Positions 1 to 64,000 of a stretch of 64,000 bases of DNA are shown here, one piece after another. The notes below the pieces were generated by a model. The model had not been told where the DNA came from. It did not search any database and worked only from the letters and a program-made list of their open reading frames with translations. Source of the stretch: Lycorma delicatula (lineage: Eukaryota; Arthropoda; Insecta; Hemiptera; Fulgoridae). Location: NCBI RefSeq assembly GCF_047948215.1, contig NC_134465.1:20232022-20296021 (forward strand). The letters are read 5' to 3'. Within the stretch, counting starts at the first letter, position 1. The number at the start of each line of letters is the position of its first letter. Made by a program: the position numbers and the translations under genes.

Positions 1-620
1 AAAATCTTTTCCTGACATTTAAATTAATTTTTGATGTAAACAAATTATATTTCTTACTGAAGGCTCGTTTAGCTTGTGCTATTCGGCATTTTATATCGCT
101 CCTGCTTCGTCCATCTTTAGTAATTTTACTTCCCAAATAACAAAATTCTTCTACCTCCATAATCTTTTCTCCTCCTATTTTCACATTCAGTGGTCCATCT
201 TTGTTATTTCTTCTACATTTCATTACTTTTGTTTTGTTCTTGTTTATTTTCACGCGATAGTTTTTGCGTAGGACTTCATCTATGCCGTTCATTGTTTCTT
301 CTAAATCCTTTTTACTCTCGGCTAGAATTACTATATCATCAGCAAATCGTAGCATCTTTATCTTTTCACCTTGTACTGTTACTCCGAATCTAAATTGTTC
401 TTTAACATCATTAACTGCTAGTTCCATGTAAAGATTAAAAAGTAACGGCGATAGGGAACATCCTTGTCGGACTCCCTTTCTTATTAGGGCTTCTTTCTTA
501 TGTTCTTCAATTGTTATTGTTGCTGTTTGGTTCCTGTACATGTTAGCAATTGTTCTTCTATCTCTGTATTTGAACCCTAATTTTTTTAAAATGCTGAACA
601 TTTTATTCCAGATAATATTT
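1..620 (-). pseudogene. LINE (non-LTR retrotransposon) reverse transcriptase fragment, runs off the left edge
   Basis: Read on the minus strand, this stretch encodes the central and C-terminal palm of a non-LTR reverse transcriptase. From high to low coordinate I can read a fingers-type segment (KLGFKYRDRRTIANMYR), the motif GVRQGCSLSPLLFNLYMEL, the catalytic box LRFADDIVILAES with its FADD aspartates, and the downstream block FCYLGSKITKDGRSRSDI. The frame looks open from about 620 to the window edge. The 5' part of the element is missing: similarity stops at the AT repeat near 620, just before a mariner element. The endonuclease domain is not present. The clade is not assigned, but the sequence differs from the R1-like copies elsewhere in the window. 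It is probably a dead 5'-truncated copy. Confidence 0.85.
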
Positions 621-635
621 TATATATATATATTA

Positions 636-1871
636 TCCGCAATTTAGTTATATTTTAGTTTATATTGGTAGTACTGTCGTGTTGCGTAGATGATGCATGC
701 GTGGTTTAATTGATGTGTCTGTGCAGGTTTGATCCTGCTAGGTTAGTTCCATTATCGCCGGCCTGCCGTTAACCGTGGCTGCTCCGCTTTCTGTTTGCAC
801 CAAAGAAGAGCAACGTTCAGTGATCCGTTGTTTGTGGTCGGAAGGTGTATCAGGGGCCGAAATTCATCGAAGACTTTCGGCACAGTACGGGAACAGTGTG
901 TTTCCGCAACGGAGTGTCTACAAATGGATTGAAAAATTCAAAATGGTCGCACAAGTATAACGCATGACGAAGGAGCCGGACGACCGTTTACCCCCACAAA
1001 CGAGGAAAACATTGAGCGTGCACGTGAAATGGTTTTCTAGAGAGACGAGTAACTACTGATGAAGCGGCACATCGTTCTCGTATTAGTCACGGTTCTGCCT
1101 ACGAAATCATCCACAACAGACTTGGGTTTCATAAAGTCTGTGCAAGATGGGTCCCAAAACAACTGATACAGTCGCATAAAAAACGCGCTTGGACATCTTC
1201 CAAAAACATTTGGATCGCTATGGTAACGAACGGGACATTTTCTTAGACAGAATCATCACCGGTGACGAAACACGGATCCATCATTACGAGCCGGAGAGTA
1301 AACGGCAGAGTATGGAATGGAAACATCCAAATTCGCCCTCCAAAAAAAAGTTCAAGACCCAACCGTCCGCAGGAAAACTGACGCTTACGGTTTTTTGGGA
1401 CTCACAAGGCCCGGTACTGGAGCACGACAATAAACAGTGCGCGTTACAGTGAGATTCTTACTGCTAAGCTGAAGCCTGCAATTCGAAGCAAACGCCGAGG
1501 ACTGCTGTCGAAAGGTGTTGTGTTGTTGCATGACAATGCCCGTCCACATATTGCTGAAACGCTCCAGAAACTCAACTTTGAAGTACTGACTCTTCCTCCG
1601 TATAGTCCTGATCTTGCCCCCTTCTGACTACCACTTGTTTGGTCCACTCAAAGAGGCATTACGGGGCCGTCGATTTACCTCGGACGAACAGTGAAAGAAG
1701 CGGTGCATTCCTGGCTCGCAGCTTAACAGAAAACCTTCTTTTATGAGGGCATCAGGAAGCTTGTGCAACGATGGACCAAGTGCGTTGAAATGCAAGGGGA
1801 CTATGTTGAAAAATGATGTACATGTAAGTTTCCTATTTATATTGCAATAAAATGTATAACTACATTGCGGA
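636..1871 (+). mobile_element. mariner element with TIRs and TA target duplication, inactivated
   Basis: The left end TCCGCAATTTAGTTATA and the reverse complement of the right end (TCCGCAATGTAGTTATA) form terminal inverted repeats. Both sides are flanked by TA (634-635 and 1,872-1,873), as expected for mariner insertion. The 1,236-bp length is close to that of a full mariner. The interior encodes a mariner transposase (see next entry). The element sits in a TA-rich microsatellite between the LINE fragment and the foldback repeats. Confidence 0.9.
775..1816 (+). pseudogene. mariner transposase, broken by frameshifts and stops
   Basis: The N-terminal helix-turn-helix is seen at 775-940 (EEQRSVIRCLWSEGVSGAEI, then RSVYKWIEKFK). 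A one-base loss near 942 shifts the frame. Further pieces follow: a linker near 960-1,030, the first catalytic Asp region at 1,189-1,452 (RIITGDET.IHHYEPESKRQ), the second Asp near 1,530 (VLLHDNARPH) and the third near 1,600 (PPYSPDLAP). Together these give the D,D34D arrangement of mariner. In-frame stops occur near 1,036 and 1,723, and at least one more shift lies between 1,600 and 1,640. It cannot make active transposase. This family is common in insect genomes. Confidence 0.9.
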
Positions 1872-1889
1872 TAACAATTGATTTACCCT

Positions 1890-1914
<25 letters not shown>

Positions 1915-1921
<7 letters not shown>

Positions 1922-2560
1922 CAGACTGAGAGTGTTTCTAAAATGGTGGGCTGGCTTTATTTTTTCGGATTCTAATCGTAAAACTAAACAAAAAGTATCC
2001 TAGGGGAAAATGGCGATTTCTCCTTCGTTCTCTCCTTGTCCGCCATTTTGTTATTTTTATATAAAAACGTATATCTCAAGATCGAATAGACGAATCACAT
2101 TAATATTTGGTAAGCGTCTTGGTAATAAAGTTTTAAAATTAGCAAAAAATCAGGATTTAAATATCATTCCAAATTACAAAATGGCGGCCGTGTTTATTTT
2201 TCAACCCGTTATATCTCTATAAATATCAGTTTTATAAAAATTTATGTTTTTCTAAAATATTAAGCCTTTTATTTTAAACAAAATGTCATTTTACTTTTAA
2301 AAATCGGTTAAAAAATAGCAGAGTTGAAAATTGATGAAATTTTATATCTGTTTTCATGTCCTCTACTTAACTTCAATTCGATTAAATATTAATTGTTTTT
2401 ATTTCTTGTTAATTCTAATATTGTAAATTAGATCAAATTAAGTAATTATTTTCTCACTTAATAATTATGACACAAAATTACATCAATTTTCTCCTGAAAC
2501 TCGACTATTTGTTAACCGATTTTAAGGAATATTGTTTTTAAAAAATATCTTTCATTTTAT
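1915..2560 (+). repeat. Foldback (long-TIR) MITE, partial copy of the next element
   Basis: The left end (GTTTCTAAAATGGTGGGCTG) and the internal blocks match 2,842-3,540 in the same order, with the same AAAATGGCG and CCGCCATTTTG punctuation. The palindrome centre and the start of the right arm (near 2,467-2,530, ACACAAAATTACATCAATTT) are present, but the right arm then breaks off. It has no coding capacity, and the short reading frames inside it are shadows. Confidence 0.7.
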
Positions 2561-2834
2561 TAAATTTAATGTTTTACAAATAGATATACATTCTTTTATA
2601 ATTTTAATTATTATTAGATATTCACTCCAACATAATTACTATACTATATTCAACGTAGTTCCTGATTATTAATAAAATATTACGTATGCTTTGTAACTCG
2701 GTGAGATCTACAAGAGAATGAACAAAGTATTTTACAAAGACAAAGGCTTCTAAGAAATAAATGATTACTAGGAACACATTTTAATATTAACGTTTATGTC
2801 ACCTAAATATTCTGCTCTAAAATATATATATATA

Positions 2835-3930
2835 TAAACAGAGTCTTTCAAAAATGGTGGGCTGGCTATACTTTTTTCGAATTGTCATTGTAAAACTAAA
2901 CAAAAAATATCCTTAGGGAAAATGGCAACGCTCCCTTCGTTCCTCTTGTACGCCATTTTCTTATTTTTATATAAAAATTTATATCTCAAGTTCGGTTAGA
3001 GGAATCACATTAATATTTGGTTAGCGTCTTGGAAATAAAGTTTTAAATTAGCAAATAATCGGGACTTACAAATTAGAAAAGGGCGGCTATGTTCACTTTT
3101 TAATCCGTTATATCTCCATAAATCAAAATATATGTATTGCTAAAATAGTAAGCCTTTTATTTTGAAAAAAATGACATTTATTTTTTTAAATCGGTTAACA
3201 AATAGCCGAGTTACGGCAGGAAACTGATGTAACTTTGTATCTGTTTTCATGTCCCTACACTTAAGGTTCAATTCGATTAAATATTAATTATTTTAATTTA
3301 TTTTTAATTCTATTATTCTAAATTAGTGTCAGATTAAGTAGTAATTTTCTCACAATATAATTAATTTGTAAATAATAATAAAACAATTTATATTAATTTT
3401 CATTTTTGATTAATTTTACACAGCGACTGTTATTGCTGGATCATGTTAACAATGTAAAAATTAAGTTTCTTTCAACAGAAATGGTGTTCAAAAACTATCA
3501 CAAATTGAACATAAAGTGGACGCGACAACAGACACAAAATTACATCAATTTTCTGCCGTACCTCGGCTATTTTTTAACCGATTTTAAAAATTAAAATGAA
3601 ATTTTGTTCAAAATAAAAGGCTTAATATTTTAGCAAAACATAAATTTTTATAAAACTGATATTGAAAAACAAACACGACCGCAAATTGTAATTTGTGAAG
3701 GTATTTAAGTCCTGAGTTTTTGCTAATTTTAAAACTTTATCAAGACGCTCACCTAATATTTATATGGTGTCTCTATTCGAACTTGAGATATAAATTTTAT
3801 ATAAAAATAACAAAATGGCGTACAGCGGGAGAACGAAGAAGAAATTGATTGCCATTTTCTCTAAGTATATTTTATGTTTACTTTTACAAGTAGAATCCGA
3901 AAAAGTATTACCAGCCCACCATTTTAGAAA

Positions 3931-3945
<15 letters not shown>
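2835..3945. repeat. Foldback MITE, about 1.1 kb, nearly all inverted repeat
   Basis: The left arm begins CAAAAATGGTGGGCTGGC. The right arm ends with its inverse, GCCAGCCCACCATTTTAGA-like sequence near 3,912-3,930. The arms pair over roughly 500 bp each about a centre near 3,380. For example, AATCGGTTAACAAATAGCCG near 3,190 is mirrored by CGGCTATTTTTTAACCGATT near 3,565. Both ends abut (TA)n tracts. The structure predicts a very long hairpin, typical of non-autonomous foldback elements. Confidence 0.75.
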
Positions 3946-3959
<14 letters not shown>

Positions 3960-3965
<6 letters not shown>

Positions 3966-4790
3966 GTGTTCCGGAGTGTATTCCCCCAACTTCAGTTACT
4001 GATTCAGGACACCAAAATAAGCAAAAATTTGCAATCAACATAAGTCCTATTTTGATTTCTTTTCCTTCTGGACGTCATTTTGTAATTTACAAAAAAAATA
4101 TTTTTTTAGGAACCTCTAATGCTACTTTAATTAAATTTGGCAGATCTAAGTCTTATTATACAAAATAAAAAATTTTGAAAACATCACCTTAAAAAATGTC
4201 AAAATGGCGGCCAATTTAATCTTCAATATCTTTGCAATTTGTTTGATCAAATATTTACTTATTAAAAAATTTATTAAGCATTTTATTTTGAACAAAATAA
4301 CATGTCATTTATAAAAATCCGTTGACAAACAATCGAGTAATTGCAAATAATTAACACGGCAGTACACTTGCAGATCTTAATGCAAGCTGATAATTTTTTC
4401 CTTGTTTTTATTTACGCTATTAAATATAATAAATATTATTAATAAATAAATAATAATAGATAATATAAATTATCAGTTTGCATTACGGTGCGCAAGCGTA
4501 ATTGTTTGCAATAACTCAATTTTTTGTCTACATATATTGAAATTTTTGAACTTGACGTTTTCATAATCCTTTATTTTGTAGAAGACACTAGTCTTAGATC
4601 TGGTAAATTTAATTAAATTTGGTTTACCCGTTCCTGAGAAATAATCTTTTTGATGAAAATCACAAAATGGCGTCCAGAAGGAAAAGAAAGCAAACTAGGA
4701 CTTATGTCGATGTGAACTTGTTTGCACATTTTTAGCGTTCCTAATCAGTGCCTGAAGTTCGAGGAATACATCCTGGAACACTCAATATAT
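3960..4790. repeat. Second, unrelated foldback MITE, about 0.83 kb
   Basis: The left end (ACAGAGTGTTCCGGAGTGTA) and the inverse of the right end (GGAATACATCCTGGAACACTC read backwards) match. Internal blocks also mirror each other: TAAGTCCTATTTTGATTTCT near 4,042 against its complement near 4,690, and TTCTGGACGTCATTTTGTAA near 4,067 against CACAAAATGGCGTCCAGAAG near 4,662. The end sequence resembles the CAGAGTGTCCC terminus of the Tc1/mariner element at 18.6 kb, so it may be mobilised by a related transposase. The flanks are (TA)n. Confidence 0.7.
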
Positions 4791-5889
4791 ATATACTGTC
4801 AATAGTATTCATTGTTTATGACAATATCGACTTCTTCAACCAATTATTAATACCTCTAATATTTTAGAGATAGTTTTATTATTATCGTAATTACGTAAAA
4901 AAAATTAGGTTATAGTTTTTCATTAATTATGAGTGTGCTGTGGCTTTCATAGTTACTTCCCTTCTCTCTTACCTCTTTTGCTCCAAATGATATAATTTAA
5001 AATAGAGTATCGTCGTCCTGTTTAGAATTATATAAGAAATGATTAGATAAACATTGCGTTCCCAAAATGAAATTTTTAATAAAATCAGGTGGATATTGGA
5101 TTTATTTAGAACTAGTATGATTCCAGTCACAGCAATGTCCAGGATATCATTTTATTTTCTGGCATTTCAATTGTTACATATTTTAATCGTGTAATATATT
5201 TCAATATCTTTCAAATTCAGATAGTAACTTACAGTGTGATAATCAAAAGCTAATATGTGACTTAAAATACTTCTTAAAGTTTGAATTCGATTTTGAGCCA
5301 AACACATGTTGATCAAAGACTTGCTCTAGCGTAAATTCAAGTTGTCTACGATGATAAATTCTTGTAGCCCTAGAATTTCTTCTTTTTACTTGTGACCACA
5401 TCGACCTCGGTATTATGCAAATATTAAATAGCAAATTAAAAGCAGGATTTATGCCGATTATGTGTATGGCTTACCCTGATAGAACTTGATTCAGGATACA
5501 AAAATCAACAGCATGAAACTTTACTCGCGTGAGGATGAGTTCTTGCGGGTCGTCACCAGATTAGATAATGAAATTCAGTTTAGTACAACACAGTTTGTGA
5601 AGTCGATATAGATATCGAAATTCAAAATCCCTTAAACCATAAAAATGTTGTTAAATATATAAATAGGTGTCTTTCACTTTAATTATATTATAAAATTAAT
5701 TTGTTTTTAAGTATATAATAATACAAATTGATTTTTATTAAAAACGGCATTAAATTTATTAAATTACATTAGTGACTGATATTGATGTAAGCCGTCGTTG
5801 TCATAGAAAATGATCGATAAAAACCATAACAATCGATGTTGACAACACAATTAATTTAATAAAAGAGGTTCTAGATTATTTATACTTTT
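4791..5889. other. AT-rich DNA with no recognisable gene
   Basis: I see no gene. Only short frames are present, and none resembles a known protein or carries splice-flanked Gene 1/Gene 2 motifs. It lies upstream of Gene 1 and could hold its promoter or its 5'UTR exon, but nothing specific can be pointed to. Confidence 0.5.
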
Positions 5890-6350
5890 TTTACTACCTT
5901 GTATGAACTAAAGGAAGTATAGTGATCGAAAAAAATCTCGGTTTTCAGATTTCAACGGAAATATCCATTTTGACCATCCCTGAATCCATTTTGATTAGTT
6001 TGGCGTGACGTACGTATGTATCTCGCATAACTAAAAAATGATTAGTCATTGGATGTTAAAATTTTAGATTTAAGACTGTTGTAACATCTAGTCGTGCAGC
6101 TACCCTTTTGATTGCAATGGACGGGACCAAAAGCGTCCTAAAAAGCCCAAAATCCCCAAAAATCTGGATTTTGAACTTTTTCTTAACTGTAGTAATAAAC
6201 TCTGATTGAGAGCTTATCATTGATATATCATAAGCGGTACTTATTTTCATCGGTTCCAGAGTTATAGCCAAATAAAATTTTAATTCATGAAAAATTTGGA
6301 TCTTAGAAGGGAAAGGCACATCGGTTTGAATTTGACTTCATATATTATAT
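5890..6350 (+). repeat. Dispersed repeat family R, copy 1
   Basis: The copy starts near a TTGTATGAACTAAAGGAAGTA-like head, runs through TTTCAACGGAAATATCCATT, and ends in a tRNA-like tail (CATCGGTTTGAATTTGACTT) followed by (TA)n. Related copies lie at about 28,405-28,862 (plus), 9,335-9,745 (minus) and 30,515-30,945 (minus). The tail resembles a T-arm and B-box (GGTTCGAATCC in the 28.8-kb copy), so this is probably a SINE or a short non-autonomous element. Confidence 0.7.
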
Positions 6351-7185
6351 ATATATATATATATACATTTTTTATTTTAATTTAAATATATTGATTTATT
6401 AATAATTATTAATCTGTGATTGTAATATAATTTGTAAATAAATAATAATTCAATAATAACAAAAAGATCTATGTATGATAATAAATCAGAAGTTATTAGT
6501 GAAATAAAATTTTATATATTTTTCATTTAAAAAAAATGTTATATGTAATTTAAAAGGCGTACAAGGAAGTCATGTGATGTCCAATCAGATTTTTTAATTT
6601 ATCATTTACATAGTATTGAGATTGGTGAGGTTTGAATTTCTGCAAACATTCCGGAGTCGTAAGAAAGCTACAGTTAAAATTTCGTTATAATTAGTTCAAT
6701 GGTTTTCGCGATTATCAGGAACAAACAAAAAATACGTTTTCTCTTTATATAGCAGTGAATTTTTTTATATATATATATCTATTAGAAGAATAAAAAAATA
6801 AAAATTGTAGTGAATTAAAAAAAAAACAAAAAACAAGAAAACAAACAACCTTTATCGTGAAACTCGAAATTTCGACACTATAGAACTGTGATAAAGACGG
6901 AAACATTTTGTACGGGAAAAACCCTAAGACTGTGCAACAAAGGTTTACTACAAAATTGTTATAAGAAAGATAGGAAAATTATTAAAAAAAATTTATTTCA
7001 TAAATCTATTTTATAAAAATTAATTTCAAAATAATCGGGTAAATTAATTCCAGATAACAAACTTTATATTAGAATTTTAAAAAACTTTCAATCACAATAA
7101 CGAAAAGACGAATCGAATTTTACTCCCGTATATTTAAAATTAATAACAGTAGACACAGTAAGAAAAATTTTTATTTCTTCCAAAG
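6351..7185. repeat. AT-rich stretch with part of family R's flanking repeat
   Basis: Around 6,460-6,600 the sequence AATCAGAAGTTATTAGTGAA and the phrase GGCGTACAAGGAAGTCATG recur near 29,000 and 29,390, and inverted near 9,240 and 30,060. The repeated unit around family R is therefore larger than the core. No gene is seen. Confidence 0.5.
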
Positions 7186-7430
7186 TAAAAAAAAGCTAAA
7201 GGAAAATGGTTCACACAAGTCTAAGAAGATGTAAAAGAATTGAAGATTGCAGAAGAAATTATAAAAGAAGAGAAATTTTAAGGAAAATATTTAAAGATGA
7301 AAATAAAAGGTTCCAAAGAGCAAGAACAACAGAGCTTAACTTTCTGAAGAACGAACGAAAGAGATATCAGAAAGGATTTTAGAGCTACTGAGAAGCAAAT
7401 GAATAAGTAGTGATCTACCTTGTTCCAAGG
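7186..7430 (+). pseudogene. LINE C-terminal fragment
   Basis: The plus strand gives lysine-rich text of the kind found at the extreme C-terminus of insect endonuclease-reverse-transcriptase LINEs (EDVKELKIAEEIIKEEKF, broken by stops, then a basic tail). The similarity is judged from pattern only, and there is no RT motif here. It may be a remnant of the same family as the 1-620 fragment, in the opposite orientation. Confidence 0.4.
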
Positions 7431-8110
7431 TGAATTATTCGAAAAAAATAATTTTCCTATTATAAAAATAAAAAAAAATCATATATCGATGCTAAAAAAA
7501 TTGTTGCTTCTTTGTTACCCCTATGATAGCTTTGCAGAAACCATGAATATCACAATTGGCAATTCAGCCAGCAATTTGCATTCTTATACTGAAAATAATA
7601 AGACGTATGTTGTGCCCACGCATATTACAAGAATAATATTAGTACGTAAGTCAAAACGAACGTTTTCAGAATATTTAATTTATGTTAATATTAAATAAAC
7701 AATAAATACTTTACAGTTTCTTTGAGCTCAAAAGAAACTCAAAAGTTCAGAACCGAAAGGATTGGATAATGTTTTTTAATCATTCAAATTATTAAATATT
7801 AACACGTTTACGAGATCTTATTAAATAAATTTAAACTTTTATAATCGGTAATAAAAGAATAAATATTAAGACTTATCGTTTTAAAACGTATAATTTGTTT
7901 TTAATTTATGAAAAATTTTAAAATAAAAAAAAATTCTTTGATTTTAATATAACGTATGTAAATATTTAAACGTTAAAACCAACATATATTTGCAATTTAA
8001 ATTTAAATGCAAGGATGAATAAGTATATATTATTATATTTTAATATACCTTAAATTTTAAATACCGACTTTGTTTATATATAAGTATTTTATTAATACGG
8101 AATAATTAAT
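7431..8110. other. AT-rich DNA upstream of the Gene 1 signal exon
   Basis: No gene is recognised. This is the proximal upstream region or 5'UTR intron of Gene 1. The acceptor at 8,122-8,123 implies that at least one non-coding 5' exon lies further upstream, and I cannot place it. Confidence 0.4.
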
Positions 8111-8123
8111 TTCCTATACTCAG

Positions 8124-8176
8124 TTTCAATGAGGGCGTTGTCGGGTATTTTGTTTATCTTACCCCTTTTTTGGAAG
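8124..8176 (+). CDS. Gene 1 exon 1: signal peptide
   Basis: The acceptor CCTATACTCAG ends at 8,123. The ATG is at 8,129, and 16 codons give MRALSGILFILPLFWK: one basic residue, a hydrophobic core, and a donor GTAAGC immediately after AAG at 8,177. It parallels Gene 2 exon 1, which also begins a few bases after a CAG|TTT acceptor and encodes a 17-codon hydrophobic leader ending exactly at a phase-0 donor. The cleavage site presumably falls at or just beyond the exon junction. It is too short to be found by length alone. The support is the splice context and the match to Gene 2. Confidence 0.6.
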
Positions 8177-11100
8177 GTAAGCTAACTAAAGGGGAATTTT
8201 TTTATCATTAAATTCATATATTTATATGTATGTATGCGCGCGCGCTACCTTAAAAGCAAAATTACAGTTGTTACTTATCTGTAAAAATGATTTAAAATTT
8301 GTAATTGGAATTTTTTTCTCGTACGATAAACACGTGTACGGGTGAACGTGTGTATGTGTGTTTGGCTTGTTCGGATTTGTTCTTCAATGAAATATCTTAA
8401 AAAATTAAAAACCTGACAAATTTAATGTTATAATATTTCTTTTTTTAAATATAGATAGTTTTAGAAATTGTTATTTGTTAAAAATAATTTAATATTTTCG
8501 GTTTAATATTACTTAAATTACATAACGATTTTGTAAAAATGTTTTTATGTAATGTTATTTTTTTATATACAAATACAAATACGTATATATTGTTTACAAT
8601 TAAACTGTTATTTTTACGTATATAAGAACCCTTTTTTTTGTTTAACCATCGTTAGGTATTGCTTCAGAGGATGAGATGAACGATTTATAGTCCGTGTGAA
8701 AATGCCATGCCTGACCGGGATTCAAACCCGGCACCTCCGGATGAAAGGCCGAGACGCTACCACTCGCGCCACGGGGGCCGGCAAGCGTATTAAAACCTGA
8801 TGTTAAGTTGAAAGACTTATCAGGACCTTAAAAATTGTAAGAAATAAATAAGAACATTTCAATTTCTTCTATTATTAATATGCAAAACATAAATAAAATA
8901 TATATAACATCAAACCGAATTGCAATATCGGGATCAAAAGGCCAATGTAATAGGATTTAAAAGGTATCGTAAAAATTTTATTTATTAAGGATTAACATAA
9001 CCGTAAAATCAATATATGGTATTCATATAGACAGATATAAAAAAATAAAAATATATTTATCACTTAAAACGAAAAATCTGTACATCATAGAAGTAAAATT
9101 CAAAACTATTGATTATTGATCAAATATGTGAAAAATTATTCAGGTGAGAAATTGGAATACTGAATTAAAACAGCGGTAAAAAATTTGTATCTTCTTTCCC
9201 ATCCCGTAAAAAATTTTGTGTGGACAACTGTAATTTTATTTCACTAATAACTTCTGATTTTTTTATCGTTATTATTGAATTATTATTTATTGTAAAAGTT
9301 TTTTACAACCACAGATTAATAATTATTAATAAATCAATATATTTAAATTAAAAAAAGGAGATTAAGTCTGTTTTGAACCGATGTGCCTTGCCTTGTAAGA
9401 TACAAATATTCCATTAATTAAAATTTAATTTTGCTATAACTCTGGAACCAACGAAAATAAGTACCACTTATGATATGTCGTTGAAAATTTCTCAATGAGG
9501 GCTTTATTACTACAGTTAAAAAACAGTAAAAAACCCAAATTTCTTTGGATTTCAACATCCTACGGTTAATCGTTTTTGAGTTATGCGTAATACATACGAA
9601 CATACGTACGTGCTTACGTACAGACGTCACGCCGAAACTAGTCAAAATGGATTCAGAGATGGTTATAATGGATATTTCCGTTGATATCTGAAAAACGAAA
9701 TTTTTCGGGATCACAATACTTCCTTTACTTTGTACATGGAAGTAAAAAGGATGGTGCGTGGTTTGTTTGTTTGTTGTACGTGCTCACACTTTTATTTTAG
9801 CTGCTATTGGCGCAGAGCGGACCAATGCTGATGCGCCGGGCGGCTGCGCGCAACGCATGAACGATTTATACTTCATGATACGAATGATTTTCTCTAAAAT
9901 TATATTTGTGTTATGGGGATAAAAAATGATAATATCGGGGTTAGAACTGTGTTAAAAAATCATAACTAAAAAACAGCTAAAATCGTTCAGGATTTTGAAA
10001 CATTTTGTTGTTAGTGCGCTAAATTAATGGTCGTTATTTAGTTACAATTTGCAAAAAAACATTTCACAAAATTACGGGTAATTAAACATAAACCATGTAA
10101 CATATTCGCGGTGGGTTATAGCCCCGATTTTTGGCAAGTAATGATAAAAAACACGATACGAAACACATGATGAATATATTTTTTTGGAGATTATATATAA
10201 AACTCCAACAAGCTAACTTTAGCTTTCGATAGAGATCCGATCAGAATATGAATATATGAAAATTATTGTATAAGATATAATAAATAAATAATAATGAATT
10301 AACCTACCGGATTTGGTCTAGTGTAAAATTTGTCGTCGTAAATCAGTTGATTTTGAAGTCGAAGTTTTAAGGTTCAAATTTTAATAAAGCTAGTTGGTTT
10401 TATTTGGATTTGAATACTAGATCATGGATACTGGCATTCTTTGATGGTTGGGTTTCAATTAACCATACGTCTCAGGAATGGTCGGTCTGAGTCTGTTCTA
10501 GACTACACATTTACCGGTACAGTAATGTACCAGTACATCAGTAATTACACTGATAATTCGCTAATGGCTTCAATCGTTGATGCGACTATAAATAAAATAA
10601 AAATAACAAAAATTAATTATTTTTATTAATATTTTAATTGCTTTTTCCATTCTTCTATTCACAATAAAATACGTAAATAGAAATAATAAAAAATCAAAAA
10701 AAAAGTGGCTTTCATTATTTCAATTTTATCGTTAGTAGGAATGATTTTATTTTAAACTTCAAGAACATTCTAAAAATAATCAATAAGTTTAAATTAAATT
10801 GAAGGTCTGATGAATGTACCATTCAAATGAATGTAGATTACTATTGTGTAATCTATCACGGAGTTCGTTAGAACTACGCCGGTAAGAGTCCGCAGACGGC
10901 GAAGTCAACGAACTACGTTTACAGTTCTAAACATGATCTAACCTTAAAGTGAAATGAAAATGAGGAAAAAAATAAAAAGTAACATGAAAACATTACGTTT
11001 CAGTTCAATTAGATTTTTAATAGATAATACTTTTGAATTTTGTTGGACAACGTTTTTTTTTCCAATTGATGAACCGCAGGACTCGAATATGTAATCTTAT

Positions 11101-14100
11101 TCATATTTTTACGGTGACTTTACGAATGGCGCCGCTAGATAGCAGTACTAGATAGTACAAGGTAGCGTACATAAACTTCATAATGTACTTGAAATAATAA
11201 AATTTAAAAGAAAATACACTACAGCTTGTTTTAATAGTAAATGCTCTTATGTAAATGAAAGTACTAAGATGAAAGAATTTTTTTTAGTTGCCAACATTTA
11301 TTAAAGTATTAGTTTACAAGATATTACAGTAGTTTTATTAAAAAAGAAATAAATAAAACAGAAATAAATTCGGTTGGTAAAATCCAATTTTTACGATAAA
11401 AATCGAGGGTTACACTTACAAAGTAATAAGTGAAATATTACATCACGGATTTTCGATTCGTAAAGGTCATTATACTAGTTTTATTAAAAAAAGGAAACAT
11501 ATGGTATGAAGTGAATGATATGATTATCAACAAAAAAAATTGACCGTGAAATTTCATTTTGTTTATTTTAAGACATTAAATTATAACAATCAATAATTCA
11601 TAAAAAAATAAATAAAAGAATAATCTAACAAAACCAGTGATATCCAAAAAAATTATAATGAAATTGTAAGACGGTAAGTGTCTCAGATATCATTTCTTCA
11701 ACACATCGGGTTGGTCTAATGGTGAACGCGTCTTCGCAAATCAGCTTATTTGGAAGACGAGAGTTCCAGCGTTCAAGTCCTAGTAAAGGCAATTAATTTT
11801 ATACGGATTTGAATACTAGGTCGTGGATACCGCTGTTCTTTGGTGGTTGGGTTTCAATCAACCACAAATTTCGGAAATAATCAACCTACAAGACTACACT
11901 TTATTTAAATTCATACGTATCATCCTCTGGAGTAATAATTGATGCTAATTCCCGGAGGCTAAACAGGAAAAAAAGGAGATATCATTTCTTCCGTTCAAAA
12001 AACAAAAATTTCTATAATATAAATAAAACTGTTTTTAACAAAATCATATTGATATCTAAAAAGGTAAGACGCTACATTTCTATTATAAAAATTTGTTATT
12101 AATTTAGAATTTTGTTTAAAAAAATACATGTTAAATATATGTAATAGGCAATAGATGATAATAAATAATGTTTAAGCGTTCCATATAAGCAAAAATTATA
12201 AAAATTTGTTACAAAATTCTTACCGGCCCGATCTCATTTGTATAAAATTCACATTTACACGTACCATATTTACGTAAATAAAATTCTTATTATTATTTGT
12301 TGTTTAATCAATTTAAATTTAAAAAATTTATTTTATAAATCTAATTTTAATATAATTATTTTTTCAGGAGAATGGGTGTATGTTTTTTCCTCCACCGCCG
12401 ATCCCTTTTGGAAGTGGAGTAAGTAATAAAAAAAAAAAAAAAACTGTTTTTTTAGTTTCATTATACTGTTGATAAATATTTTTTAAATTAAATATTCTAT
12501 AAATAATTATTATATTTCAAAAAAAAAAACAAAATATGTGTAACGTGATGAGTTCGAAAATCTAGCCAAAGTTGGTCTGTATATAAAACAATATTTTTTC
12601 AAATTTTTTTTCTTTTTTAACTTATATATAACTTTATTTATGTACGGATTTGAATATTATATTGAGGATACCATTCTTCTCTGGTGGTTGGATTTCAATT
12701 AACCACACGTCTGAGGTACGGTCAGCCTGAGTCTGTACAAGACTACACTTAGCACTCGTCATGAAAAAGGAACACTGCTGTCTACGTGCCCTGAATCCAG
12801 AAAGCTGCATGGAATATCTGGATACATATCTGGATACTGCATGGAATATTCATAAGAAAATAAATAAAAATTGTACGGAAGTTCAGTATTTTACGATCAT
12901 TATACAAACATAAAAAAATCCCATTCGGCACGCCGGAGGGCGGAAGTAGAGTTCACCGTTGCTAAGTAGGGGATAAAAAAAATGTCCACTTTAAAGTTAA
13001 GAAAAACTTCAACTTTACTCAATACGACAATAGTTGCATGTGAAAAAAGTTTCACATGTTTAGCATACGACAAGCTTCATCTTCTTACAATTCCAGCAAC
13101 ATTTTTGCCGTAAGGTTTGGTCACATCAAAAATTGTTTCAGGCAAACGTTTCAGGTAATGTTTAGACGACTAACGACCATTTAGTCCTCTAAACCCCAGC
13201 CTATTAAGGGAGATATTGTTTTTTGCTTTCAAAACCCCATTTTTTCCACCCCCTGGGTTAGTGGTTGGTGATATCAAAAAAGTTACTTAGATAAGTTTTA
13301 GGCCCTTATGCAAACAATAGTAGGAACTTTAAACGAGATGCGTTGCTGGATGATTCGCCGGTCACTTTGAAGTAAATCGTTCACCTCCTTTCGATGTTTC
13401 TCGTCAGTCACAGAAACTGGTCATCCGCTGCAAGATGCATCTTTAAATGTCGCTTTACTAGCTTCAAATTTGCGAAATTTCAACGCCCACCTATTCACAA
13501 TACTCCTTTCAAAAGTTTCATTAGTGTAAACCGCTTTTAAACGATGAAAAATATTCGTACAACTCACATTTTCTGCTGATAAAATTTCGATCACTGCGCG
13601 CTGTTTTAACCGTTTTGACATACTGGCCGTACTCGACTCCATTTTAATTGCCATTGAAAACAAACCGGTAAACGGATTTCAACCCATTATTGCAGGTTTG
13701 TAGGGGAGAGTTTAGCTATTATGTGCTATCACGCCTAACTCGACAACTTTTGTTTGCATGTAGCACACTAGTGTGCAAAATTTATCAGCCAAGCCTCGTA
13801 CTTGTAAAATAATTCTCGAAACACTCTTAAAAAATTCCAGTTCAATGGATTCAAAGTTTCAAAGTATTTAATTTATAATATTTTAAAGAAAAAAAATTGA
13901 TTTGAAATTACAAAATTTCTGGAATATCTGATATTTATTTACAAATTTAATTGTTTGTGTATATAAACAGGATTGTCTGTTGAATTCTTATGAAGATTAT
14001 CTTATCGACACGAATTTATTTATAAAATAATTAAAGCATGTGTTAAAATACCGATAGAAAATGAAAAAAGTAAGTTTAATTTATTTATTTGAGTTTTTAA

Positions 14101-17100
14101 GAGATTATTTTTCAATTTTTTTTATTAATTACAAAATAAATTTATTTAAATATAACACAATTTAAATAAATATATAGTTTACTGGTAGAATCAGAGGTTT
14201 AAAATTCAAAACTATTAAAAAAATTTGATAAATGTTTAGAAAGAGAGCGAATATAATCTTTACATATATTGTTATTTTTACTATGCTAATTGTAAATTTA
14301 CAAAAAAAAGTGTCAATCTACCGTATTCAAAATTTTATCATATTTTCTAATATAATAATAATAATAATAATAAGTAAGAGTTTCAAAAAGGGCCCTACTG
14401 TACTTATGAGTCAGCCTCCTTTTTGGAGAACAACAACGCAAAAATTTTCTGGAACCAGGAAATTGTAACAGCAAAACCCAACGACTGTAATAAGCAAGAT
14501 ATAGTAGTAGTTGATAAAATGTAAAAAGTAACTTACCTAATAGACGTAGCCATCTCATCAAGTAACAACATCAACGCTAACCGCAATGAGAAGCTGCAGA
14601 AATAAACAGATCTTGCTTTTGAAATTAAAGAAATGTGGAATCAAAAAGAAGTTTATATAATCCAGATAATTATATCTGCAGAGGGAATAATACCATCTAC
14701 TTTGCACAACAGTCTTGAAAAACTGAAGTGCAAAGGAGCATCATAATTGACACCTGCCATGTTGCCCGGAACGGAAGGCACTTAGTTAACAATAGCAAGC
14801 CTAATCTCGTTGGTATAAATTACTCCGAGTTCAAGGAATGTCACCGGCAAAAGTAAAAGCTGTGGAAGCGTGGGATAATAGTAATAAAAATGACGTTTTT
14901 ACTTTTTTTTAACGTATGAGAAGAGAATGAAAGTCCATTATATTTATAGCACAAATATTAGAATTCAAATAACTATACTTTTATATACTCTATTCCAGAG
15001 GTCGGAACCTTTTTGTCAGTACGGGGGCAAAATAAATTCTAAAGCTATTGGCGGCGCCACACTATTATTACACAATAAACAGATACATTTGCCTTTAAGT
15101 CAAAAATAAAATTGTTCTTCCAAGTCAACATTAAAGCAATAAATTCTTTTTCTTTTACAATTATTCATGACGGGTTATTTATAAAACCCGTAACCAGTAC
15201 GATACGTATTTGATAGTGAAAAGCGCGACTATCTTGCGTGATATAATTACTAGTAATATGTAAATAATAAAATATAGTCAATAATAATAACACTGAAAAT
15301 ACGTAGCACTCAGAATACGGTAACATACTACCAAATTTATCAGACGCAAAAATATTCCTACGTGCTAAGTAGCAAGTTTATCAGTGTATAACCTTGATTG
15401 CTATTTGTTGACGCAGCTAACGCAATTATAGTGTCTTACATACTCGCGACACCGAAATTGGGCTTTTCACCGAAATTGGGCGAAATTGGTAATTGGGCTT
15501 AGTAGTGAGGGCGTGTAAAAATCTCTTCGAGGGTGCCATGGCCCCCGCGTTGCCGAACCCTTTTTTATTCTAATGAAAATGACTCCTATACACCATAAAA
15601 AAAGAGCCAATACGATGCCCTTCACCCTAATAAGGGCTGCACAGTACCATCATCAAAACTTTTATAATACAGTATTGTAGAAATGTATTATACATTTCTA
15701 TATATATAAAATATATATATATATATAATACAAATTATATATATATTACAAATATATATATATATAATATATATCTTTATATATATATTTCTTGTGTGCG
15801 CGTGTATGAAAGTGAACTCCTCCTAAACGGCTGGACTGATTTTGATGAAATTTTGGGTGTGTGTTCAAGGGGATTCGAGAATGATTTAGATTCACAATTT
15901 GGTCCGCTGGAAAATGTTTTTTAATTAATTTTTTATTTATAAGTAGATGTTAATTTTGGAATGTTTTACATTGGATCCGGCAGACTTCACTACCATCGCA
16001 GTATCGAATATTCTATTTTAATTTTAATTTGTCCCGACAGTTGGTGCTGCGATCAAATTGAGAAAATATTTCGTAATTTTGTGTTATTATTGTGTTACAA
16101 AAAATCGTGAGAAAACAATTTTTTAATAAATAAGAGGCTAATAAATCAGATGGAAATGTAAACAAAGGAAAACCAATCAGATCAATTCAAGATGGCCGCT
16201 GTCAAACACAACGACCAATCACAAAGAGCCCGTATGGCCGTTGCCAATGTAAACAAAATCACAACTGATTAAGTAACAAGTAGGCAGCACTGCGATCGCG
16301 TTTAGAATTGTGCGCGTATTGAGAAATATTATATTATTATTTATTGAAATAACGTTTTAAAGTGTAATTAAAAAATATACATTGTGCAAATTTGTAAGGT
16401 ACAGTATTGAAGTGAAAATGTTTTTTTAAATTTATTTATGTGTAGTTGATCTTGTGACGGTTAAGGTTCACAATTGGGTCCGGTAGGCAGAGCTGCGATC
16501 GCGTTTTAGAAGTTTTTTTTTAAATTTTTGGTTTATCAGTCAAACCCGGTAGTTGGTGCTGCGATCAGATTCTAGGATTTTTTTTAATTTTGTTGCTTTT
16601 TCGCATATCAGTTACTTGCGTCGTAGCTTAGTGTTTTCTTACATTAAAATTCGTATTTAGAGAATAGTTTGAATTAAATCGATAGGTAGTGCTGTTCTGA
16701 CAATTGGATTTATTTACATTCTGAATTTTATAAAGTAGAGGTGAAATTTTATAAGGTTCCGTAATTTTTTGTAAGTTTCTTAATGTTCAGTATTAATTGT
16801 AATGATTTTGCAGCCGCAACAATTTTCGTTAAAAAATTATTTTTCATCTTTCTAAATAATTACCAAAAATATTATATTTTGAACATTGTTTAGTAAAGGT
16901 ATATGTCTAGTCAACATATATATTCTGTCTACCTGATCCAAACCATGTTCATACAGTATTTTAGCATATACGCCATAAGGAATTAATCACCAATTTATTT
17001 TTCTAGATCAATTTTACAAGCCTGTAAAATCGTACTTTTTTACTGTACATTATATTTAACAAATATTATTTTAAGTTTTGTTTAACACTGCAATATATGT

Positions 17101-20100
17101 TCTTAGAAGAATAAATAACACAAACAGATGGGCTAATAATTTGATTTTTCGATTGGAAAGATGCTGTGGTTCTCATTGTGTACTTATCAGTAAGATGCAG
17201 ATGTTTAATTGCTAAAAATAATAACGTAGATTGTAATTGTTTCAAGTGGTTCTGATTTTTTTTTAATTTCGTCAAGGAATTTTATATACGTGTAAGTTAA
17301 GTTTAAAACCCAACGAGTTCTATTTTTAAAAAACATACACTTTATACGATTAAAATCGTTACATTTATAATACACGTAATTGTTTATGTCATTACGCGTA
17401 CGTGCAAATGACTTTAATTTAATAGGACGATGTAATCGAACGAGTCCAGGACTGAGACTTCAATACCTGTTGACTGCACGAGTTCCTGATTGAGAATAAA
17501 TAATTATTCCTAAAATTAGTATAAGGAAACATAGGTTGCAGCTGTATTATATTCTTTCTCAAGGCGGCTTTTCCTGGAAACTAGGAATAGGCAACATGCG
17601 TGGCTTATGGAATGTAATGCAACAGCTATTCTTAGGCTATTCTCAGTAATGAAACTATGTGTGTATGTATATATTTATACATATAGAGCTAACTCATTTA
17701 TTTACTTTAAGAAGTTCTATTATAAACTATATTTTTCGTGCTATTAATAATTAAAATTTTGATACAGAAATTTCTTAATTTATAGTTCGGCATGTCTCCA
17801 TGGATGGGACATCCTACATTTCCTGGAATGCATCCGCCATTTCCGTTTCCTCCACCAATACCACCACTACCACCACCACAACCATTTATGGTAATTATAT
17901 GTTAGTAATAATTCAATTTAATCATTTTAACCTCATTAAGATATTATTTACAATTATAGAATGTAAATACATGTTAATATGTAAGTTTATCAATAAAACC
18001 TTTTGTATGCTTAATATTTAATAAAAAATAATAAGAATATATAATCATATTGTTATATTTAAGTGTATTTTAAAGAAGATATATTGAAATCAGTTTAAAC
18101 GTCGTGTGATTGTTTAAACGCTTAAATATTTTCAAATATGTAACTTATTTTTAAACGAAACATCATTGCATTGTGCACATGAGAGGTTCATAGTCAATTA
18201 AAAAAAAAAAAAAAACTATGGCCTTGTTCTGCGCAAGAAGACCGACACTCTCTCTCTTTCGCAAATCTTTTTTCAACTTTAAATTGAGCGTAATTCAAGA
18301 ACGATTCAACCAATCTTCGTAAAATTTTCAAATATAAAACTTCAGATACACTGCTGCAGAATAAATAAATTTCAATGAAATTGACGGAGTACTTTTGGAG
18401 ATTTTTAAGTCACAAAAGTTAAATAAATATATATATATATATAGAAACCCCATTTTGAATCAATGTAATTTTTTAATTTTTCATACCTCAAAACGTTAAG
18501 AAAATTCATTATAAAATTAATACTTTATAAAAGTTATTATTGGTATTAATCCAGCTTCGCTCTAAGAATAAATCGGTAAAAGAATTAAAAGAAGTTAATA
18601 CAGAGTGTCCCAAATAAAACGCAACCCATCAATCACTCATCCATGAAATTTCAAAAGTCAAGCTTACTCCCCTACTCGTTACTGAAATGGACTCGTCCAA
18701 CATCTGAAGATCGTGGCTACGCAATAGAACACTACCGATAGTAAAAAAAATGCAATCATAACGTTCAGTGTATTGTTAGAGACAAGGTGGTGTTTTCGCT
18801 AGATGAACGTGTTTTTATTGTCGAGTCGTACTTCAGTACGAAATCTGCGGGTGCAGTGCAACATTTCTGTCGCCATAAGTACGCCATAAGATAAACCGGC
18901 CCCTAACAAAACATCAGTCTTAAGGTCCGTCGCAAAATTTAGAGAGACCGGTTCTGTTAATAATAAGGAACACAAAAGATCTGCGTCAGTGTTGAATGCA
19001 GATACAGTCGCCGAAATCAAAGACCGATTACTCGCCTCGCTAAATAAATCGATCAGACGTTTGTCTGCTGAAATTAATTTGTCTAAATCAACCGTTCATC
19101 GGGCGGCCAAATGATTACAATTACGACCTTATTGCATTCAAACGATTCATCGACTTCTTGAGCCCGACAAAGAAAAACGGCTACAATATTGTCAACGGTT
19201 CCGTCGATTTCTGCGTGAGGGAATTAACGTTATGGATTCGTTATTTTTCACAGATGAAGCACGGTTTCAATTGGACGGCTACGTAAACAGCCAAAACAGT
19301 AGAATTTGGAGCGCTGAAAATCCCCACGTTTATCACGAAAAACAATTACACCCGCAGAAGTGTGGTGCGCGATATCGCGGAAGAAAATAATCGGTCCTAT
19401 TTTTTTCGATTACACCATTAATGTAGAACGATATCAGGATATTTTATTTGAGTTCATCGCACTCTTGGAAGAGGAAGACAGACACTGCTGGCTACAACAT
19501 GACGGTGCGACATCGCACTACGCAGGTTCAACTTCTAATTCCGTCGAGGAATTCTTTGGTAATCGTGTTATCGGTCGAGGCTTGTGGCCACCAAGATCTC
19601 CAGATTTGACTGCGGCGGATTTTTTTCTACGGGGTTACCTCAAAGAACAAGCCTACAGCAACAAACCACGAACAGTTGAACGATTGAAAGTCAATATTGA
19701 ACAAGCTGTATTAAATATCCAGCCACAAAGTTTGAACAAAATTGCAAGAAACGCTGTAAAAAGAATTGAAGCTTGTATTCAAGAAGATGGCGGCCACTTT
19801 CAACATTTAGTCTAAATGTAAGGTAATGGATAGTAATAATAAAAATTACACTTACATTTACACAACCCTTTTTATTATTTCAATACCTACCAATATAAGG
19901 TTGGGGTTGCGTTTTATATGGGACATTCTGTATATAGATGCGAAAGTTTCTGGTAGTTTTGTGTTTGTAGTAGAATTACGCGAGAACCAACCAACCGATT
20001 GCTTTTAAATTTTCAGAAAATTTACATTCGTGTTATCCCTGGGAAGATTTTTTTATTATTATTAGAATTAGGTTCTAGTCCCCTTAGGGGTGAAGTTGTA

Positions 20101-23100
20101 AATTTTTCCTCTCGGCCGCCGACCTAATACCGTTATTTATTTCCTTTCTCGACGTAAAAATAATAACCTACGCGTTTTATAACATCCGATTTTCAGCTCT
20201 TTACCTTGACCCCTTACCGAGATATAACGTGGTCTACGGTAATGGAAAGGGGAATCAAAAGGGATATCTACAGCTTATCTGGAGCTTCTTTGTCAAAACG
20301 AGGGTAACGTTGGAGAAAAGAGAACTTTTCAGGCTTTAATTATTATTTATCGGTATTATTCTCTCAAACATGAGGGTAACGAGCATAGCGGGGATCCAGG
20401 GGGCCCCCGCTGCCAGACAGGAAGGGCGAGCCAAGCAAGCTCTGACCGACCAGAATGTTTATAAACTTTTTTAGATAATAAAATATTATCTATATTATTA
20501 TATAGAGTTTGTACTCTATATAAACTGATTCTAAGTATTATTTTCATTTAAAATGTCTGATTTTTCCTTGAGATTGTAAATATAATGTCAAAACGTTTTT
20601 CGTAATTTTAAGAAAACCCGTCTTCGGCCCTCCGGTGTAGATTATAAATAAATCATTCTTCAAATAAATACAAAGTTATTCCCTGTTACAGCCACTTATT
20701 CTTTTCTAGTAATATAATTAGGAATAAACTTTTTAGAATATGAGTTTCATACCTGATTTGGAATTTCAACGTAGAAGTTTTACATGGAATGTAAAACTAT
20801 TATATTATATTAATAAATTTTCTCATAAAAAGAAAATATTCCAAAATTCTTTGGCAAGCTGAATATGAATTCAGTAGATACAAAAATGATTATGTTAATT
20901 ACGCTAAGCATTTTCTATGAATAATTAAAAGAAAAAAACTTTGTTTAATACAATCAAATTTAATCGCCCATCTTCCGTGTTGGAGTGGTAGCGTCTCGGC
21001 CATTCATCCGGGGAGTCACGGGTTCAAATCTCTTGTAAGGTATAGAGAATATTTCATACGCTATAAAAATTTCATTTCATATTCTTAAGTACAAGTTTCT
21101 CTGTAAGCTTCAGTGGTTAATTAATTCATAACATTAATCTGTAGTTAATTTTAAATTTTACACACAATAAAAAACGTTACGTGTAACAATAAACAAAAAT
21201 TAAAACGATATCCTTTTACAATTATGATTATAAATATATTTCCCATATCTAAAATTTTGTCAAAATTAAGAAAAAACTTATTAAGAATTCAACAAAAGGA
21301 TTGGAAAAAAATAAGTAAAAGAATTCGTAAGTAATATAATCTAAGTAAGGTTAGGAAAAATATTTAAATTTGTAGTATCTGCTAGAGAAAACTAAGAATA
21401 AAATTAACAATAATGTTGAAGGATACGAATTAAAGAGTATATTATTTCAAAACTAGCATTTTTGGATTTCCTTTATATTTTGAAAAAAAAATTGAAAAAT
21501 CTCTTCATTATAGTCTTTATATTAAAATAAGTATAAAGTTTATACTGAATAATTATTAAAATTACAATATAATTTACAAACTTAAATTGTATTTAAAGCT
21601 ATTGTTTTTGATCTGAAGGAAAGTCGTCCAAACAAGAATAAATCACTTTATCGCTTGTTTCAAAGAAAATAAAAGAAACACTGTCATAAAAATTATTTGA
21701 CATGTTAACTATACCGTAAACCTATAGTCCTAGCAAATATCTCTTCCCCTTCTTCATTTCCCCTTCTTCATTTTTCCCTTTTCCCCGTTGTCATGTTACA
21801 ATAATTTTTACCAAATACCCTTTCCCTTCCCCCAGTTTTCCACTTCCAGTTCCCTATTTCTCCTTTCCTCCTTTCCTTTCCCCGTTTCTCTTTCCATCGT
21901 TTCTGTTTCCACTTCCTCTGCCCCTTTTCTCTTTCCCTTTCCTTTCCCCGTTTCTCCCTTTTTCCATTTTTCCCTGCTTCCCTTTTTAGCTTCTTCCCTT
22001 TTCGGTTTTCCCCTTTTCCGTTTTTTTCCTTTCTCCCATTTCCCCGCGCGTAAATCGGTCCAGTAGTTTTTTAGTCTATATCGGACACACATCGGAAACA
22101 TTGAAATGGAATCGTAATATATTTAGTATAGCGTGTGTTGCTTTTACGTCCAACAGTAGCGCTGTTTTAAAAAAAAAAGGCATGTTTTTACCTGTCACAG
22201 GTGTGACATCTCAGGTATATAAATAGTAGGTATATAAAAACGCGTATTCGAATGCAACGTTATGTCAAAATTTCAAAGCAATGCAAACTTTCAGAGGTTT
22301 AGGATTTTGAACAAACGAACATTTACATTTCTATTTATATAGATAAATGTATCAGTAGAACTGAATAAAATAATATTTACCTTGAGATTATTAATTTTCT
22401 TTTAAAACTTGCATAATTCATTACTATATTAATGAAAATGAAAATAAACATTTTTGTCATGCCCTTTCCTAATACTTTTATTATGTATTTGTTCTAGTCA
22501 GTGTTAAATAATTTTTAATTGTAAGAAAATTAAAAAAACATTTTTTGTTAGAAATCTATTACCATAACTTTTTTTCTGACGTTTATTATAGAACTAAGCA
22601 ACAATGTCAAGATTTCTATTCCTTAAATTACAAATTTGTTATTTTTGTAATTCTAAAAAGTAAGTTTAAGTATCTGACTTTTTGTGAACAAGAACAATAA
22701 TTTATAACTTCTTACTCTTCAGTATGACCCTCAAAAATAATATCAATTTGGCCTTTTTTTGAGAATGTATATTTTTTAAAAAAAAGTATTGTTATTGACT
22801 TAGTAGATAAAAAACTAGAATCGTATAATAAAAATTTTTAAGAATGAAAATAACTAAAAAAGTGATTAAAAGAATATTAATTATTTTATATATTTTTCAG
22901 CATGATGGATTATTCCCGAACTCATTCAACAGTCCTAATAAATTTCACAACTGTAAATCAAAGCCTGAAGAATCTTCAGTGAAATACAGTCAAAGTCCAA
23001 AGGGTAAATCATCAGTAAAATATAAACACAAAAATGCTGTTATATGTCCTGAGTGCCAGATGAATAAATTTCCTTTTGTAGGAGGTCCATTTGATCCTGG

Positions 23101-26100
23101 TTTTCCTCCTCCATTTCCTCCTCCATTTTTGTTTTAATTGCTTATTGGAGAAAAACTCACGTGTTCTATATGGGCGATCATCATTTAGAAGTAAAAATGC
23201 ATAATTACAATACAATTTCTTTTGTAAATATTTGAAAAAAATTGATAATAAAATTTATTTCAAAAAGTAGTGCGATTATCTTTTTATTATTTTTTTTTTT
23301 TTTTCAGAAACATGGGCTTAAGTCAATGTTTTATAGTAGTCCACTTAAATGGAACTTCGGCTGTAATCCAGGTCATTTAACATCATTAATGAAATATTGT
23401 CAGTACCCTAGTGGTAAACAATCTTATAAGATTAAACAAACTCATGGTTGCTACCCAAGACATGGCAGCTTTCCACAGTTTCCATTATTAGCGGGGTTTC
23501 CATACAGACAAACATTTCCTCTAGTCGGATGTAGAGGATTCATGCACCAATCATTTATAGGACAAAAATGTGCTGGAACCGGATTCAGCATTCCAATCCA
23601 GCCAGTTTACCCATTCGGACAGTATTCACCAGTTGGATCATCACTCGGACAGACACCGTTTGCAAATCATCAGACACCACTTGTAAATCCCGTATTACAA
23701 TTTGGACAGACATCACAACTTGTAAACACTCAATTACCATTTAGACAGACATTACCATCTGGAATTTATCAACAACCATTTGGACCGACATATCCACCTA
23801 GAAATAATCAACTACCATTTGGGCAGACATTACCATCCGGAATTTATCAACAACCATTTGGACCGACATATCCACCTAGAAATAATCAACTACCATTTGG
23901 GCAGACATTACCATCCGGAATTTATCAACAACCATTTGGACCGACATATCCACCTAGAAATAATCAACTACCATTTGGGCAGACATTACCATCCGGAATT
24001 TATCAACAACCATTTGGACCGACATATCCACCTAGAAATAATCAACTACCAATTGGACAAACAATCCCACCTAGAAATAATCAACTACAATTTGGGCAGA
24101 CATTACCATCTGGAACTTATCAACAACCAATTGGACCGATATTACCACCTAGAAATAGTCAAATACCAATTGGACAGCCAATGCCACCTAGAAATAATCA
24201 ACTACAATTTGGGCAGACATTACCATCTGGAACTTATCAACAACCAATTGGACCGACATTACCACCTAGAAATAGTCAAATACCAATTGGACAGACGATT
24301 CCACCTAGAAATAATCAACTACAATTTGGGCAGACATTAAATTCTGGAAATAATCCACTATCGTTTCAACAGACATTACCACCACAAAATACTCAACAAC
24401 CATTTGGACAGACAATAGCGACTGGAAATAATCAACTACCATTTAATCCGTCATTACCATCTGGAAATATACAACAACCATTTAGACAGACATTACCACT
24501 TGGAAGTACACAACAACCATTTGGACAGACATTTCCACCACAAAATTATCAACAACCATTTGGACAGACATTACCACCAGAAAATAATCAACAACCATTT
24601 GGACATACATTGCCATCTGGAAATAATCAACTACCATTTGATCCGTTATTACCAACTGGAAATACACAACAACCATTTGGACAGACATTACCGCCAGAAA
24701 TTTATCAACAACCATTTGGACAGACATTACCGGCAGAAAATTATCAACAACCATTTGGACAGACATTACCGCCAGAAAATTATCAACAACCATTTGGACA
24801 GACATTATCACCAGAAAATAATCAACAACCATTTGATCCGTCATTACCAACTGGAAATACACAACAACCATTTGGACAGACATTACTGCCAGAAAATTAT
24901 CAACAACCATTTGGACAGACATTACCGCCAGAAAATTATCAACAACCATTTGGACAGACATTACCGCCAGAAAATTATCATCAACCATTTGGACAGACAT
25001 TACCGCCAGAAAATTATCAACAACCATTTGATCCGTCATTACCTGGAAATACACAACAACCATTTGGACAGACATTACCGCCAGAAAATTATCAACAACC
25101 GCTTGATCCGTCATTACTATCTGGAAATACACAACAACCATTTGGACAGACATTGCTGCCTGGAAATAACCAACTACCATTTGATCCGTCATTACCACCT
25201 GGAAACACACAACAACCATTTGGACAGACTTTACCGACAGAAAATTATCAACAACCATTTGGACAGACATTACCGCTAGAAAATAATCAACAACCATTTG
25301 ATCCGTCATTACCACCTGGAAACACACTACAACCATTTGGACAGACATTACCGCCAGAAAATTATCAACAACCATTTGGACAGACATTACCGCCAGAAAA
25401 TAATCAACAACCATTTGATCCGTCATTACCTGGAAATACACAACAACCATTTGGACAGACATTACCGCCAGAAAATAATCAACAACCATTTGATCCGTCA
25501 TTACCTGGAAATACACAACAACCATTTGGACAGACATTACCGCCAGCAAATAATCAACAACCATTTGATCCGACATTACCTGGAAATACACAGCAACCAT
25601 TTGGACAGACATTACCGGCAGAAAATAATCAACAACCATCTGGACAGACATTGCCGCCTGGAAATAATCAACAACTATTTGATCCGTCATTACCTGGAAA
25701 TACACAACAACCATTTGGACAGACATTACCGCCAGAAAATAATCAACAACCATTTGATCCGTCATTACCTGGAAATACACAACAACCATTTGGACAGACA
25801 TTACCGCCAGCAAATAATCAACAACCATTTGGACAGACATTACCACCAGAAAATAATCAGCAACCATTTGGACAGACATTACCACCAGAAAATAATCAGC
25901 AACCATTTGATCCGTCATTACCTGGAAATACACAACAACCGTTTGGACAGACATTACCGCCAGCAAATAATCAACAACCATTTGGACAGACATTACCACC
26001 AGAAAATAATCAGCAACCATTTGGACAGACATTACCACCAGAAAATAATCAACAACCATCTGGACAGACATTGCCGCCTGGAAATAATCAACTACCATTT

Positions 26101-27453
26101 GATCCGTCATTATCACCTGGAAATAATCAACAACCATTTGGACAGCCATTGGCCCCTGGAAATAATCAGCAACCATTTGGACAGACATTATCGCCAGAAA
26201 ATTATCAACAACCATTTGGACAGACATTGCCGCCTGGAAATAATCAACAACCATTCGGACAGACATTACCGCCTGGAAATAATCAACAACCATTTGGACA
26301 GACATTACCGCCAGAAAATTATCAACAACCATTTGGACAGACATTGCCGCCAGAAAATTATCAACAACCATTTGGACAGACATTACCGCCTGGAAATAAT
26401 CAACAACCATTTGGACAGACATTACCGCCAGAAAATTATCAACAACCATTTGGATAGACATTATCGCCTGGAAATAATCAACAACCATTTGGACAGACAT
26501 TACCGCCAGAAAATTATCAACAACCATTTGGACAGACATTACCGCCAGCAAATAATCAACAACCATTTGGACAGACATTACCACCAGAAAATAATCAGCA
26601 ACCATTTGGACAGACATTACCACCAGAAAATAATCAGCAACCATTTGATCCGTCATTACCTGGAAATACACAACAACCGTTTGGACAGACATTACCGCCA
26701 GCAAATAATCAACAACCATTTGGACAGACATTACCACCAGAAAATAATCAGCAACCATTTGGACAGACATTACCACCAGAAAATAATCAACAACCATCTG
26801 GACAGACATTGCCGCCTGGAAATAATCAACTACCATTTGATCCGTCATTATCACCTGGAAATAATCAACAACCATTTGGACAGCCATTGGCCCCTGGAAA
26901 TAATCAGCAACCATTTGGACAGACATTATCGCCAGAACATTATCAACAACCATTTGGACAGACATTGCCGCCTGGAAATAATCAACAACCATTCGGACAG
27001 ACATTACCGCCTGGAAATAATCAACAACCATTTGGACAGACATTACCGCCAGAAAATTATCAACAACCATTTGGACAGACATTGCCGCCAGAAAATTATC
27101 AACAACCATTTGGACAGACATTACCGCCTGGAAATAATCAACAACCATTTGGACAGATATTACCGCCAGAAAATTATCAACAACCATTTGGATAGACATT
27201 ATCGCCTGGAAATAATCAACAACCATTTGGACAGACATTACCGCCAGAAAATTATCAACAACCATTTGGACAGACATTACCCCCTGGAAATAATCAACAA
27301 CCATTTGGACAGATATTACCGCCAGAAAATCATCAACAACCATTTGGACAGATATTACCGCCAGAAAATCATCAACAACCATTTGGGCAGACATTGCTGC
27401 TTGGAAATAATCAACAACCATTTGATCAGACTTTACCACGAGGAAATCCCTAA
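8129..27453 (+). CDS. Gene 1: secreted micro-exon protein with giant Q/P/G/N-rich repeat exon (gene model)
   Basis: Proposed join: 8,129-8,176 (signal peptide), 12,368-12,418, 17,786-17,890, then either 22,901-23,137 (short form, total 146 aa) or 23,308-26,457 (long form, about 1,117 aa to the first TAG). Every junction is phase 0 with AG/GT borders, so any exon can be joined to any other without a frameshift. I do not recognise the family. The protein is predicted to be secreted: the signal peptide is MRALSGILFILPLFWK, and the mature part is Pro/Phe/Gly-rich with a few Cys. The long form is dominated by a 13-residue Gln/Pro repeat with almost no charged residues except Glu. The strict phase-0 pattern, the GTAATT donor on exon 3 and the A-like and B-like motifs tie it to Gene 2 downstream. 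A salivary, glandular or surface structural protein is plausible. That is inference, and transcript evidence is absent. Additional exons could have been missed. Confidence 0.62.
8640..8785 (-). repeat. tRNA-derived SINE, family 2
   Basis: On the minus strand the sequence contains an A-box (GAGTGGTAGCGTCTCGGCC type) and a B-box (GGGTTTGAATCCCGGTCAGG). Related copies lie at about 20,965-21,065 (plus) and 44,150-44,255 (minus). It lacks a proper paired acceptor stem, so it is not scored as a functional tRNA. It lies in intron 1 of Gene 1. Confidence 0.7.
8786..9330. other. Gene 1 intron 1, AT-rich with repeat debris
   Basis: Nothing gene-like is seen. The stretch 9,180-9,290 is the inverse of the family R flanking sequence (TTTCACTAATAACTTCTGAT). 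Confidence 0.4.
9335..9745 (-). repeat. Dispersed repeat family R, copy 2
   Basis: Reverse complement of the 5,890-6,350 unit: ATGGATATTTCCGTTGATAT near 9,668 and the AATACTTCCTTTACTTTGTA head near 9,715. The tail carries a degenerate tRNA-like T-arm (near 9,375). The reading frame across it is a shadow shared by all copies. Confidence 0.7.
9746..10305. other. Gene 1 intron 1, no recognisable feature
   Basis: The block at 9,790-9,860 is relatively GC-rich (TGATGCGCCGGGCGGCTGCG) and the rest is AT-rich. It may be the end of an unidentified transposable element. No coding similarity is seen. Confidence 0.35.
10307..10530 (+). repeat. tRNA-derived SINE, family 1, degenerate copy
   Basis: It has the A-box-like TTTGGTCTAGTGTAAAATTT and a B-box-like GGTTCAAATTTTAATAAAGC, then the shared body (GGATTTGAATACTAGATCAT and GGTTGGGTTTCAATTAACCA). 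The 3' end is lost compared with the copies at 11.7 and 52.4 kb. Confidence 0.75.
10531..11700. other. Gene 1 intron 1, AT-rich, nothing recognised
   Basis: No exon with the Gene 1 pattern (AG border, Pro/Phe-rich codons, GT border) was found here. A small GC-richer patch at 10,850-10,930 is unexplained. Confidence 0.4.
11704..11975 (+). repeat. tRNA-derived SINE, family 1, near full length
   Basis: The A-box is TTGGTCTAATGGTGAACGCG and the B-box is GCGTTCAAGTCCTAGTAAAG. The body carries GGATTTGAATACTAGGTCGT, and the 3' end CGGAGGCTAAACAGGAAAAA runs into an A-rich tail. Other copies: 52,373-52,662 (plus), 63,571-63,866 (minus), with fragments at 10.3, 12.6 and 32.2 kb. Confidence 0.85.
12368..12418 (+). 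CDS. Gene 1 exon 2: 17-residue Pro/Phe micro-exon
   Basis: The acceptor TTATTTTTTCAG ends at 12,367. Seventeen codons read ENGCMFFPPPPIPFGSG, followed by a consensus donor GTAAGT at 12,419. It is phase 0 on both sides. The run of prolines with Phe and Gly matches the style of exon 3 and of the tail of exon 4a (FPPPFPPPF), which supports joint splicing. It contains one cysteine. Confidence 0.55.
12630..12760 (+). repeat. tRNA-derived SINE, family 1, 3'-body fragment
   Basis: It contains the shared body words (ACGGATTTGAATATTATATT and GGTTGGATTTCAATTAACCA) but neither the promoter boxes nor the 3' end. Confidence 0.65.
12920..13345 (+). repeat. Dispersed repeat family S, copy 1
   Basis: It shares long words with 47,325-47,945, for example AAAAAAGTTTCACATGTTTA, GGCGGAAGTAGAGTTCACCG (GGCGGAGATAGATTTCACCG there) and GTTTCAGGCAAACGTT. 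No coding capacity is recognised. Confidence 0.6.
13330..13665 (-). pseudogene. mariner-like transposase N-terminal fragment
   Basis: The minus strand encodes a helix-turn-helix region (SKRLKQRAVIEILSAENVS, with IVNRWALKFRKFEA following) and then a linker of the type PVSVTDEKHRKEVNDLL. This is the usual N-terminal layout of an insect mariner transposase. The catalytic domain is missing and is replaced to the left by repeat S. It lies in Gene 1 intron 2. Confidence 0.65.
13666..14385. other. Gene 1 intron 2, AT-rich
   Basis: No gene is seen. The part near 13,740-13,830 may be the remaining end of the mariner copy. A short (ATA)n tract lies near 14,352. Confidence 0.35.
14388..14800 (+). pseudogene. 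LINE C-terminal fragment
   Basis: Across frames the plus strand reads like the domain after the reverse transcriptase of an insect LINE: KVTYLIDVAISSSNNI, then LAFEIKEMWNQKEVY, then IIISAEGIIPSTLHNSLEKL. One in-frame stop falls between the first two blocks. It is a dead fragment in Gene 1 intron 2. Confidence 0.6.
14995..15560. repeat. Possible hAT-like non-autonomous element
   Basis: Two GC-richer ends, CAGAGGTCGGAACCTTTTTG near 14,997 and the inverse of TTGCCGAACCCTTTTTTATT near 15,555, are loosely inverted. The CAGAGGT start resembles hAT termini. The matching is imperfect and no 8-bp target duplication was confirmed. Confidence 0.3.
15690..15790. repeat. Interrupted (TA)n microsatellite
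   Basis: Several TA/AT runs are separated by short spacers, forming small palindromes. No other content is seen. Confidence 0.85.
15800..16620 (+). repeat. Dispersed element with repeated GCTGCGATC motif
   Basis: The head (CTCCTCCTAAACGGCTGGAC) is a phrase seen in many insect interspersed repeats. Inside, the motif GCTGCGATC or its variant recurs several times (near 16,046, 16,290, 16,490 and 16,555), mostly beside an AATTTGGTCCG- or GTAG-type word. This suggests internal tandem amplification. No transposase is seen, and the class is uncertain (possibly Helitron-like). Confidence 0.4.
16621..17785. other. Gene 1 intron 2, end portion
   Basis: AT-rich, with no recognised feature. The branch and pyrimidine tract before exon 3 are weak (TTCTTAATTTATAG). 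Confidence 0.4.
17786..17890 (+). CDS. Gene 1 exon 3: 35-residue Pro/Phe/Met exon
   Basis: The acceptor AATTTATAG ends at 17,785. Thirty-five codons begin FGMSPWMGHPTFPGMHPPF, continue with two runs of Pro separated by Ile and Leu, and end PPPQPFM. The donor is GTAATT at 17,891, the same unusual GTAATT donor that follows almost every Gene 2 A and B exon. The ending QPFM|GTAATT also echoes the exon B ending QPFPMFP|GTAATT. It is phase 0 on both sides. An overlapping reading frame starting at ATG 17,800 is a shadow. Confidence 0.68.
17891..18600. other. Gene 1 intron 3, first part
   Basis: AT-rich. The stretch near 18,280-18,420 (GAACGATTCAACCAATCTTC) resembles generic dispersed repeat text. 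No gene is seen. Confidence 0.35.
18601..19930 (+). mobile_element. Tc1/mariner-superfamily element with TIRs and TA duplication
   Basis: The left terminus CAGAGTGTCCCAAATAAAAC matches the inverse of the right terminus (GTTTTATATGGGACATTCTG). TA flanks both ends (18,599-18,600 and 19,931-19,932). The 1,330-bp length fits an element with a single transposase gene. It is inserted in Gene 1 intron 3. Confidence 0.9.
18770..19815 (+). pseudogene. Tc1/mariner transposase, one or more frameshifts
   Basis: The N-terminal DNA-binding part lies between about 18,800 and 19,130 and is poorly open. The catalytic core includes NVMDSLFFTDEARFQLDGY (first Asp), LQHDGATSHYAG (second Asp) and PPRSPDLTAADFFLRGYLK (third Asp). 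The spacing from the second to the third Asp is 33 residues in between. The open 151-codon C-terminal frame (19,360-19,815) is offset from the upstream frame by a one-base loss near 19,360, so this copy is inactive as read. The end DGGHFQHLV is typical of this group. The exact clade is not assigned. Confidence 0.85.
19931..20960. repeat. Gene 1 intron 3: dispersed-element debris
   Basis: The stretch 19,940-20,320 reads like the interior of a non-autonomous element (GCGAGAACCAACCAACCGAT and a GTCCCCTTAGGGGTGAAGTT patch). The stretch near 20,370-20,450 holds the GC-rich inverted text GATCCAGGGGGCCCCCGC, a hairpin like those near the ends of some insect non-autonomous elements. No transposase is seen. 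Confidence 0.35.
20965..21065 (+). repeat. tRNA-derived SINE, family 2, copy
   Basis: TTGGAGTGGTAGCGTCTCGG (A-box region), then CATTCATCCGGGGAGTCACG and GGGTTCAAATCTCTTGTAAG (B-box). It matches the inverse of 8,690-8,780. It is not a functional tRNA because the acceptor ends do not pair. Confidence 0.65.
21066..21730. other. Gene 1 intron 3, AT-rich
   Basis: No recognisable feature. Confidence 0.35.
21735..22340 (-). repeat. Polypyrimidine-tract dispersed element
   Basis: About 300 bp of almost pure C/T (21,738-22,045) is followed by AAATCGGTCCAGTAGTTTTT and then AAAGCAATGCAAACTTTCAG. The inverse type, an almost pure A/G tract, lies at about 52,800-52,975. Open frames across it on either strand are artefacts of the bias. 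Confidence 0.5.
22341..22900. other. Gene 1 intron 3, end portion
   Basis: AT-rich. It ends in the pyrimidine-rich acceptor TATATTTTTCAG at 22,900. Confidence 0.4.
22901..23137 (+). CDS. Gene 1 exon 4a: short alternative terminal exon
   Basis: The acceptor ends at 22,900. The 78 codons start HDGLFPNSFNSPNKFHNC and continue with a Lys/Ser-rich block (SSVKYSQSPKGKSSVKYK), a Cys pair (VICPECQM), then a Pro/Phe tail (FPPPFPPPFLF) and TAA at 23,135-23,137. It is the paralogue of the head of exon 4b: same order and spacing of DGL/HGL, SPxK, VKYSQSPKGK against MKYCQYPSGK, and KYK against KIK. A polyadenylation signal AATAAA lies at 23,247-23,252, before the next acceptor. This supports it as a genuine terminal exon giving a 146-residue secreted protein. 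It contains three Cys. Confidence 0.68.
   Translation, partial: HDGLFPNSFNSPNKFHNCKSKPEESSVKYSQSPKGKSSVKYKHKNAVICPECQMNKFPFVGGPFDPGFPPPFPPPFLF
23247..23252 (+). terminator. Candidate poly(A) signal for the Gene 1 short form
   Basis: AATAAA lies 110 bp after the exon 4a stop codon and about 55 bp before the exon 4b acceptor. Such hexamers are common in AT-rich DNA, so the support is positional only. Confidence 0.4.
23308..26457 (+). CDS. Gene 1 exon 4b: giant Q/P-rich repeat terminal exon
   Basis: A long pyrimidine tract and CAG at 23,305-23,307 precede the exon, which is phase 0. The first ~130 residues are unique: KHGLKSMFYSSPLKWNFGC, then LMKYCQYPSGKQSYKIKQTH, with five Cys in all. They are followed by a Phe/Pro/Gln transition and then about 70 units of a 12-14-residue repeat, with consensus QQPFGQTLPPENY and the alternates DPSLPxGNT and GPTYPPRNNQL. 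To the first TAG (26,455-26,457) the exon encodes 1,049 residues. The repeats lack Cys and Lys and are rich in Gln, Pro, Gly, Asn and Phe, so disorder or a structural, adhesive or gel-forming polymer is expected. Identity is unknown. Because it is one exon at the 3' end, the repeats grew inside a single exon, unlike the split modules of Gene 2. The upstream in-frame ATG at 23,242 lies in the intron and is not taken as the start. Confidence 0.75.
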   Translation, partial: KHGLKSMFYSSPLKWNFGCNPGHLTSLMKYCQYPSGKQSYKIKQTHGCYPRHGSFPQFPLLAGFPYRQTFPLVGCRGFMHQSFIGQKCAGTGFSIPIQPVYPFGQYSPVGSSLGQTPFANHQTPLVNPVLQFGQTSQLVNTQLPFRQTLPSGIYQQPFGPTYPPRNNQLPFGQTLPSGIYQQPFGPTYPPRNNQLPFGQTLPSGIYQQPFGPTYPPRNNQLPFGQTLPSGIYQQPFGPTYPPRNNQLPIGQTIPPRNNQLQFGQTLPSGTYQQPIGPILPPRNSQIPIGQPMPPRNNQLQFGQTLPSGTYQQPIGPTLPPRNSQIPIGQTIPPRNNQLQFGQTLNSGNNPLSFQQTLPPQNTQQPFGQTIATGNNQLPFNPSLPSGNIQQPFRQTLPLGSTQQPFGQTFPPQNYQQPFGQTLPPENNQQPFGHTLPSGNNQLPFDPLLPTGNTQQPFGQTLPPEIYQQPFGQTLPAENYQQPFGQTLPPENYQQPFGQTLSPENNQQPFDPSLPTGNTQQPFGQTLLPENYQQPFGQTLPPENYQQPFGQTLPPENYHQPFGQTLPPENYQQPFDPSLPGNTQQPFGQTLPPENYQQPLDPSLLSGNTQQPFGQTLLPGNNQLPFDPSLPPGNTQQPFGQTLPTENYQQPFGQTLPLENNQQPFDPSLPPGNTLQPFGQTLPPENYQQPFGQTLPPENNQQPFDPSLPGNTQQPFGQTLPPENNQQPFDPSLPGNTQQPFGQTLPPANNQQPFDPTLPGNTQQPFGQTLPAENNQQPSGQTLPPGNNQQLFDPSLPGNTQQPFGQTLPPENNQQPFDPSLPGNTQQPFGQTLPPANNQQPFGQTLPPENNQQPFGQTLPPENNQQPFDPSLPGNTQQPFGQTLPPANNQQPFGQTLPPENNQQPFGQTLPPENNQQPSGQTLPPGNNQLPFDPSLSPGNNQQPFGQPLAPGNNQQPFGQTLSPENYQQPFGQTLPPGNNQQPFGQTLPPGNNQQPFGQTLPPENYQQPFGQTLPPENYQQPFGQTLPPGNNQQPFGQTLPPENYQQPFG
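23713..27450 (+). repeat. Coding 39-bp (13-codon) tandem repeat array
   Basis: The basic unit encodes QQPFGQTLPPENY. Higher-order forms include a 78-bp dimer, present in three identical copies between about 23,788 and 24,021 (FGQTLPSGIYQQPFGPTYPP), and a 36/39-bp dimer alternating FGQTLPPENN with FDPSLPGNT between about 24,830 and 25,950. Unit lengths vary by whole codons only (12, 13 or 14), so the frame is preserved throughout. This is what a translated repeat under frame constraint looks like. Confidence 0.9.
25800..27275 (+). repeat. 738-bp tandem duplication within the repeat array
   Basis: Positions 25,800-26,537 recur at 26,538-27,275 with an offset of exactly 738 bp (246 codons). By eye I find only two differences between the copies through the stop codon (AAAT to ACAT near 26,938, and C to T near 27,156). 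Both copies carry the CAG-to-TAG change. The duplication is therefore very young and post-dates the stop mutation, or else it is an assembly collapse or expansion artefact. Confidence 0.8.
26458..27453 (+). pseudogene. Post-stop continuation of the exon 4b frame
   Basis: After TAG at 26,455 the same frame stays open for 245 codons to a second TAG (27,193-27,195), then for 85 codons to TAA (27,451-27,453). The last codons (RGNP) lie outside the repeat. Each TAG replaces the CAG of GGA-CAG-ACA. The segment is therefore either newly untranslated 3'UTR, a stop-codon readthrough extension, or coding sequence in alleles lacking the mutation. Confidence 0.6.
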
Positions 27454-27781
27454 TTACCATTAAGGCAGTCATCACACCAATTTCTTCACAACCGTTTAGT
27501 ACATAACCAAGTACTCAAGCCCGGCCGTTTCATTTGGAAGTAGTTGACCTTCTCTAGTTATCCCGTTTAGTAAATTATCCTTCTACTTTTCGAACTTTAA
27601 CTTAAGTGCTAATAATCTTATTTTATTAATTTTCTCATACACAGTATAATAACTAATGAAGTATTAAGTCCAAATTCATAATATATAGATTATTATTGAA
27701 AATATAACTATCAATTATTATTGTTTAAGCTAACGTTACTGGAAAAACTTGTCTTACATTAAAAAATTAATTGCTGTTTAA

Positions 27782-27787
27782 AATAAA
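27782..27787 (+). terminator. Candidate poly(A) signal for the Gene 1 long form
   Basis: The first AATAAA after the terminal TAA lies about 330 bp downstream. It is a weak inference in AT-rich sequence. Confidence 0.3.
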
Positions 27788-27789
27788 AT

Positions 27790-28400
27790 TTTATTAGAAT
27801 ATCTTTTAATTAACATTACTCTTCGTTCTTTTAAATATCGAAAGTGCATAAAATATCAATTATCCTTTTTGAAATTACACATACAAAAAGGTGTTTATCT
27901 ACAAACCAATTTTAAAATAAATAATATGACTAAAAATTATTTATCTCCGTATAGAGATGGAGAGAATTCAAATTAAAAAAAATAATAATAATAATCTTAT
28001 CCACCCAAACAAACAGCGGAATTCTGGTCTACGTTTGTTGTTAGCATGACTCTGTGTCATGTAATATATTCTCAAATTATCTGTAATTCCTGGACTGCAT
28101 CTTCTTTAATGTCATTTATAGTCTAACTGACATCGGTAGCTGTGATGAATAAAGTTGAAAGCATACTCCTTAACTACAATCTTTTTGAGAAAAATCGTAG
28201 ATGAAGGTCGTAGAATACTACTCGTTCTTTAACACCAATTCCCATGAACTACTCAATCATATTTATGACAATAAATCGCAATAAATATTTATTATATTAA
28301 TAACAACCTTTTTTTCTTTTGCCATACATATACAATAAATAATTGAAAATAGAACGGTCAAGCTTTCAAATACAGTGTAACGTTGTTGTTTCGTTTAATA
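27790..28400. other. Intergenic, nothing recognised
   Basis: AT-rich sequence between the end of Gene 1 and the repeat block. No gene is seen. Confidence 0.4.
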
Positions 28401-28404
28401 CATT

Positions 28405-28862
28405 TTTATTTCCTTGTAGAAAGTAAAGGAAGTATTGTGACCGCGAAAAATTTCGGTTTTTTATATTGCAACGGAAATATCCATTTTGACCATTCCTGAA
28501 CCCAGTTTGACTAGTTTCGGCGTGACATTTGTAGGTATGTATCTCACATAACTCAAAAACGATTAGCCGTAGGATGTTGAAATTTTGGATTAGGACTGTT
28601 GTAACATCTAGTTGTGCATACTCCCTTTTTATTGCAATCAGCTGGACCAAAAGTTTATTAAAAAAGACCAAAATCCAAAAAAATTAAAATTTGGACTATT
28701 CTTAATTGCAGTTATAAGCCCTCACTGAGGGTGTTTAACGATATACATAAATGGTGCTTATTTTCGTCGGTTCCAGATTTATAGCCAAATGAAATTTTAA
28801 TTAATGAAATATTTGAATCTTACAAGGAGAAGGCCCATCGGTTCGAATCCGACTTCATATAC
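28405..28862 (+). repeat. Dispersed repeat family R, copy 3
   Basis: The head is TCCTTGTAGAAAGTAAAGGA and the body contains GCAACGGAAATATCCATTTT. The tail, CATCGGTTCGAATCCGACTT, is an excellent tRNA T-arm/B-box. The minus-strand frame within it is the same shadow as in copies 1 and 2. Confidence 0.75.
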
Positions 28863-29039
28863 ATATATTCTCTTTTAACTTTTTTTTTAAATTTAAATGT
28901 ATTGATTTATTTATTAATAATTATTAACCTCTGACTATTAAAAAAAAACTTTTACAATAATTAGTAATTTAATAATAAAAATAGAAAAAAGTATGAAAAA
29001 ATCAGAAATTATTAGTGAAATAAAATTTAAGTACTTTTC

Positions 29040-30480
29040 ATTTTAATTCATATACTTTTAGAGGTTAATAATTATTAATAAATAAAATATATTTAAATTA
29101 AAATATAATATCCATATGAAGTCGGATTCGAACCGATGTATCTATGGTTACGGATCAGACACGTTCTCAATGACACCACATAACTGTTTGAACGAGGTGA
29201 AACAAAATTAATATATAAACTAATATAAAATGCCGATACGGATACCACAAAAAAAACTATGATGAGATGTGGTGTCTACCGCAATAAAGATGTGTAACCG
29301 TCCACTCTATTAAAGAATTGGAGGACTCGCTTTAATATGAAATAAGTTTAAATGAAGTGCAGCAAAAAAAGTATAAATATGATTTAATAGGCGTACAAGG
29401 AAGTCATGCTGTGTCTACATCGATATGTTTTAAATAACATTATCGAAAACGAGGTTTCTATTGATAAGATTATGGCTTGTGTTTATATAATAACAGAATT
29501 GTTCGGATTGAACAGATAAATTGAGTTAAAATTAAAACATTAAAGGTATATAAACTGTCGGTTTCAATATATAAACATAAGTTATAAACTTATCTTTAGA
29601 AAATCTTTTTTATTAATGTTATTTACAAAATTGTATTGATCGAAATAAAAAAAATTATACTAGATCTGAAATCTTGACGGTTTTATTTTCATTTATTTAT
29701 CAGTTTAAAATAAGTCAAAAATTGTAATAAATCGATTAAAATAAAATCCAAAAATTCGTATTATGAAATACAACTCGTTTAAAAATGTTCATTTCTGAGC
29801 ATAAAAGAAAATAAAGGATATTAAAAAAACTTTCCTCAAATGTTAACCAAAACTAATGCAATTTAATTTTCATGGAGAGGTCAAATTATTGAAACGAAAA
29901 TACTTTTAACAATAATAATTCATAATGCAAAGCTGTATAAATTGAGTAGTAAACAGCGTGACGAATAATTTATAACAATGATTAGGTAGATGGGGTGAGG
30001 TGAGAAAGGAAAATAAAATGCATCCACAAATATATATTTTTTTTAAAATTTGATGTGGACACTACGTGACTTCCTTCTACGCCTATTAAATTACATATAC
30101 ACAATTTTGCTGCGTTTGATTTAAACTTATTTCATTTGAAAGTGAGATACGATCTTCCAATTCTTTAATGAAATGGACAATTACACGATTGCTGAAATAT
30201 TAATTTTTATTAATATCAAATATTTATACAATTATTAGTTAACAATCTTACCTGAAATATTGGGTTATGATGTAACAATCATTTTTTTCACAATTAATTT
30301 TCAATTAATATTAAATAATCAGATGTTTCACTAAATCTAATATCACATGACGTCCTTGTATACCTATTGAATTACATATATATTTTTAAAAGTAGATAAA
30401 ATTTTATTTCACTAAAACTTCTGATTTTTTTTTCTTATTGCTGTTATTGATTATTATTTATTGTAATTTTTTTTATAATT
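29040..30480. repeat. Inverted/tRNA-like repeat block
   Basis: 29,095-29,215 on the minus strand reads as a tRNA-like head (GTGGTGTCATTGAGAACGTG, then CATCGGTTCGAATCCGACTT). The phrase GGCGTACAAGGAAGTCATG at 29,390 recurs inverted near 30,060 and 30,350. The block is a pile of SINE-type copies in opposite orientations. No gene is seen. Confidence 0.5.
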
Positions 30481-30514
30481 AGTGGTTCATAATTATTAAG
30501 AAATCAATATAATT

Positions 30515-30945
30515 AAATTTTAAAAAAGAAGTCGGATTCGAACCGATGTGCCTTCCCCTTGTAAGATCAAAATATTTCATTAATTAAAAATTTATTTAGC
30601 TATAACTCTGGAACCAATGAAAATAAGTATCATTTATGAATATCATTGAAAAGCTTTCAATGAGGGCTTATTACTGCAATTAGGGGAAAGTGTTTTGGAT
30701 TTTGGGCTTTTTTTGACACTTTTTCAGTCGATTGCAATAAAAAGGGGAATGCACAACTAGATGTTACAACAGTCCTAAATCCAAAATTTCAACATCCTAC
30801 GGCTAATCGTTTTTGAGTTACGTGAGATCATACGTACTTACATACAGACATCAAGCCGAAACTAGTCAAAATGAATATTTCGTTGAAATCTGAAAACCGA
30901 AATTTTTCGCGATCGCAATACTTCGTACAAGGAACTAAAAATTAC
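30515..30945 (-). repeat. Dispersed repeat family R, copy 4
   Basis: GAAGTCGGATTCGAACCGAT at the left is the inverse of the tRNA-like tail. The element then runs in reverse through CAACATCCTACGGCTAATCG to the AATACTTCGTACAAGGAAC head. Its orientation is opposite to copy 3. Confidence 0.75.
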
Positions 30946-32210
30946 CGTTTTTAAGAAATTATTATTTGAATAAAAAAAAAAGTATAACAAAAAAAAATAG
31001 ATAACTTATTTTCTGCTTAATTCCAATCATTTCCATGTTGAATAAATAATACAAAATTATTAAAATGTATGCTTTGACATATACACATACAGACACACAC
31101 ACATACAGTATATACGTATATATTGTATTGCAATATATTTTCAATATTTATATATATTGCAAATTTTTTAGACAGGAGCGGATTTTAGCTAGTATTATTC
31201 CCGAGCTGTGGTTCGACTTACACGATAGCCGAGGCAAAGCTCTTATCTTCAGAGCAAAATTCTACTCTTTGATCTTCCTAATTTCTTTATGACACCTAGA
31301 ACAATGAAAAACTTTCGTAGCACATATTAAGATATTGAGGTTTAATAATTTAAATAAAATCTAATGTAACATAAAGTCTATTCAATTTCAAGAATACTGA
31401 AGATATAAGATATAAAATCATGTATAGAAATGGTGTATATATTGATTGGAAAAAAAAACAGTCAAATAAATCTTAATCTCTATGTTTCTCTCCCCGATAT
31501 CTAAATTTTAAAACCTAAAAAACATTACGAATTTGTATATTTAACTGCATTTTTGGCAGCTGTAGTGAATCTAATAAAAAAAATAATAACTTGAACTTTG
31601 AAAATCAGTACATAGGAGGTAATCATTAAGAGTTGTTATAGGAGCCTAATAACATTGCCATCAGGCAGGATTAGTATTGTTTGACTTAGAATTTGATTGC
31701 TGACAGGTTTGATTGTTTGACATTAGGATTGTTTTTACTCAATTTTTATTGAGTAAAATAACATTGACTCAAATTTGATTATTCAAAACTATTTCTGGCT
31801 AAAGTTTAAGATATTTTTGAAAAAATCAAAATTGAGATAAAAATATATTAAAAAATGGCCAGCCAGTTGCAATGAGAAGTTAGAGTTTATAATTCGCCAG
31901 AATACTACTTCCATTACAGGCTATGTAGATCTTGAGGAAAGATCTAGGAAAGAGAAGATATTTAATTGAATTAGAAACACAAAAACAAGTTTTAAATCTG
32001 TTAAAAATGAAAAAATACTACTGCCAAAATACCTAAAAAAAAAATAGGATGTCTTCTGGACACGGTTTTTCAAATTCGCATTTGATTTTCAAATGAGTGC
32101 ATCCTAAGCGCGTTAGGCATGCAGGTTACAATCATTGCTCTTTAATATAGTTATTACTAATATAGGATAACTAAAGAGCGGGTAACAATTTTGTATGCAG
32201 TATAATTTTT
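30946..32210. other. Intergenic, AT-rich
   Basis: It holds a short (CA)n/(TA)n run near 31,080-31,120. I could not identify the block 31,840-31,990, which reads like transposon debris. No gene is seen. Confidence 0.35.
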
Positions 32211-32215
32211 GTTCG

Positions 32216-32288
32216 TATCCTAGTAAAGGCAGTTAGTTATCTTTATTCGAATTTGAATACTAGATCTTGGATACCGATGTTCTCTAGT
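32216..32288 (+). repeat. tRNA-derived SINE, family 1, fragment
   Basis: It contains TATCCTAGTAAAGGCAGTTA and ATTTGAATACTAGATCTTGG and is cut at 32,288 by the poly-T (poly-A of the LINE) end of the next element. The LINE apparently inserted into a SINE copy. Confidence 0.7.
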
Positions 32289-34350
32289 GACTTTTTTTTC
32301 TTTTTTTTTCTTCCCTACATCCCTGCCGGACATCCAGTTAAGTATACTCGACCCAGGGACGTGTCTTTAAAACTCTAAGGCGGTCTCCCCACCCACCGGT
32401 TTTACACCGGCACGGCAGGTCGACCACCCCGGTACAGGATCTTTTATTTTTATTTTATTGCCTGCCTCTAATCCCTGCCAGGGGAAATGTAGCCCGGCTA
32501 TGCCGTTCCACCCCCCCCCCCCCGACAGGAACCGGGTCTCGGTCTTTATGCCTTCTGCCTCAAACCGGCAGAGCCAGCACCAAGGGCACTAGACCCCCAG
32601 AAGCTAACCCCACCGGCCGGGTCTGGGTCTTTTTGTTTTACTCATCACGGAAGACTCCCCAGGAGTCCCCGCCGCCTCATTGAAACCCGCATACCGAAGG
32701 CATACGAGCCCCTCGGCGACGAGGTTATCCGTCCTTCCCTATCAACGATATGTTATCAACCCCTTGTTCTCGATTCCTCTTCCTTAATCCTTAAGATCTC
32801 ACCGGCAAACCTTGAAAATTGTTCCCGGTTTTCTTTGGCCAAAAGCAATCACTCAACAAGATTTTCCGCTAGCAGGTTGTGAACTGTCATAAAGTAACAG
32901 TTTGGTTCCCATTTTTGACATTGAAACAACGTGTGTACCGCGTCATCAACTGCATCGCAGTATTGACATTGTGGAGCCTCCCTTTTGCCTATTCCCTTCA
33001 AATAGTAGCCGAAGCAGCCATGCCCCGACATAAGCTGTGTCATATAGAAATTCATTTCCCCGTGTTATCGATCTAACCATGCATCTAAATTATGAATTAA
33101 TCTCTTAGTCCAGGCAGCTACAGGTGACTCAGCCCATATATCCTTCCAGAGGCACCTGGTCAGAGCTTCTGCATCGGCCCTATTTCGTCCCTCAGCTCCA
33201 ATTTTCTTCCATGTACTTGAAGATCAATCGGTAGGGTTGACGCCAGAACACACATTGCGTCGTACGACACCGTGCGATAGCCGGCCACAACTCCCAGCAA
33301 CGCCACCCGGTGCACACTACGCATTCTTATTTTATTTCGTTGCACATTAATAGCCTCCGCCCAAACCGGTGCAGCGTAGAGCACAGATGACATCATAACA
33401 GATGTGATAAGTCTTCTTTTGGAGGACCCCGGTACTGAATGATTATCAAACAGCCTCCTTATAGCCTTAATAGCGGGCGCCACACGCTGACATACCATCT
33501 CAATGTGCCCTTTAAATTTAAGATTTTTGTCGAGTACTACGCCCAAATACTTTGTGCTGTTAACTTCTATTATACCCTCTCCACGGATCATGGCTTCACA
33601 CCTCGAAGCCTTCTTCTACTCGTGAAGAGGATACATTGACTTTTAGCCTGTGACACTTCCATCTCATCTTCTCTCAGCCACTGATCAATCAAACGTAGAG
33701 ATATATTGGCCTTATCCTCGACAGTATCTATTTCTTTGTCTTCGACTAAAATGGCAATGTCGTCTGCGTAAGCCACAATTGTGACACCTTCAGGATAGTT
33801 CAGTCCAAAAACCCCGTTGTAGAATATATTCCACAACAGGGGCCCCAAAACCGATCCCTGTGGGACACCACCGAATATCTGGAACCTCCCCGTTCCCTAC
33901 AATCAGTTGACTTCCGTCCATCTGTCACTTAAGTAGTAGTGCACCTGGTTTACTAGTTGGTCACTGATGTTCATTGTTCGCACTGCATCCAAAATTGCAG
34001 TCCACGGTACAGAGCCGAATGCATTCTTAATGTCCAGCTGGATCATCACAGGTATTCTTCGCGTCCTCCAAGTACCCTGTCGCACAGCAGTCGCCCAGTT
34101 AACCACCCTGTTGATGCATCAATTGTGGAACGGCCCTTTCTGAAGCCAAACTGCCCTTCATGTAGACTTCCACTGTTATTGAGTTCCTCCAGGAGTCTAT
34201 TAGCCACAAGTCTCTCCGCTACCTTGCCAATATTGTTGATGAGGCTTATGGGGCGGTATTCATTTATGCCAGAGCCAGTTCCCGGCTTAGGTAGAAAAAC
34301 TATCCTGGACTCCTTCCAGCACCGGGGGGAAAGTGCGGTGTTGCAGATAT
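32288..34350 (-). mobile_element. R1-like LINE, 5'-truncated
   Basis: Minus-strand order: RT fingers/palm (IPVMIQLDIKNAFGSVPWTA near 34,040), the catalytic box (VTIVAYADDIAILVEDKE near 33,760), the connection domain (NSTKYLGVVLDKNLKFKGH near 33,540), thumb and C-terminal domain (near 33,200-33,400), and a terminal zinc-knuckle-type segment (GHGCFGYYL, then CQYCDAVDDAVHTLFQCQKW near 32,940). This layout matches R1-clade LINEs. The element is cut at its 5' side near 34,350, ends in a T-rich tract (poly-A on its own strand) at 32,288-32,315, and carries several frame breaks (33,588, 33,903, 33,160). It is inactive. Confidence 0.85.
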
Positions 34351-36025
34351 TATGATACTGATATTATGAGTTATGGTCATAATATCAGTTATAAATAAAG
34401 TGTAGAAAGGTCATATTTCTAAATCGGTTTGGCCATTGATCTGCTACAGTGAAACAAACATATGGTACTTACATACATACGTACACCCTAGATACATTAC
34501 ACTCCTTTTTAGGGAGTCGAATAAAAAACGTCGTTGCCATATAATCTTCAGTTTAATGATAACAATGTTAATAATATTAAATTAAAAACATTAATACCAT
34601 TATGAATGTTTGATTTAACCAGCATTAAATCGAAGATAAATGTAGCTCAAAGGGCTGAATGGGAAAGAAGAAGATAAGGTATAGTCTAATAATATTAACG
34701 GCAAGAAGTAATTTACTGAGAGAAAACCGATTTAAATATTGATAATTCAGCATTTAAAGGATTGTAAAGTTCAACGTTAGTTGTTGGAATCGAATGAATT
34801 TATCTCTTATAATAAATAAATCGTTATTAAAATTGTAATGGAATTGTTGAAATAGTAACTAGATGTAAGCGACTTAAATCGGTTTTCCATTATCCTTAAT
34901 GACATAAACTCTACGTTTTCCTATTACCTTTCTAGCTAAACCTTTATATGTGTATAATATAAAAATGTTTTCATATCTAGCTAAGGTAAAATGATGATGT
35001 ATAAGGAAAACGGGTTGATAGAAAAAAAATAAAAACTATACAAAGATCGGTAAGGAAAAGAGGAAAGCGATACTGATAAGGGAGTGCTTCAAAATTAATT
35101 CAAAAAGAAGGTGCCATATCTAAACAAATTTGTTTTTCACAAAGGATAATAAAGAACAATACAATAAAAAGTCCAAGTTTCTTTAAAATAAACCCTTGCT
35201 CTGTATTGTGACATATGTAGTTATTTGAATAAGCAATTTCAGAAATTACTGTTTTGGGACATCCAAGTAATACGAATTGTAAATACTCGTATCACTGTGG
35301 CTGGCTGTAATGTTTTAATGACTCTACATACGATAACAGCTTTAAAATTGCCATTACAAAAACAACGGTTAATTAGAGCTAATTTTTTCACAATGTTTGC
35401 CGGTGATATAATCTACTGATTTACAATAAAATAATTTGAAATTATATTCGCAGTACAGTAAGAAAGTATGATAACATTATGGTGAATATTATCAACCGAA
35501 ACAAGGAAATCTTTATCATTTATCTTCAGTTTTAATATCTTTTTTAAATTTATTAATTGAAGATATATATATTTGGGTATTTATTTACATACATTTTATA
35601 TATACTTTTCCTGTAGTATACTTATAAGAATTGTTTAAAAAATAGGAAATGGTTCATCTAGATTAAAGTTTTATATAAAATTTTTGTAAACTTTTTTTGA
35701 GCTTAATCTTGTTCTTCCAGTTCATTTTTTTATTATTATTTATCATTTTATTATTTGTATTAAATTATTTTTGGATTTTGGTTGAAATTTACAGTCTTTT
35801 CTTTGACAAAAAAGATTAATTCAATATTTTTTCTTATCGTTCAGATGCATTGTATAATTTTTATTTTTTATTTTTAGTTCAATTTTTCGAAATAATTATA
35901 TCTTATCATCATCTGAATAGAATAATACTTTTAAAAAAACGTCTTGAGGCTTGAGTTGCCCTTTTTACTGAAAATCTCCAAATAATTGTATATATAAAAC
36001 ATATTTGTTTATATAGATATGTATT
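34351..36025. other. Intergenic, AT-rich, nothing recognised
   Basis: No gene or clear repeat could be assigned. Confidence 0.4.
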
Positions 36026-36675
36026 ACCCATTTGGGTAATTGTGAGGCTGAACGCCCTCAACCGTAATCTTTTTCAAATTGTAGTATGTTATATAATTAA
36101 TAAAAATACAAGTTTCAAAAGTCGGAAGAGTGAAATTACCTCATTATTCTTCATCAGAATCTGTAATGGCATCGGCGTTGTTAACCCCTACTGAAATCCA
36201 GTTGTTTGCGTATATAAAAATAAACTCACCTGTACGTATAACTTAATAAGTTTTATTTTTAAGATTAAACAGATAATGTTAGCGAGCGAAGCGAGCGTAG
36301 GTTATGTTTGATTAGATTATATTGATTCCGTGTAATGACATTTCGCGCACTATATCAATATAACCTAACCAAACATAAACTACGCTCGCTAATTTCGTCT
36401 AATTAACGATAAATATACAAATATTTATCGTCAATATACAAATATATATATATATATATATGTGCTAGTAGTATGCATTGTATACTGACTATATGGTGAA
36501 ATTGCCCAAAACAGCTGATTATAACGTTACAGCCATCACAGATTCTGAGGAAGAATACTAAGGTAATTTCAGTCTTCCGACTTTTGAAATTTGTATTTTT
36601 ATTAATTAACATATTTTTCAACATACTTCAATTTTAAAAGGATTAAGTTTGAGGACGTTCAGACTCACAATTGCC
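36025..36675. repeat. Foldback element with inverted arms
   Basis: The left arm (GGGTAATTGTGAGGCTGAAC, then AATACAAGTTTCAAAAGTCG) and the right arm (CGACTTTTGAAATTTGTATT near 36,579, then GTTCAGACTCACAATTGCC at the end) are inverse copies over about 150-200 bp. In between, GCGAGCGAAGCGAGCGTAGG at 36,283 faces its own inverse near 36,380 (AACTACGCTCGCTAATTTCG), an inner hairpin. A related word recurs at 42.3-42.4 kb. Confidence 0.75.
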
Positions 36676-38200
36676 AACATTTGTTTATGTGTGCGTGCGC
36701 ACGGTCACATGTGTGTGCACACGATGTTCATAAAATATGGTAAGCTTAAGTAATTTACATTTTTGATCGTAGAACAACTTAAAACGATCAATTATTTGGG
36801 TATTTTTTTTTGTATGATCAATTATTTTTGTTATCATTTGGAACAACGATCGATTTTTTGGTATCCCCACATCCCATGGATCCAGGGGCCCTATAGAACT
36901 CAAATATTTTAAGTGGAAATGGTATGGATGTGAGAAATCATTTTAAAGGGCATTGAAAATGAAAAATTTTACATAAAAAATTTCAGACAGCGACAACTGT
37001 AACCACAATTATGGTTATTTCTACTGTTAGTTTCAAAAGTATTCTACATCAGCTACTAAATAACTGCTTACATGAAACAATAAATAAATCAAATTTAACA
37101 AATACTTTTACCTCTAAACGTTCTATTTTTTGGTAAGAAATGACTTGGAATGTATTGTAGTCCGGTTTTGAAATAACCTATGAATGTTATTAAATGATGT
37201 CATTTTGGTTCGAGTTGTAAAAGTCCAATCCATTTTAAGTCAAAATTGTTGTTTTTCACTCCCCTATAAATTTTATGTGACAATCCTACTTTTTCCATAA
37301 AAAAAAGGTTTGAATTTGATGGGTACCCCCTGGATATCTGGAGTGTGGTCATCTCATATCAAAAAAAAAAAAAAAAAAAAAAAACATTTTCAAAATAAGA
37401 CCACATTTATTAAATTTCATTTTTCTCTGATCAACTATTGAAAAATTTTCCTACTTTATGAACACTACACGTATATAATAATTATTATTTTAGAAATACT
37501 TAAAAGTTTTACTGTCCAAAAATACGAAATATATTTGTAGACTCAAAAATTTTTTTAAAAAAATAGAATAAAAATAACATTTAATATTATGAACAATTTT
37601 AAACGGGCGGGTACCTAGAGTAGATTTATTGTGCATCCAATGCTGCCTAGAGAATGTATGAGCGGGGCAATAAGCTGCACAGCGCACACACCATCATCCA
37701 GTAAAGTAGATTTACAACTACTAACTATTGTTATCCATTTAACATAGTAGGCACATATCGTGTCCACGCATATTAAGAAAAATTAATTAAGTACTCGGTA
37801 GAAATATTTAAATAATATTATCATTATTTCATCTAATATTTTTATCGAATTAAATGTACATTTAACGAAAATACAAATAATTTCACCGAATCATAAATAA
37901 AATGTTAATTGAATATTCGATACTTATCCTCTTTTTCGAAAAAGAAAAGTTAAATTACAAATTTTCTTATTTAAATTATATAACAATTACATCGATTTAC
38001 TTATAAATATTAATCAAAACTAAGCATTATTTTATTAATTAATATTGACAGTAACATTTACATTTTTAATTCAAATATGTAATTGAATAAGTTTTGATTA
38101 TAAATCAGTTTTATAAAACAGTTGTCTTAAATTTAGAGTATAATAAGTTGTTAATATAAAGCTTTATAACAAATAATAAAATAAACCTTTTTATTTTACA
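36676..38200. other. Upstream region of Gene 2
   Basis: AT-rich, with a poly-A run near 37,361-37,384. It presumably contains the Gene 2 promoter and a non-coding first exon, because the signal exon is preceded by a splice acceptor. No element can be pinned down. Confidence 0.35.
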
Positions 38201-38201
38201 G

Positions 38202-38262
38202 TTTAGTTACGATGAAAATCGTATGGAATGTAATAATATTAATTGTTTCTACATACTGGATG
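38202..38262 (+). CDS. Gene 2 exon 1: 5'UTR end and signal peptide
   Basis: The acceptor TTTTATTTTACAG ends at 38,201. The ATG is at 38,212, and 17 codons read MKIVWNVIILIVSTYWM, with a Lys after the Met followed by a strong hydrophobic core. The donor GTAAGT is at 38,263, phase 0. The length and layout match Gene 1 exon 1. The non-coding leader exon is upstream and was not identified. Confidence 0.8.
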
Positions 38263-38428
38263 GTAAGTTATAAAAAAAATATTTTTTCAGTTTATCTATT
38301 TTTTTTTATTAAGTGACATTTAAATATATTTGTTTACTGTTAACTAATGATGATTGAAATAGCTAAAATTAGTGACTGAACCTTAGATTATTTCTATAAT
38401 TACATCCTAAGGAATAACCATTATAAAT

Positions 38429-38497
<69 letters not shown>

Positions 38498-41400
38498 GTG
38501 TGTGGGTGGTGATAAAACTGATTTAATAAATTATTTGCAATACCACACCATTAACAAAAATAGTCAAAACCCTTTCTCGTAAACTCACAAACTTGAAAAA
38601 ATACATTTAAGTTAAAAATGGTTAATCAGAGTAATAACCACATCTCTTTGTGTATTATTATTATGGTGTCCGTGGTTGCTTATGCTGATGATGATTTGGC
38701 GTTGTTGGTAGCCGGAACGGCTGGCGTATTCAACAGTGCGACGGCTGAGCTCTTGCTTCAGGCCAGCGGCTTGGAGCTGGCGCCCAGGAAGACAAAATTG
38801 CTTGCAGAGGTGGGTCGCCGCAGAATCAGGGACATCACCGTTCTGGTTGATGGCTTCGGAGTGGTTATGTGAAACACATGTCGCTCTTGCGTGTCTGGTT
38901 TGAACGGAGCCGGCCTGTTCAACAAGCGTATTGCGGAGGTATCTAGCAAATAGAGAGGGCCGTTAACACTTTAGGCCGGTTAATAAGGCCAAGATGGTGG
39001 CAACGGGTGGCCCAATGGAGGTTACTTCTTTCGGCTGCGACATCAATACTTTTATATGCTGTCCCGGCATGGTTCGAAGTGTTGAACAGGAAGAGGAATA
39101 AATTATTAATACGGAATAGAGGAATAATTATTAATTATTTAATAATAAGAAATTATTATTAAATTATTATTACGGGCCAACCCGCCCGTAAGGCGGTTGG
39201 CCTCGCTCCAGCGGCGGGCAGAGTTGAAGATTGCGGTTGCTTATATAACTGTGTCTACAGCGGTAGCAGGGGTGGTAGCGGGTGTCCCGCCGATCCGCCT
39301 TCAGGCCCTGCCGTTAAAGAGAATATATGAGGGAATGCAGAAGGCTGACTCTGCATCCCTTCTCGTTCATGAGTGACAAGAGAGCTGGGATGCGTCATAT
39401 ACAGGTGCATGGACTCGGCGACTAATTCCTCGTCTAGAACCGTGGCTGGGGAAGAGGCATCAGGACGTCGGTTACTACGTCTCCCAGCTTCTCTTTGGCC
39501 ACGGAGGATTTGTGGCGTATCTTCACAGGTTTGGGAGGCGTGCGTTCCAAAATTGTATCTACTACGACCTCTTACATTTTACTGCTGCCTTAGATGGGAG
39601 GAGTTGAAGGAGAGGTCTCACTTGGGGTGGATCACACCGGATACTACAGTTGGCTATATATTGCGGGGCGTGGGCGAGTTCACTGTTTTAGGATGCTTTT
39701 TTTTAACAATTATTGTACTTTCCAATTAAATCTAACAGGTTAAAATCAAAACAGGAGGTATGTTTTTACCGAATTCACTTTTTACCTATAACAACACCTG
39801 TGAAATAAATATAATATATATATTTCAAGGTAATATATGTATATTTATTTATTTATATATTTTATAAATGTGAAATCATATTGTTGATAACAAGATGTAA
39901 TTTTTATACAAACAATATTTGTACTAATTAAACTAGAAAAGCTTTATCTATTGGCTATACAATAGATCAATTGAAAAGGAAGTTAAATTACCGATAATTA
40001 ATAACTGAAATATTATTTACAGAGAATATTTCATTGATGAAATAACAAGAAATTTCTATAAATGTATTAAAAAATATATAAAATAAAATATTATTTACTT
40101 ATATAAACGAATTGATGTTTTTTTTCCAGGAGACTGCTGGTTTTGTAACGCCAACAATAAAATCAAAATTTTCTGTAAAGGAAGACTCATCAGGGGTCAG
40201 TGTAATATAATAAAGTACATGGGATGGCTGAAATGTAATCGCTAATTACTCGCAAATGAAAAGAGAGCCAAGTGAAACAAATATAGCAAAAGAGTAAATT
40301 TTATTTTTCTATAAAAACTCGAAATTTTTTTTCTCACATAGATCATTTACAGCTACACGAAGGTATAACATATTCCGTCAATGAAGAATGTTGGCTGTCT
40401 TTCCTTGATCAACAATTTCATTGTGCTTCAGCTCATCAGTCGTGGTAAAATGAATACCCTTAATAAGTAAATTTAATTGCGGGAAGAAGTGAAAAATTCA
40501 GGGTGTCAAATTTCCTCAGTACGGAGGATGTGAAATAGGTTCAAATTTTCAACTTCGGCGGTTGAAAGCGATATGAGTGGCAAAGTATTGTAGTGTACCA
40601 GAATTATCAACTACGTGGATTGTCAAACTCAAAAGACATGTATTCTAAAGTTTTTTAACATCAAAATCTTTTCCACAGAATTTACAGTCGACCAAGCTTT
40701 CAGGTATTCAGTCCATGTACACATGTTTGGAATTTCAAACCACTTTCAAGAGAATATTTTTGCAGAGATTTGTCTTTTGTATTTTTTGTATTATGGTGAA
40801 CAAAAATGCTGGTTTTCCGTGCTTAGCCTTTTTTCTTCTGGGTCTTAATGATTCATCAAGCTTCGTTTCCCGTTATAACATTGAAAAGAATGGCATCTTC
40901 CCCATCACGATAACGTTTCAAAAATTTATAGCAATATTCCTTTCCTTTTCATTTTTTTTCTGTGAGTTTGCTTGGCAACATCCTTGAACAAACTTTATGC
41001 TAGTCGGGTTGGGCAATAATGTGCCCTGCTCGTTCTTCTGGGTGGTGGTATGTTGTTGTTTGTTGTAACGGCCATTTCGATTTCGAATCAATTCATCTAC
41101 CTTCTTTTGATGCTATTCATCAATCGTAGAAACCGGTCTATCATCCCAAGGTTCCTCCTCAATATTAACTTATTAGCTGCTTCTGATGCGTAAAATTTTA
41201 TTTCTCATCTGCTTACAGCTCTTTGCTCAAGTTTAATCGAAATAAACAGATTTTAGTCGACAATGAATGTCACTAACGTTCACCGTATTACATGTTAAAA
41301 ATTTACTAATTGTTTTAGACACGTTGACAGCAAGTGTTCGTGACTGAAAAAAAAACGAGAGATCGTGGGTCAATGAGTTTTATACTAGGAGAGTGGAACA

Positions 41401-44400
41401 ATAAGATTGCAGGCAGCACCTGTCGCTTTGTGAAATTTTGTTCTCTCGTCGGTGTACAATACATTTCAGCCAGCCTTCATACTTATTACAAATCAATTTT
41501 ATAAAATTAAATTAAACTGTTAAATATAATTTCGATCTCTGCGGTAGAGCGGTAGGATTATCGTTTTCATCTGGAGGTTTTGAGTTCGAGTTTTGGTCAG
41601 TAAGGTGTTTCTTTCACACATCTAATACAAAAATTTAGTTCATCAAATTGACAGCTGTTATAAAGTGCCAACCAGAATGAACAAAATTTATAGAAGTTAA
41701 TCGCTATAGAAGAAAATTTTCCTTCAAGATATCTCCCAAATTTATTCAATGTTTCAAAGCAAGAAATTGTATTTAAATGTTAATGTGTAACGCAGGTTTT
41801 ATAGTTTGATAACTGAAACCAAAATAATTCTAATTATTATAAACATAACAATCAGGATATATTATATTTTTTATAAAATTTTTACTTTACGTAATTCTAA
41901 ATAACGAATAAAACAACCATATATATACCACCGTAAAATACATATCGATATCTGGCGACATTCTCCGGTGAATGTCAACAATTACCAAACACGACGATGA
42001 ATGATCGAAATATTTACTTATTCGGATATTCACCGGTATATGTCGACATTCAGCACGCACTGATGGTGAAAGTTGAATAAAAATATTTTTACAAAAAGAT
42101 TGAAAAAAGGGCAAACCATCTTGACCATTTATTTGTGTCGTTATCGTTCATCCCAGTTCAGTTAACATATTCTGTATATCCTGGTTGCCTTTTTCAATTT
42201 ATAAAATGTTGAAAATTTGATTAACTTATTTTTAAAAATGGGATGAATTCGATTAATCGCCTTCTTTGTAGGAGAATAACATGTAGAATTTGTGTATTTA
42301 ACATTAATTAGACGAGGTTAGTGAGCAAAGCGAGCGTAGGTTATATTTGGCCTATATTTAATTAATTTTATTTTAAAATATAATTATAATTTAATTAGAC
42401 GAGTTAGCGAGCGAAGCGATAGTAGGCTATTTTTGGTTTAAATTTTTAACATCTTTTTTTAAGAGCGTTTCTCGTAATTTTTTCTCCTTAAAGATGGTAT
42501 TTAGTGATGTTTTTAAATTTCTACTGATCGTTTTGATCCCCACCAGAGCTTATAAGTTTGTCATCATATACCAGTGATCGTACGAACGTTTAATAATATA
42601 AGCAAATATTTCGGTCTTTCACTGACGTTTTGGTATTTGCCAACATTCTCTAATTTCGGTCTTTTACGGTAACATATACATCGTATAAGACATTAATATT
42701 TAAAACAATTAAACATACTGAACTCTAATTAAATTCATTAATTAGTAAAAAGTAATAACCATACAAGAATTTTTTTCTAACAAATTTAATATATAATCGC
42801 TATATGAATAAAATTCTTTCCCCACCGATGATAAGAGCGAAACTTTTACATTGAAATACGTAGTAACACACATTGGATATTTTTGTAGGTCATACGGTCA
42901 CCATCAAAGATAGTGTTATACAAGTCATAATGTTATACGGAGTTAGTGTTGTACTAGTTCCATGATTCTGAAGGTCATACAATATTCCTGGAATATTTAT
43001 ATTCCAGGCCATTTATCTCGAAAACTATGGGAACGAGCATAAAAATGACTTTGCACTATCGTATAACACTATCTCTGATGGTTATAACGGGGTCAAATTT
43101 AAGGTCAATATGAGATGTCCCGCTCCAATCAAAGTATCTTTTGTTTTTTGTCATTTTTTTGTATTGTGGTATTTTACGATAAAATCACCTGTGTTGATTA
43201 AAATGAAATACTCTGTATAAGTAAAATATTTGGAATGAATTACAATAAGCTTACTGTTAGATTCGAATTTGTTATTGTTGGTAGCCTTAATATGGTGAGG
43301 AAATAAGAAAAAGTCACATTCTTGTTAATTTTAATTATTACGTATCAATGCATATAAGAAATCAAGGATTAAGTATATTATGGATAATTTTAAAGATGCC
43401 TGCAGAAAACAGCTTCCTTAGATATAACAAACATTGTTAATTAATTCGGTATTTTACATTTTTAAACATTTTTTATTTAAAAAAAAAACGTTGAATTATT
43501 TATTATGTAAGCACTGGTTTTCAAAATAACCGTAATATTTAACAAATAATAATAAATTCAATTGAAAATTATTAATTTAAAAATTATTACAAAATGAATT
43601 TTTTTATTCGCTATAAAATTCTTTTCCGTTCAGAATATCACGTGAAAGAAAATAGAAATCGGTTGAACATTTTAAAGCCTTGTACTACTTCTTAGGAAGG
43701 AAGTCTCATTTCTCATTATTTAACAAATAATTATTGTATAAAATACTCCTGAAGCCGGTATGGACCTATGGTATCCAGCTTTGAGGAGTGACATGCAAAA
43801 GCAACGTTCAAATTATCCAGCGGTTTCAGAATAAATTATCAACAGAGGAACCATGGTTTGTAAGGAACAGGGGGTTGCCATACGTTCAAGAGGAAGTTTA
43901 ACTATTCAGTTTGAAATATAAATTACGGTTTAACAACTATGAAAACTATCTGCCAGTGAACTTATTAGATAATAGTGAAGATATTAGACGCTTGAAACGA
44001 CACCATACTTGACTTGGTTGTAGGGATAATGTATGATGTCTAGAATAGGAATTCTGCACTCAAGTATTGTTGTCCTTCTTTTCATCGTTCAATTTAATTT
44101 TCTTTTTTGTGAGATTTGGAAATCGACTGCTTTGATCATCTTTCCCTCTCAGAATGGAAATATGTATCGTATGAAAAATGAAATGCCTGATCGGGATTCG
44201 AACCCTGGACTTCTGGATGAAAGGCTGACACGTTACCACTCCGCCACGGATATGTTATTTCATATTGTTATATTTTTGTTATATTCTTTACAGTGTATTA
44301 CTTTTACTTTTTTCTCTGTTTATTGAATTTCATACAAGTAACGTATACGATTGCTAATATAGATTCTTTTTGAGGGATTTCATGGTACGAAACGTTCTCT

Positions 44401-47400
44401 TTCATGTCACTGATTTCTGATCTAATTTACATTTTTTTCTTTAGTTTTATATACACCCCTCCGGAGTCGGACCCGCAATTAAGCATATCACAGCTCCGGG
44501 GGGTGTCACCAACTCAACTTAACCAAGACCCACCCGGGTCTTGGTCGTAACAGTTGCCTGCCTCTAACCGGGTCCCCCGAGGGAGCCCCAGCCAGTTCTC
44601 GGTCTTAACAGCTCGGGGGCGACGGAGTCCTTGTGTCTCATCATCGTCGCCCATCCCGGCAAGCCAAGACGATTGAGTACTCAACAGGAAGCTGTCCATC
44701 ACCCCCTCGCTACCTCGTCGTCCCTTCCTTTGTGCTGCAGTATCTTTGTTATATATTCTGACACAGCTCTGAATTTGTTGGCTCCAGGAAGCATGTTCGG
44801 TACAATCGGGTCTACATCGAGGGATCCAGTTATTTGTTCACAGATGACTCTTTCAACCATCTACCGTCAACACCTGAACACAACACGTTCAGGGGAGTCA
44901 GTCTCCGCAATATAGGCACTCGAAATTGAGAATCCTCCTCCTCCCGAAAAGATATGACCGGAAAACCTCGTACTCCGATAAGAACTGGGTTAGTCAGAAA
45001 TTGAGTTGGCCAAATTTGCGGTCGATCCATGGTGCAACCTGTTTGATTAAGCGGTGGGAAACGCCTCGTTGATGATTGATCCCAACTCCTCTGTCACTTT
45101 CGTAACATGCCCGCCCGAGCAGTTACTTTGTCTCCTCCCCTAATGATATTACACTGCATCACCGCCAACTGTCGGAGAGGGGGAACTCCAGCAATTACTA
45201 GGACAGTCTCTGCTGAGACTGAGAAGTAAGCAGACTCGATCCTGAGGGCAATTCTCTTTTGGATCCCTTCGATGATGCGCCTGTTCGAGTCCTTCTTCAG
45301 CGCAGTTTCCCAGACCGTGATCCCATAGAGGAGTACAGAGTCTATGACATAAGCATATACCCTCCTGCGAGATGACCTTGGATCAAACAAGTCTAATTTA
45401 CTTACAATTATTTATACGTACGTATATAAAACTGATTGTAAATATAACTTTGAAGCAAGAAATTTACAAAATTCTGGGATAATCTTAAATTTAACTTTAT
45501 ATAAGCCGATTTCATATAATAGAGAAATGTGAAAATCCATTTTTGTTGTTTTTCACATATGTGATTCACACCAAACTGAAATTAAATGCCAAATACCTAT
45601 GATAATCACTTTTTAGTGTAATCCTGTAATTACTTTTCCCGATTTAATCATTCTAAACAAGAATAAGTAAATAATTTACTTCATAAAAAAATGTTATTTG
45701 ATATTAGAATTTTTAATTCGATATTATTTGAAAGAATTTTTTTCTAATTCCTTCAAAAATATATTAATTAAATAAAAATAATACGATTTTATTTTATTTT
45801 CAGGGTGTTAAGTATAAAATGAAGTCAACTATTAAACAAACTATGTATGATCCTACTGCTGGATCAGATACCGGGATAACTCCACCAACACCTCCTTTTA
45901 CGGTAATTACTCGTTAATAAAATATTATTTTATATAAACCATCAAAAAGCATGCAATATACAGTGATTTTTAAGTATTAACCTGATATTATGTACACTCA
46001 GTTAAAGGAAAGCATACCATTCTACAAGAAGAATTCAAGATTCTTCTCATCTACAACTTAGCAGTGCGTTGTCTTTAAGTAATATCTTAAGTTTATAATT
46101 TTTTGTATCATATTTGTTGATATATGTGTAGATTCGTCAATTATACGCTTTTCAAGTAATCATTACTGTTTGCTTTGTTACACGACTGCCCAAAACAGAG
46201 TGTAATGTATTTAGGATGTTTGTATCTTTGTTTGTTCCCCGTAGCAGCTCAACGGCTGAATTGATTTAGATGTATGACCCCGCGTTGGAATCCTTAAGTT
46301 TCCAGGACTGTTAAATAAATTTTTTTTAAAAATTGAAAAAAATATACTATATATAAAATACTATACACAAAATTGTCACCTGCACGATCCTTTATTTTCC
46401 TACATTAATAAATTATCCTATATTAAAGAGCAATATTTTTCATCAATGTTTTTTTGTTTTGTCATGTTTTTATTTTTAATTTTTTTAAATCCGGTGGTCC
46501 CGGATGTTAAAAACATAAATAAAAAACCACCCTCAGCCTACTGAAACCATAAGTAACTTTTGTTTATACTAAGTGTTTTTCAAACGTTTTTTCGGCATCT
46601 AGTAAAATTCTATTGGCTTACAAGTTGCAATAGCCATCTCCTCTCCTGTTAGATTTCACTTAAGATAAAAGGCCCTAATTTTGTTTTAAAAGAAAAAGTA
46701 CCAATTTTGTTTTTTTATTTTGAATCATGCATATTCCCATTTAATTCTTATTGGATATTAAAAATTCTTCGATTTTTCTCCATTGGTTAAAAATTAAGAG
46801 TTGTTTTTTTTTTTTTTGGGGGGGGGGAGAATCCGAAAAAGATCCAATACAATTTGCACTAAAGAAAAAATTTGAACTTCTACAACGTAATTTACTAATA
46901 AACACTTAGTTTTTAGAGACAATCAGATATTTTACTTGTACGTTGAAGTAAGAAAACAAAACGAGAAGTTATTAAGTTGCGTTGTTGTAAGTATCAGCTG
47001 ATTTAGTACTCTAAATGTGTAATATATTTCAAAATATTTACAAATTATTTTTCAAAATTTATTTTATTAAGTAATTTAGAACTCAAAATTTAAGTATATT
47101 TTTAAATTAAATATTGTGATAATTAAAGTAAATAAATATCAGTTAAACTAGCCATTTAATTGTGTTACTGCTGCAAATTATTGGTTATTCTGTGTTAACA
47201 TGTTAATTAATTATTATTGTGAAGGCTGCTTTTATTAGAATTTAGGCTATTCAATACAACATTAACTGTTCAAAGTCTGTTATGAAGTGTAATTCTGAAG
47301 GTAATACGAAATAAAAATAAATCCTTTCGGCACACTGGAAGGCGGAGATAGATTTCACCGGTACTAAAAAGGGGATAAAACAGATTTCCACCTTAAAGTT

Positions 47401-50400
47401 CAGAAAAACTTCAAATTTACTCAATGCGTTGGTTGCATATGAAAAAAGTTTCACATGTTTAGCATACGACCAGCTCTATCTTCTTACAATTTTTTCCACC
47501 CGTTGGCCCTTATCCAAAGAATAGCAGGAGCTTTAAACGAATTCGATATTTTACTTAAAAGGAAAGTTATAACGATATTTTTTTTTGGTTTGGTCATCCC
47601 TTGCCGTAAGGGTTGGTCATATCAAAAATTGTTTCAGGCAAGCGTTATAGGTAATGATTAGAGGATTAACGACCACCTTAAACCGATTCGATACAGTGCC
47701 TATTACGGGAGGTATGATTTTTTTGTCTTCGAAACCCCATTTTTTGCACCCGCTGGGCCAACGGTTGGTGATATCAAAAATCTTTACTTACATGAGTTTC
47801 AGGCCCTTATCCAAAGAATAGTAGGAACTTTAATCGAATTCGATATTTTACTTAGTAAGAAAGTTATAGCGATATTTTGTTTTTTTTCAAAAAAGCCCTC
47901 CGAGATTCACCCCCGTTGTTCGATTTTACCCATTAACGAACTCGACCGAAACTTTTGGTCGTTATATTTTATGCATCAATTTGAAAATTACGGCAATTAT
48001 CGTGTCCACAAGAAAGTGAAATATATACAGATGTATTTATATATATATATATGTAAATGTATATATAAACCTTTGGACTGACGGTGGTTTTAGGGTCTGG
48101 GGAATGCAAATTTCGAAGGTATGTCAAAATTTTCCGGAAATCGAATCATGGTACCCGTTACAATAAGTAGCTTTTTCATAAAATCTACCTAAAATTATTA
48201 AGGGCGTTTTAGAACTATCTACAATTTTCCATTTATGCAACTTTGATTATTTATAAAACAAAATGGAAGGAATTTATCTAGAAAGGGTTTGGGTATAGTT
48301 TTTCTTGTAAAGTATTACATTAAAATCATGAATCATATGTTCACTTTCCTATATAAAAAAAGTTTATGGCGTATCAAAGATGGCGACCATAAATTTGAAA
48401 TATACCATAAAATAGTAATTTTGTAACTACGTATAATCCCACTTGTTTCTACATCCTAGTATCCCTCAGTTTTTAAATATACAACGGTTTTCATACTTTA
48501 ATATAAGTTAATATATCAAGTAAAGTAGTGTATTTGTTTCTCGACAAAGAAAGAAGAAAAAAGTGAAATATTAGTTTGTTTTTATGTAATATCTTTCTTA
48601 GTTAATTTCAATTTGATCCATGTGCAGCCTTTTGAGATGCAATACAGTATTACTTTCCCACAAAACTAATGATATTTACTAAACGACCAATTCCTATGTT
48701 GAAAAAAGTATGAGGAAATTATTTTTAGGGCTGGAGATCATCTCCGCTTTTGTAGCCCTGGCAAGCTAATGTATAATAACATATTCGGTCGAATGAAGGG
48801 TCTGTTTCATTCCTGATTTTAAGCGTGACATGTAAGTATGTCACACTTAATATTTCATATATAACCTCTTATTCTCATATCAGATTACCACAATGATTTG
48901 ACTATGTTATCAAGCAAGCAAAGGGTGATTAAGAAAGGAATTTATAAAAAAAAAAATATTAACAAAAGCGTTTTTATGCAGAAATGTTTAAAAATAATAA
49001 TTATTGTAATAATATATCAAATTACTTATTAAGTTCTAATACAAACGTATGTTATGTTTATTTTTTTTTCAGAACAACAATTATGAAGCGAAGACGAAAA
49101 TTAAACAAAGTGTTACATACTCATACCATCCACCAATTCCTAGTACAACTTCTGAAGTGTTTTCACCATATCCATATACGGTAAATACCCGCTTAGAAGC
49201 ATATATTCTTTATATTGAAAGTTTATACAAAATATTAATTAAGTTAGAAAAATAAATATTATTTATTTTAGAAGGAAGTTAGTTTGTGAAAAGTTACAAA
49301 ATTTGGCTTATTATTTATTATTTTAAAAATTTACTTTACTATGGCGGTGAATATAGCTAGAATAGATAAATTAAAGGGGATAGTATCGTGATATTGTCAG
49401 AAATAAGGTAAATCTTTACGTTTTTACAAATTTTTACGTTTTAAGGTCCAACTATTCGTCTAGAAAAAAAAAACATGTACATAAATGCATGTATGTTCTG
49501 TGATTACGTAATTAGTATACTTTTATATATCACACTGTTTTTGGCTTATATCTCAGGATTGACTTAACCTATTTTCTTTAAATTTGGCACAAATATTCTC
49601 ATTTACGGGGGCATTGATCGTACTCATTTTTTTCAAAATTTGTTTAATATAAAATCAGCAGGCCTCCCCGTCCCGATATCAGATGGGATATCGTGAAAAA
49701 ACAGTTTCGATTCTTTTCAGAAGGATGTTCAAGATTACATTATTAAAGCAAATCTTTTACCTAAAGTGCATAAATAAATAATAAAAAAAAAAAATTCTAA
49801 ACCTAAACCTCCATTTCATAAAATTGAAATATATAATTTTTATATTTTCCTTTACCTTTCTTCGGTTTAAGAATTTTTCAAAAATTTCTTGAAAATTTAT
49901 ATTTTGTATATAAAACTATTAAGAAATATTTTTAAATTATAAAACCCGGACCTAAAATGCAAAAACGTTTTATTGAAAATTTTCCTTTTTTATTGTAGCC
50001 TTTAATGAAGGGACCTATTTATCTATACAGAAAACTTCACTTATGTAGATTTGTCAATCTTAATCTATATACGCATACTTTAGAAATGGTTTTTAAAAAT
50101 TAATTCTTCACCTCTAAAAAATATATAGTTTTTGTGTTTTTTTGGTTATTGGGCTCTTATATATCTGGTGATTCAAAAACGACTTCACAACTTTAAAATA
50201 ATATAAACATTTATTTAGATAAGTTACAGACGGTTGAGGTTTCGTCGGCAAAATACATCAAGGTTTTACTCACGTAGTTCATTAATACCGAATTTGGCCA
50301 CCAGTGTAGTTAAAAATGGATACATTTTCTGGCGCAGAACGTGCTCGCTATGTGATTTGGTTTCACGATTTGCAGTCACCATCTTCAGTTCAACATAATT

Positions 50401-51434
50401 TTCGTTGAGAGTACGGTAGGGGGCTTCGTAGTAGGCGTACAATTTACTCTTGGCAGCAAACCTTCGTTGAGACAGAGTGTTCTGTTTTTCATACAAGATC
50501 ACCAGGACGTCCATCCATCCATCCCTGAAGCTGTGGTGGAACGACTCAAAGAAAGCTTTGCATGTAGTCCAAAGAAACCGACTCGGCCTGCGTCACCTGA
50601 GACTGGCATTCCACAAATAGCTTTTTTGGCGCGTATTATGTAAAGTGGCTGCACTTGAAGCCGTACAATGTAACCGCGGTTCAACGCATTACAGATGACG
50701 ACATAGTTGCTCGGTTGCAGTTTTGTGTGGAAATGATGGATAGAATTGCAGGCGGTGTAATTTTTACTGAGTCCTAAAAAACAAGAAGTAAAAACAAAAC
50801 ACCCAACAGAAAAAGAATTAAAATAATTGACTCTGACGAGGAGCGATTTTTAGATAGATCCAAACATACAATGGGTTAATTCAGGTTTTTTTTGTAATAA
50901 TAAAATTTAATTTTTCATCAATTTTGAGTTAACTTTGTAACAGTTAAAAATTATCATAAATTTTGAGTTTTGTCAAGATTTTTTTCTTTAAGAAACTACA
51001 TCATAAAATGATGTTTTAAAGGGAAAACATATTAGTTAAAAATTATTCAGCCGGTGAAGCTTTTTGTGGTGTGTGTAATAATCTCTCAAATCGTTTTCTT
51101 CCTTATCATGTATATATAATTTGCGTTACTGTAAAATATTTTTTATAATTAACTCTAATTACTGCATTTATAAAAAAATTAGGTTCTAAACACATATTAA
51201 TTATTATTATTAACTTTATTTACAAATAATTAGTTTTTTTTTTATAAAATGTTTTTCCACATGCTACAGAAAGGTATAGTTTTTATTGTTTAGTTGGCAT
51301 CAAAAGAGGGGGTAATAACAAATAATATCTTGGATAAAAAAATAATTAAAAAAAGATACGTCAAAACATTATAAAGCAACTTCATTAGCTCGTATCACAA
51401 AACAAATTATTATTTAGTTAATCAGCTGTACGAG

Positions 51435-51516
<82 letters not shown>

Positions 51517-53355
51517 GTGTGTGTGTGTGTAATAATTATTAACGAATTATTATATACAGTACAATAGATTATCAAGTATAATCGGAATATATCTAAACAA
51601 AAAGAAAATTATAATTAAAAAATAAAGTTACAATGATTTTAACAGGCTTTTAATTATAAATATTTATGCACAGTAATATGATTACATTTATTAATGAATA
51701 AATAAAAATAGTATAATTAGAATTTTTTCGCAAACTCTTTTTTTTCATTATTTATTTGTTTAAATTGCAAATTTCAATAAAAGGAAATAAAAAACTGTCA
51801 ACAAAGCTGCGATACTTTCCTGGCATTGATTATTTATGTTTGACCTGAAAAATCGAATAAAACAGATCCCAGAACTGCATCATCCATATTTTTTTTATGA
51901 TAACCGATTTAAAACAAAAAAAATTCGGTAATTAAATACACGTTTACTTTAGGTTTGAAATACAATAACTTTGTTAAATGTTTGATAAATGCGTAAATTT
52001 TATTTATTAAAACCTGTAGAGAACTTAATTATGAGAAAATTAATGAAATAAAGTTTATAAAAAACTATAAAAGTCAACATTTATTACAAAAAACAAAACT
52101 TATAAAAGACAAATGTACTGTATTTTTGTATAATAAATCTAAACATTGGAAAAATTAAAATAATTTTAATTTACTTTTTAAAAAAATACTCCCTGTGGTT
52201 TATATTCACTTACAATAAATGTTCGAAAATTAAAAAAAAAATTTACTGGTAAGTGAAATGGACGTAGAGGGCCGATAAATTGGTCACCTATATGGTTGGA
52301 TCTCAGATTACTATTTATGAAGATGAATGAAATGAAAGGTATAGAAGCAAAAAGTAGACATTCTTGATGAAACCCACCGGGGTGGTCTAGTGGTGAACGC
52401 GTCTTCCCAAATCAGCCGATTTGGAAGTCGAGAGTTCCAGCGTTAAAGTCCTAGTAAAGTCAGTTATTTTTAAACGGATTTGAATACTAGATCGTGGATA
52501 CCGGTGTTTTTTGACGGTCGGGTTTCAATTAACTGCACATCTCAGGAACGGTCGAACTGAGACTGTACAAGACTACACTTCATTTACATTCATACATATC
52601 ATCCTCTGAACTATTATCTGAAAGGTAATTACCGGAGGCTAAACAGGAAAAAGAAAGATTTCTTGATGAACCGATCACTCGCATTCTCATTACTGCTACC
52701 TTCATCAAATTACGCGAAATATTATTAAATCGGCTACAGAAAATGTAAGGTAACAAGTTGCAAAGTGTATAGATGTCAGCGCTGGAATTTTCAATCGTTT
52801 ATTGTAAATTAATAAGTTGGAAAAAGGAGAAAAGGGAAAATCGGAATACGGTGGAAAGGGGTAAAAGGGAAAGGGAGAAATAGGGGAAATTGAAAATGAG
52901 GGAAGGAAGAGAGGAAAGGGAGAAATGGAAAAGGGAAAGGGGGAAAGGGAAAAAGGTATAAAGAGAAAGGTTAAATTATTTGAAGTTCCGTAATGTTCAG
53001 TTTTTTAATGTTTTATTAAACTTTCAATTGTGTTCATCTACTCTGCATATTCTCGTACTTAAATCAAGCAATAGCGAAGCATTGCCGGGTTTGCTAATAT
53101 TAAATAATTTGCAGTAAATTATCTTATGTTAATTTTAATAAACTCAAGAAATCATCTTTACACTTTATATAAGGCCATAAAAATTTCAGCGTGACCTCGT
53201 TTCACCGGACGAACTGAAATTCGAGTGAAATTTTTCTCTAGCCGTAACTCGATAACAAGGGCTTTTCGAAAATATATTTGTATGTACTTTCTTTCTTATT
53301 TCTAGCTTCAGAATCAGCTCCTACATTATTTTCCTTCTTCCTGAACCACTCTCTT

Positions 53356-53434
<79 letters not shown>

Positions 53435-56400
53435 TATAATAGAATAAAGAATTATTTAATTAAACATTAATTTATCATTAAAAAATCGATCTGAAAGATC
53501 AATTTTTATTTCCGAATTTTTATTCAAATTTTTATTTGTGACGTCGAGCTAGCAGAAACAAAAATACAATTAGTGTATCAAGGATCTACATATTCCTTGG
53601 TTATTTTATAAAATAAATATTTTAATAAATAAACAGAACAGAACCGACACATACATTACATCCTGAATGTATTATAATGACAAATCATACCAAAATTATA
53701 TATTTTAGAATTTGATTTTCAGGGTGGAGTAATCCCATCAACTCAACAACTGATGAATCCTCCAGGTTTTGGACAGACTCCCGAAATGACTGTACCATTT
53801 CCCATCTTTCCGGTAATTATACATCTAAATAATAATAATAACAATAATAAATACTTTATTTTTAATATTTCATTTTAAAATACATTAGTTACAAAAATTA
53901 ATTAAAATATATGCCATACTTCACAATTTGTAATTAGCGTAAATTCTTCAGCTTAATTTAAATATTCTCAACTGGAAAGTTGGAGTACTAAGATAAAATA
54001 ATACTATTAATGAAAACACGAACTCTAGTTATTAGAATAACAAATAAAGAAAGTAATCTGGATAGAATAATAAACAGAGGTAAAATATTACTAAATACAA
54101 AAATAATACCATTATTATTGCTAATATTACGCATGGTAACACAGGCTACGAATTCACCTAATTCCTGTCTGAACATGGATGTTTCCGAGACTATCTGTAA
54201 GGATGGGCAGATGTCATACAAGTCGCTGTCGTAATTGCGGCGGGCTGGATGCAGTAGAGCGCGTGGTGTTCTTTTGCTCTAGATGCGCGACTTAATACTA
54301 GTGCTCGAGCATCAGGGTGTGAAGGGGCCAACAATATAATCAAGGTGATGTCAAGCAATAGCGACAGATGGGAATATATATATATATTGTTGTGACTACC
54401 ATCACAGCAATGACGGGCGAGAAGGTCAATGAGGAAAGGCGACGACAGACTAAGGAGATGCAGATCGATAGACATCGAGTTTGATGACTATCGATCGGAG
54501 TTTAATGACGGGTGATCAAGGTAAGCCAGCTTCTGGGGGTGGGCAGCGGGGCTCCTCGGAGTCATCGCTCGTCGATTGCCTCCTGGGCACGCCTTCTGGT
54601 CATCCAGATTCGGATAGTAGAGCGTCTGGGTGATAATGCAGGGGCTGTACATACCATATGGTTTAGATCCGGCCCCTTCATGATAAGAGGGGAGGGTTTT
54701 TAGCGAATGAGTGTCCTGCGGGCCTAACGGCGGCTGGCACAGCTTTTCCTCCCCCTACAGACAAAAAAAAAAATACTACCACGCAATATTTTATCTTCGT
54801 AGGAAAAATTAATTCCTTTTAATATCAATAAGATCAAATTTATTAAGGCAATTAAAATTTTTTTTTAATTTTAAGCGCAAGAAAATGTTTGATTCTCAAT
54901 GTGAGCGGCGGGTGAAAACGTTTGAGAATCAATGTACTACGGATGTACTTAAGAAAGAAGTAAAGTATTTCCACTTTCCTTTTGACGTTCCTTTGCAGAT
55001 GTATAGTTACACTTACAATGACTACACATTTATTTCCGGCAATTTCCTTAATTAAAGAAATTCAGTTACAGAAAAACAATAACGGCGTGTTATATATTTA
55101 AAAATTGGGCTGAAAACCTATTTCCAGTCCATCATCACGTTCTAATGGACGGATCCGGTTGATTTTATTTTATTCTGCTTGGAATAACCTACAAGTATGT
55201 CATCAAGGGTCATCGGACGACAAACATGTCTCCTCTGAGAATTCCTCGAAACTTCCTATTTATTCTTAAATTGAGAATCTTTCCAAGGGAAAGATCATCA
55301 TCTGATTGCCGATGATTGATGACATATCTTTGAGTCTTTCCGAACGGAATAAAAAATAAAATATCACCCCAATCCTTTCAGTAGAACATCTGGACGGACG
55401 GAAAAGAGGTTGTATACACGCAGTTTACCTGTTGCAGCAGGTAACCTATAATGAAAGAAAAAAAACAAGGAGGTTGGTGGAGAGACATGTTGTAAATGGA
55501 ATAGGGGTTTTAGGTAATGTTGTTAAATATATAACATTAATGTATAATAATAACGCTGCGGAGCAGCAGGGATCACTAGCTTGTTGATTGATATGTTTAA
55601 TATATATATACTGTAAATTTAGTTAAAAGAATCATTTGTTTTATATAAATCTTATAAAATTCGATAGACATACAATGAACAAGAGACATATTTCTTTTCA
55701 GGACGGAAATATTAAGACATCGTATAAAGCAAAAATTTATCCTCCTGTTCCTGGATCGGATTATGGAATGTATTCGTCGCCTTATATGCCGGTAATTATG
55801 ATTCATTAATATAGACAAGTAATTTATTCTGAAGAACTATTTTTAAGTAAAGTATAAATACATAAACTATTATAATTTTTTTTTAGAATTTAAAATTTCC
55901 TGCCCAGCGCTATAAAAGGAAAATTAGTGTGGTAAACGGTCCATTTTGGTCATATGCGATTTTCACCGGATCATTACGTTTTGAAACAAATAAACCCAAA
56001 AACCGGATGGAAATTTTCCGGATCTTCGTATGTACGTGTATCTTCGTAATCACACTAAAAATAACTTTATACCTCCACAAATACTGCACCGATCTTGAAC
56101 AAACTTGGTCAGATTACTTCTATAAATGAGGCATTGATGCCATTTAATTTTCGACTTATAAGTTCGTGGGGGTGAGGCTATATAGCGAGGTCATCCTGAC
56201 TATCTCGAGATTTTGCCTAATTAAACTGTTATTTATCTTAGGAACATTTATTAACAATTAAAAAATAAAAATATTTGAAAAAACCATTTTATTGCAAAAT
56301 CGCACCCCCACACAAAAAAATGCTCTAAAATAGTGGCTAAATTGGTATACTGCGTCAATGGTACCCCTTATCCCACAAGGAGCGCTAGTATATTACTGAT

Positions 56401-59400
56401 GTGCTAAATTAAGTTGTGTGTGCATGTGTGCGCGTGCTTGTGTAAGCCGCGTCACGGGATAGTCTTACAACAGTGTTGTCAATTTTTTTTTTAATTTCTA
56501 TAAAATATTATTTAAATATATAAAATATTATGAATCATACCAAAAAATATTCAAAATTTGATTTTCAGGACGGAGTAATGCCGACACCTCAACAAATGAT
56601 GAACCCTGCAATCTTTGGGCAAACTCCAGAAATGACTCAACCATTTCCCATGTTTCCGGTAATTATAAATATTATATTTTTATTTATACTATTATCAGAA
56701 TTTTTTACGTTTTTGCTGCAATCTTTCTCCAATATACGACGGTTTGATAGCTTCTTCAGCAATATTATATCGTGTAAGGATATCATAAAGCATTAAGGTA
56801 TTAAAATATTCCCCTTATATTGAAAATTCATTCTTATTTCAGGAATATTCTTTAAATGTTCCTCTGTCGATTTTAAATCATACATTCAATGACTGGAGAT
56901 TTATTCTCAGCGGTTTACTAAATTAAAATTTTTGTTACAAGAAATAAATTTTATTTTCAGGAGGCCTATGGAAAATTATCTTACAAACAAACGATATACC
57001 CTCCTGATACTGGATCAGATTTTGAAATGTATTCGTCGCCTTTTATGCCGGTAATTATTAATTAGCATAGAGAAATAAATTTATACGAATAATTAATTTA
57101 TTTAACCAATAATTACAGAAAATTAAACTTGTTTTTTAAATGATAGTTAGTAATCAATGTAAACTAGAAAAAAAAAAAATATATATATATATATATATAT
57201 TGTAAATCTTCATATCTGAAACGAAGCTATCGATACCAAAAATGAAATTAATGTATCAAGGGTCAACATATTCCTTACACTTAAAATAAAACTTTTGATG
57301 GCTATTATAAGGAACAGAAGAAATTTTAATAAATATTTTCTCCTTTTATATATATTATAAATATGAATCATACCAAAAAATATTCATAATTTGATTTTTC
57401 AGGGCGAAGTAATACCACCACCTCAACAAATGATGAACCCTGCAATTTTTGAGCCAACTCCAGAAATGACTCAACCATTTCCCATGTTTCCGGTAATTAT
57501 AAATATTATATTATTATTTATGCTGTTATCAGAATTTTTTATGTCCTTGTTGCAGCCTTTCATATACTACGTTTTGGTTGCTTCTCCGCTAACATCATAT
57601 CCGGTAAAGATAAAATAAAAAATTAAGGTATTAAAATATGTGGAGGTTACTTATTTAACAAATTCAGTTACAAGAAATAAATTTTATTTTCAGGAAGCCT
57701 ATGGGAAATCATCTTATAAACAAACAATATACCCTCCAGATCCTGGATCAGGTTTTGGAATGCATTCGTCGCCTTTTATGCAGGTAATTATTAAATAGCA
57801 TACACAAATAAATTTATACGAATAATTATTTTTATATAATCTATAATTACAGAAAGTTAAAAATTGATTTTAAATGATAGTAAATAATCGATGAATATTA
57901 CAAGGCTGTATATATAAGAACATTATCGGGCGAGCGAATTCAGCAAATACCGGCTAATAAGTGTTTATAATTATATATATATATATATATAGTTTTCGCT
58001 AATAATATATATATATATTTGGTTTTCGCTATTCACAATTTGCCGGTTAAAATATATTTAAGCACATTAATAATCACACTTCAGTAAAATAAAATTTCAT
58101 AAAACAAGTTAAAAATGAGACCAATAAAAATAATTTTTAGGTAAATATCATTTCTTGTTTATATTATATTATATCACTGAAACGGACCGTAAGAACGATG
58201 AAGTTCGGAAATACATTGTAATCATCACGACCATGTAACAAAATATCGCTTGGACCTTTGTCTAAAATTTAAACAAGCGTAAACCTCTTTGGTGACGTTG
58301 CGTCCGGGGTAGCTTCGAAGTGATCAGAGAGTATTGAAGATAAATAGCTACCAATTTCAAAGAGAAACAACATTTCGCTCACGAACCGGTAGCGTTTTCT
58401 GCATCTAATCGAATACCGCATTTCTCCAGGTCATATTTGTTTACGGAACGGATCCTTCGATTTAGCATCGCAAATGGGCGAAACATCTTATCCGCTCAAC
58501 TCTATTCTCGCTATCTCGCTACTGATTTTATACGCAAGCACTTTCTCCTCCATTATTTCAATCTCTTTGTTAGTTTTTCCAGCCTCTGAAAGTACTCAGA
58601 AACGCGGTCCTTTCTCGTCGGGTCCGTAGAAGATACGACTGATGCTACTCAACAGAACGGTAAAATTTACTAGTTTAGTAGCATTTGAAAATGATCTCCC
58701 GTTATATACCGCAGGTGGATGTGAATGATTTTTTTCAACTCGCCAGTTTTTTAGTCCCCACAGCAGTCGATTCCATTTTATCTTCCACGGGATTTCAATA
58801 TCTTGACGTCTAATAAATTCATACACACTATTGTATACTTCAATTTTTTTACCGTACACATCAGACAAGCAACAATCTTGAACGTGAGAGGTTGATCCCT
58901 AATCCAGCAGTGATGAAAGAATCTAACTGAGATGCCAAAGCCGCGCGTTTCACGCTGACTGCAATATTAGTGAACGTAATTTGCTTCATATTTATTGAGT
59001 TGCAATTTTGTATATCTTCTCGTTACAAATGCTACTTTTCGATAATGACATAACTTTTCTCTTGTTTCGTCTATTCTAATTCCGACGTTTTTTAATTTCC
59101 TATTAAAAACACTTTTCAGATCGTTCAGACCTTCTATGCTTCAATCATTCACTCAACGTCTTGCGCTTGCATACGGAACAGTAATGCTAAAATAAATTTC
59201 TGGTATCGCATCAAACTCCTTGTCTATTCGGCTTGGGAAGATATAAATTTGTTCTGTTGATGTGGTTATACCACTGCGGAAAGACAAAAATTATCCAAGT
59301 AGACACATATATTCTTAAGAACCTCAACTTCACGACCGGCTCTTCCTTCCAACGTCTGTCAGTGATATTGATTTCCCCTACCGCTCTTTTCCTACGGATA

Positions 59401-62400
59401 TCAAATCCGCCTAATAAACTACCGAAAAAAGCCTTATATTTCCACTTGATTGTATCTCGGATAATATTCAAACGCTGTTTTGCAAAGACACTCGTCTGAA
59501 TTCATTAACAGTGTAAGTCATGCACTCTCATATATATTCTCTTTCTCGTATTCTGACGAAAGTATATTATTCGACTCGGATGAAATTTGTCCAAATACCA
59601 TAGCAGCTCTGGAAAAAGAATTTCATGTTTGCCGCTACCTTCATCAAGGGAAATTAAGACTGACCGTCATCAGAACTATCTGCACCAATTTAAAATATTT
59701 TTTTTAGAGAAATACCCCCTGCCAACGGCACCTGACCTACATTCTTCCATCCTATTGGTTCGAGGTGGGAAAAGAGGAGGGTGACTTGATCTTGATGACG
59801 TTTCGTGGTTGAAGATCATGGTTATTTTTACTTCCAATGTCGATACTACTTGTAGGATTCAAACGAAGAAGGCACTCTCTTTATATAAAAGTGGTATAAT
59901 TAAAACTATTTATTCCAATTTTTTACTTTGAGATATCGGAAACAAAAATAAGAGTAAAATATCACGGACTGAATTTTCCTTGAACTTAAAATGAGATTCT
60001 TTAGGTTAAATTATTTAAATATTATCTATATATAAATTTCAATGTTAATAATTTTATTAAAATAAAGCCTTGTATAGAAAAAATATTAAATGTAAAATTA
60101 TCATTTTACTAAAAAGATTATATATAAAAAAAAAAAAATGTATAATTATGTAATCCGTTTTTCTGTTATAGTCAGAATACAAACCAATTTTTTACATATT
60201 TTTTACTTTTTTTATTGTATTATTATCATATAAATTATCTTCTGAGGTGTACAGTATTCATTTAAGGCTAAATGAAAGAGTAAAAATGATAGGTTTTTGT
60301 GCGTTACTGCTCGTAGATTGATTACTTATCTTTCCACTGGAGAGCGCCACTAGCAAAGATGGCGACTTTTGAACAGAAAAGCTATCCGTGTTTTGCAGTT
60401 TCCTCAAAAAAATTTATAGTTTCAGTTGAGATGTATTCGTTGCTTATAATGCCGGAAGTATTAGTTATCATACAGAAATTAATTAATATTGAAAAGTTCT
60501 ACTGAAATTATATATATATATATAACGTTTCTTACATAAAAGTATTTATTTCATTAAAAATGAATGTCTCATAAATAAATGATTTGAAAAATTTATAAAA
60601 AATGATATACCATTTTCCTTTATTTGTAATTTTTAGAACCCGGAATATAGTTGGTTGTAATATACAATAAAGTTTAAAAAAATAATTTTTTACTGAATAT
60701 GTGTACTGATTAATCATACCAAAAATTATATTTTTTAAAGTTTGGTTTTTAATAGGGAGTAATGCCATCAACTCAACAAATGATGGATCCTGCACTTTTT
60801 GGACAGACTCCAGGAATGATTCAATCATATCCGATGTCACCGGTAACTATACATTTGATACTATTATTGTTGGGTAAAGTTAAAAAATAAAAAAACACAC
60901 AGCTAGTATTTGCCAAAAGAAATTGGACTTTAATTATGTAAAACAACTGAACTTATGTTAAAGCATAACCTTAAATTGAATGAAATTATGAACTAAACAT
61001 AACTTAATTTCACATAAGAAATATCAACTGAAATCAGCATATCAGTAATAATATTATTAAAATGAGATTTACAATTATATACTTAGAAAAACAAAACATC
61101 AATAAACATAATATAACTGGAGAACTATTGCATTACTGACAAATGCTGTAATATTGAAAAATTAGCAATGAACAAATGTCATAACCTTAGAAAAATAAAT
61201 TAAAGTAAATCTTGATTGGCATTGGCCTTTCCTGATTTATGAACCACAAACTTAACGTTAAATAATGTAAAAATGTAATTTTAGTTTGACGTAGAAAAAG
61301 ACACAATAATATTACAGTACAAAAGAGTTAATTACAATATAATCACACTGAACTTAATTGAGCACATGAAATGGGTTGCAGCTGAAATGACAGTCTTCTG
61401 TAAGTGACCTGTCGTGACCGTACTAAAGTGAAATTGAAACTTGAACGGCATAGGTAGGATGAACGGAATGTTCCACAGATTTGAATGATAACATAAAGGT
61501 TTAACGTAATGAGTAAAGAAAAACTGAACTTGCCTGTAGCAACAAATATTTGCCAGAGATGACCTCGTAACAGCAAGTACGGAAGAATACCTATGTAGTC
61601 CTGGGCGTAGTCCGCACGGTGAATCAGGAATACAGCGGCGTGATGTGGTTTAGTGGTAGAATGCGGCGCGGAATCTCAAATGTGTTGTGATGAGTTTGAA
61701 ATTCTGCTTGAGCGTGAATGTTAACACAGAGTTTTGCAGGAGAGTATTGCCATAGGCGACTGCACTGGTTAGATGTTGGAGGTACTCTGCCGAAAAGATG
61801 GCGAAAAAGGGCGGGGGTAACCAGATCCAGGTACTGGACAGGAGAGTGTGTGTGTGTATATTAGTAAGAGGACGAAAAGATAACGGGTGTATGAAAAGGT
61901 TAGTCAGAAATAACTCGATAGAATAATGGGCGCGGTCGCTAAGGATGACGGGGGGAGGGTCGAACAGAAGAACAATAATAGAGACAGGTGGACTTTACGG
62001 ACCCAGCAATACGAAACCAAGTGGAATTCAAACATTCCTTGTAACAAAGCAACGGGACCTACCCTAGCTGTGAATTCGTAGAAATAACGGAAAAACTTTA
62101 TGCCAGAATGGCGTAAACAATTATTATAAAATGTTATCTGAATTTTTTACTTATTTCCTTCAAATATTCTACAATTTTCTGAGTTTATATTTTTTTTTTT
62201 TTACCAATACATCTTATCGATATATCCCAAAAAGTAATAAGGTATTTAAATAACCACCTTATATCAGAAATTCATTCACGATTTCATTCATTTTCGATAT
62301 CACGAGCGGCGTTCTTCTGCCGCTATTTAATCACACATTCTATGGCTGTGAATTTATTCCCAACATTTTACAAAACTAAAGAAATTCAGTCAAAAAAAAA

Positions 62401-62625
62401 AAACAACAAAAACGCAAGAAATGTATTTATTAATTCATATGAACAATATTGTAAAACTATTTTTAAATCATGTTTTATATAACTATTTAATATTTCAATA
62501 AAAAATAACAAACAAAAGATAAATTTTATTTCTAGGACGTCAAAGTGAAGTCATCGTATAAACAAACAATATACACTCCTGTTTCTGGATCGAGTTACGG
62601 AATGTATTCTTCACCTGATATGCCG
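38202..62625 (+). CDS. Gene 2: secreted protein of alternating duplicated micro-exons (gene model, 3' end outside the window)
   Basis: Proposed join: 38,212-38,262; 40,130-40,201; 45,804-45,902; 49,073-49,180; 53,723-53,812; 55,702-55,791; 56,569-56,658; 56,961-57,050; 57,403-57,492; 57,694-57,783; 60,756-60,842; 62,536-62,625. Twelve exons encode 349 residues so far without a stop, and every intron is phase 0. Residues 1-17 form a signal peptide. The rest are modules of two types. Type A has consensus GKxSYKQTIYPP with GSxxGMYSSP and is Lys/Tyr-rich. Type B has consensus QQMMNPAIFGQTPEMTQPF and is Gln/Met/Pro/Phe-rich. No stop or terminal exon was found before the window ends, so more modules probably follow. 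No known family is recognised. Secretion is strongly suggested. The mix of Lys/Tyr in A and Gln in B would suit cross-linking into an extracellular material, but this is speculation. Confidence 0.78.
38427..38512 (+). repeat. (CA)n(TA)n compound microsatellite
   Basis: About 16 CA units followed by about 14 AT units, bounded by CACCCACCCACAC on the left and GTGTGTGGGTGGTG on the right, so the whole tract is a near-palindrome. It lies in Gene 2 intron 1. Confidence 0.9.
38630..39730 (+). pseudogene. R1-like LINE 3' fragment (reverse transcriptase to C-terminus)
   Basis: The plus strand has the catalytic box (VVAYADDDLALLVAG, with one extra Asp codon compared with the usual YADDLALLV), then the LAPRKTKLL segment and, in other frames, GLFNKRIAEV and the C-terminal domain (VSTAVAGVVAGVPPIRLQAL). 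It ends with GHGGFVAYLHRFGRRAF near 39,500. An AT-rich stretch at 39,105-39,175 interrupts it. Frameshifts and stops make it dead. It is inserted in Gene 2 intron 1, on the same strand as the gene. Confidence 0.8.
40130..40201 (+). CDS. Gene 2 exon 2: mature N-terminus
   Basis: The acceptor TTTTTTTTCCAG ends at 40,129. Twenty-four codons begin ETAGFVTPTIKSKFSVKEDS. Two donors are possible, both phase 0: GTCAGT at 40,196 (22 codons) or GTAATA at 40,202 (24 codons). I chose the second because GTAAT-type donors dominate this gene. The frame closes (TAA) at once after the donor. Thr/Ser/Lys-rich, it is a divergent relative of the A exons (TIKSKFSVK against STIKQTM). A mariner element begins only 16 bp downstream. 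Confidence 0.68.
40218..41479 (-). mobile_element. Degenerate mariner-like element with TIRs and TA duplication
   Basis: The left terminus CATGGGATGGCTGAAATGTA and the inverse of the right terminus (TGAAGGCTGGCTGAAATGTA) pair, and TA flanks both ends (40,216-40,217 and 41,480-41,481). The 1,262-bp length fits mariner. The interior looks like a heavily mutated transposase on the minus strand (helix-turn-helix region around 41,150-41,290). The long plus-strand frames are not convincing. It occupies the start of Gene 2 intron 2. Confidence 0.7.
41530..41620 (+). repeat. tRNA-like sequence (SINE head)
   Basis: GCGGTAGAGCGGTAGGATTA resembles a D-arm/A-box and TTTTGAGTTCGAGTTTTGGT a T-arm/B-box, with a short anticodon-like arm between. 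The stems pair poorly, so it is a tRNA-derived repeat or a decayed tRNA rather than a gene. Confidence 0.45.
41621..43730. repeat. Gene 2 intron 2: mixed repeats
   Basis: It contains two GCGAGCGAAGCGA-type words (42,315-42,430) shared with the 36.3-kb foldback. A MITE-like inverted repeat is at 42,895-43,085, where CACCATCAAAGATAGTGTTA faces TAACACTATCTCTGATGGTT. The rest is AT-rich. No exon of the A or B type was found. Confidence 0.5.
43735..44015 (+). pseudogene. jockey-like LINE C-terminal fragment
   Basis: The plus strand reads LLKPVWTYGIQLWGVTCKSN, then IIQRFQNKLSTEEPWFVRN and, after a stop, LRFNNYENYLPVNLLDNS. This is the characteristic C-terminal region of jockey-clade reverse transcriptases. 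It has at least two stops. It lies in Gene 2 intron 2. Confidence 0.75.
44150..44255 (-). repeat. tRNA-derived SINE, family 2, copy
   Basis: CTGATCGGGATTCGAACCCT and TGACACGTTACCACTCCGCC are the inverse B-box and A-box. It is similar to the copies at 8.7 and 21.0 kb. Confidence 0.7.
44450..45395 (-). pseudogene. R1-like LINE 3' fragment, opposite strand
   Basis: The minus strand encodes the post-RT domain (RVYAYVIDSVLLYGITVWET, then SAYFSVSAETVLVIAGVPPL at 45,190-45,240) and, past stops, a C-terminal Cys pair segment (FECLYCGDRLPERVVFRC near 44,910). The 3' end borders TTTTTTTCTTTAG near 44,435. It is 5'-truncated at 45,395 and dead. It lies in Gene 2 intron 2, antisense to the gene. Confidence 0.8.
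45804..45902 (+). CDS. Gene 2 exon 3 (type A1)
   Basis: The acceptor TTTTATTTTCAG ends at 45,803. The 33 codons begin GVKYKMKSTIKQTMYDPTAG and close PPTPPFT, with the donor GTAATT at 45,903. The KSTIKQTMYDP core is the A-module signature (KxSYKQTIYPP in later copies), followed by the GSD motif. Phase 0/0, 99 bp. The adjoining intron also matches the intron after the last A exon (see findings). Confidence 0.8.
45950..46700 (+). repeat. Intron block shared with 63.2-64.0 kb
   Basis: Words around 46,015-46,130 (ATTCAAGATTCTTCTCATCT, then TTAGCAGTGCGTTGTCTTTA) match 63,245-63,360 with moderate divergence. The block near 46,610-46,680 (TTGGCTTACAAGTTGCAATA and AAGATAAAAGGC) matches 63,935-64,000. 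Both follow an A-type exon at similar distances. It is either duplicated with the exon or a repeat present in both introns. Confidence 0.55.
47325..47945 (+). repeat. Dispersed repeat family S, copy 2
   Basis: It matches 12,920-13,345 (AAAAAAGTTTCACATGTTTA and GGTTGGTCATATCAAAAATTG-like words). Internally, two half-units also resemble each other (CCTTATCCAAAGAATAGTAG at 47,807 and CCTTATCCAAAGAATAGCAG at 47,508). No coding is recognised. It lies in Gene 2 intron 3. Confidence 0.6.
47946..49072. other. Gene 2 intron 3, remainder
   Basis: AT-rich. The segment 48,075-48,300 resembles generic dispersed repeat text. A poor (TA)n tract lies near 48,040. No exon is recognised. Confidence 0.35.
49073..49180 (+). 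CDS. Gene 2 exon 4 (type A2, divergent)
   Basis: The acceptor TTTTTTTTTCAG ends at 49,072. The 36 codons begin NNNYEAKTKIKQSVTYSYHP and close FSPYPYT, with the donor GTAAAT at 49,181. AKTKIKQSV aligns with the A core (KSTIKQTM or KSSYKQTI), and the ending SPYPYT aligns with SSPYMP. Phase 0/0, 108 bp. It is Tyr-rich with no Cys. Confidence 0.78.
49181..50215. repeat. Gene 2 intron 4, repeats
   Basis: 49,530-49,760 (TTGGCTTATATCTCAGGATT, then AAATTTGGCACAAATATTCT) reads like a dispersed repeat. No coding is recognised. Confidence 0.35.
50220..50790 (+). pseudogene. Tc1/mariner transposase N-terminal fragment
   Basis: In broken plus-strand frames it reads MDTFSGAERARYVIWFHDL, then ETECSVFHTRSPGRPS-type linker text, IPEAVVERLKESFACSPKKP and a degenerate tail with FCVEMMDRI. 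This is the DNA-binding half of an insect Tc1/mariner-type transposase. Shifts occur near 50,400 and 50,515, and no catalytic motif is present. The minus-strand frame at 50,266-50,514 is its shadow. It lies in Gene 2 intron 4. Confidence 0.65.
51434..51530 (+). repeat. (TA)n(TG)n microsatellite
   Basis: Roughly 38 TA units followed by about 8 GT units in Gene 2 intron 4. A long uninterrupted run like this is expected to be length-polymorphic. Confidence 0.95.
52373..52662 (+). repeat. tRNA-derived SINE, family 1, near full length
   Basis: The A-box region is GGTGGTCTAGTGGTGAACGC, the B-box is GCGTTAAAGTCCTAGTAAAG, the body GGATTTGAATACTAGATCGT, and the 3' end CGGAGGCTAAACAGGAAAAA. Confidence 0.85.
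52790..53100 (+). repeat. Polypurine-tract dispersed element
   Basis: An almost pure A/G tract (about 52,815-52,975) is followed by text ending AGCGAAGCATTGCCGGGTTT and GCTAAT. CTAAT at the end fits the CTRRT end of Helitrons, but the required hairpin was not demonstrated. It is related in composition to 21.7-22.3 kb in the opposite orientation. Confidence 0.4.
53349..53432 (+). repeat. (CT)n(AT)n microsatellite
   Basis: About nine CT units followed by about 32 AT units in Gene 2 intron 4, some 290 bp before exon 5. Confidence 0.95.
53723..53812 (+). CDS. Gene 2 exon 5 (type B1)
   Basis: The acceptor TTTGATTTTCAG ends at 53,722. The 30 codons begin GGVIPSTQQLMNPPGFGQTP and close PFPIFP, with the donor GTAATT at 53,813. 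It is the first B module: Gln pair, LMNPP, the FGQTPEMT core and the Pro/Phe ending. Exactly 90 bp, phase 0/0. The preceding intron end (AATCATACC followed by TTTGATTTTCAG) is conserved in front of the other B exons. Confidence 0.88.
54130..54772 (+). pseudogene. R1-like LINE 3' terminal fragment
   Basis: The plus strand carries the terminal domain FLSEHGCFRDYLQGW (the GHGCF-type motif) and then, in the next frame, RNCGGLDAVERVVFFCSRC, a Cys-rich knuckle like that of the other R1-like copies. It ends in a poly-A run near 54,760. It has stops and shifts. It lies in Gene 2 intron 5. Confidence 0.75.
55702..55791 (+). CDS. Gene 2 exon 6 (type A3)
   Basis: The acceptor TTTCTTTTCAG ends at 55,701. 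The 30 codons begin DGNIKTSYKAKIYPPVPGSD and close YSSPYMP, with the donor GTAATT at 55,792. This is the canonical A module: KTSYK, IYPP, GSD, GMYSSP. Exactly 90 bp, phase 0/0. An antisense frame here is a shadow. Confidence 0.88.
55900..56400 (+). repeat. Dispersed repeat in Gene 2 intron 6
   Basis: CGATTTTCACCGGATCATTA and ATACTGCACCGATCTTGAAC-like phrases are typical of interspersed repeat text. A GC-richer patch at 56,280-56,470 is unassigned. No exon is seen. Confidence 0.35.
56569..56658 (+). CDS. Gene 2 exon 7 (type B2)
   Basis: The acceptor TTTGATTTTCAG ends at 56,568. The 30 codons begin DGVMPTPQQMMNPAIFGQTP and close QPFPMFP, with the donor GTAATT at 56,659. It differs from exon 9 (B3) at 8 of 90 bases, 6 of which change the residue. 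Exactly 90 bp, phase 0/0. Confidence 0.9.
56961..57050 (+). CDS. Gene 2 exon 8 (type A4)
   Basis: The acceptor TTTTATTTTCAG ends at 56,960. The 30 codons begin EAYGKLSYKQTIYPPDTGSD and close YSSPFMP, with the donor GTAATT at 57,051. It differs from A5 at 11 of 90 bases (6 replacement, 5 silent by my reading). Exactly 90 bp, phase 0/0. Confidence 0.9.
57403..57492 (+). CDS. Gene 2 exon 9 (type B3)
   Basis: The acceptor TGATTTTTCAG ends at 57,402. The 30 codons begin GEVIPPPQQMMNPAIFEPTP and close QPFPMFP, with the donor GTAATT at 57,493. GQT of the other B exons is changed to EPT. The upstream 40 bp of intron (TATGAATCATACCAAAAAAT) is nearly identical to that of B2, showing a segmental copy. 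Exactly 90 bp, phase 0/0. Confidence 0.9.
57694..57783 (+). CDS. Gene 2 exon 10 (type A5)
   Basis: The acceptor TTTTATTTTCAG ends at 57,693. The 30 codons begin EAYGKSSYKQTIYPPDPGSG and close HSSPFMQ, with the donor GTAATT at 57,784. The ending is MQ where other copies have MP. Exactly 90 bp, phase 0/0. Confidence 0.9.
57950..58025 (+). repeat. Interrupted (TA)n in Gene 2 intron 10
   Basis: Two TA runs separated by TTTTCGCTA-type text, which itself recurs near 57,995 and 58,020. Confidence 0.75.
58170..59870 (-). pseudogene. Unrecognised decayed coding tract
   Basis: This block is less AT-rich than the surrounding intron and has several long minus-strand reading stretches that read like real protein in different frames: 59,471-59,211 (WKYKAFFGSLLGGFDIRR, VVKLRFLRIYVSTWIIF), a short continuation below 59,220 (EFDAIPEIYFSITVPYA), 58,960-58,860 and 58,868-58,560 (YGKKIEVYNSVYEFIRRQDI, PWKIKWNRLLW). 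The breaks suggest frameshifts in a once-longer gene. I do not recognise it. A non-LTR element is unlikely because no RT motif is seen. A degraded large DNA transposon gene or an old inserted viral gene is possible. It lies in Gene 2 intron 10, antisense to the gene, where a B exon would be expected. Confidence 0.4.
60405..60457 (+). pseudogene. Relic of an A-type exon
   Basis: AAAAATTTAT is followed, after a deletion, by GATGTATTCGTTGCTTATAA and TGCCGGAAGT. This matches the end of exon A3 (GGAATGTATTCGTCGCCTTA and TATGCCG|GTAATT) and the intron after it. The donor GT has become GA, and the middle of the exon is lost. It sits just before exon 11, so a fifth B-A unit seems to have been lost here. 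Confidence 0.65.
60756..60842 (+). CDS. Gene 2 exon 11 (type B4)
   Basis: The acceptor TTTTTAATAG ends at 60,755. The 29 codons begin GVMPSTQQMMDPALFGQTPG and close QSYPMSP, with the donor GTAACT at 60,843. It is one codon shorter than the other B exons at its 5' end because the acceptor is shifted by three bases. The TTTTAATAG acceptor is weaker than the TTTTCAG of the other units. 87 bp, phase 0/0. Confidence 0.82.
60868..62119. mobile_element. Solo LTR (1.25 kb) with 5-bp target duplication
   Basis: It starts TGTTGGGTAAAG and ends GCGTAAACA, so the termini are the inverted TGTT...AACA. It is flanked by ATTAT on both sides (60,863-60,867 and 62,120-62,124). The flanking intron, rejoined, matches the intron after B2 (ATTATCAGAATTTTTT against TTATCTGAATTTTTT). 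There is no internal gag-pol, so it is a recombinant solo LTR. A tRNA-like stretch (GTGGTTTAGTGGTAGAATGC) lies inside. It is inserted in Gene 2 intron 11. Confidence 0.8.
62536..62625 (+). CDS. Gene 2 exon 12 (type A6), last one in the window
   Basis: The acceptor TTTTATTTCTAG ends at 62,535. The 30 codons begin DVKVKSSYKQTIYTPVSGSS and close YSSPDMP, with the donor GTAACT at 62,626. The intact donor implies that further exons follow beyond 64,000. Exactly 90 bp, phase 0/0. Confidence 0.88.
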
Positions 62626-63570
62626 GTAACTATTATATATCATACACAAATAGATTTATATGAAAAAATATTTTTAAATAACTAAAATAATATATACGAT
62701 ATTTTAATATATAAAATGTATATCGGTAGATATTTAAGTATGGAAACAGCTCTATACTGCATACGTGGGAGTTATTTGGAGACAGAAAGAAATGAAGTTC
62801 TACAGATTTAACAAATCCTGCATTATGTTGGGTTTTTAATTTTTGTCCGCTATATTGAATGAAACCTAATTTTTTTAAATAGGAAGATGCAGGACACATT
62901 AATTCGATATAAACCTTTACAATAAAAACAATGGTGAAACCCGATTTTTTATTAATGCTTTCGTTATCGAGTTATAAGCATTCAAACTGCAATGACGGAA
63001 ACATCGGGTTAACAATAAAACGAAGTAAAACGCGCTGCATGAAAATTTTACTGCGTTTTATATTCACAATGAATACAATAATAAATTTTAAACAATGCTA
63101 TTCGATAACAAGTAATAACTAACAATTAACAACATCACGACAAATTAAACGACTATATCAGCTGATATTATTTAGTTTAAATATTACAATATTTATTTAA
63201 AAATTTTGAATAAATTAATAATGAAATAAATTTTGAAAGCATACAATTCTACAATAAATATTCAAAATGCTTCTTCTCTATAGCTTGGCGGTGTGTTAAA
63301 CTCGAGTAATATCCGTTTATAACTTGTTATATCATATCTGGTTGTACACGAATAGATTTGCCAATTATTCTTCTTTTCAATTAATCAATATCTACAGGTA
63401 TTTTTGTAAACATTATGTTTTAGTACAACTTAAAAAAAGGAATCCGAAGAAGACAGGTTCTGGGGACCTGACAGGCTATTCTATGGCTCCTCTACGACCT
63501 GTTCAGCGATTTGGAACTTGTTCATTTAAAATTTGTCATGCCGTTGTATAATAATGAGGTGGTGCTCCAT
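62626..63570. other. Gene 2 intron 12, start
   Basis: AT-rich. 63,240-63,360 matches the intron after A1 (46.0-46.1 kb). No exon is found. Confidence 0.45.
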
Positions 63571-63866
63571 CTTTTTTTTTTCCTGTTAGCCTCCGGGAAT
63601 TACCATTCAGATAATACTTCAGAGGATGAATGAGGATGATATGTATGAGAGTAAATGAAGTGTAGTCTTGTACATTCTCAGTTCGACTTTTCCTGAGATG
63701 TATTGTTAATTGAAACCCAACCGTCAAAGAACACCGGTATCCACGATCTAGTATTCAAATCCTAATAAAAGTACTGCTTTTACTAGGAATTGAACGCTGG
63801 AACTCTCGACTTCCGAATCAGCTGATTTGGAAGACGCGTTCACCAGTAGACCAACCCGGCGGGTTG
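63571..63866 (-). repeat. tRNA-derived SINE, family 1, minus strand, near full length
   Basis: It is the inverse of the 52.4-kb copy: TTCCTGTTAGCCTCCGGGAA at its 3' end (with poly-T for poly-A) and AAGACGCGTTCACCAGTAGA at the A-box. Confidence 0.85.
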
Positions 63867-64000
63867 TTGCCCCCATCTTGCTGAAACCAATCGTTATTAT
63901 TTAATTCTTGTACCGGATATTAGGTAAACTCCTATCGGCTAACAAGTTGCAGTAAGCATCTTCTGTAAGGTTGTCATCTAAAATAAAAGGCTCTACAAAA

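What the first reader, a model, noticed from the sequence alone, without database searches (positions are those of the whole stretch)
38202..62625. A secreted protein built from alternating, tandemly duplicated 90-bp phase-0 exons
Gene 2 has at least 12 coding exons of 51-108 bp separated by introns of 0.2 to 5.6 kb. Every boundary is phase 0, and after exon 4 the order is strictly B-A-B-A-B-A-(lost)-B-A. A uniform phase means exons can be skipped, added or reordered without breaking the frame. The sequence shows the exons, their AG/GT borders and the duplicated modules directly. The micro-exon secretory architecture is known from schistosome MEG genes and aphid bicycle effectors, but these modules look unrelated to both. 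I infer a new, fast-evolving secreted family and see nothing in the window that contradicts this.
Basis: partly seen in the sequence, partly recalled or inferred. Interest (0 to 1): 0.9.

Follow-up and report, generated by a model that had tools for sequence, protein, structure and literature searches.

The report
Insect secreted protein of alternating exon cassettes
A large, probably insect, gene appears to build a cysteine-free secreted protein from two kinds of 30-residue, single-exon blocks, one rich in lysine and tyrosine and one without lysine, much as vertebrate elastin is built, although its product and tissue are still unknown.

Summary
The exon pattern is real. A and B modules score 63-76 bits against at most 11.7 in 10 shuffled windows and are under purifying selection (spanning-tree Ka/Ks 0.49 for A, 0.33 for B).

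The gene runs past the window: 20 intact phase-0 exons, 38212-80560, 581 codons, no cysteine. Beyond the window the B-A order breaks (6 of 7 further modules are A), and two A copies are dead. One of these keeps length and splice borders but has an in-frame stop. B modules were found nowhere else in the 2.2-Gb genome; A modules only as one 1-kb fragment 5 Mb away. Same-strand Pro/Gln/Tyr-rich genes lie next to it.

The new clue: in the modules all lysine and nearly all tyrosine sit in A; B is Gln/Met/Pro-rich. I read this as a copolymer of cross-linkable and spacer blocks, one per exon, like tropoelastin by convergence. Bicycle and MEG structure tests were not met. Expression, species, cross-linking and function are unshown; an injected salivary role remains possible.

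The parts
38212..38262 (+). E1, 17-residue signal-peptide-like first coding exon; an acceptor-like CAG ends at 38201, 10 bases upstream, so a 5' UTR intron is likely
   Evidence: one of only 3 such exons found by a filter on 264 kb, 0 on the other strand
40130..40195 (+). E2, 22 aa, phase 0, single copy (weakest exon)
   Evidence: AG/GT borders, open frame; no relative found in 264 kb
45804..45902 (+). E3, 33 aa, divergent A-like exon
   Evidence: 17.4 bits to the A profile against shuffled maximum 11.7; flanked DNA profile E=1.6e-9; 22.1 bits without flanks
49073..49180 (+). E4, 36 aa, phase 0; kinship to A not significant
53723..53812 (+). B module 1, 30 aa, no Lys or Tyr
55702..55791 (+). 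A module 1, 30 aa, Lys/Tyr-rich
56569..56658 (+). B module 2
56961..57050 (+). A module 2
57403..57492 (+). B module 3, 91% DNA identity to B module 2 (most recent unit duplication)
57694..57783 (+). A module 3, 88% DNA identity to A module 2
60426..60463 (+). possible dead A remnant, 3' half only, no donor (weak match)
   Evidence: E=0.09, 10.3 bits; 6.3 bits without flanks; sequence
60756..60842 (+). B module 4, 87 bp
62536..62625 (+). A module 4. Past the window, in window coordinates, the gene goes on with A 67019-67108, dead A 67224-67321, B 69751-69840, A 72177-72266, dead A 74692-74781, A 75308-75397, A 75511-75597, A 78967-79056, A 80025-80114, terminal exon 80483-80557 and stop 80558-80560

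Best explanation
The locus is one 42-kb gene (38212-80560) for a secreted, cysteine-free, low-complexity protein of about 581 residues, assembled from two types of roughly 90-bp phase-0 exon. The A blocks carry the modules' lysines and nearly all their tyrosines and would be the cross-linking or adhesive units. The B blocks are lysine-free, nearly tyrosine-free and rich in Gln, Met, Pro and Phe, and would be hydrophobic spacers. Alternating them would give a cross-linkable copolymer (a glue, gel, coat or elastomer outside the cell). Because all exons are in phase 0, block number can change by exon duplication, decay or skipping without breaking the frame. Shown: gene structure in DNA, purifying selection, A/B composition split, cluster setting. 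Inferred: splicing as drawn, skipping of dead copies, secretion, cross-linking through Lys/Tyr, and the material role.
For: 20 exons all divisible by 3, with open frames and a stop right after the last. Lys 21 of 299 residues in 10 A modules against 0 of 149 in 5 B modules (p=2e-4), Tyr 39 against 2 (p=1e-5), Gln 8 against 18 (p=1e-4), Cys 0 in both. Over the 20 exons Pro 15.8%, Ser 11.7%, Tyr 8.8%, Gly 8.3%, one Arg. No dibasic or RXXR site inside any of the 20 exons. Purifying selection: spanning-tree Ka/Ks 0.49 (A) and 0.33 (B), p about 2e-4 each; all-pairs values 0.49 and 0.41. Neighbouring genes carry long Pro/Gln/Gly/Tyr repeat exons. Alternating elastomeric and cross-link domains, each tending to match a single exon, are described for elastin, and tyrosine cross-links for resilin, abductin and gluten (PMC3291537, passages); alternating 36- and 48-nt exons in devil-ray elastin (PMC12733013, passages).
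Against: No RNA, protein or tissue evidence. Alternation breaks after 62625: 6 of the 7 further module exons are A. The dead A copy at 74692-74781 is 90 bp long, in frame, with AG and GT borders, and carries an in-frame stop; unless it is skipped, the product ends there and five module exons and the terminal exon are not translated. Lys and Tyr content alone does not show cross-linking. Secreted effectors and mucins can also be Pro/Ser-rich and disordered (general knowledge).
Confidence: 0.48

Rival explanations
1. A soluble salivary protein injected into the food plant or host that acts on it, with exon turnover driven by an arms race. It works like bicycle or MEG products without being one.
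For: Signal-like first exon, many small same-phase exons, exon birth and death, modules found only at this locus and one fragment. Many bicycle genes, which share the many-small-same-phase-exon style, are salivary-gland genes (PMC9168663, passages).
Against: Modules are under purifying, not evident diversifying, selection. No cysteine, low complexity, and repeat-rich genes next door. No tissue data either way.
Confidence: 0.22
2. A mucin-like, chorion or coat protein with no cross-linking, where A and B are only two drifted forms of one low-complexity repeat.
For: Pro/Ser/Thr/Gly-rich; no Pfam family on the 4 exon pieces scanned. Flanked A and B DNA profiles detect each other weakly.
Against: Without splice-site flanks the A-B match is not significant (hhalign E=0.34, DNA scores 2-11 bits against up to 7.9 for unrelated sequence). 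Lys, Tyr and Gln are partitioned far beyond chance between A and B.
Confidence: 0.18
3. A decaying, truncated or unexpressed gene whose exons are partly relics.
For: Two clear dead A copies, one of them with splice borders intact and an in-frame stop. TE remnants in introns. The neighbouring gene 1 repeat exon has in-frame stops.
Against: 20 exons keep frame, all internal ones keep AG/GT borders, and Ka/Ks is well below 1. Modules beyond the stop-bearing copy are also intact.
Confidence: 0.1
4. A multi-peptide precursor (for example a proline-rich antimicrobial polyprotein), each exon a peptide cut free after secretion.
For: Repeated 30-aa exon units. A paper on wasp antimicrobial-like genes contains the words 'exon duplication' (PMC2853521, search listing only).
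Against: No dibasic or RXXR site inside any of the 20 exons; modules are near neutral or acidic, net charge +1 to -3.
Confidence: 0.02

Closest known systems
Vertebrate tropoelastin (ELN), especially devil-ray elastin
   Same: Alternating lysine-bearing and hydrophobic blocks, each tending to match one small exon; growth by duplication of exon pairs (PMC3291537, PMC12733013, passages).
   Different: No KAAK/KAAAK or VPGVG motif in the 15 modules (one KAK) and no Cys in the terminal exon. A blocks are Tyr-rich, B blocks Gln/Met-rich. Alternation is only partial. No kinship shown; likeness in principle, not membership.
Aphid bicycle genes
   Same: Signal peptide, many small internal exons of one phase.
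   Different: Internal exons phase 0, not phase 2; published classifier score -97.6; no Cys and so no CYC motif.
Schistosome micro-exon genes (MEG)
   Same: Symmetric exons that can be skipped in frame; secreted products.
   Different: MEG micro-exons are under 36 bp between two long flanking exons (PMC4671649, passages). Here the shortest exon is 51 bp and the first and last are short.
Resilin, abductin and other Tyr-cross-linked elastomers; mussel foot protein 1
   Same: Repetitive proteins with Tyr as cross-link residue (PMC3291537, passages). The resemblance of A to the Lys-Ser-Tyr-Pro-Pro repeats of mussel foot protein is recalled only.
   Different: No Pfam match on the pieces scanned. 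Here the two block types sit in separate exons.
Leafhopper brochosome-associated Gly/Tyr/Pro-rich proteins
   Same: Secreted, Gly/Tyr/Pro-rich insect coat proteins (PMC10607721, passages).
   Different: Reported there as largely confined to Membracoidea. No sequence of them was compared here.

Membership tests
Bicycle genes | Internal exons almost all phase 2 | tested here: not met
   18 of 18 internal exons start in phase 0; feature from PMC9168663, passages
Bicycle genes | Gene-structure classifier above 0.72 | tested here: not met
   linear score -97.6, probability about 4e-43, with the published coefficients; still -16.0 if all internal exons were phase 2
Bicycle genes | Paired C-Y-C motifs | tested here: not met
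   0 Cys in the 20 exons, though Cys-free members exist (PMC13041983, passages)
Bicycle genes | Saposin-like fold | not tested
   no structure was predicted
Schistosome MEG | Central micro-exons under 36 bp between two long exons | tested here: not met
   0 of 20 exons under 36 bp; first 51 bp, last 75 bp plus stop; definition
Schistosome MEG | Mostly symmetric exons | tested here: met
   20 of 20 divisible by 3
Tropoelastin | Lys cross-link blocks and hydrophobic blocks in separate exons | tested here: met
   Lys 21/299 in A, 0/149 in B; cross-linking itself not tested
Tropoelastin | Regular alternation of the two block types | tested here: inconclusive
   B A B A B A B A in the window, then A B A A A A A
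Tropoelastin | KAAK-type cross-link motifs, VPGVG-type repeats, Cys-containing basic C-terminus | tested here: not met
   no KAAK, KAAAK, KP or VPGVG in the 15 modules, one KAK; no Cys in the terminal exon
Antimicrobial polyprotein | Dibasic or RXXR cleavage sites between units | tested here: not met
   0 inside the 20 exons; sites spanning exon junctions were not searched
Salivary effector (any) | Expression in salivary gland and secretion into host | not testable with these tools
   no RNA or protein data held
Brochosome-associated Gly/Tyr/Pro-rich proteins | Sequence kinship and Malpighian-tubule expression | not tested
   no sequences of that family were fetched

The most novel reading that the evidence does not exclude
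An insect lineage has independently evolved an elastin-like gene: a secreted copolymer whose Lys/Tyr cross-link blocks and Gln/Met/Pro spacer blocks are separate, frame-neutral exon cassettes, so that material properties are tuned by exon gain, loss and skipping, while its cluster neighbours reach great length by repeats inside a single exon.
Probability: 0.3. Interest if true: 0.75.

Novelty: new variant of a known kind. Interest (0 to 1): 0.55.

Why it matters
If the reading is right, the two-exon-cassette way of building a cross-linkable secreted polymer, described in vertebrate elastin, arose separately in an insect. One locus would then hold both routes to repeat growth side by side: exon duplication (this gene) and intra-exon tandem repeats (its neighbours). 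Two clearly dead A copies beside ten intact ones suggest that uniform phase lets cassettes be lost without killing the gene. Even if the material role is wrong, it is a clear case of symmetric-exon birth and death.

Tried and rejected
Protein-database searches with residues 1-170 of two neighbouring single-exon frames (not with gene 2 itself): 75 and 255 word-sharing candidates, none with E<=1. How well those collections cover insects is unknown to me. Pfam on 7 pieces, 4 of them gene 2 exons: only sub-threshold hits, two on gene 1's short last exon and one DDE remnant at 19318. tRNA and Rfam scans of the window: 0 hits. A dispersed repeat in viral and genome collections: 0. The B module in viral contigs: 32 pattern matches, none confirmed. 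A-B common origin: flanked DNA profiles cross-matched, but the signal fell to near noise once splice-site flanks were removed, so I leave it open. B module against the Pro/Gln repeats of the neighbouring genes: no significant match. Species: 2.20 Gb in 14 sequences is compatible with Lycorma delicatula (2.252-Gb curated assembly, PMC6791401, passages), but this is not proof; the chromosome number of that species is recalled. The SP-exon filter and the splice/composition scans were tuned on known exons, so recovering those is by construction; the informative results are the zero hits on the other strand and the new hits. Of 9 new relaxed + strand hits, four in the duplicated upstream blocks and one at 55887 look false to me. 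Searching the genome with gene 1's terminal exons did not complete, so the family was not sized.

Full report
What was checked. Profiles built from 4 A and 4 B exons find these copies in the window (63-76 bits) and, above noise, only a divergent A-like match in E3 (17.4 bits); the best score in 10 shuffled windows was 11.7 for A and 9.5 for B. The profiles were built from the same exons, so their own scores are high by construction; the contrast with shuffled sequence and with the rest of the window is the test.

Coding evidence. Between the two most recent B-A units, B exons are 91% and A exons 88% identical. Their first 60 downstream bases are 88% and 78% identical, the next 140 bases 69% and 59%, and the 150 upstream bases 63% and 49%. 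In several older A pairs the first 60 bases after the exon are about as conserved as the exon, so exon borders alone are not a sharp divide. Of 12 pairs one (B 53723 against 60756) has Ka/Ks above 1. Over all intact modules pN is below pS in 41 of 45 A pairs and 9 of 10 B pairs. Along a spanning tree Ka/Ks is 0.49 for A (p=1.8e-4) and 0.33 for B (p=2.0e-4); over all pairs 0.49 and 0.41. So the modules are coding exons under constraint rather than under evident positive selection.

The rest of the gene. Fetching 100 kb on each side shows that the gene continues to 80560: A 67019, B 69751, A 72177, A 75308, A 75511, A 78967, A 80025 and a terminal exon 80483-80557 followed by TAA. In all there are 20 intact exons, 1743 coding bases, 581 codons and 19 introns of 113-5608 bp. 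Module order is B A B A B A B A A B A A A A A, so strict alternation is a feature of the first half only. Two A copies are clearly dead: 67224-67321 (98 bp, broken frame, stop, lost donor) and 74692-74781 (90 bp, in frame, AG and GT kept, one in-frame stop). A third, half copy at 60426-60463 is a weak match (E=0.09; in the noise without flanks). Because neighbours share phase 0, skipping a dead copy leaves the frame intact, but whether the second is skipped is untested; if not, the product ends there. In preparing this report I first took that copy for frame-broken; one search showed otherwise, and I lowered my main confidence from 0.50 to 0.48 and raised the decay rival from 0.08 to 0.10 for it.

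Genome context. The window lies on a sequence of 83.1 Mb in an assembly of 2.20 Gb in 14 sequences. A B peptide finds 5 places, all in this gene. An A peptide finds 14 places: the 10 intact and the 2 clear dead copies here, and 2 at one place 5 Mb away on the other strand. That place is a 1.05-kb copy of 74956-76004 at 91% identity, carrying two A exons in frame, with no other module in the 20 kb fetched around it. The tool scores only its best candidates, so these counts are lower bounds.

Cluster. A filter for acceptor-led signal-peptide exons returns 3 hits on the + strand of 264 kb (at -12187, 8129 and 38212 in window coordinates) and 0 on the other strand. In DNA context the first is alike to both others beyond all of 600 random ATG contexts; the second and third are not clearly alike (12 of 600 reach the score). 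Large Pro/Gln/Gly/Tyr-rich frames behind an acceptor lie at -84140, -61147, -5389 and 23308. The exon at 23308 matches that at -5389 (E=6e-31) and that at -61147 (E=2e-11); -84140 is alike in composition only. Further exon candidates lie downstream at 91602 and 121842. A relaxed splice and composition scan gives 26 hits on the + strand, 9 of them not in the training set, and 0 on the other. Kinship of gene 2 to its neighbours thus rests on the first exon and on position; its modules do not match them significantly.

Composition. In 299 A residues there are 21 Lys and 39 Tyr; in 149 B residues 0 Lys and 2 Tyr. Gln is 8 against 18, Ser 47 against 6, Met 19 against 19, and neither has Cys. Each A has 1-3 Lys and 3-5 Tyr; each B has 0 Lys and 0-1 Tyr. 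The modules of one class share descent, so these p-values describe the split but overstate independence. The leader exons E2-E4 also contain Lys.

Mechanism. The best-supported model is a secreted copolymer: A blocks for Lys/Tyr cross-linking or adhesion, B blocks as hydrophobic spacers, length and spacing set by exon number. Alternating elastomeric and cross-link domains, each tending to match one exon, is how elastin is described (PMC3291537, passages), and devil-ray elastin has many copies of 36- and 48-nt alternating exons (PMC12733013, passages). This is a likeness in working principle, not kinship. Where the product is used depends on the species and organ, both unknown; if the insect is a sap feeder, a salivary-sheath or injected role remains open. 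That the genome is an insect's is itself inferred from its make-up, not shown.

Known kinds. The published bicycle classifier gives -97.6, phase is 0 instead of 2, and there is no Cys. MEG genes have micro-exons under 36 bp between long exons, not met. A cleaved polyprotein is unlikely, with no dibasic or RXXR site inside the exons. No homologue outside this genome was found, but gene 2 was searched only as exon pieces in Pfam and viral contigs, and the large protein database only with two neighbours. Library searches bearing on such a gene were made; by title and start of abstract none of the papers listed describes it, and only the few papers cited above were opened, as passages.

Limits. 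No transcript, no protein, no named species, no second genome. Secretion rests on the first exon alone. The exons were searched one by one, and the whole spliced product was left unassembled in case the protein is an injected effector of a crop pest.

Noticed in passing
22901-23134 and 23308-26454: Gene 1 has two neighbouring, weakly homologous last exons (tblastn E=1.6e-4): a short one with its own stop and a long one with a 39-bp Pro/Gln repeat array, so alternative short and giant products look possible.
   Followed up: partly
23700-27437: The 13-residue repeat array of gene 1 (about 96 copies) is interrupted by in-frame stops at 26455 and 27193, in stretches that look alike about 740 bp apart, suggesting a recent internal duplication.
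   Followed up: no
window coordinates about -52900 to -35500 and -34900 to -17900 (fetched): Two blocks with matching reading frames 17.6 kb apart, with non-LTR-like frames and long ATT-type repeats, lie between the upstream genes; a 100-N gap sits at -34863 to -34764, so an assembly artefact is possible.
   Followed up: no
G000:C11:25241583-25241883 (L034): A dispersed 1-kb copy of two A exons with their intron, 5 Mb away on the other strand, still open in frame.
   Followed up: yes
53526-53598, 57204-57276, 59910-59982: A 73-bp intron element recurs about 198 bp upstream of two B exons and once more where a B exon may have been lost; shared descent or a splicing signal.
   Followed up: partly
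about 10310, 11710, 52390 and 63500-63850: Copies of a dispersed repeat with a conserved palindromic AATCAGCTGATT-like core, read by eye; the last two are also seen in L034/L035.
   Followed up: no
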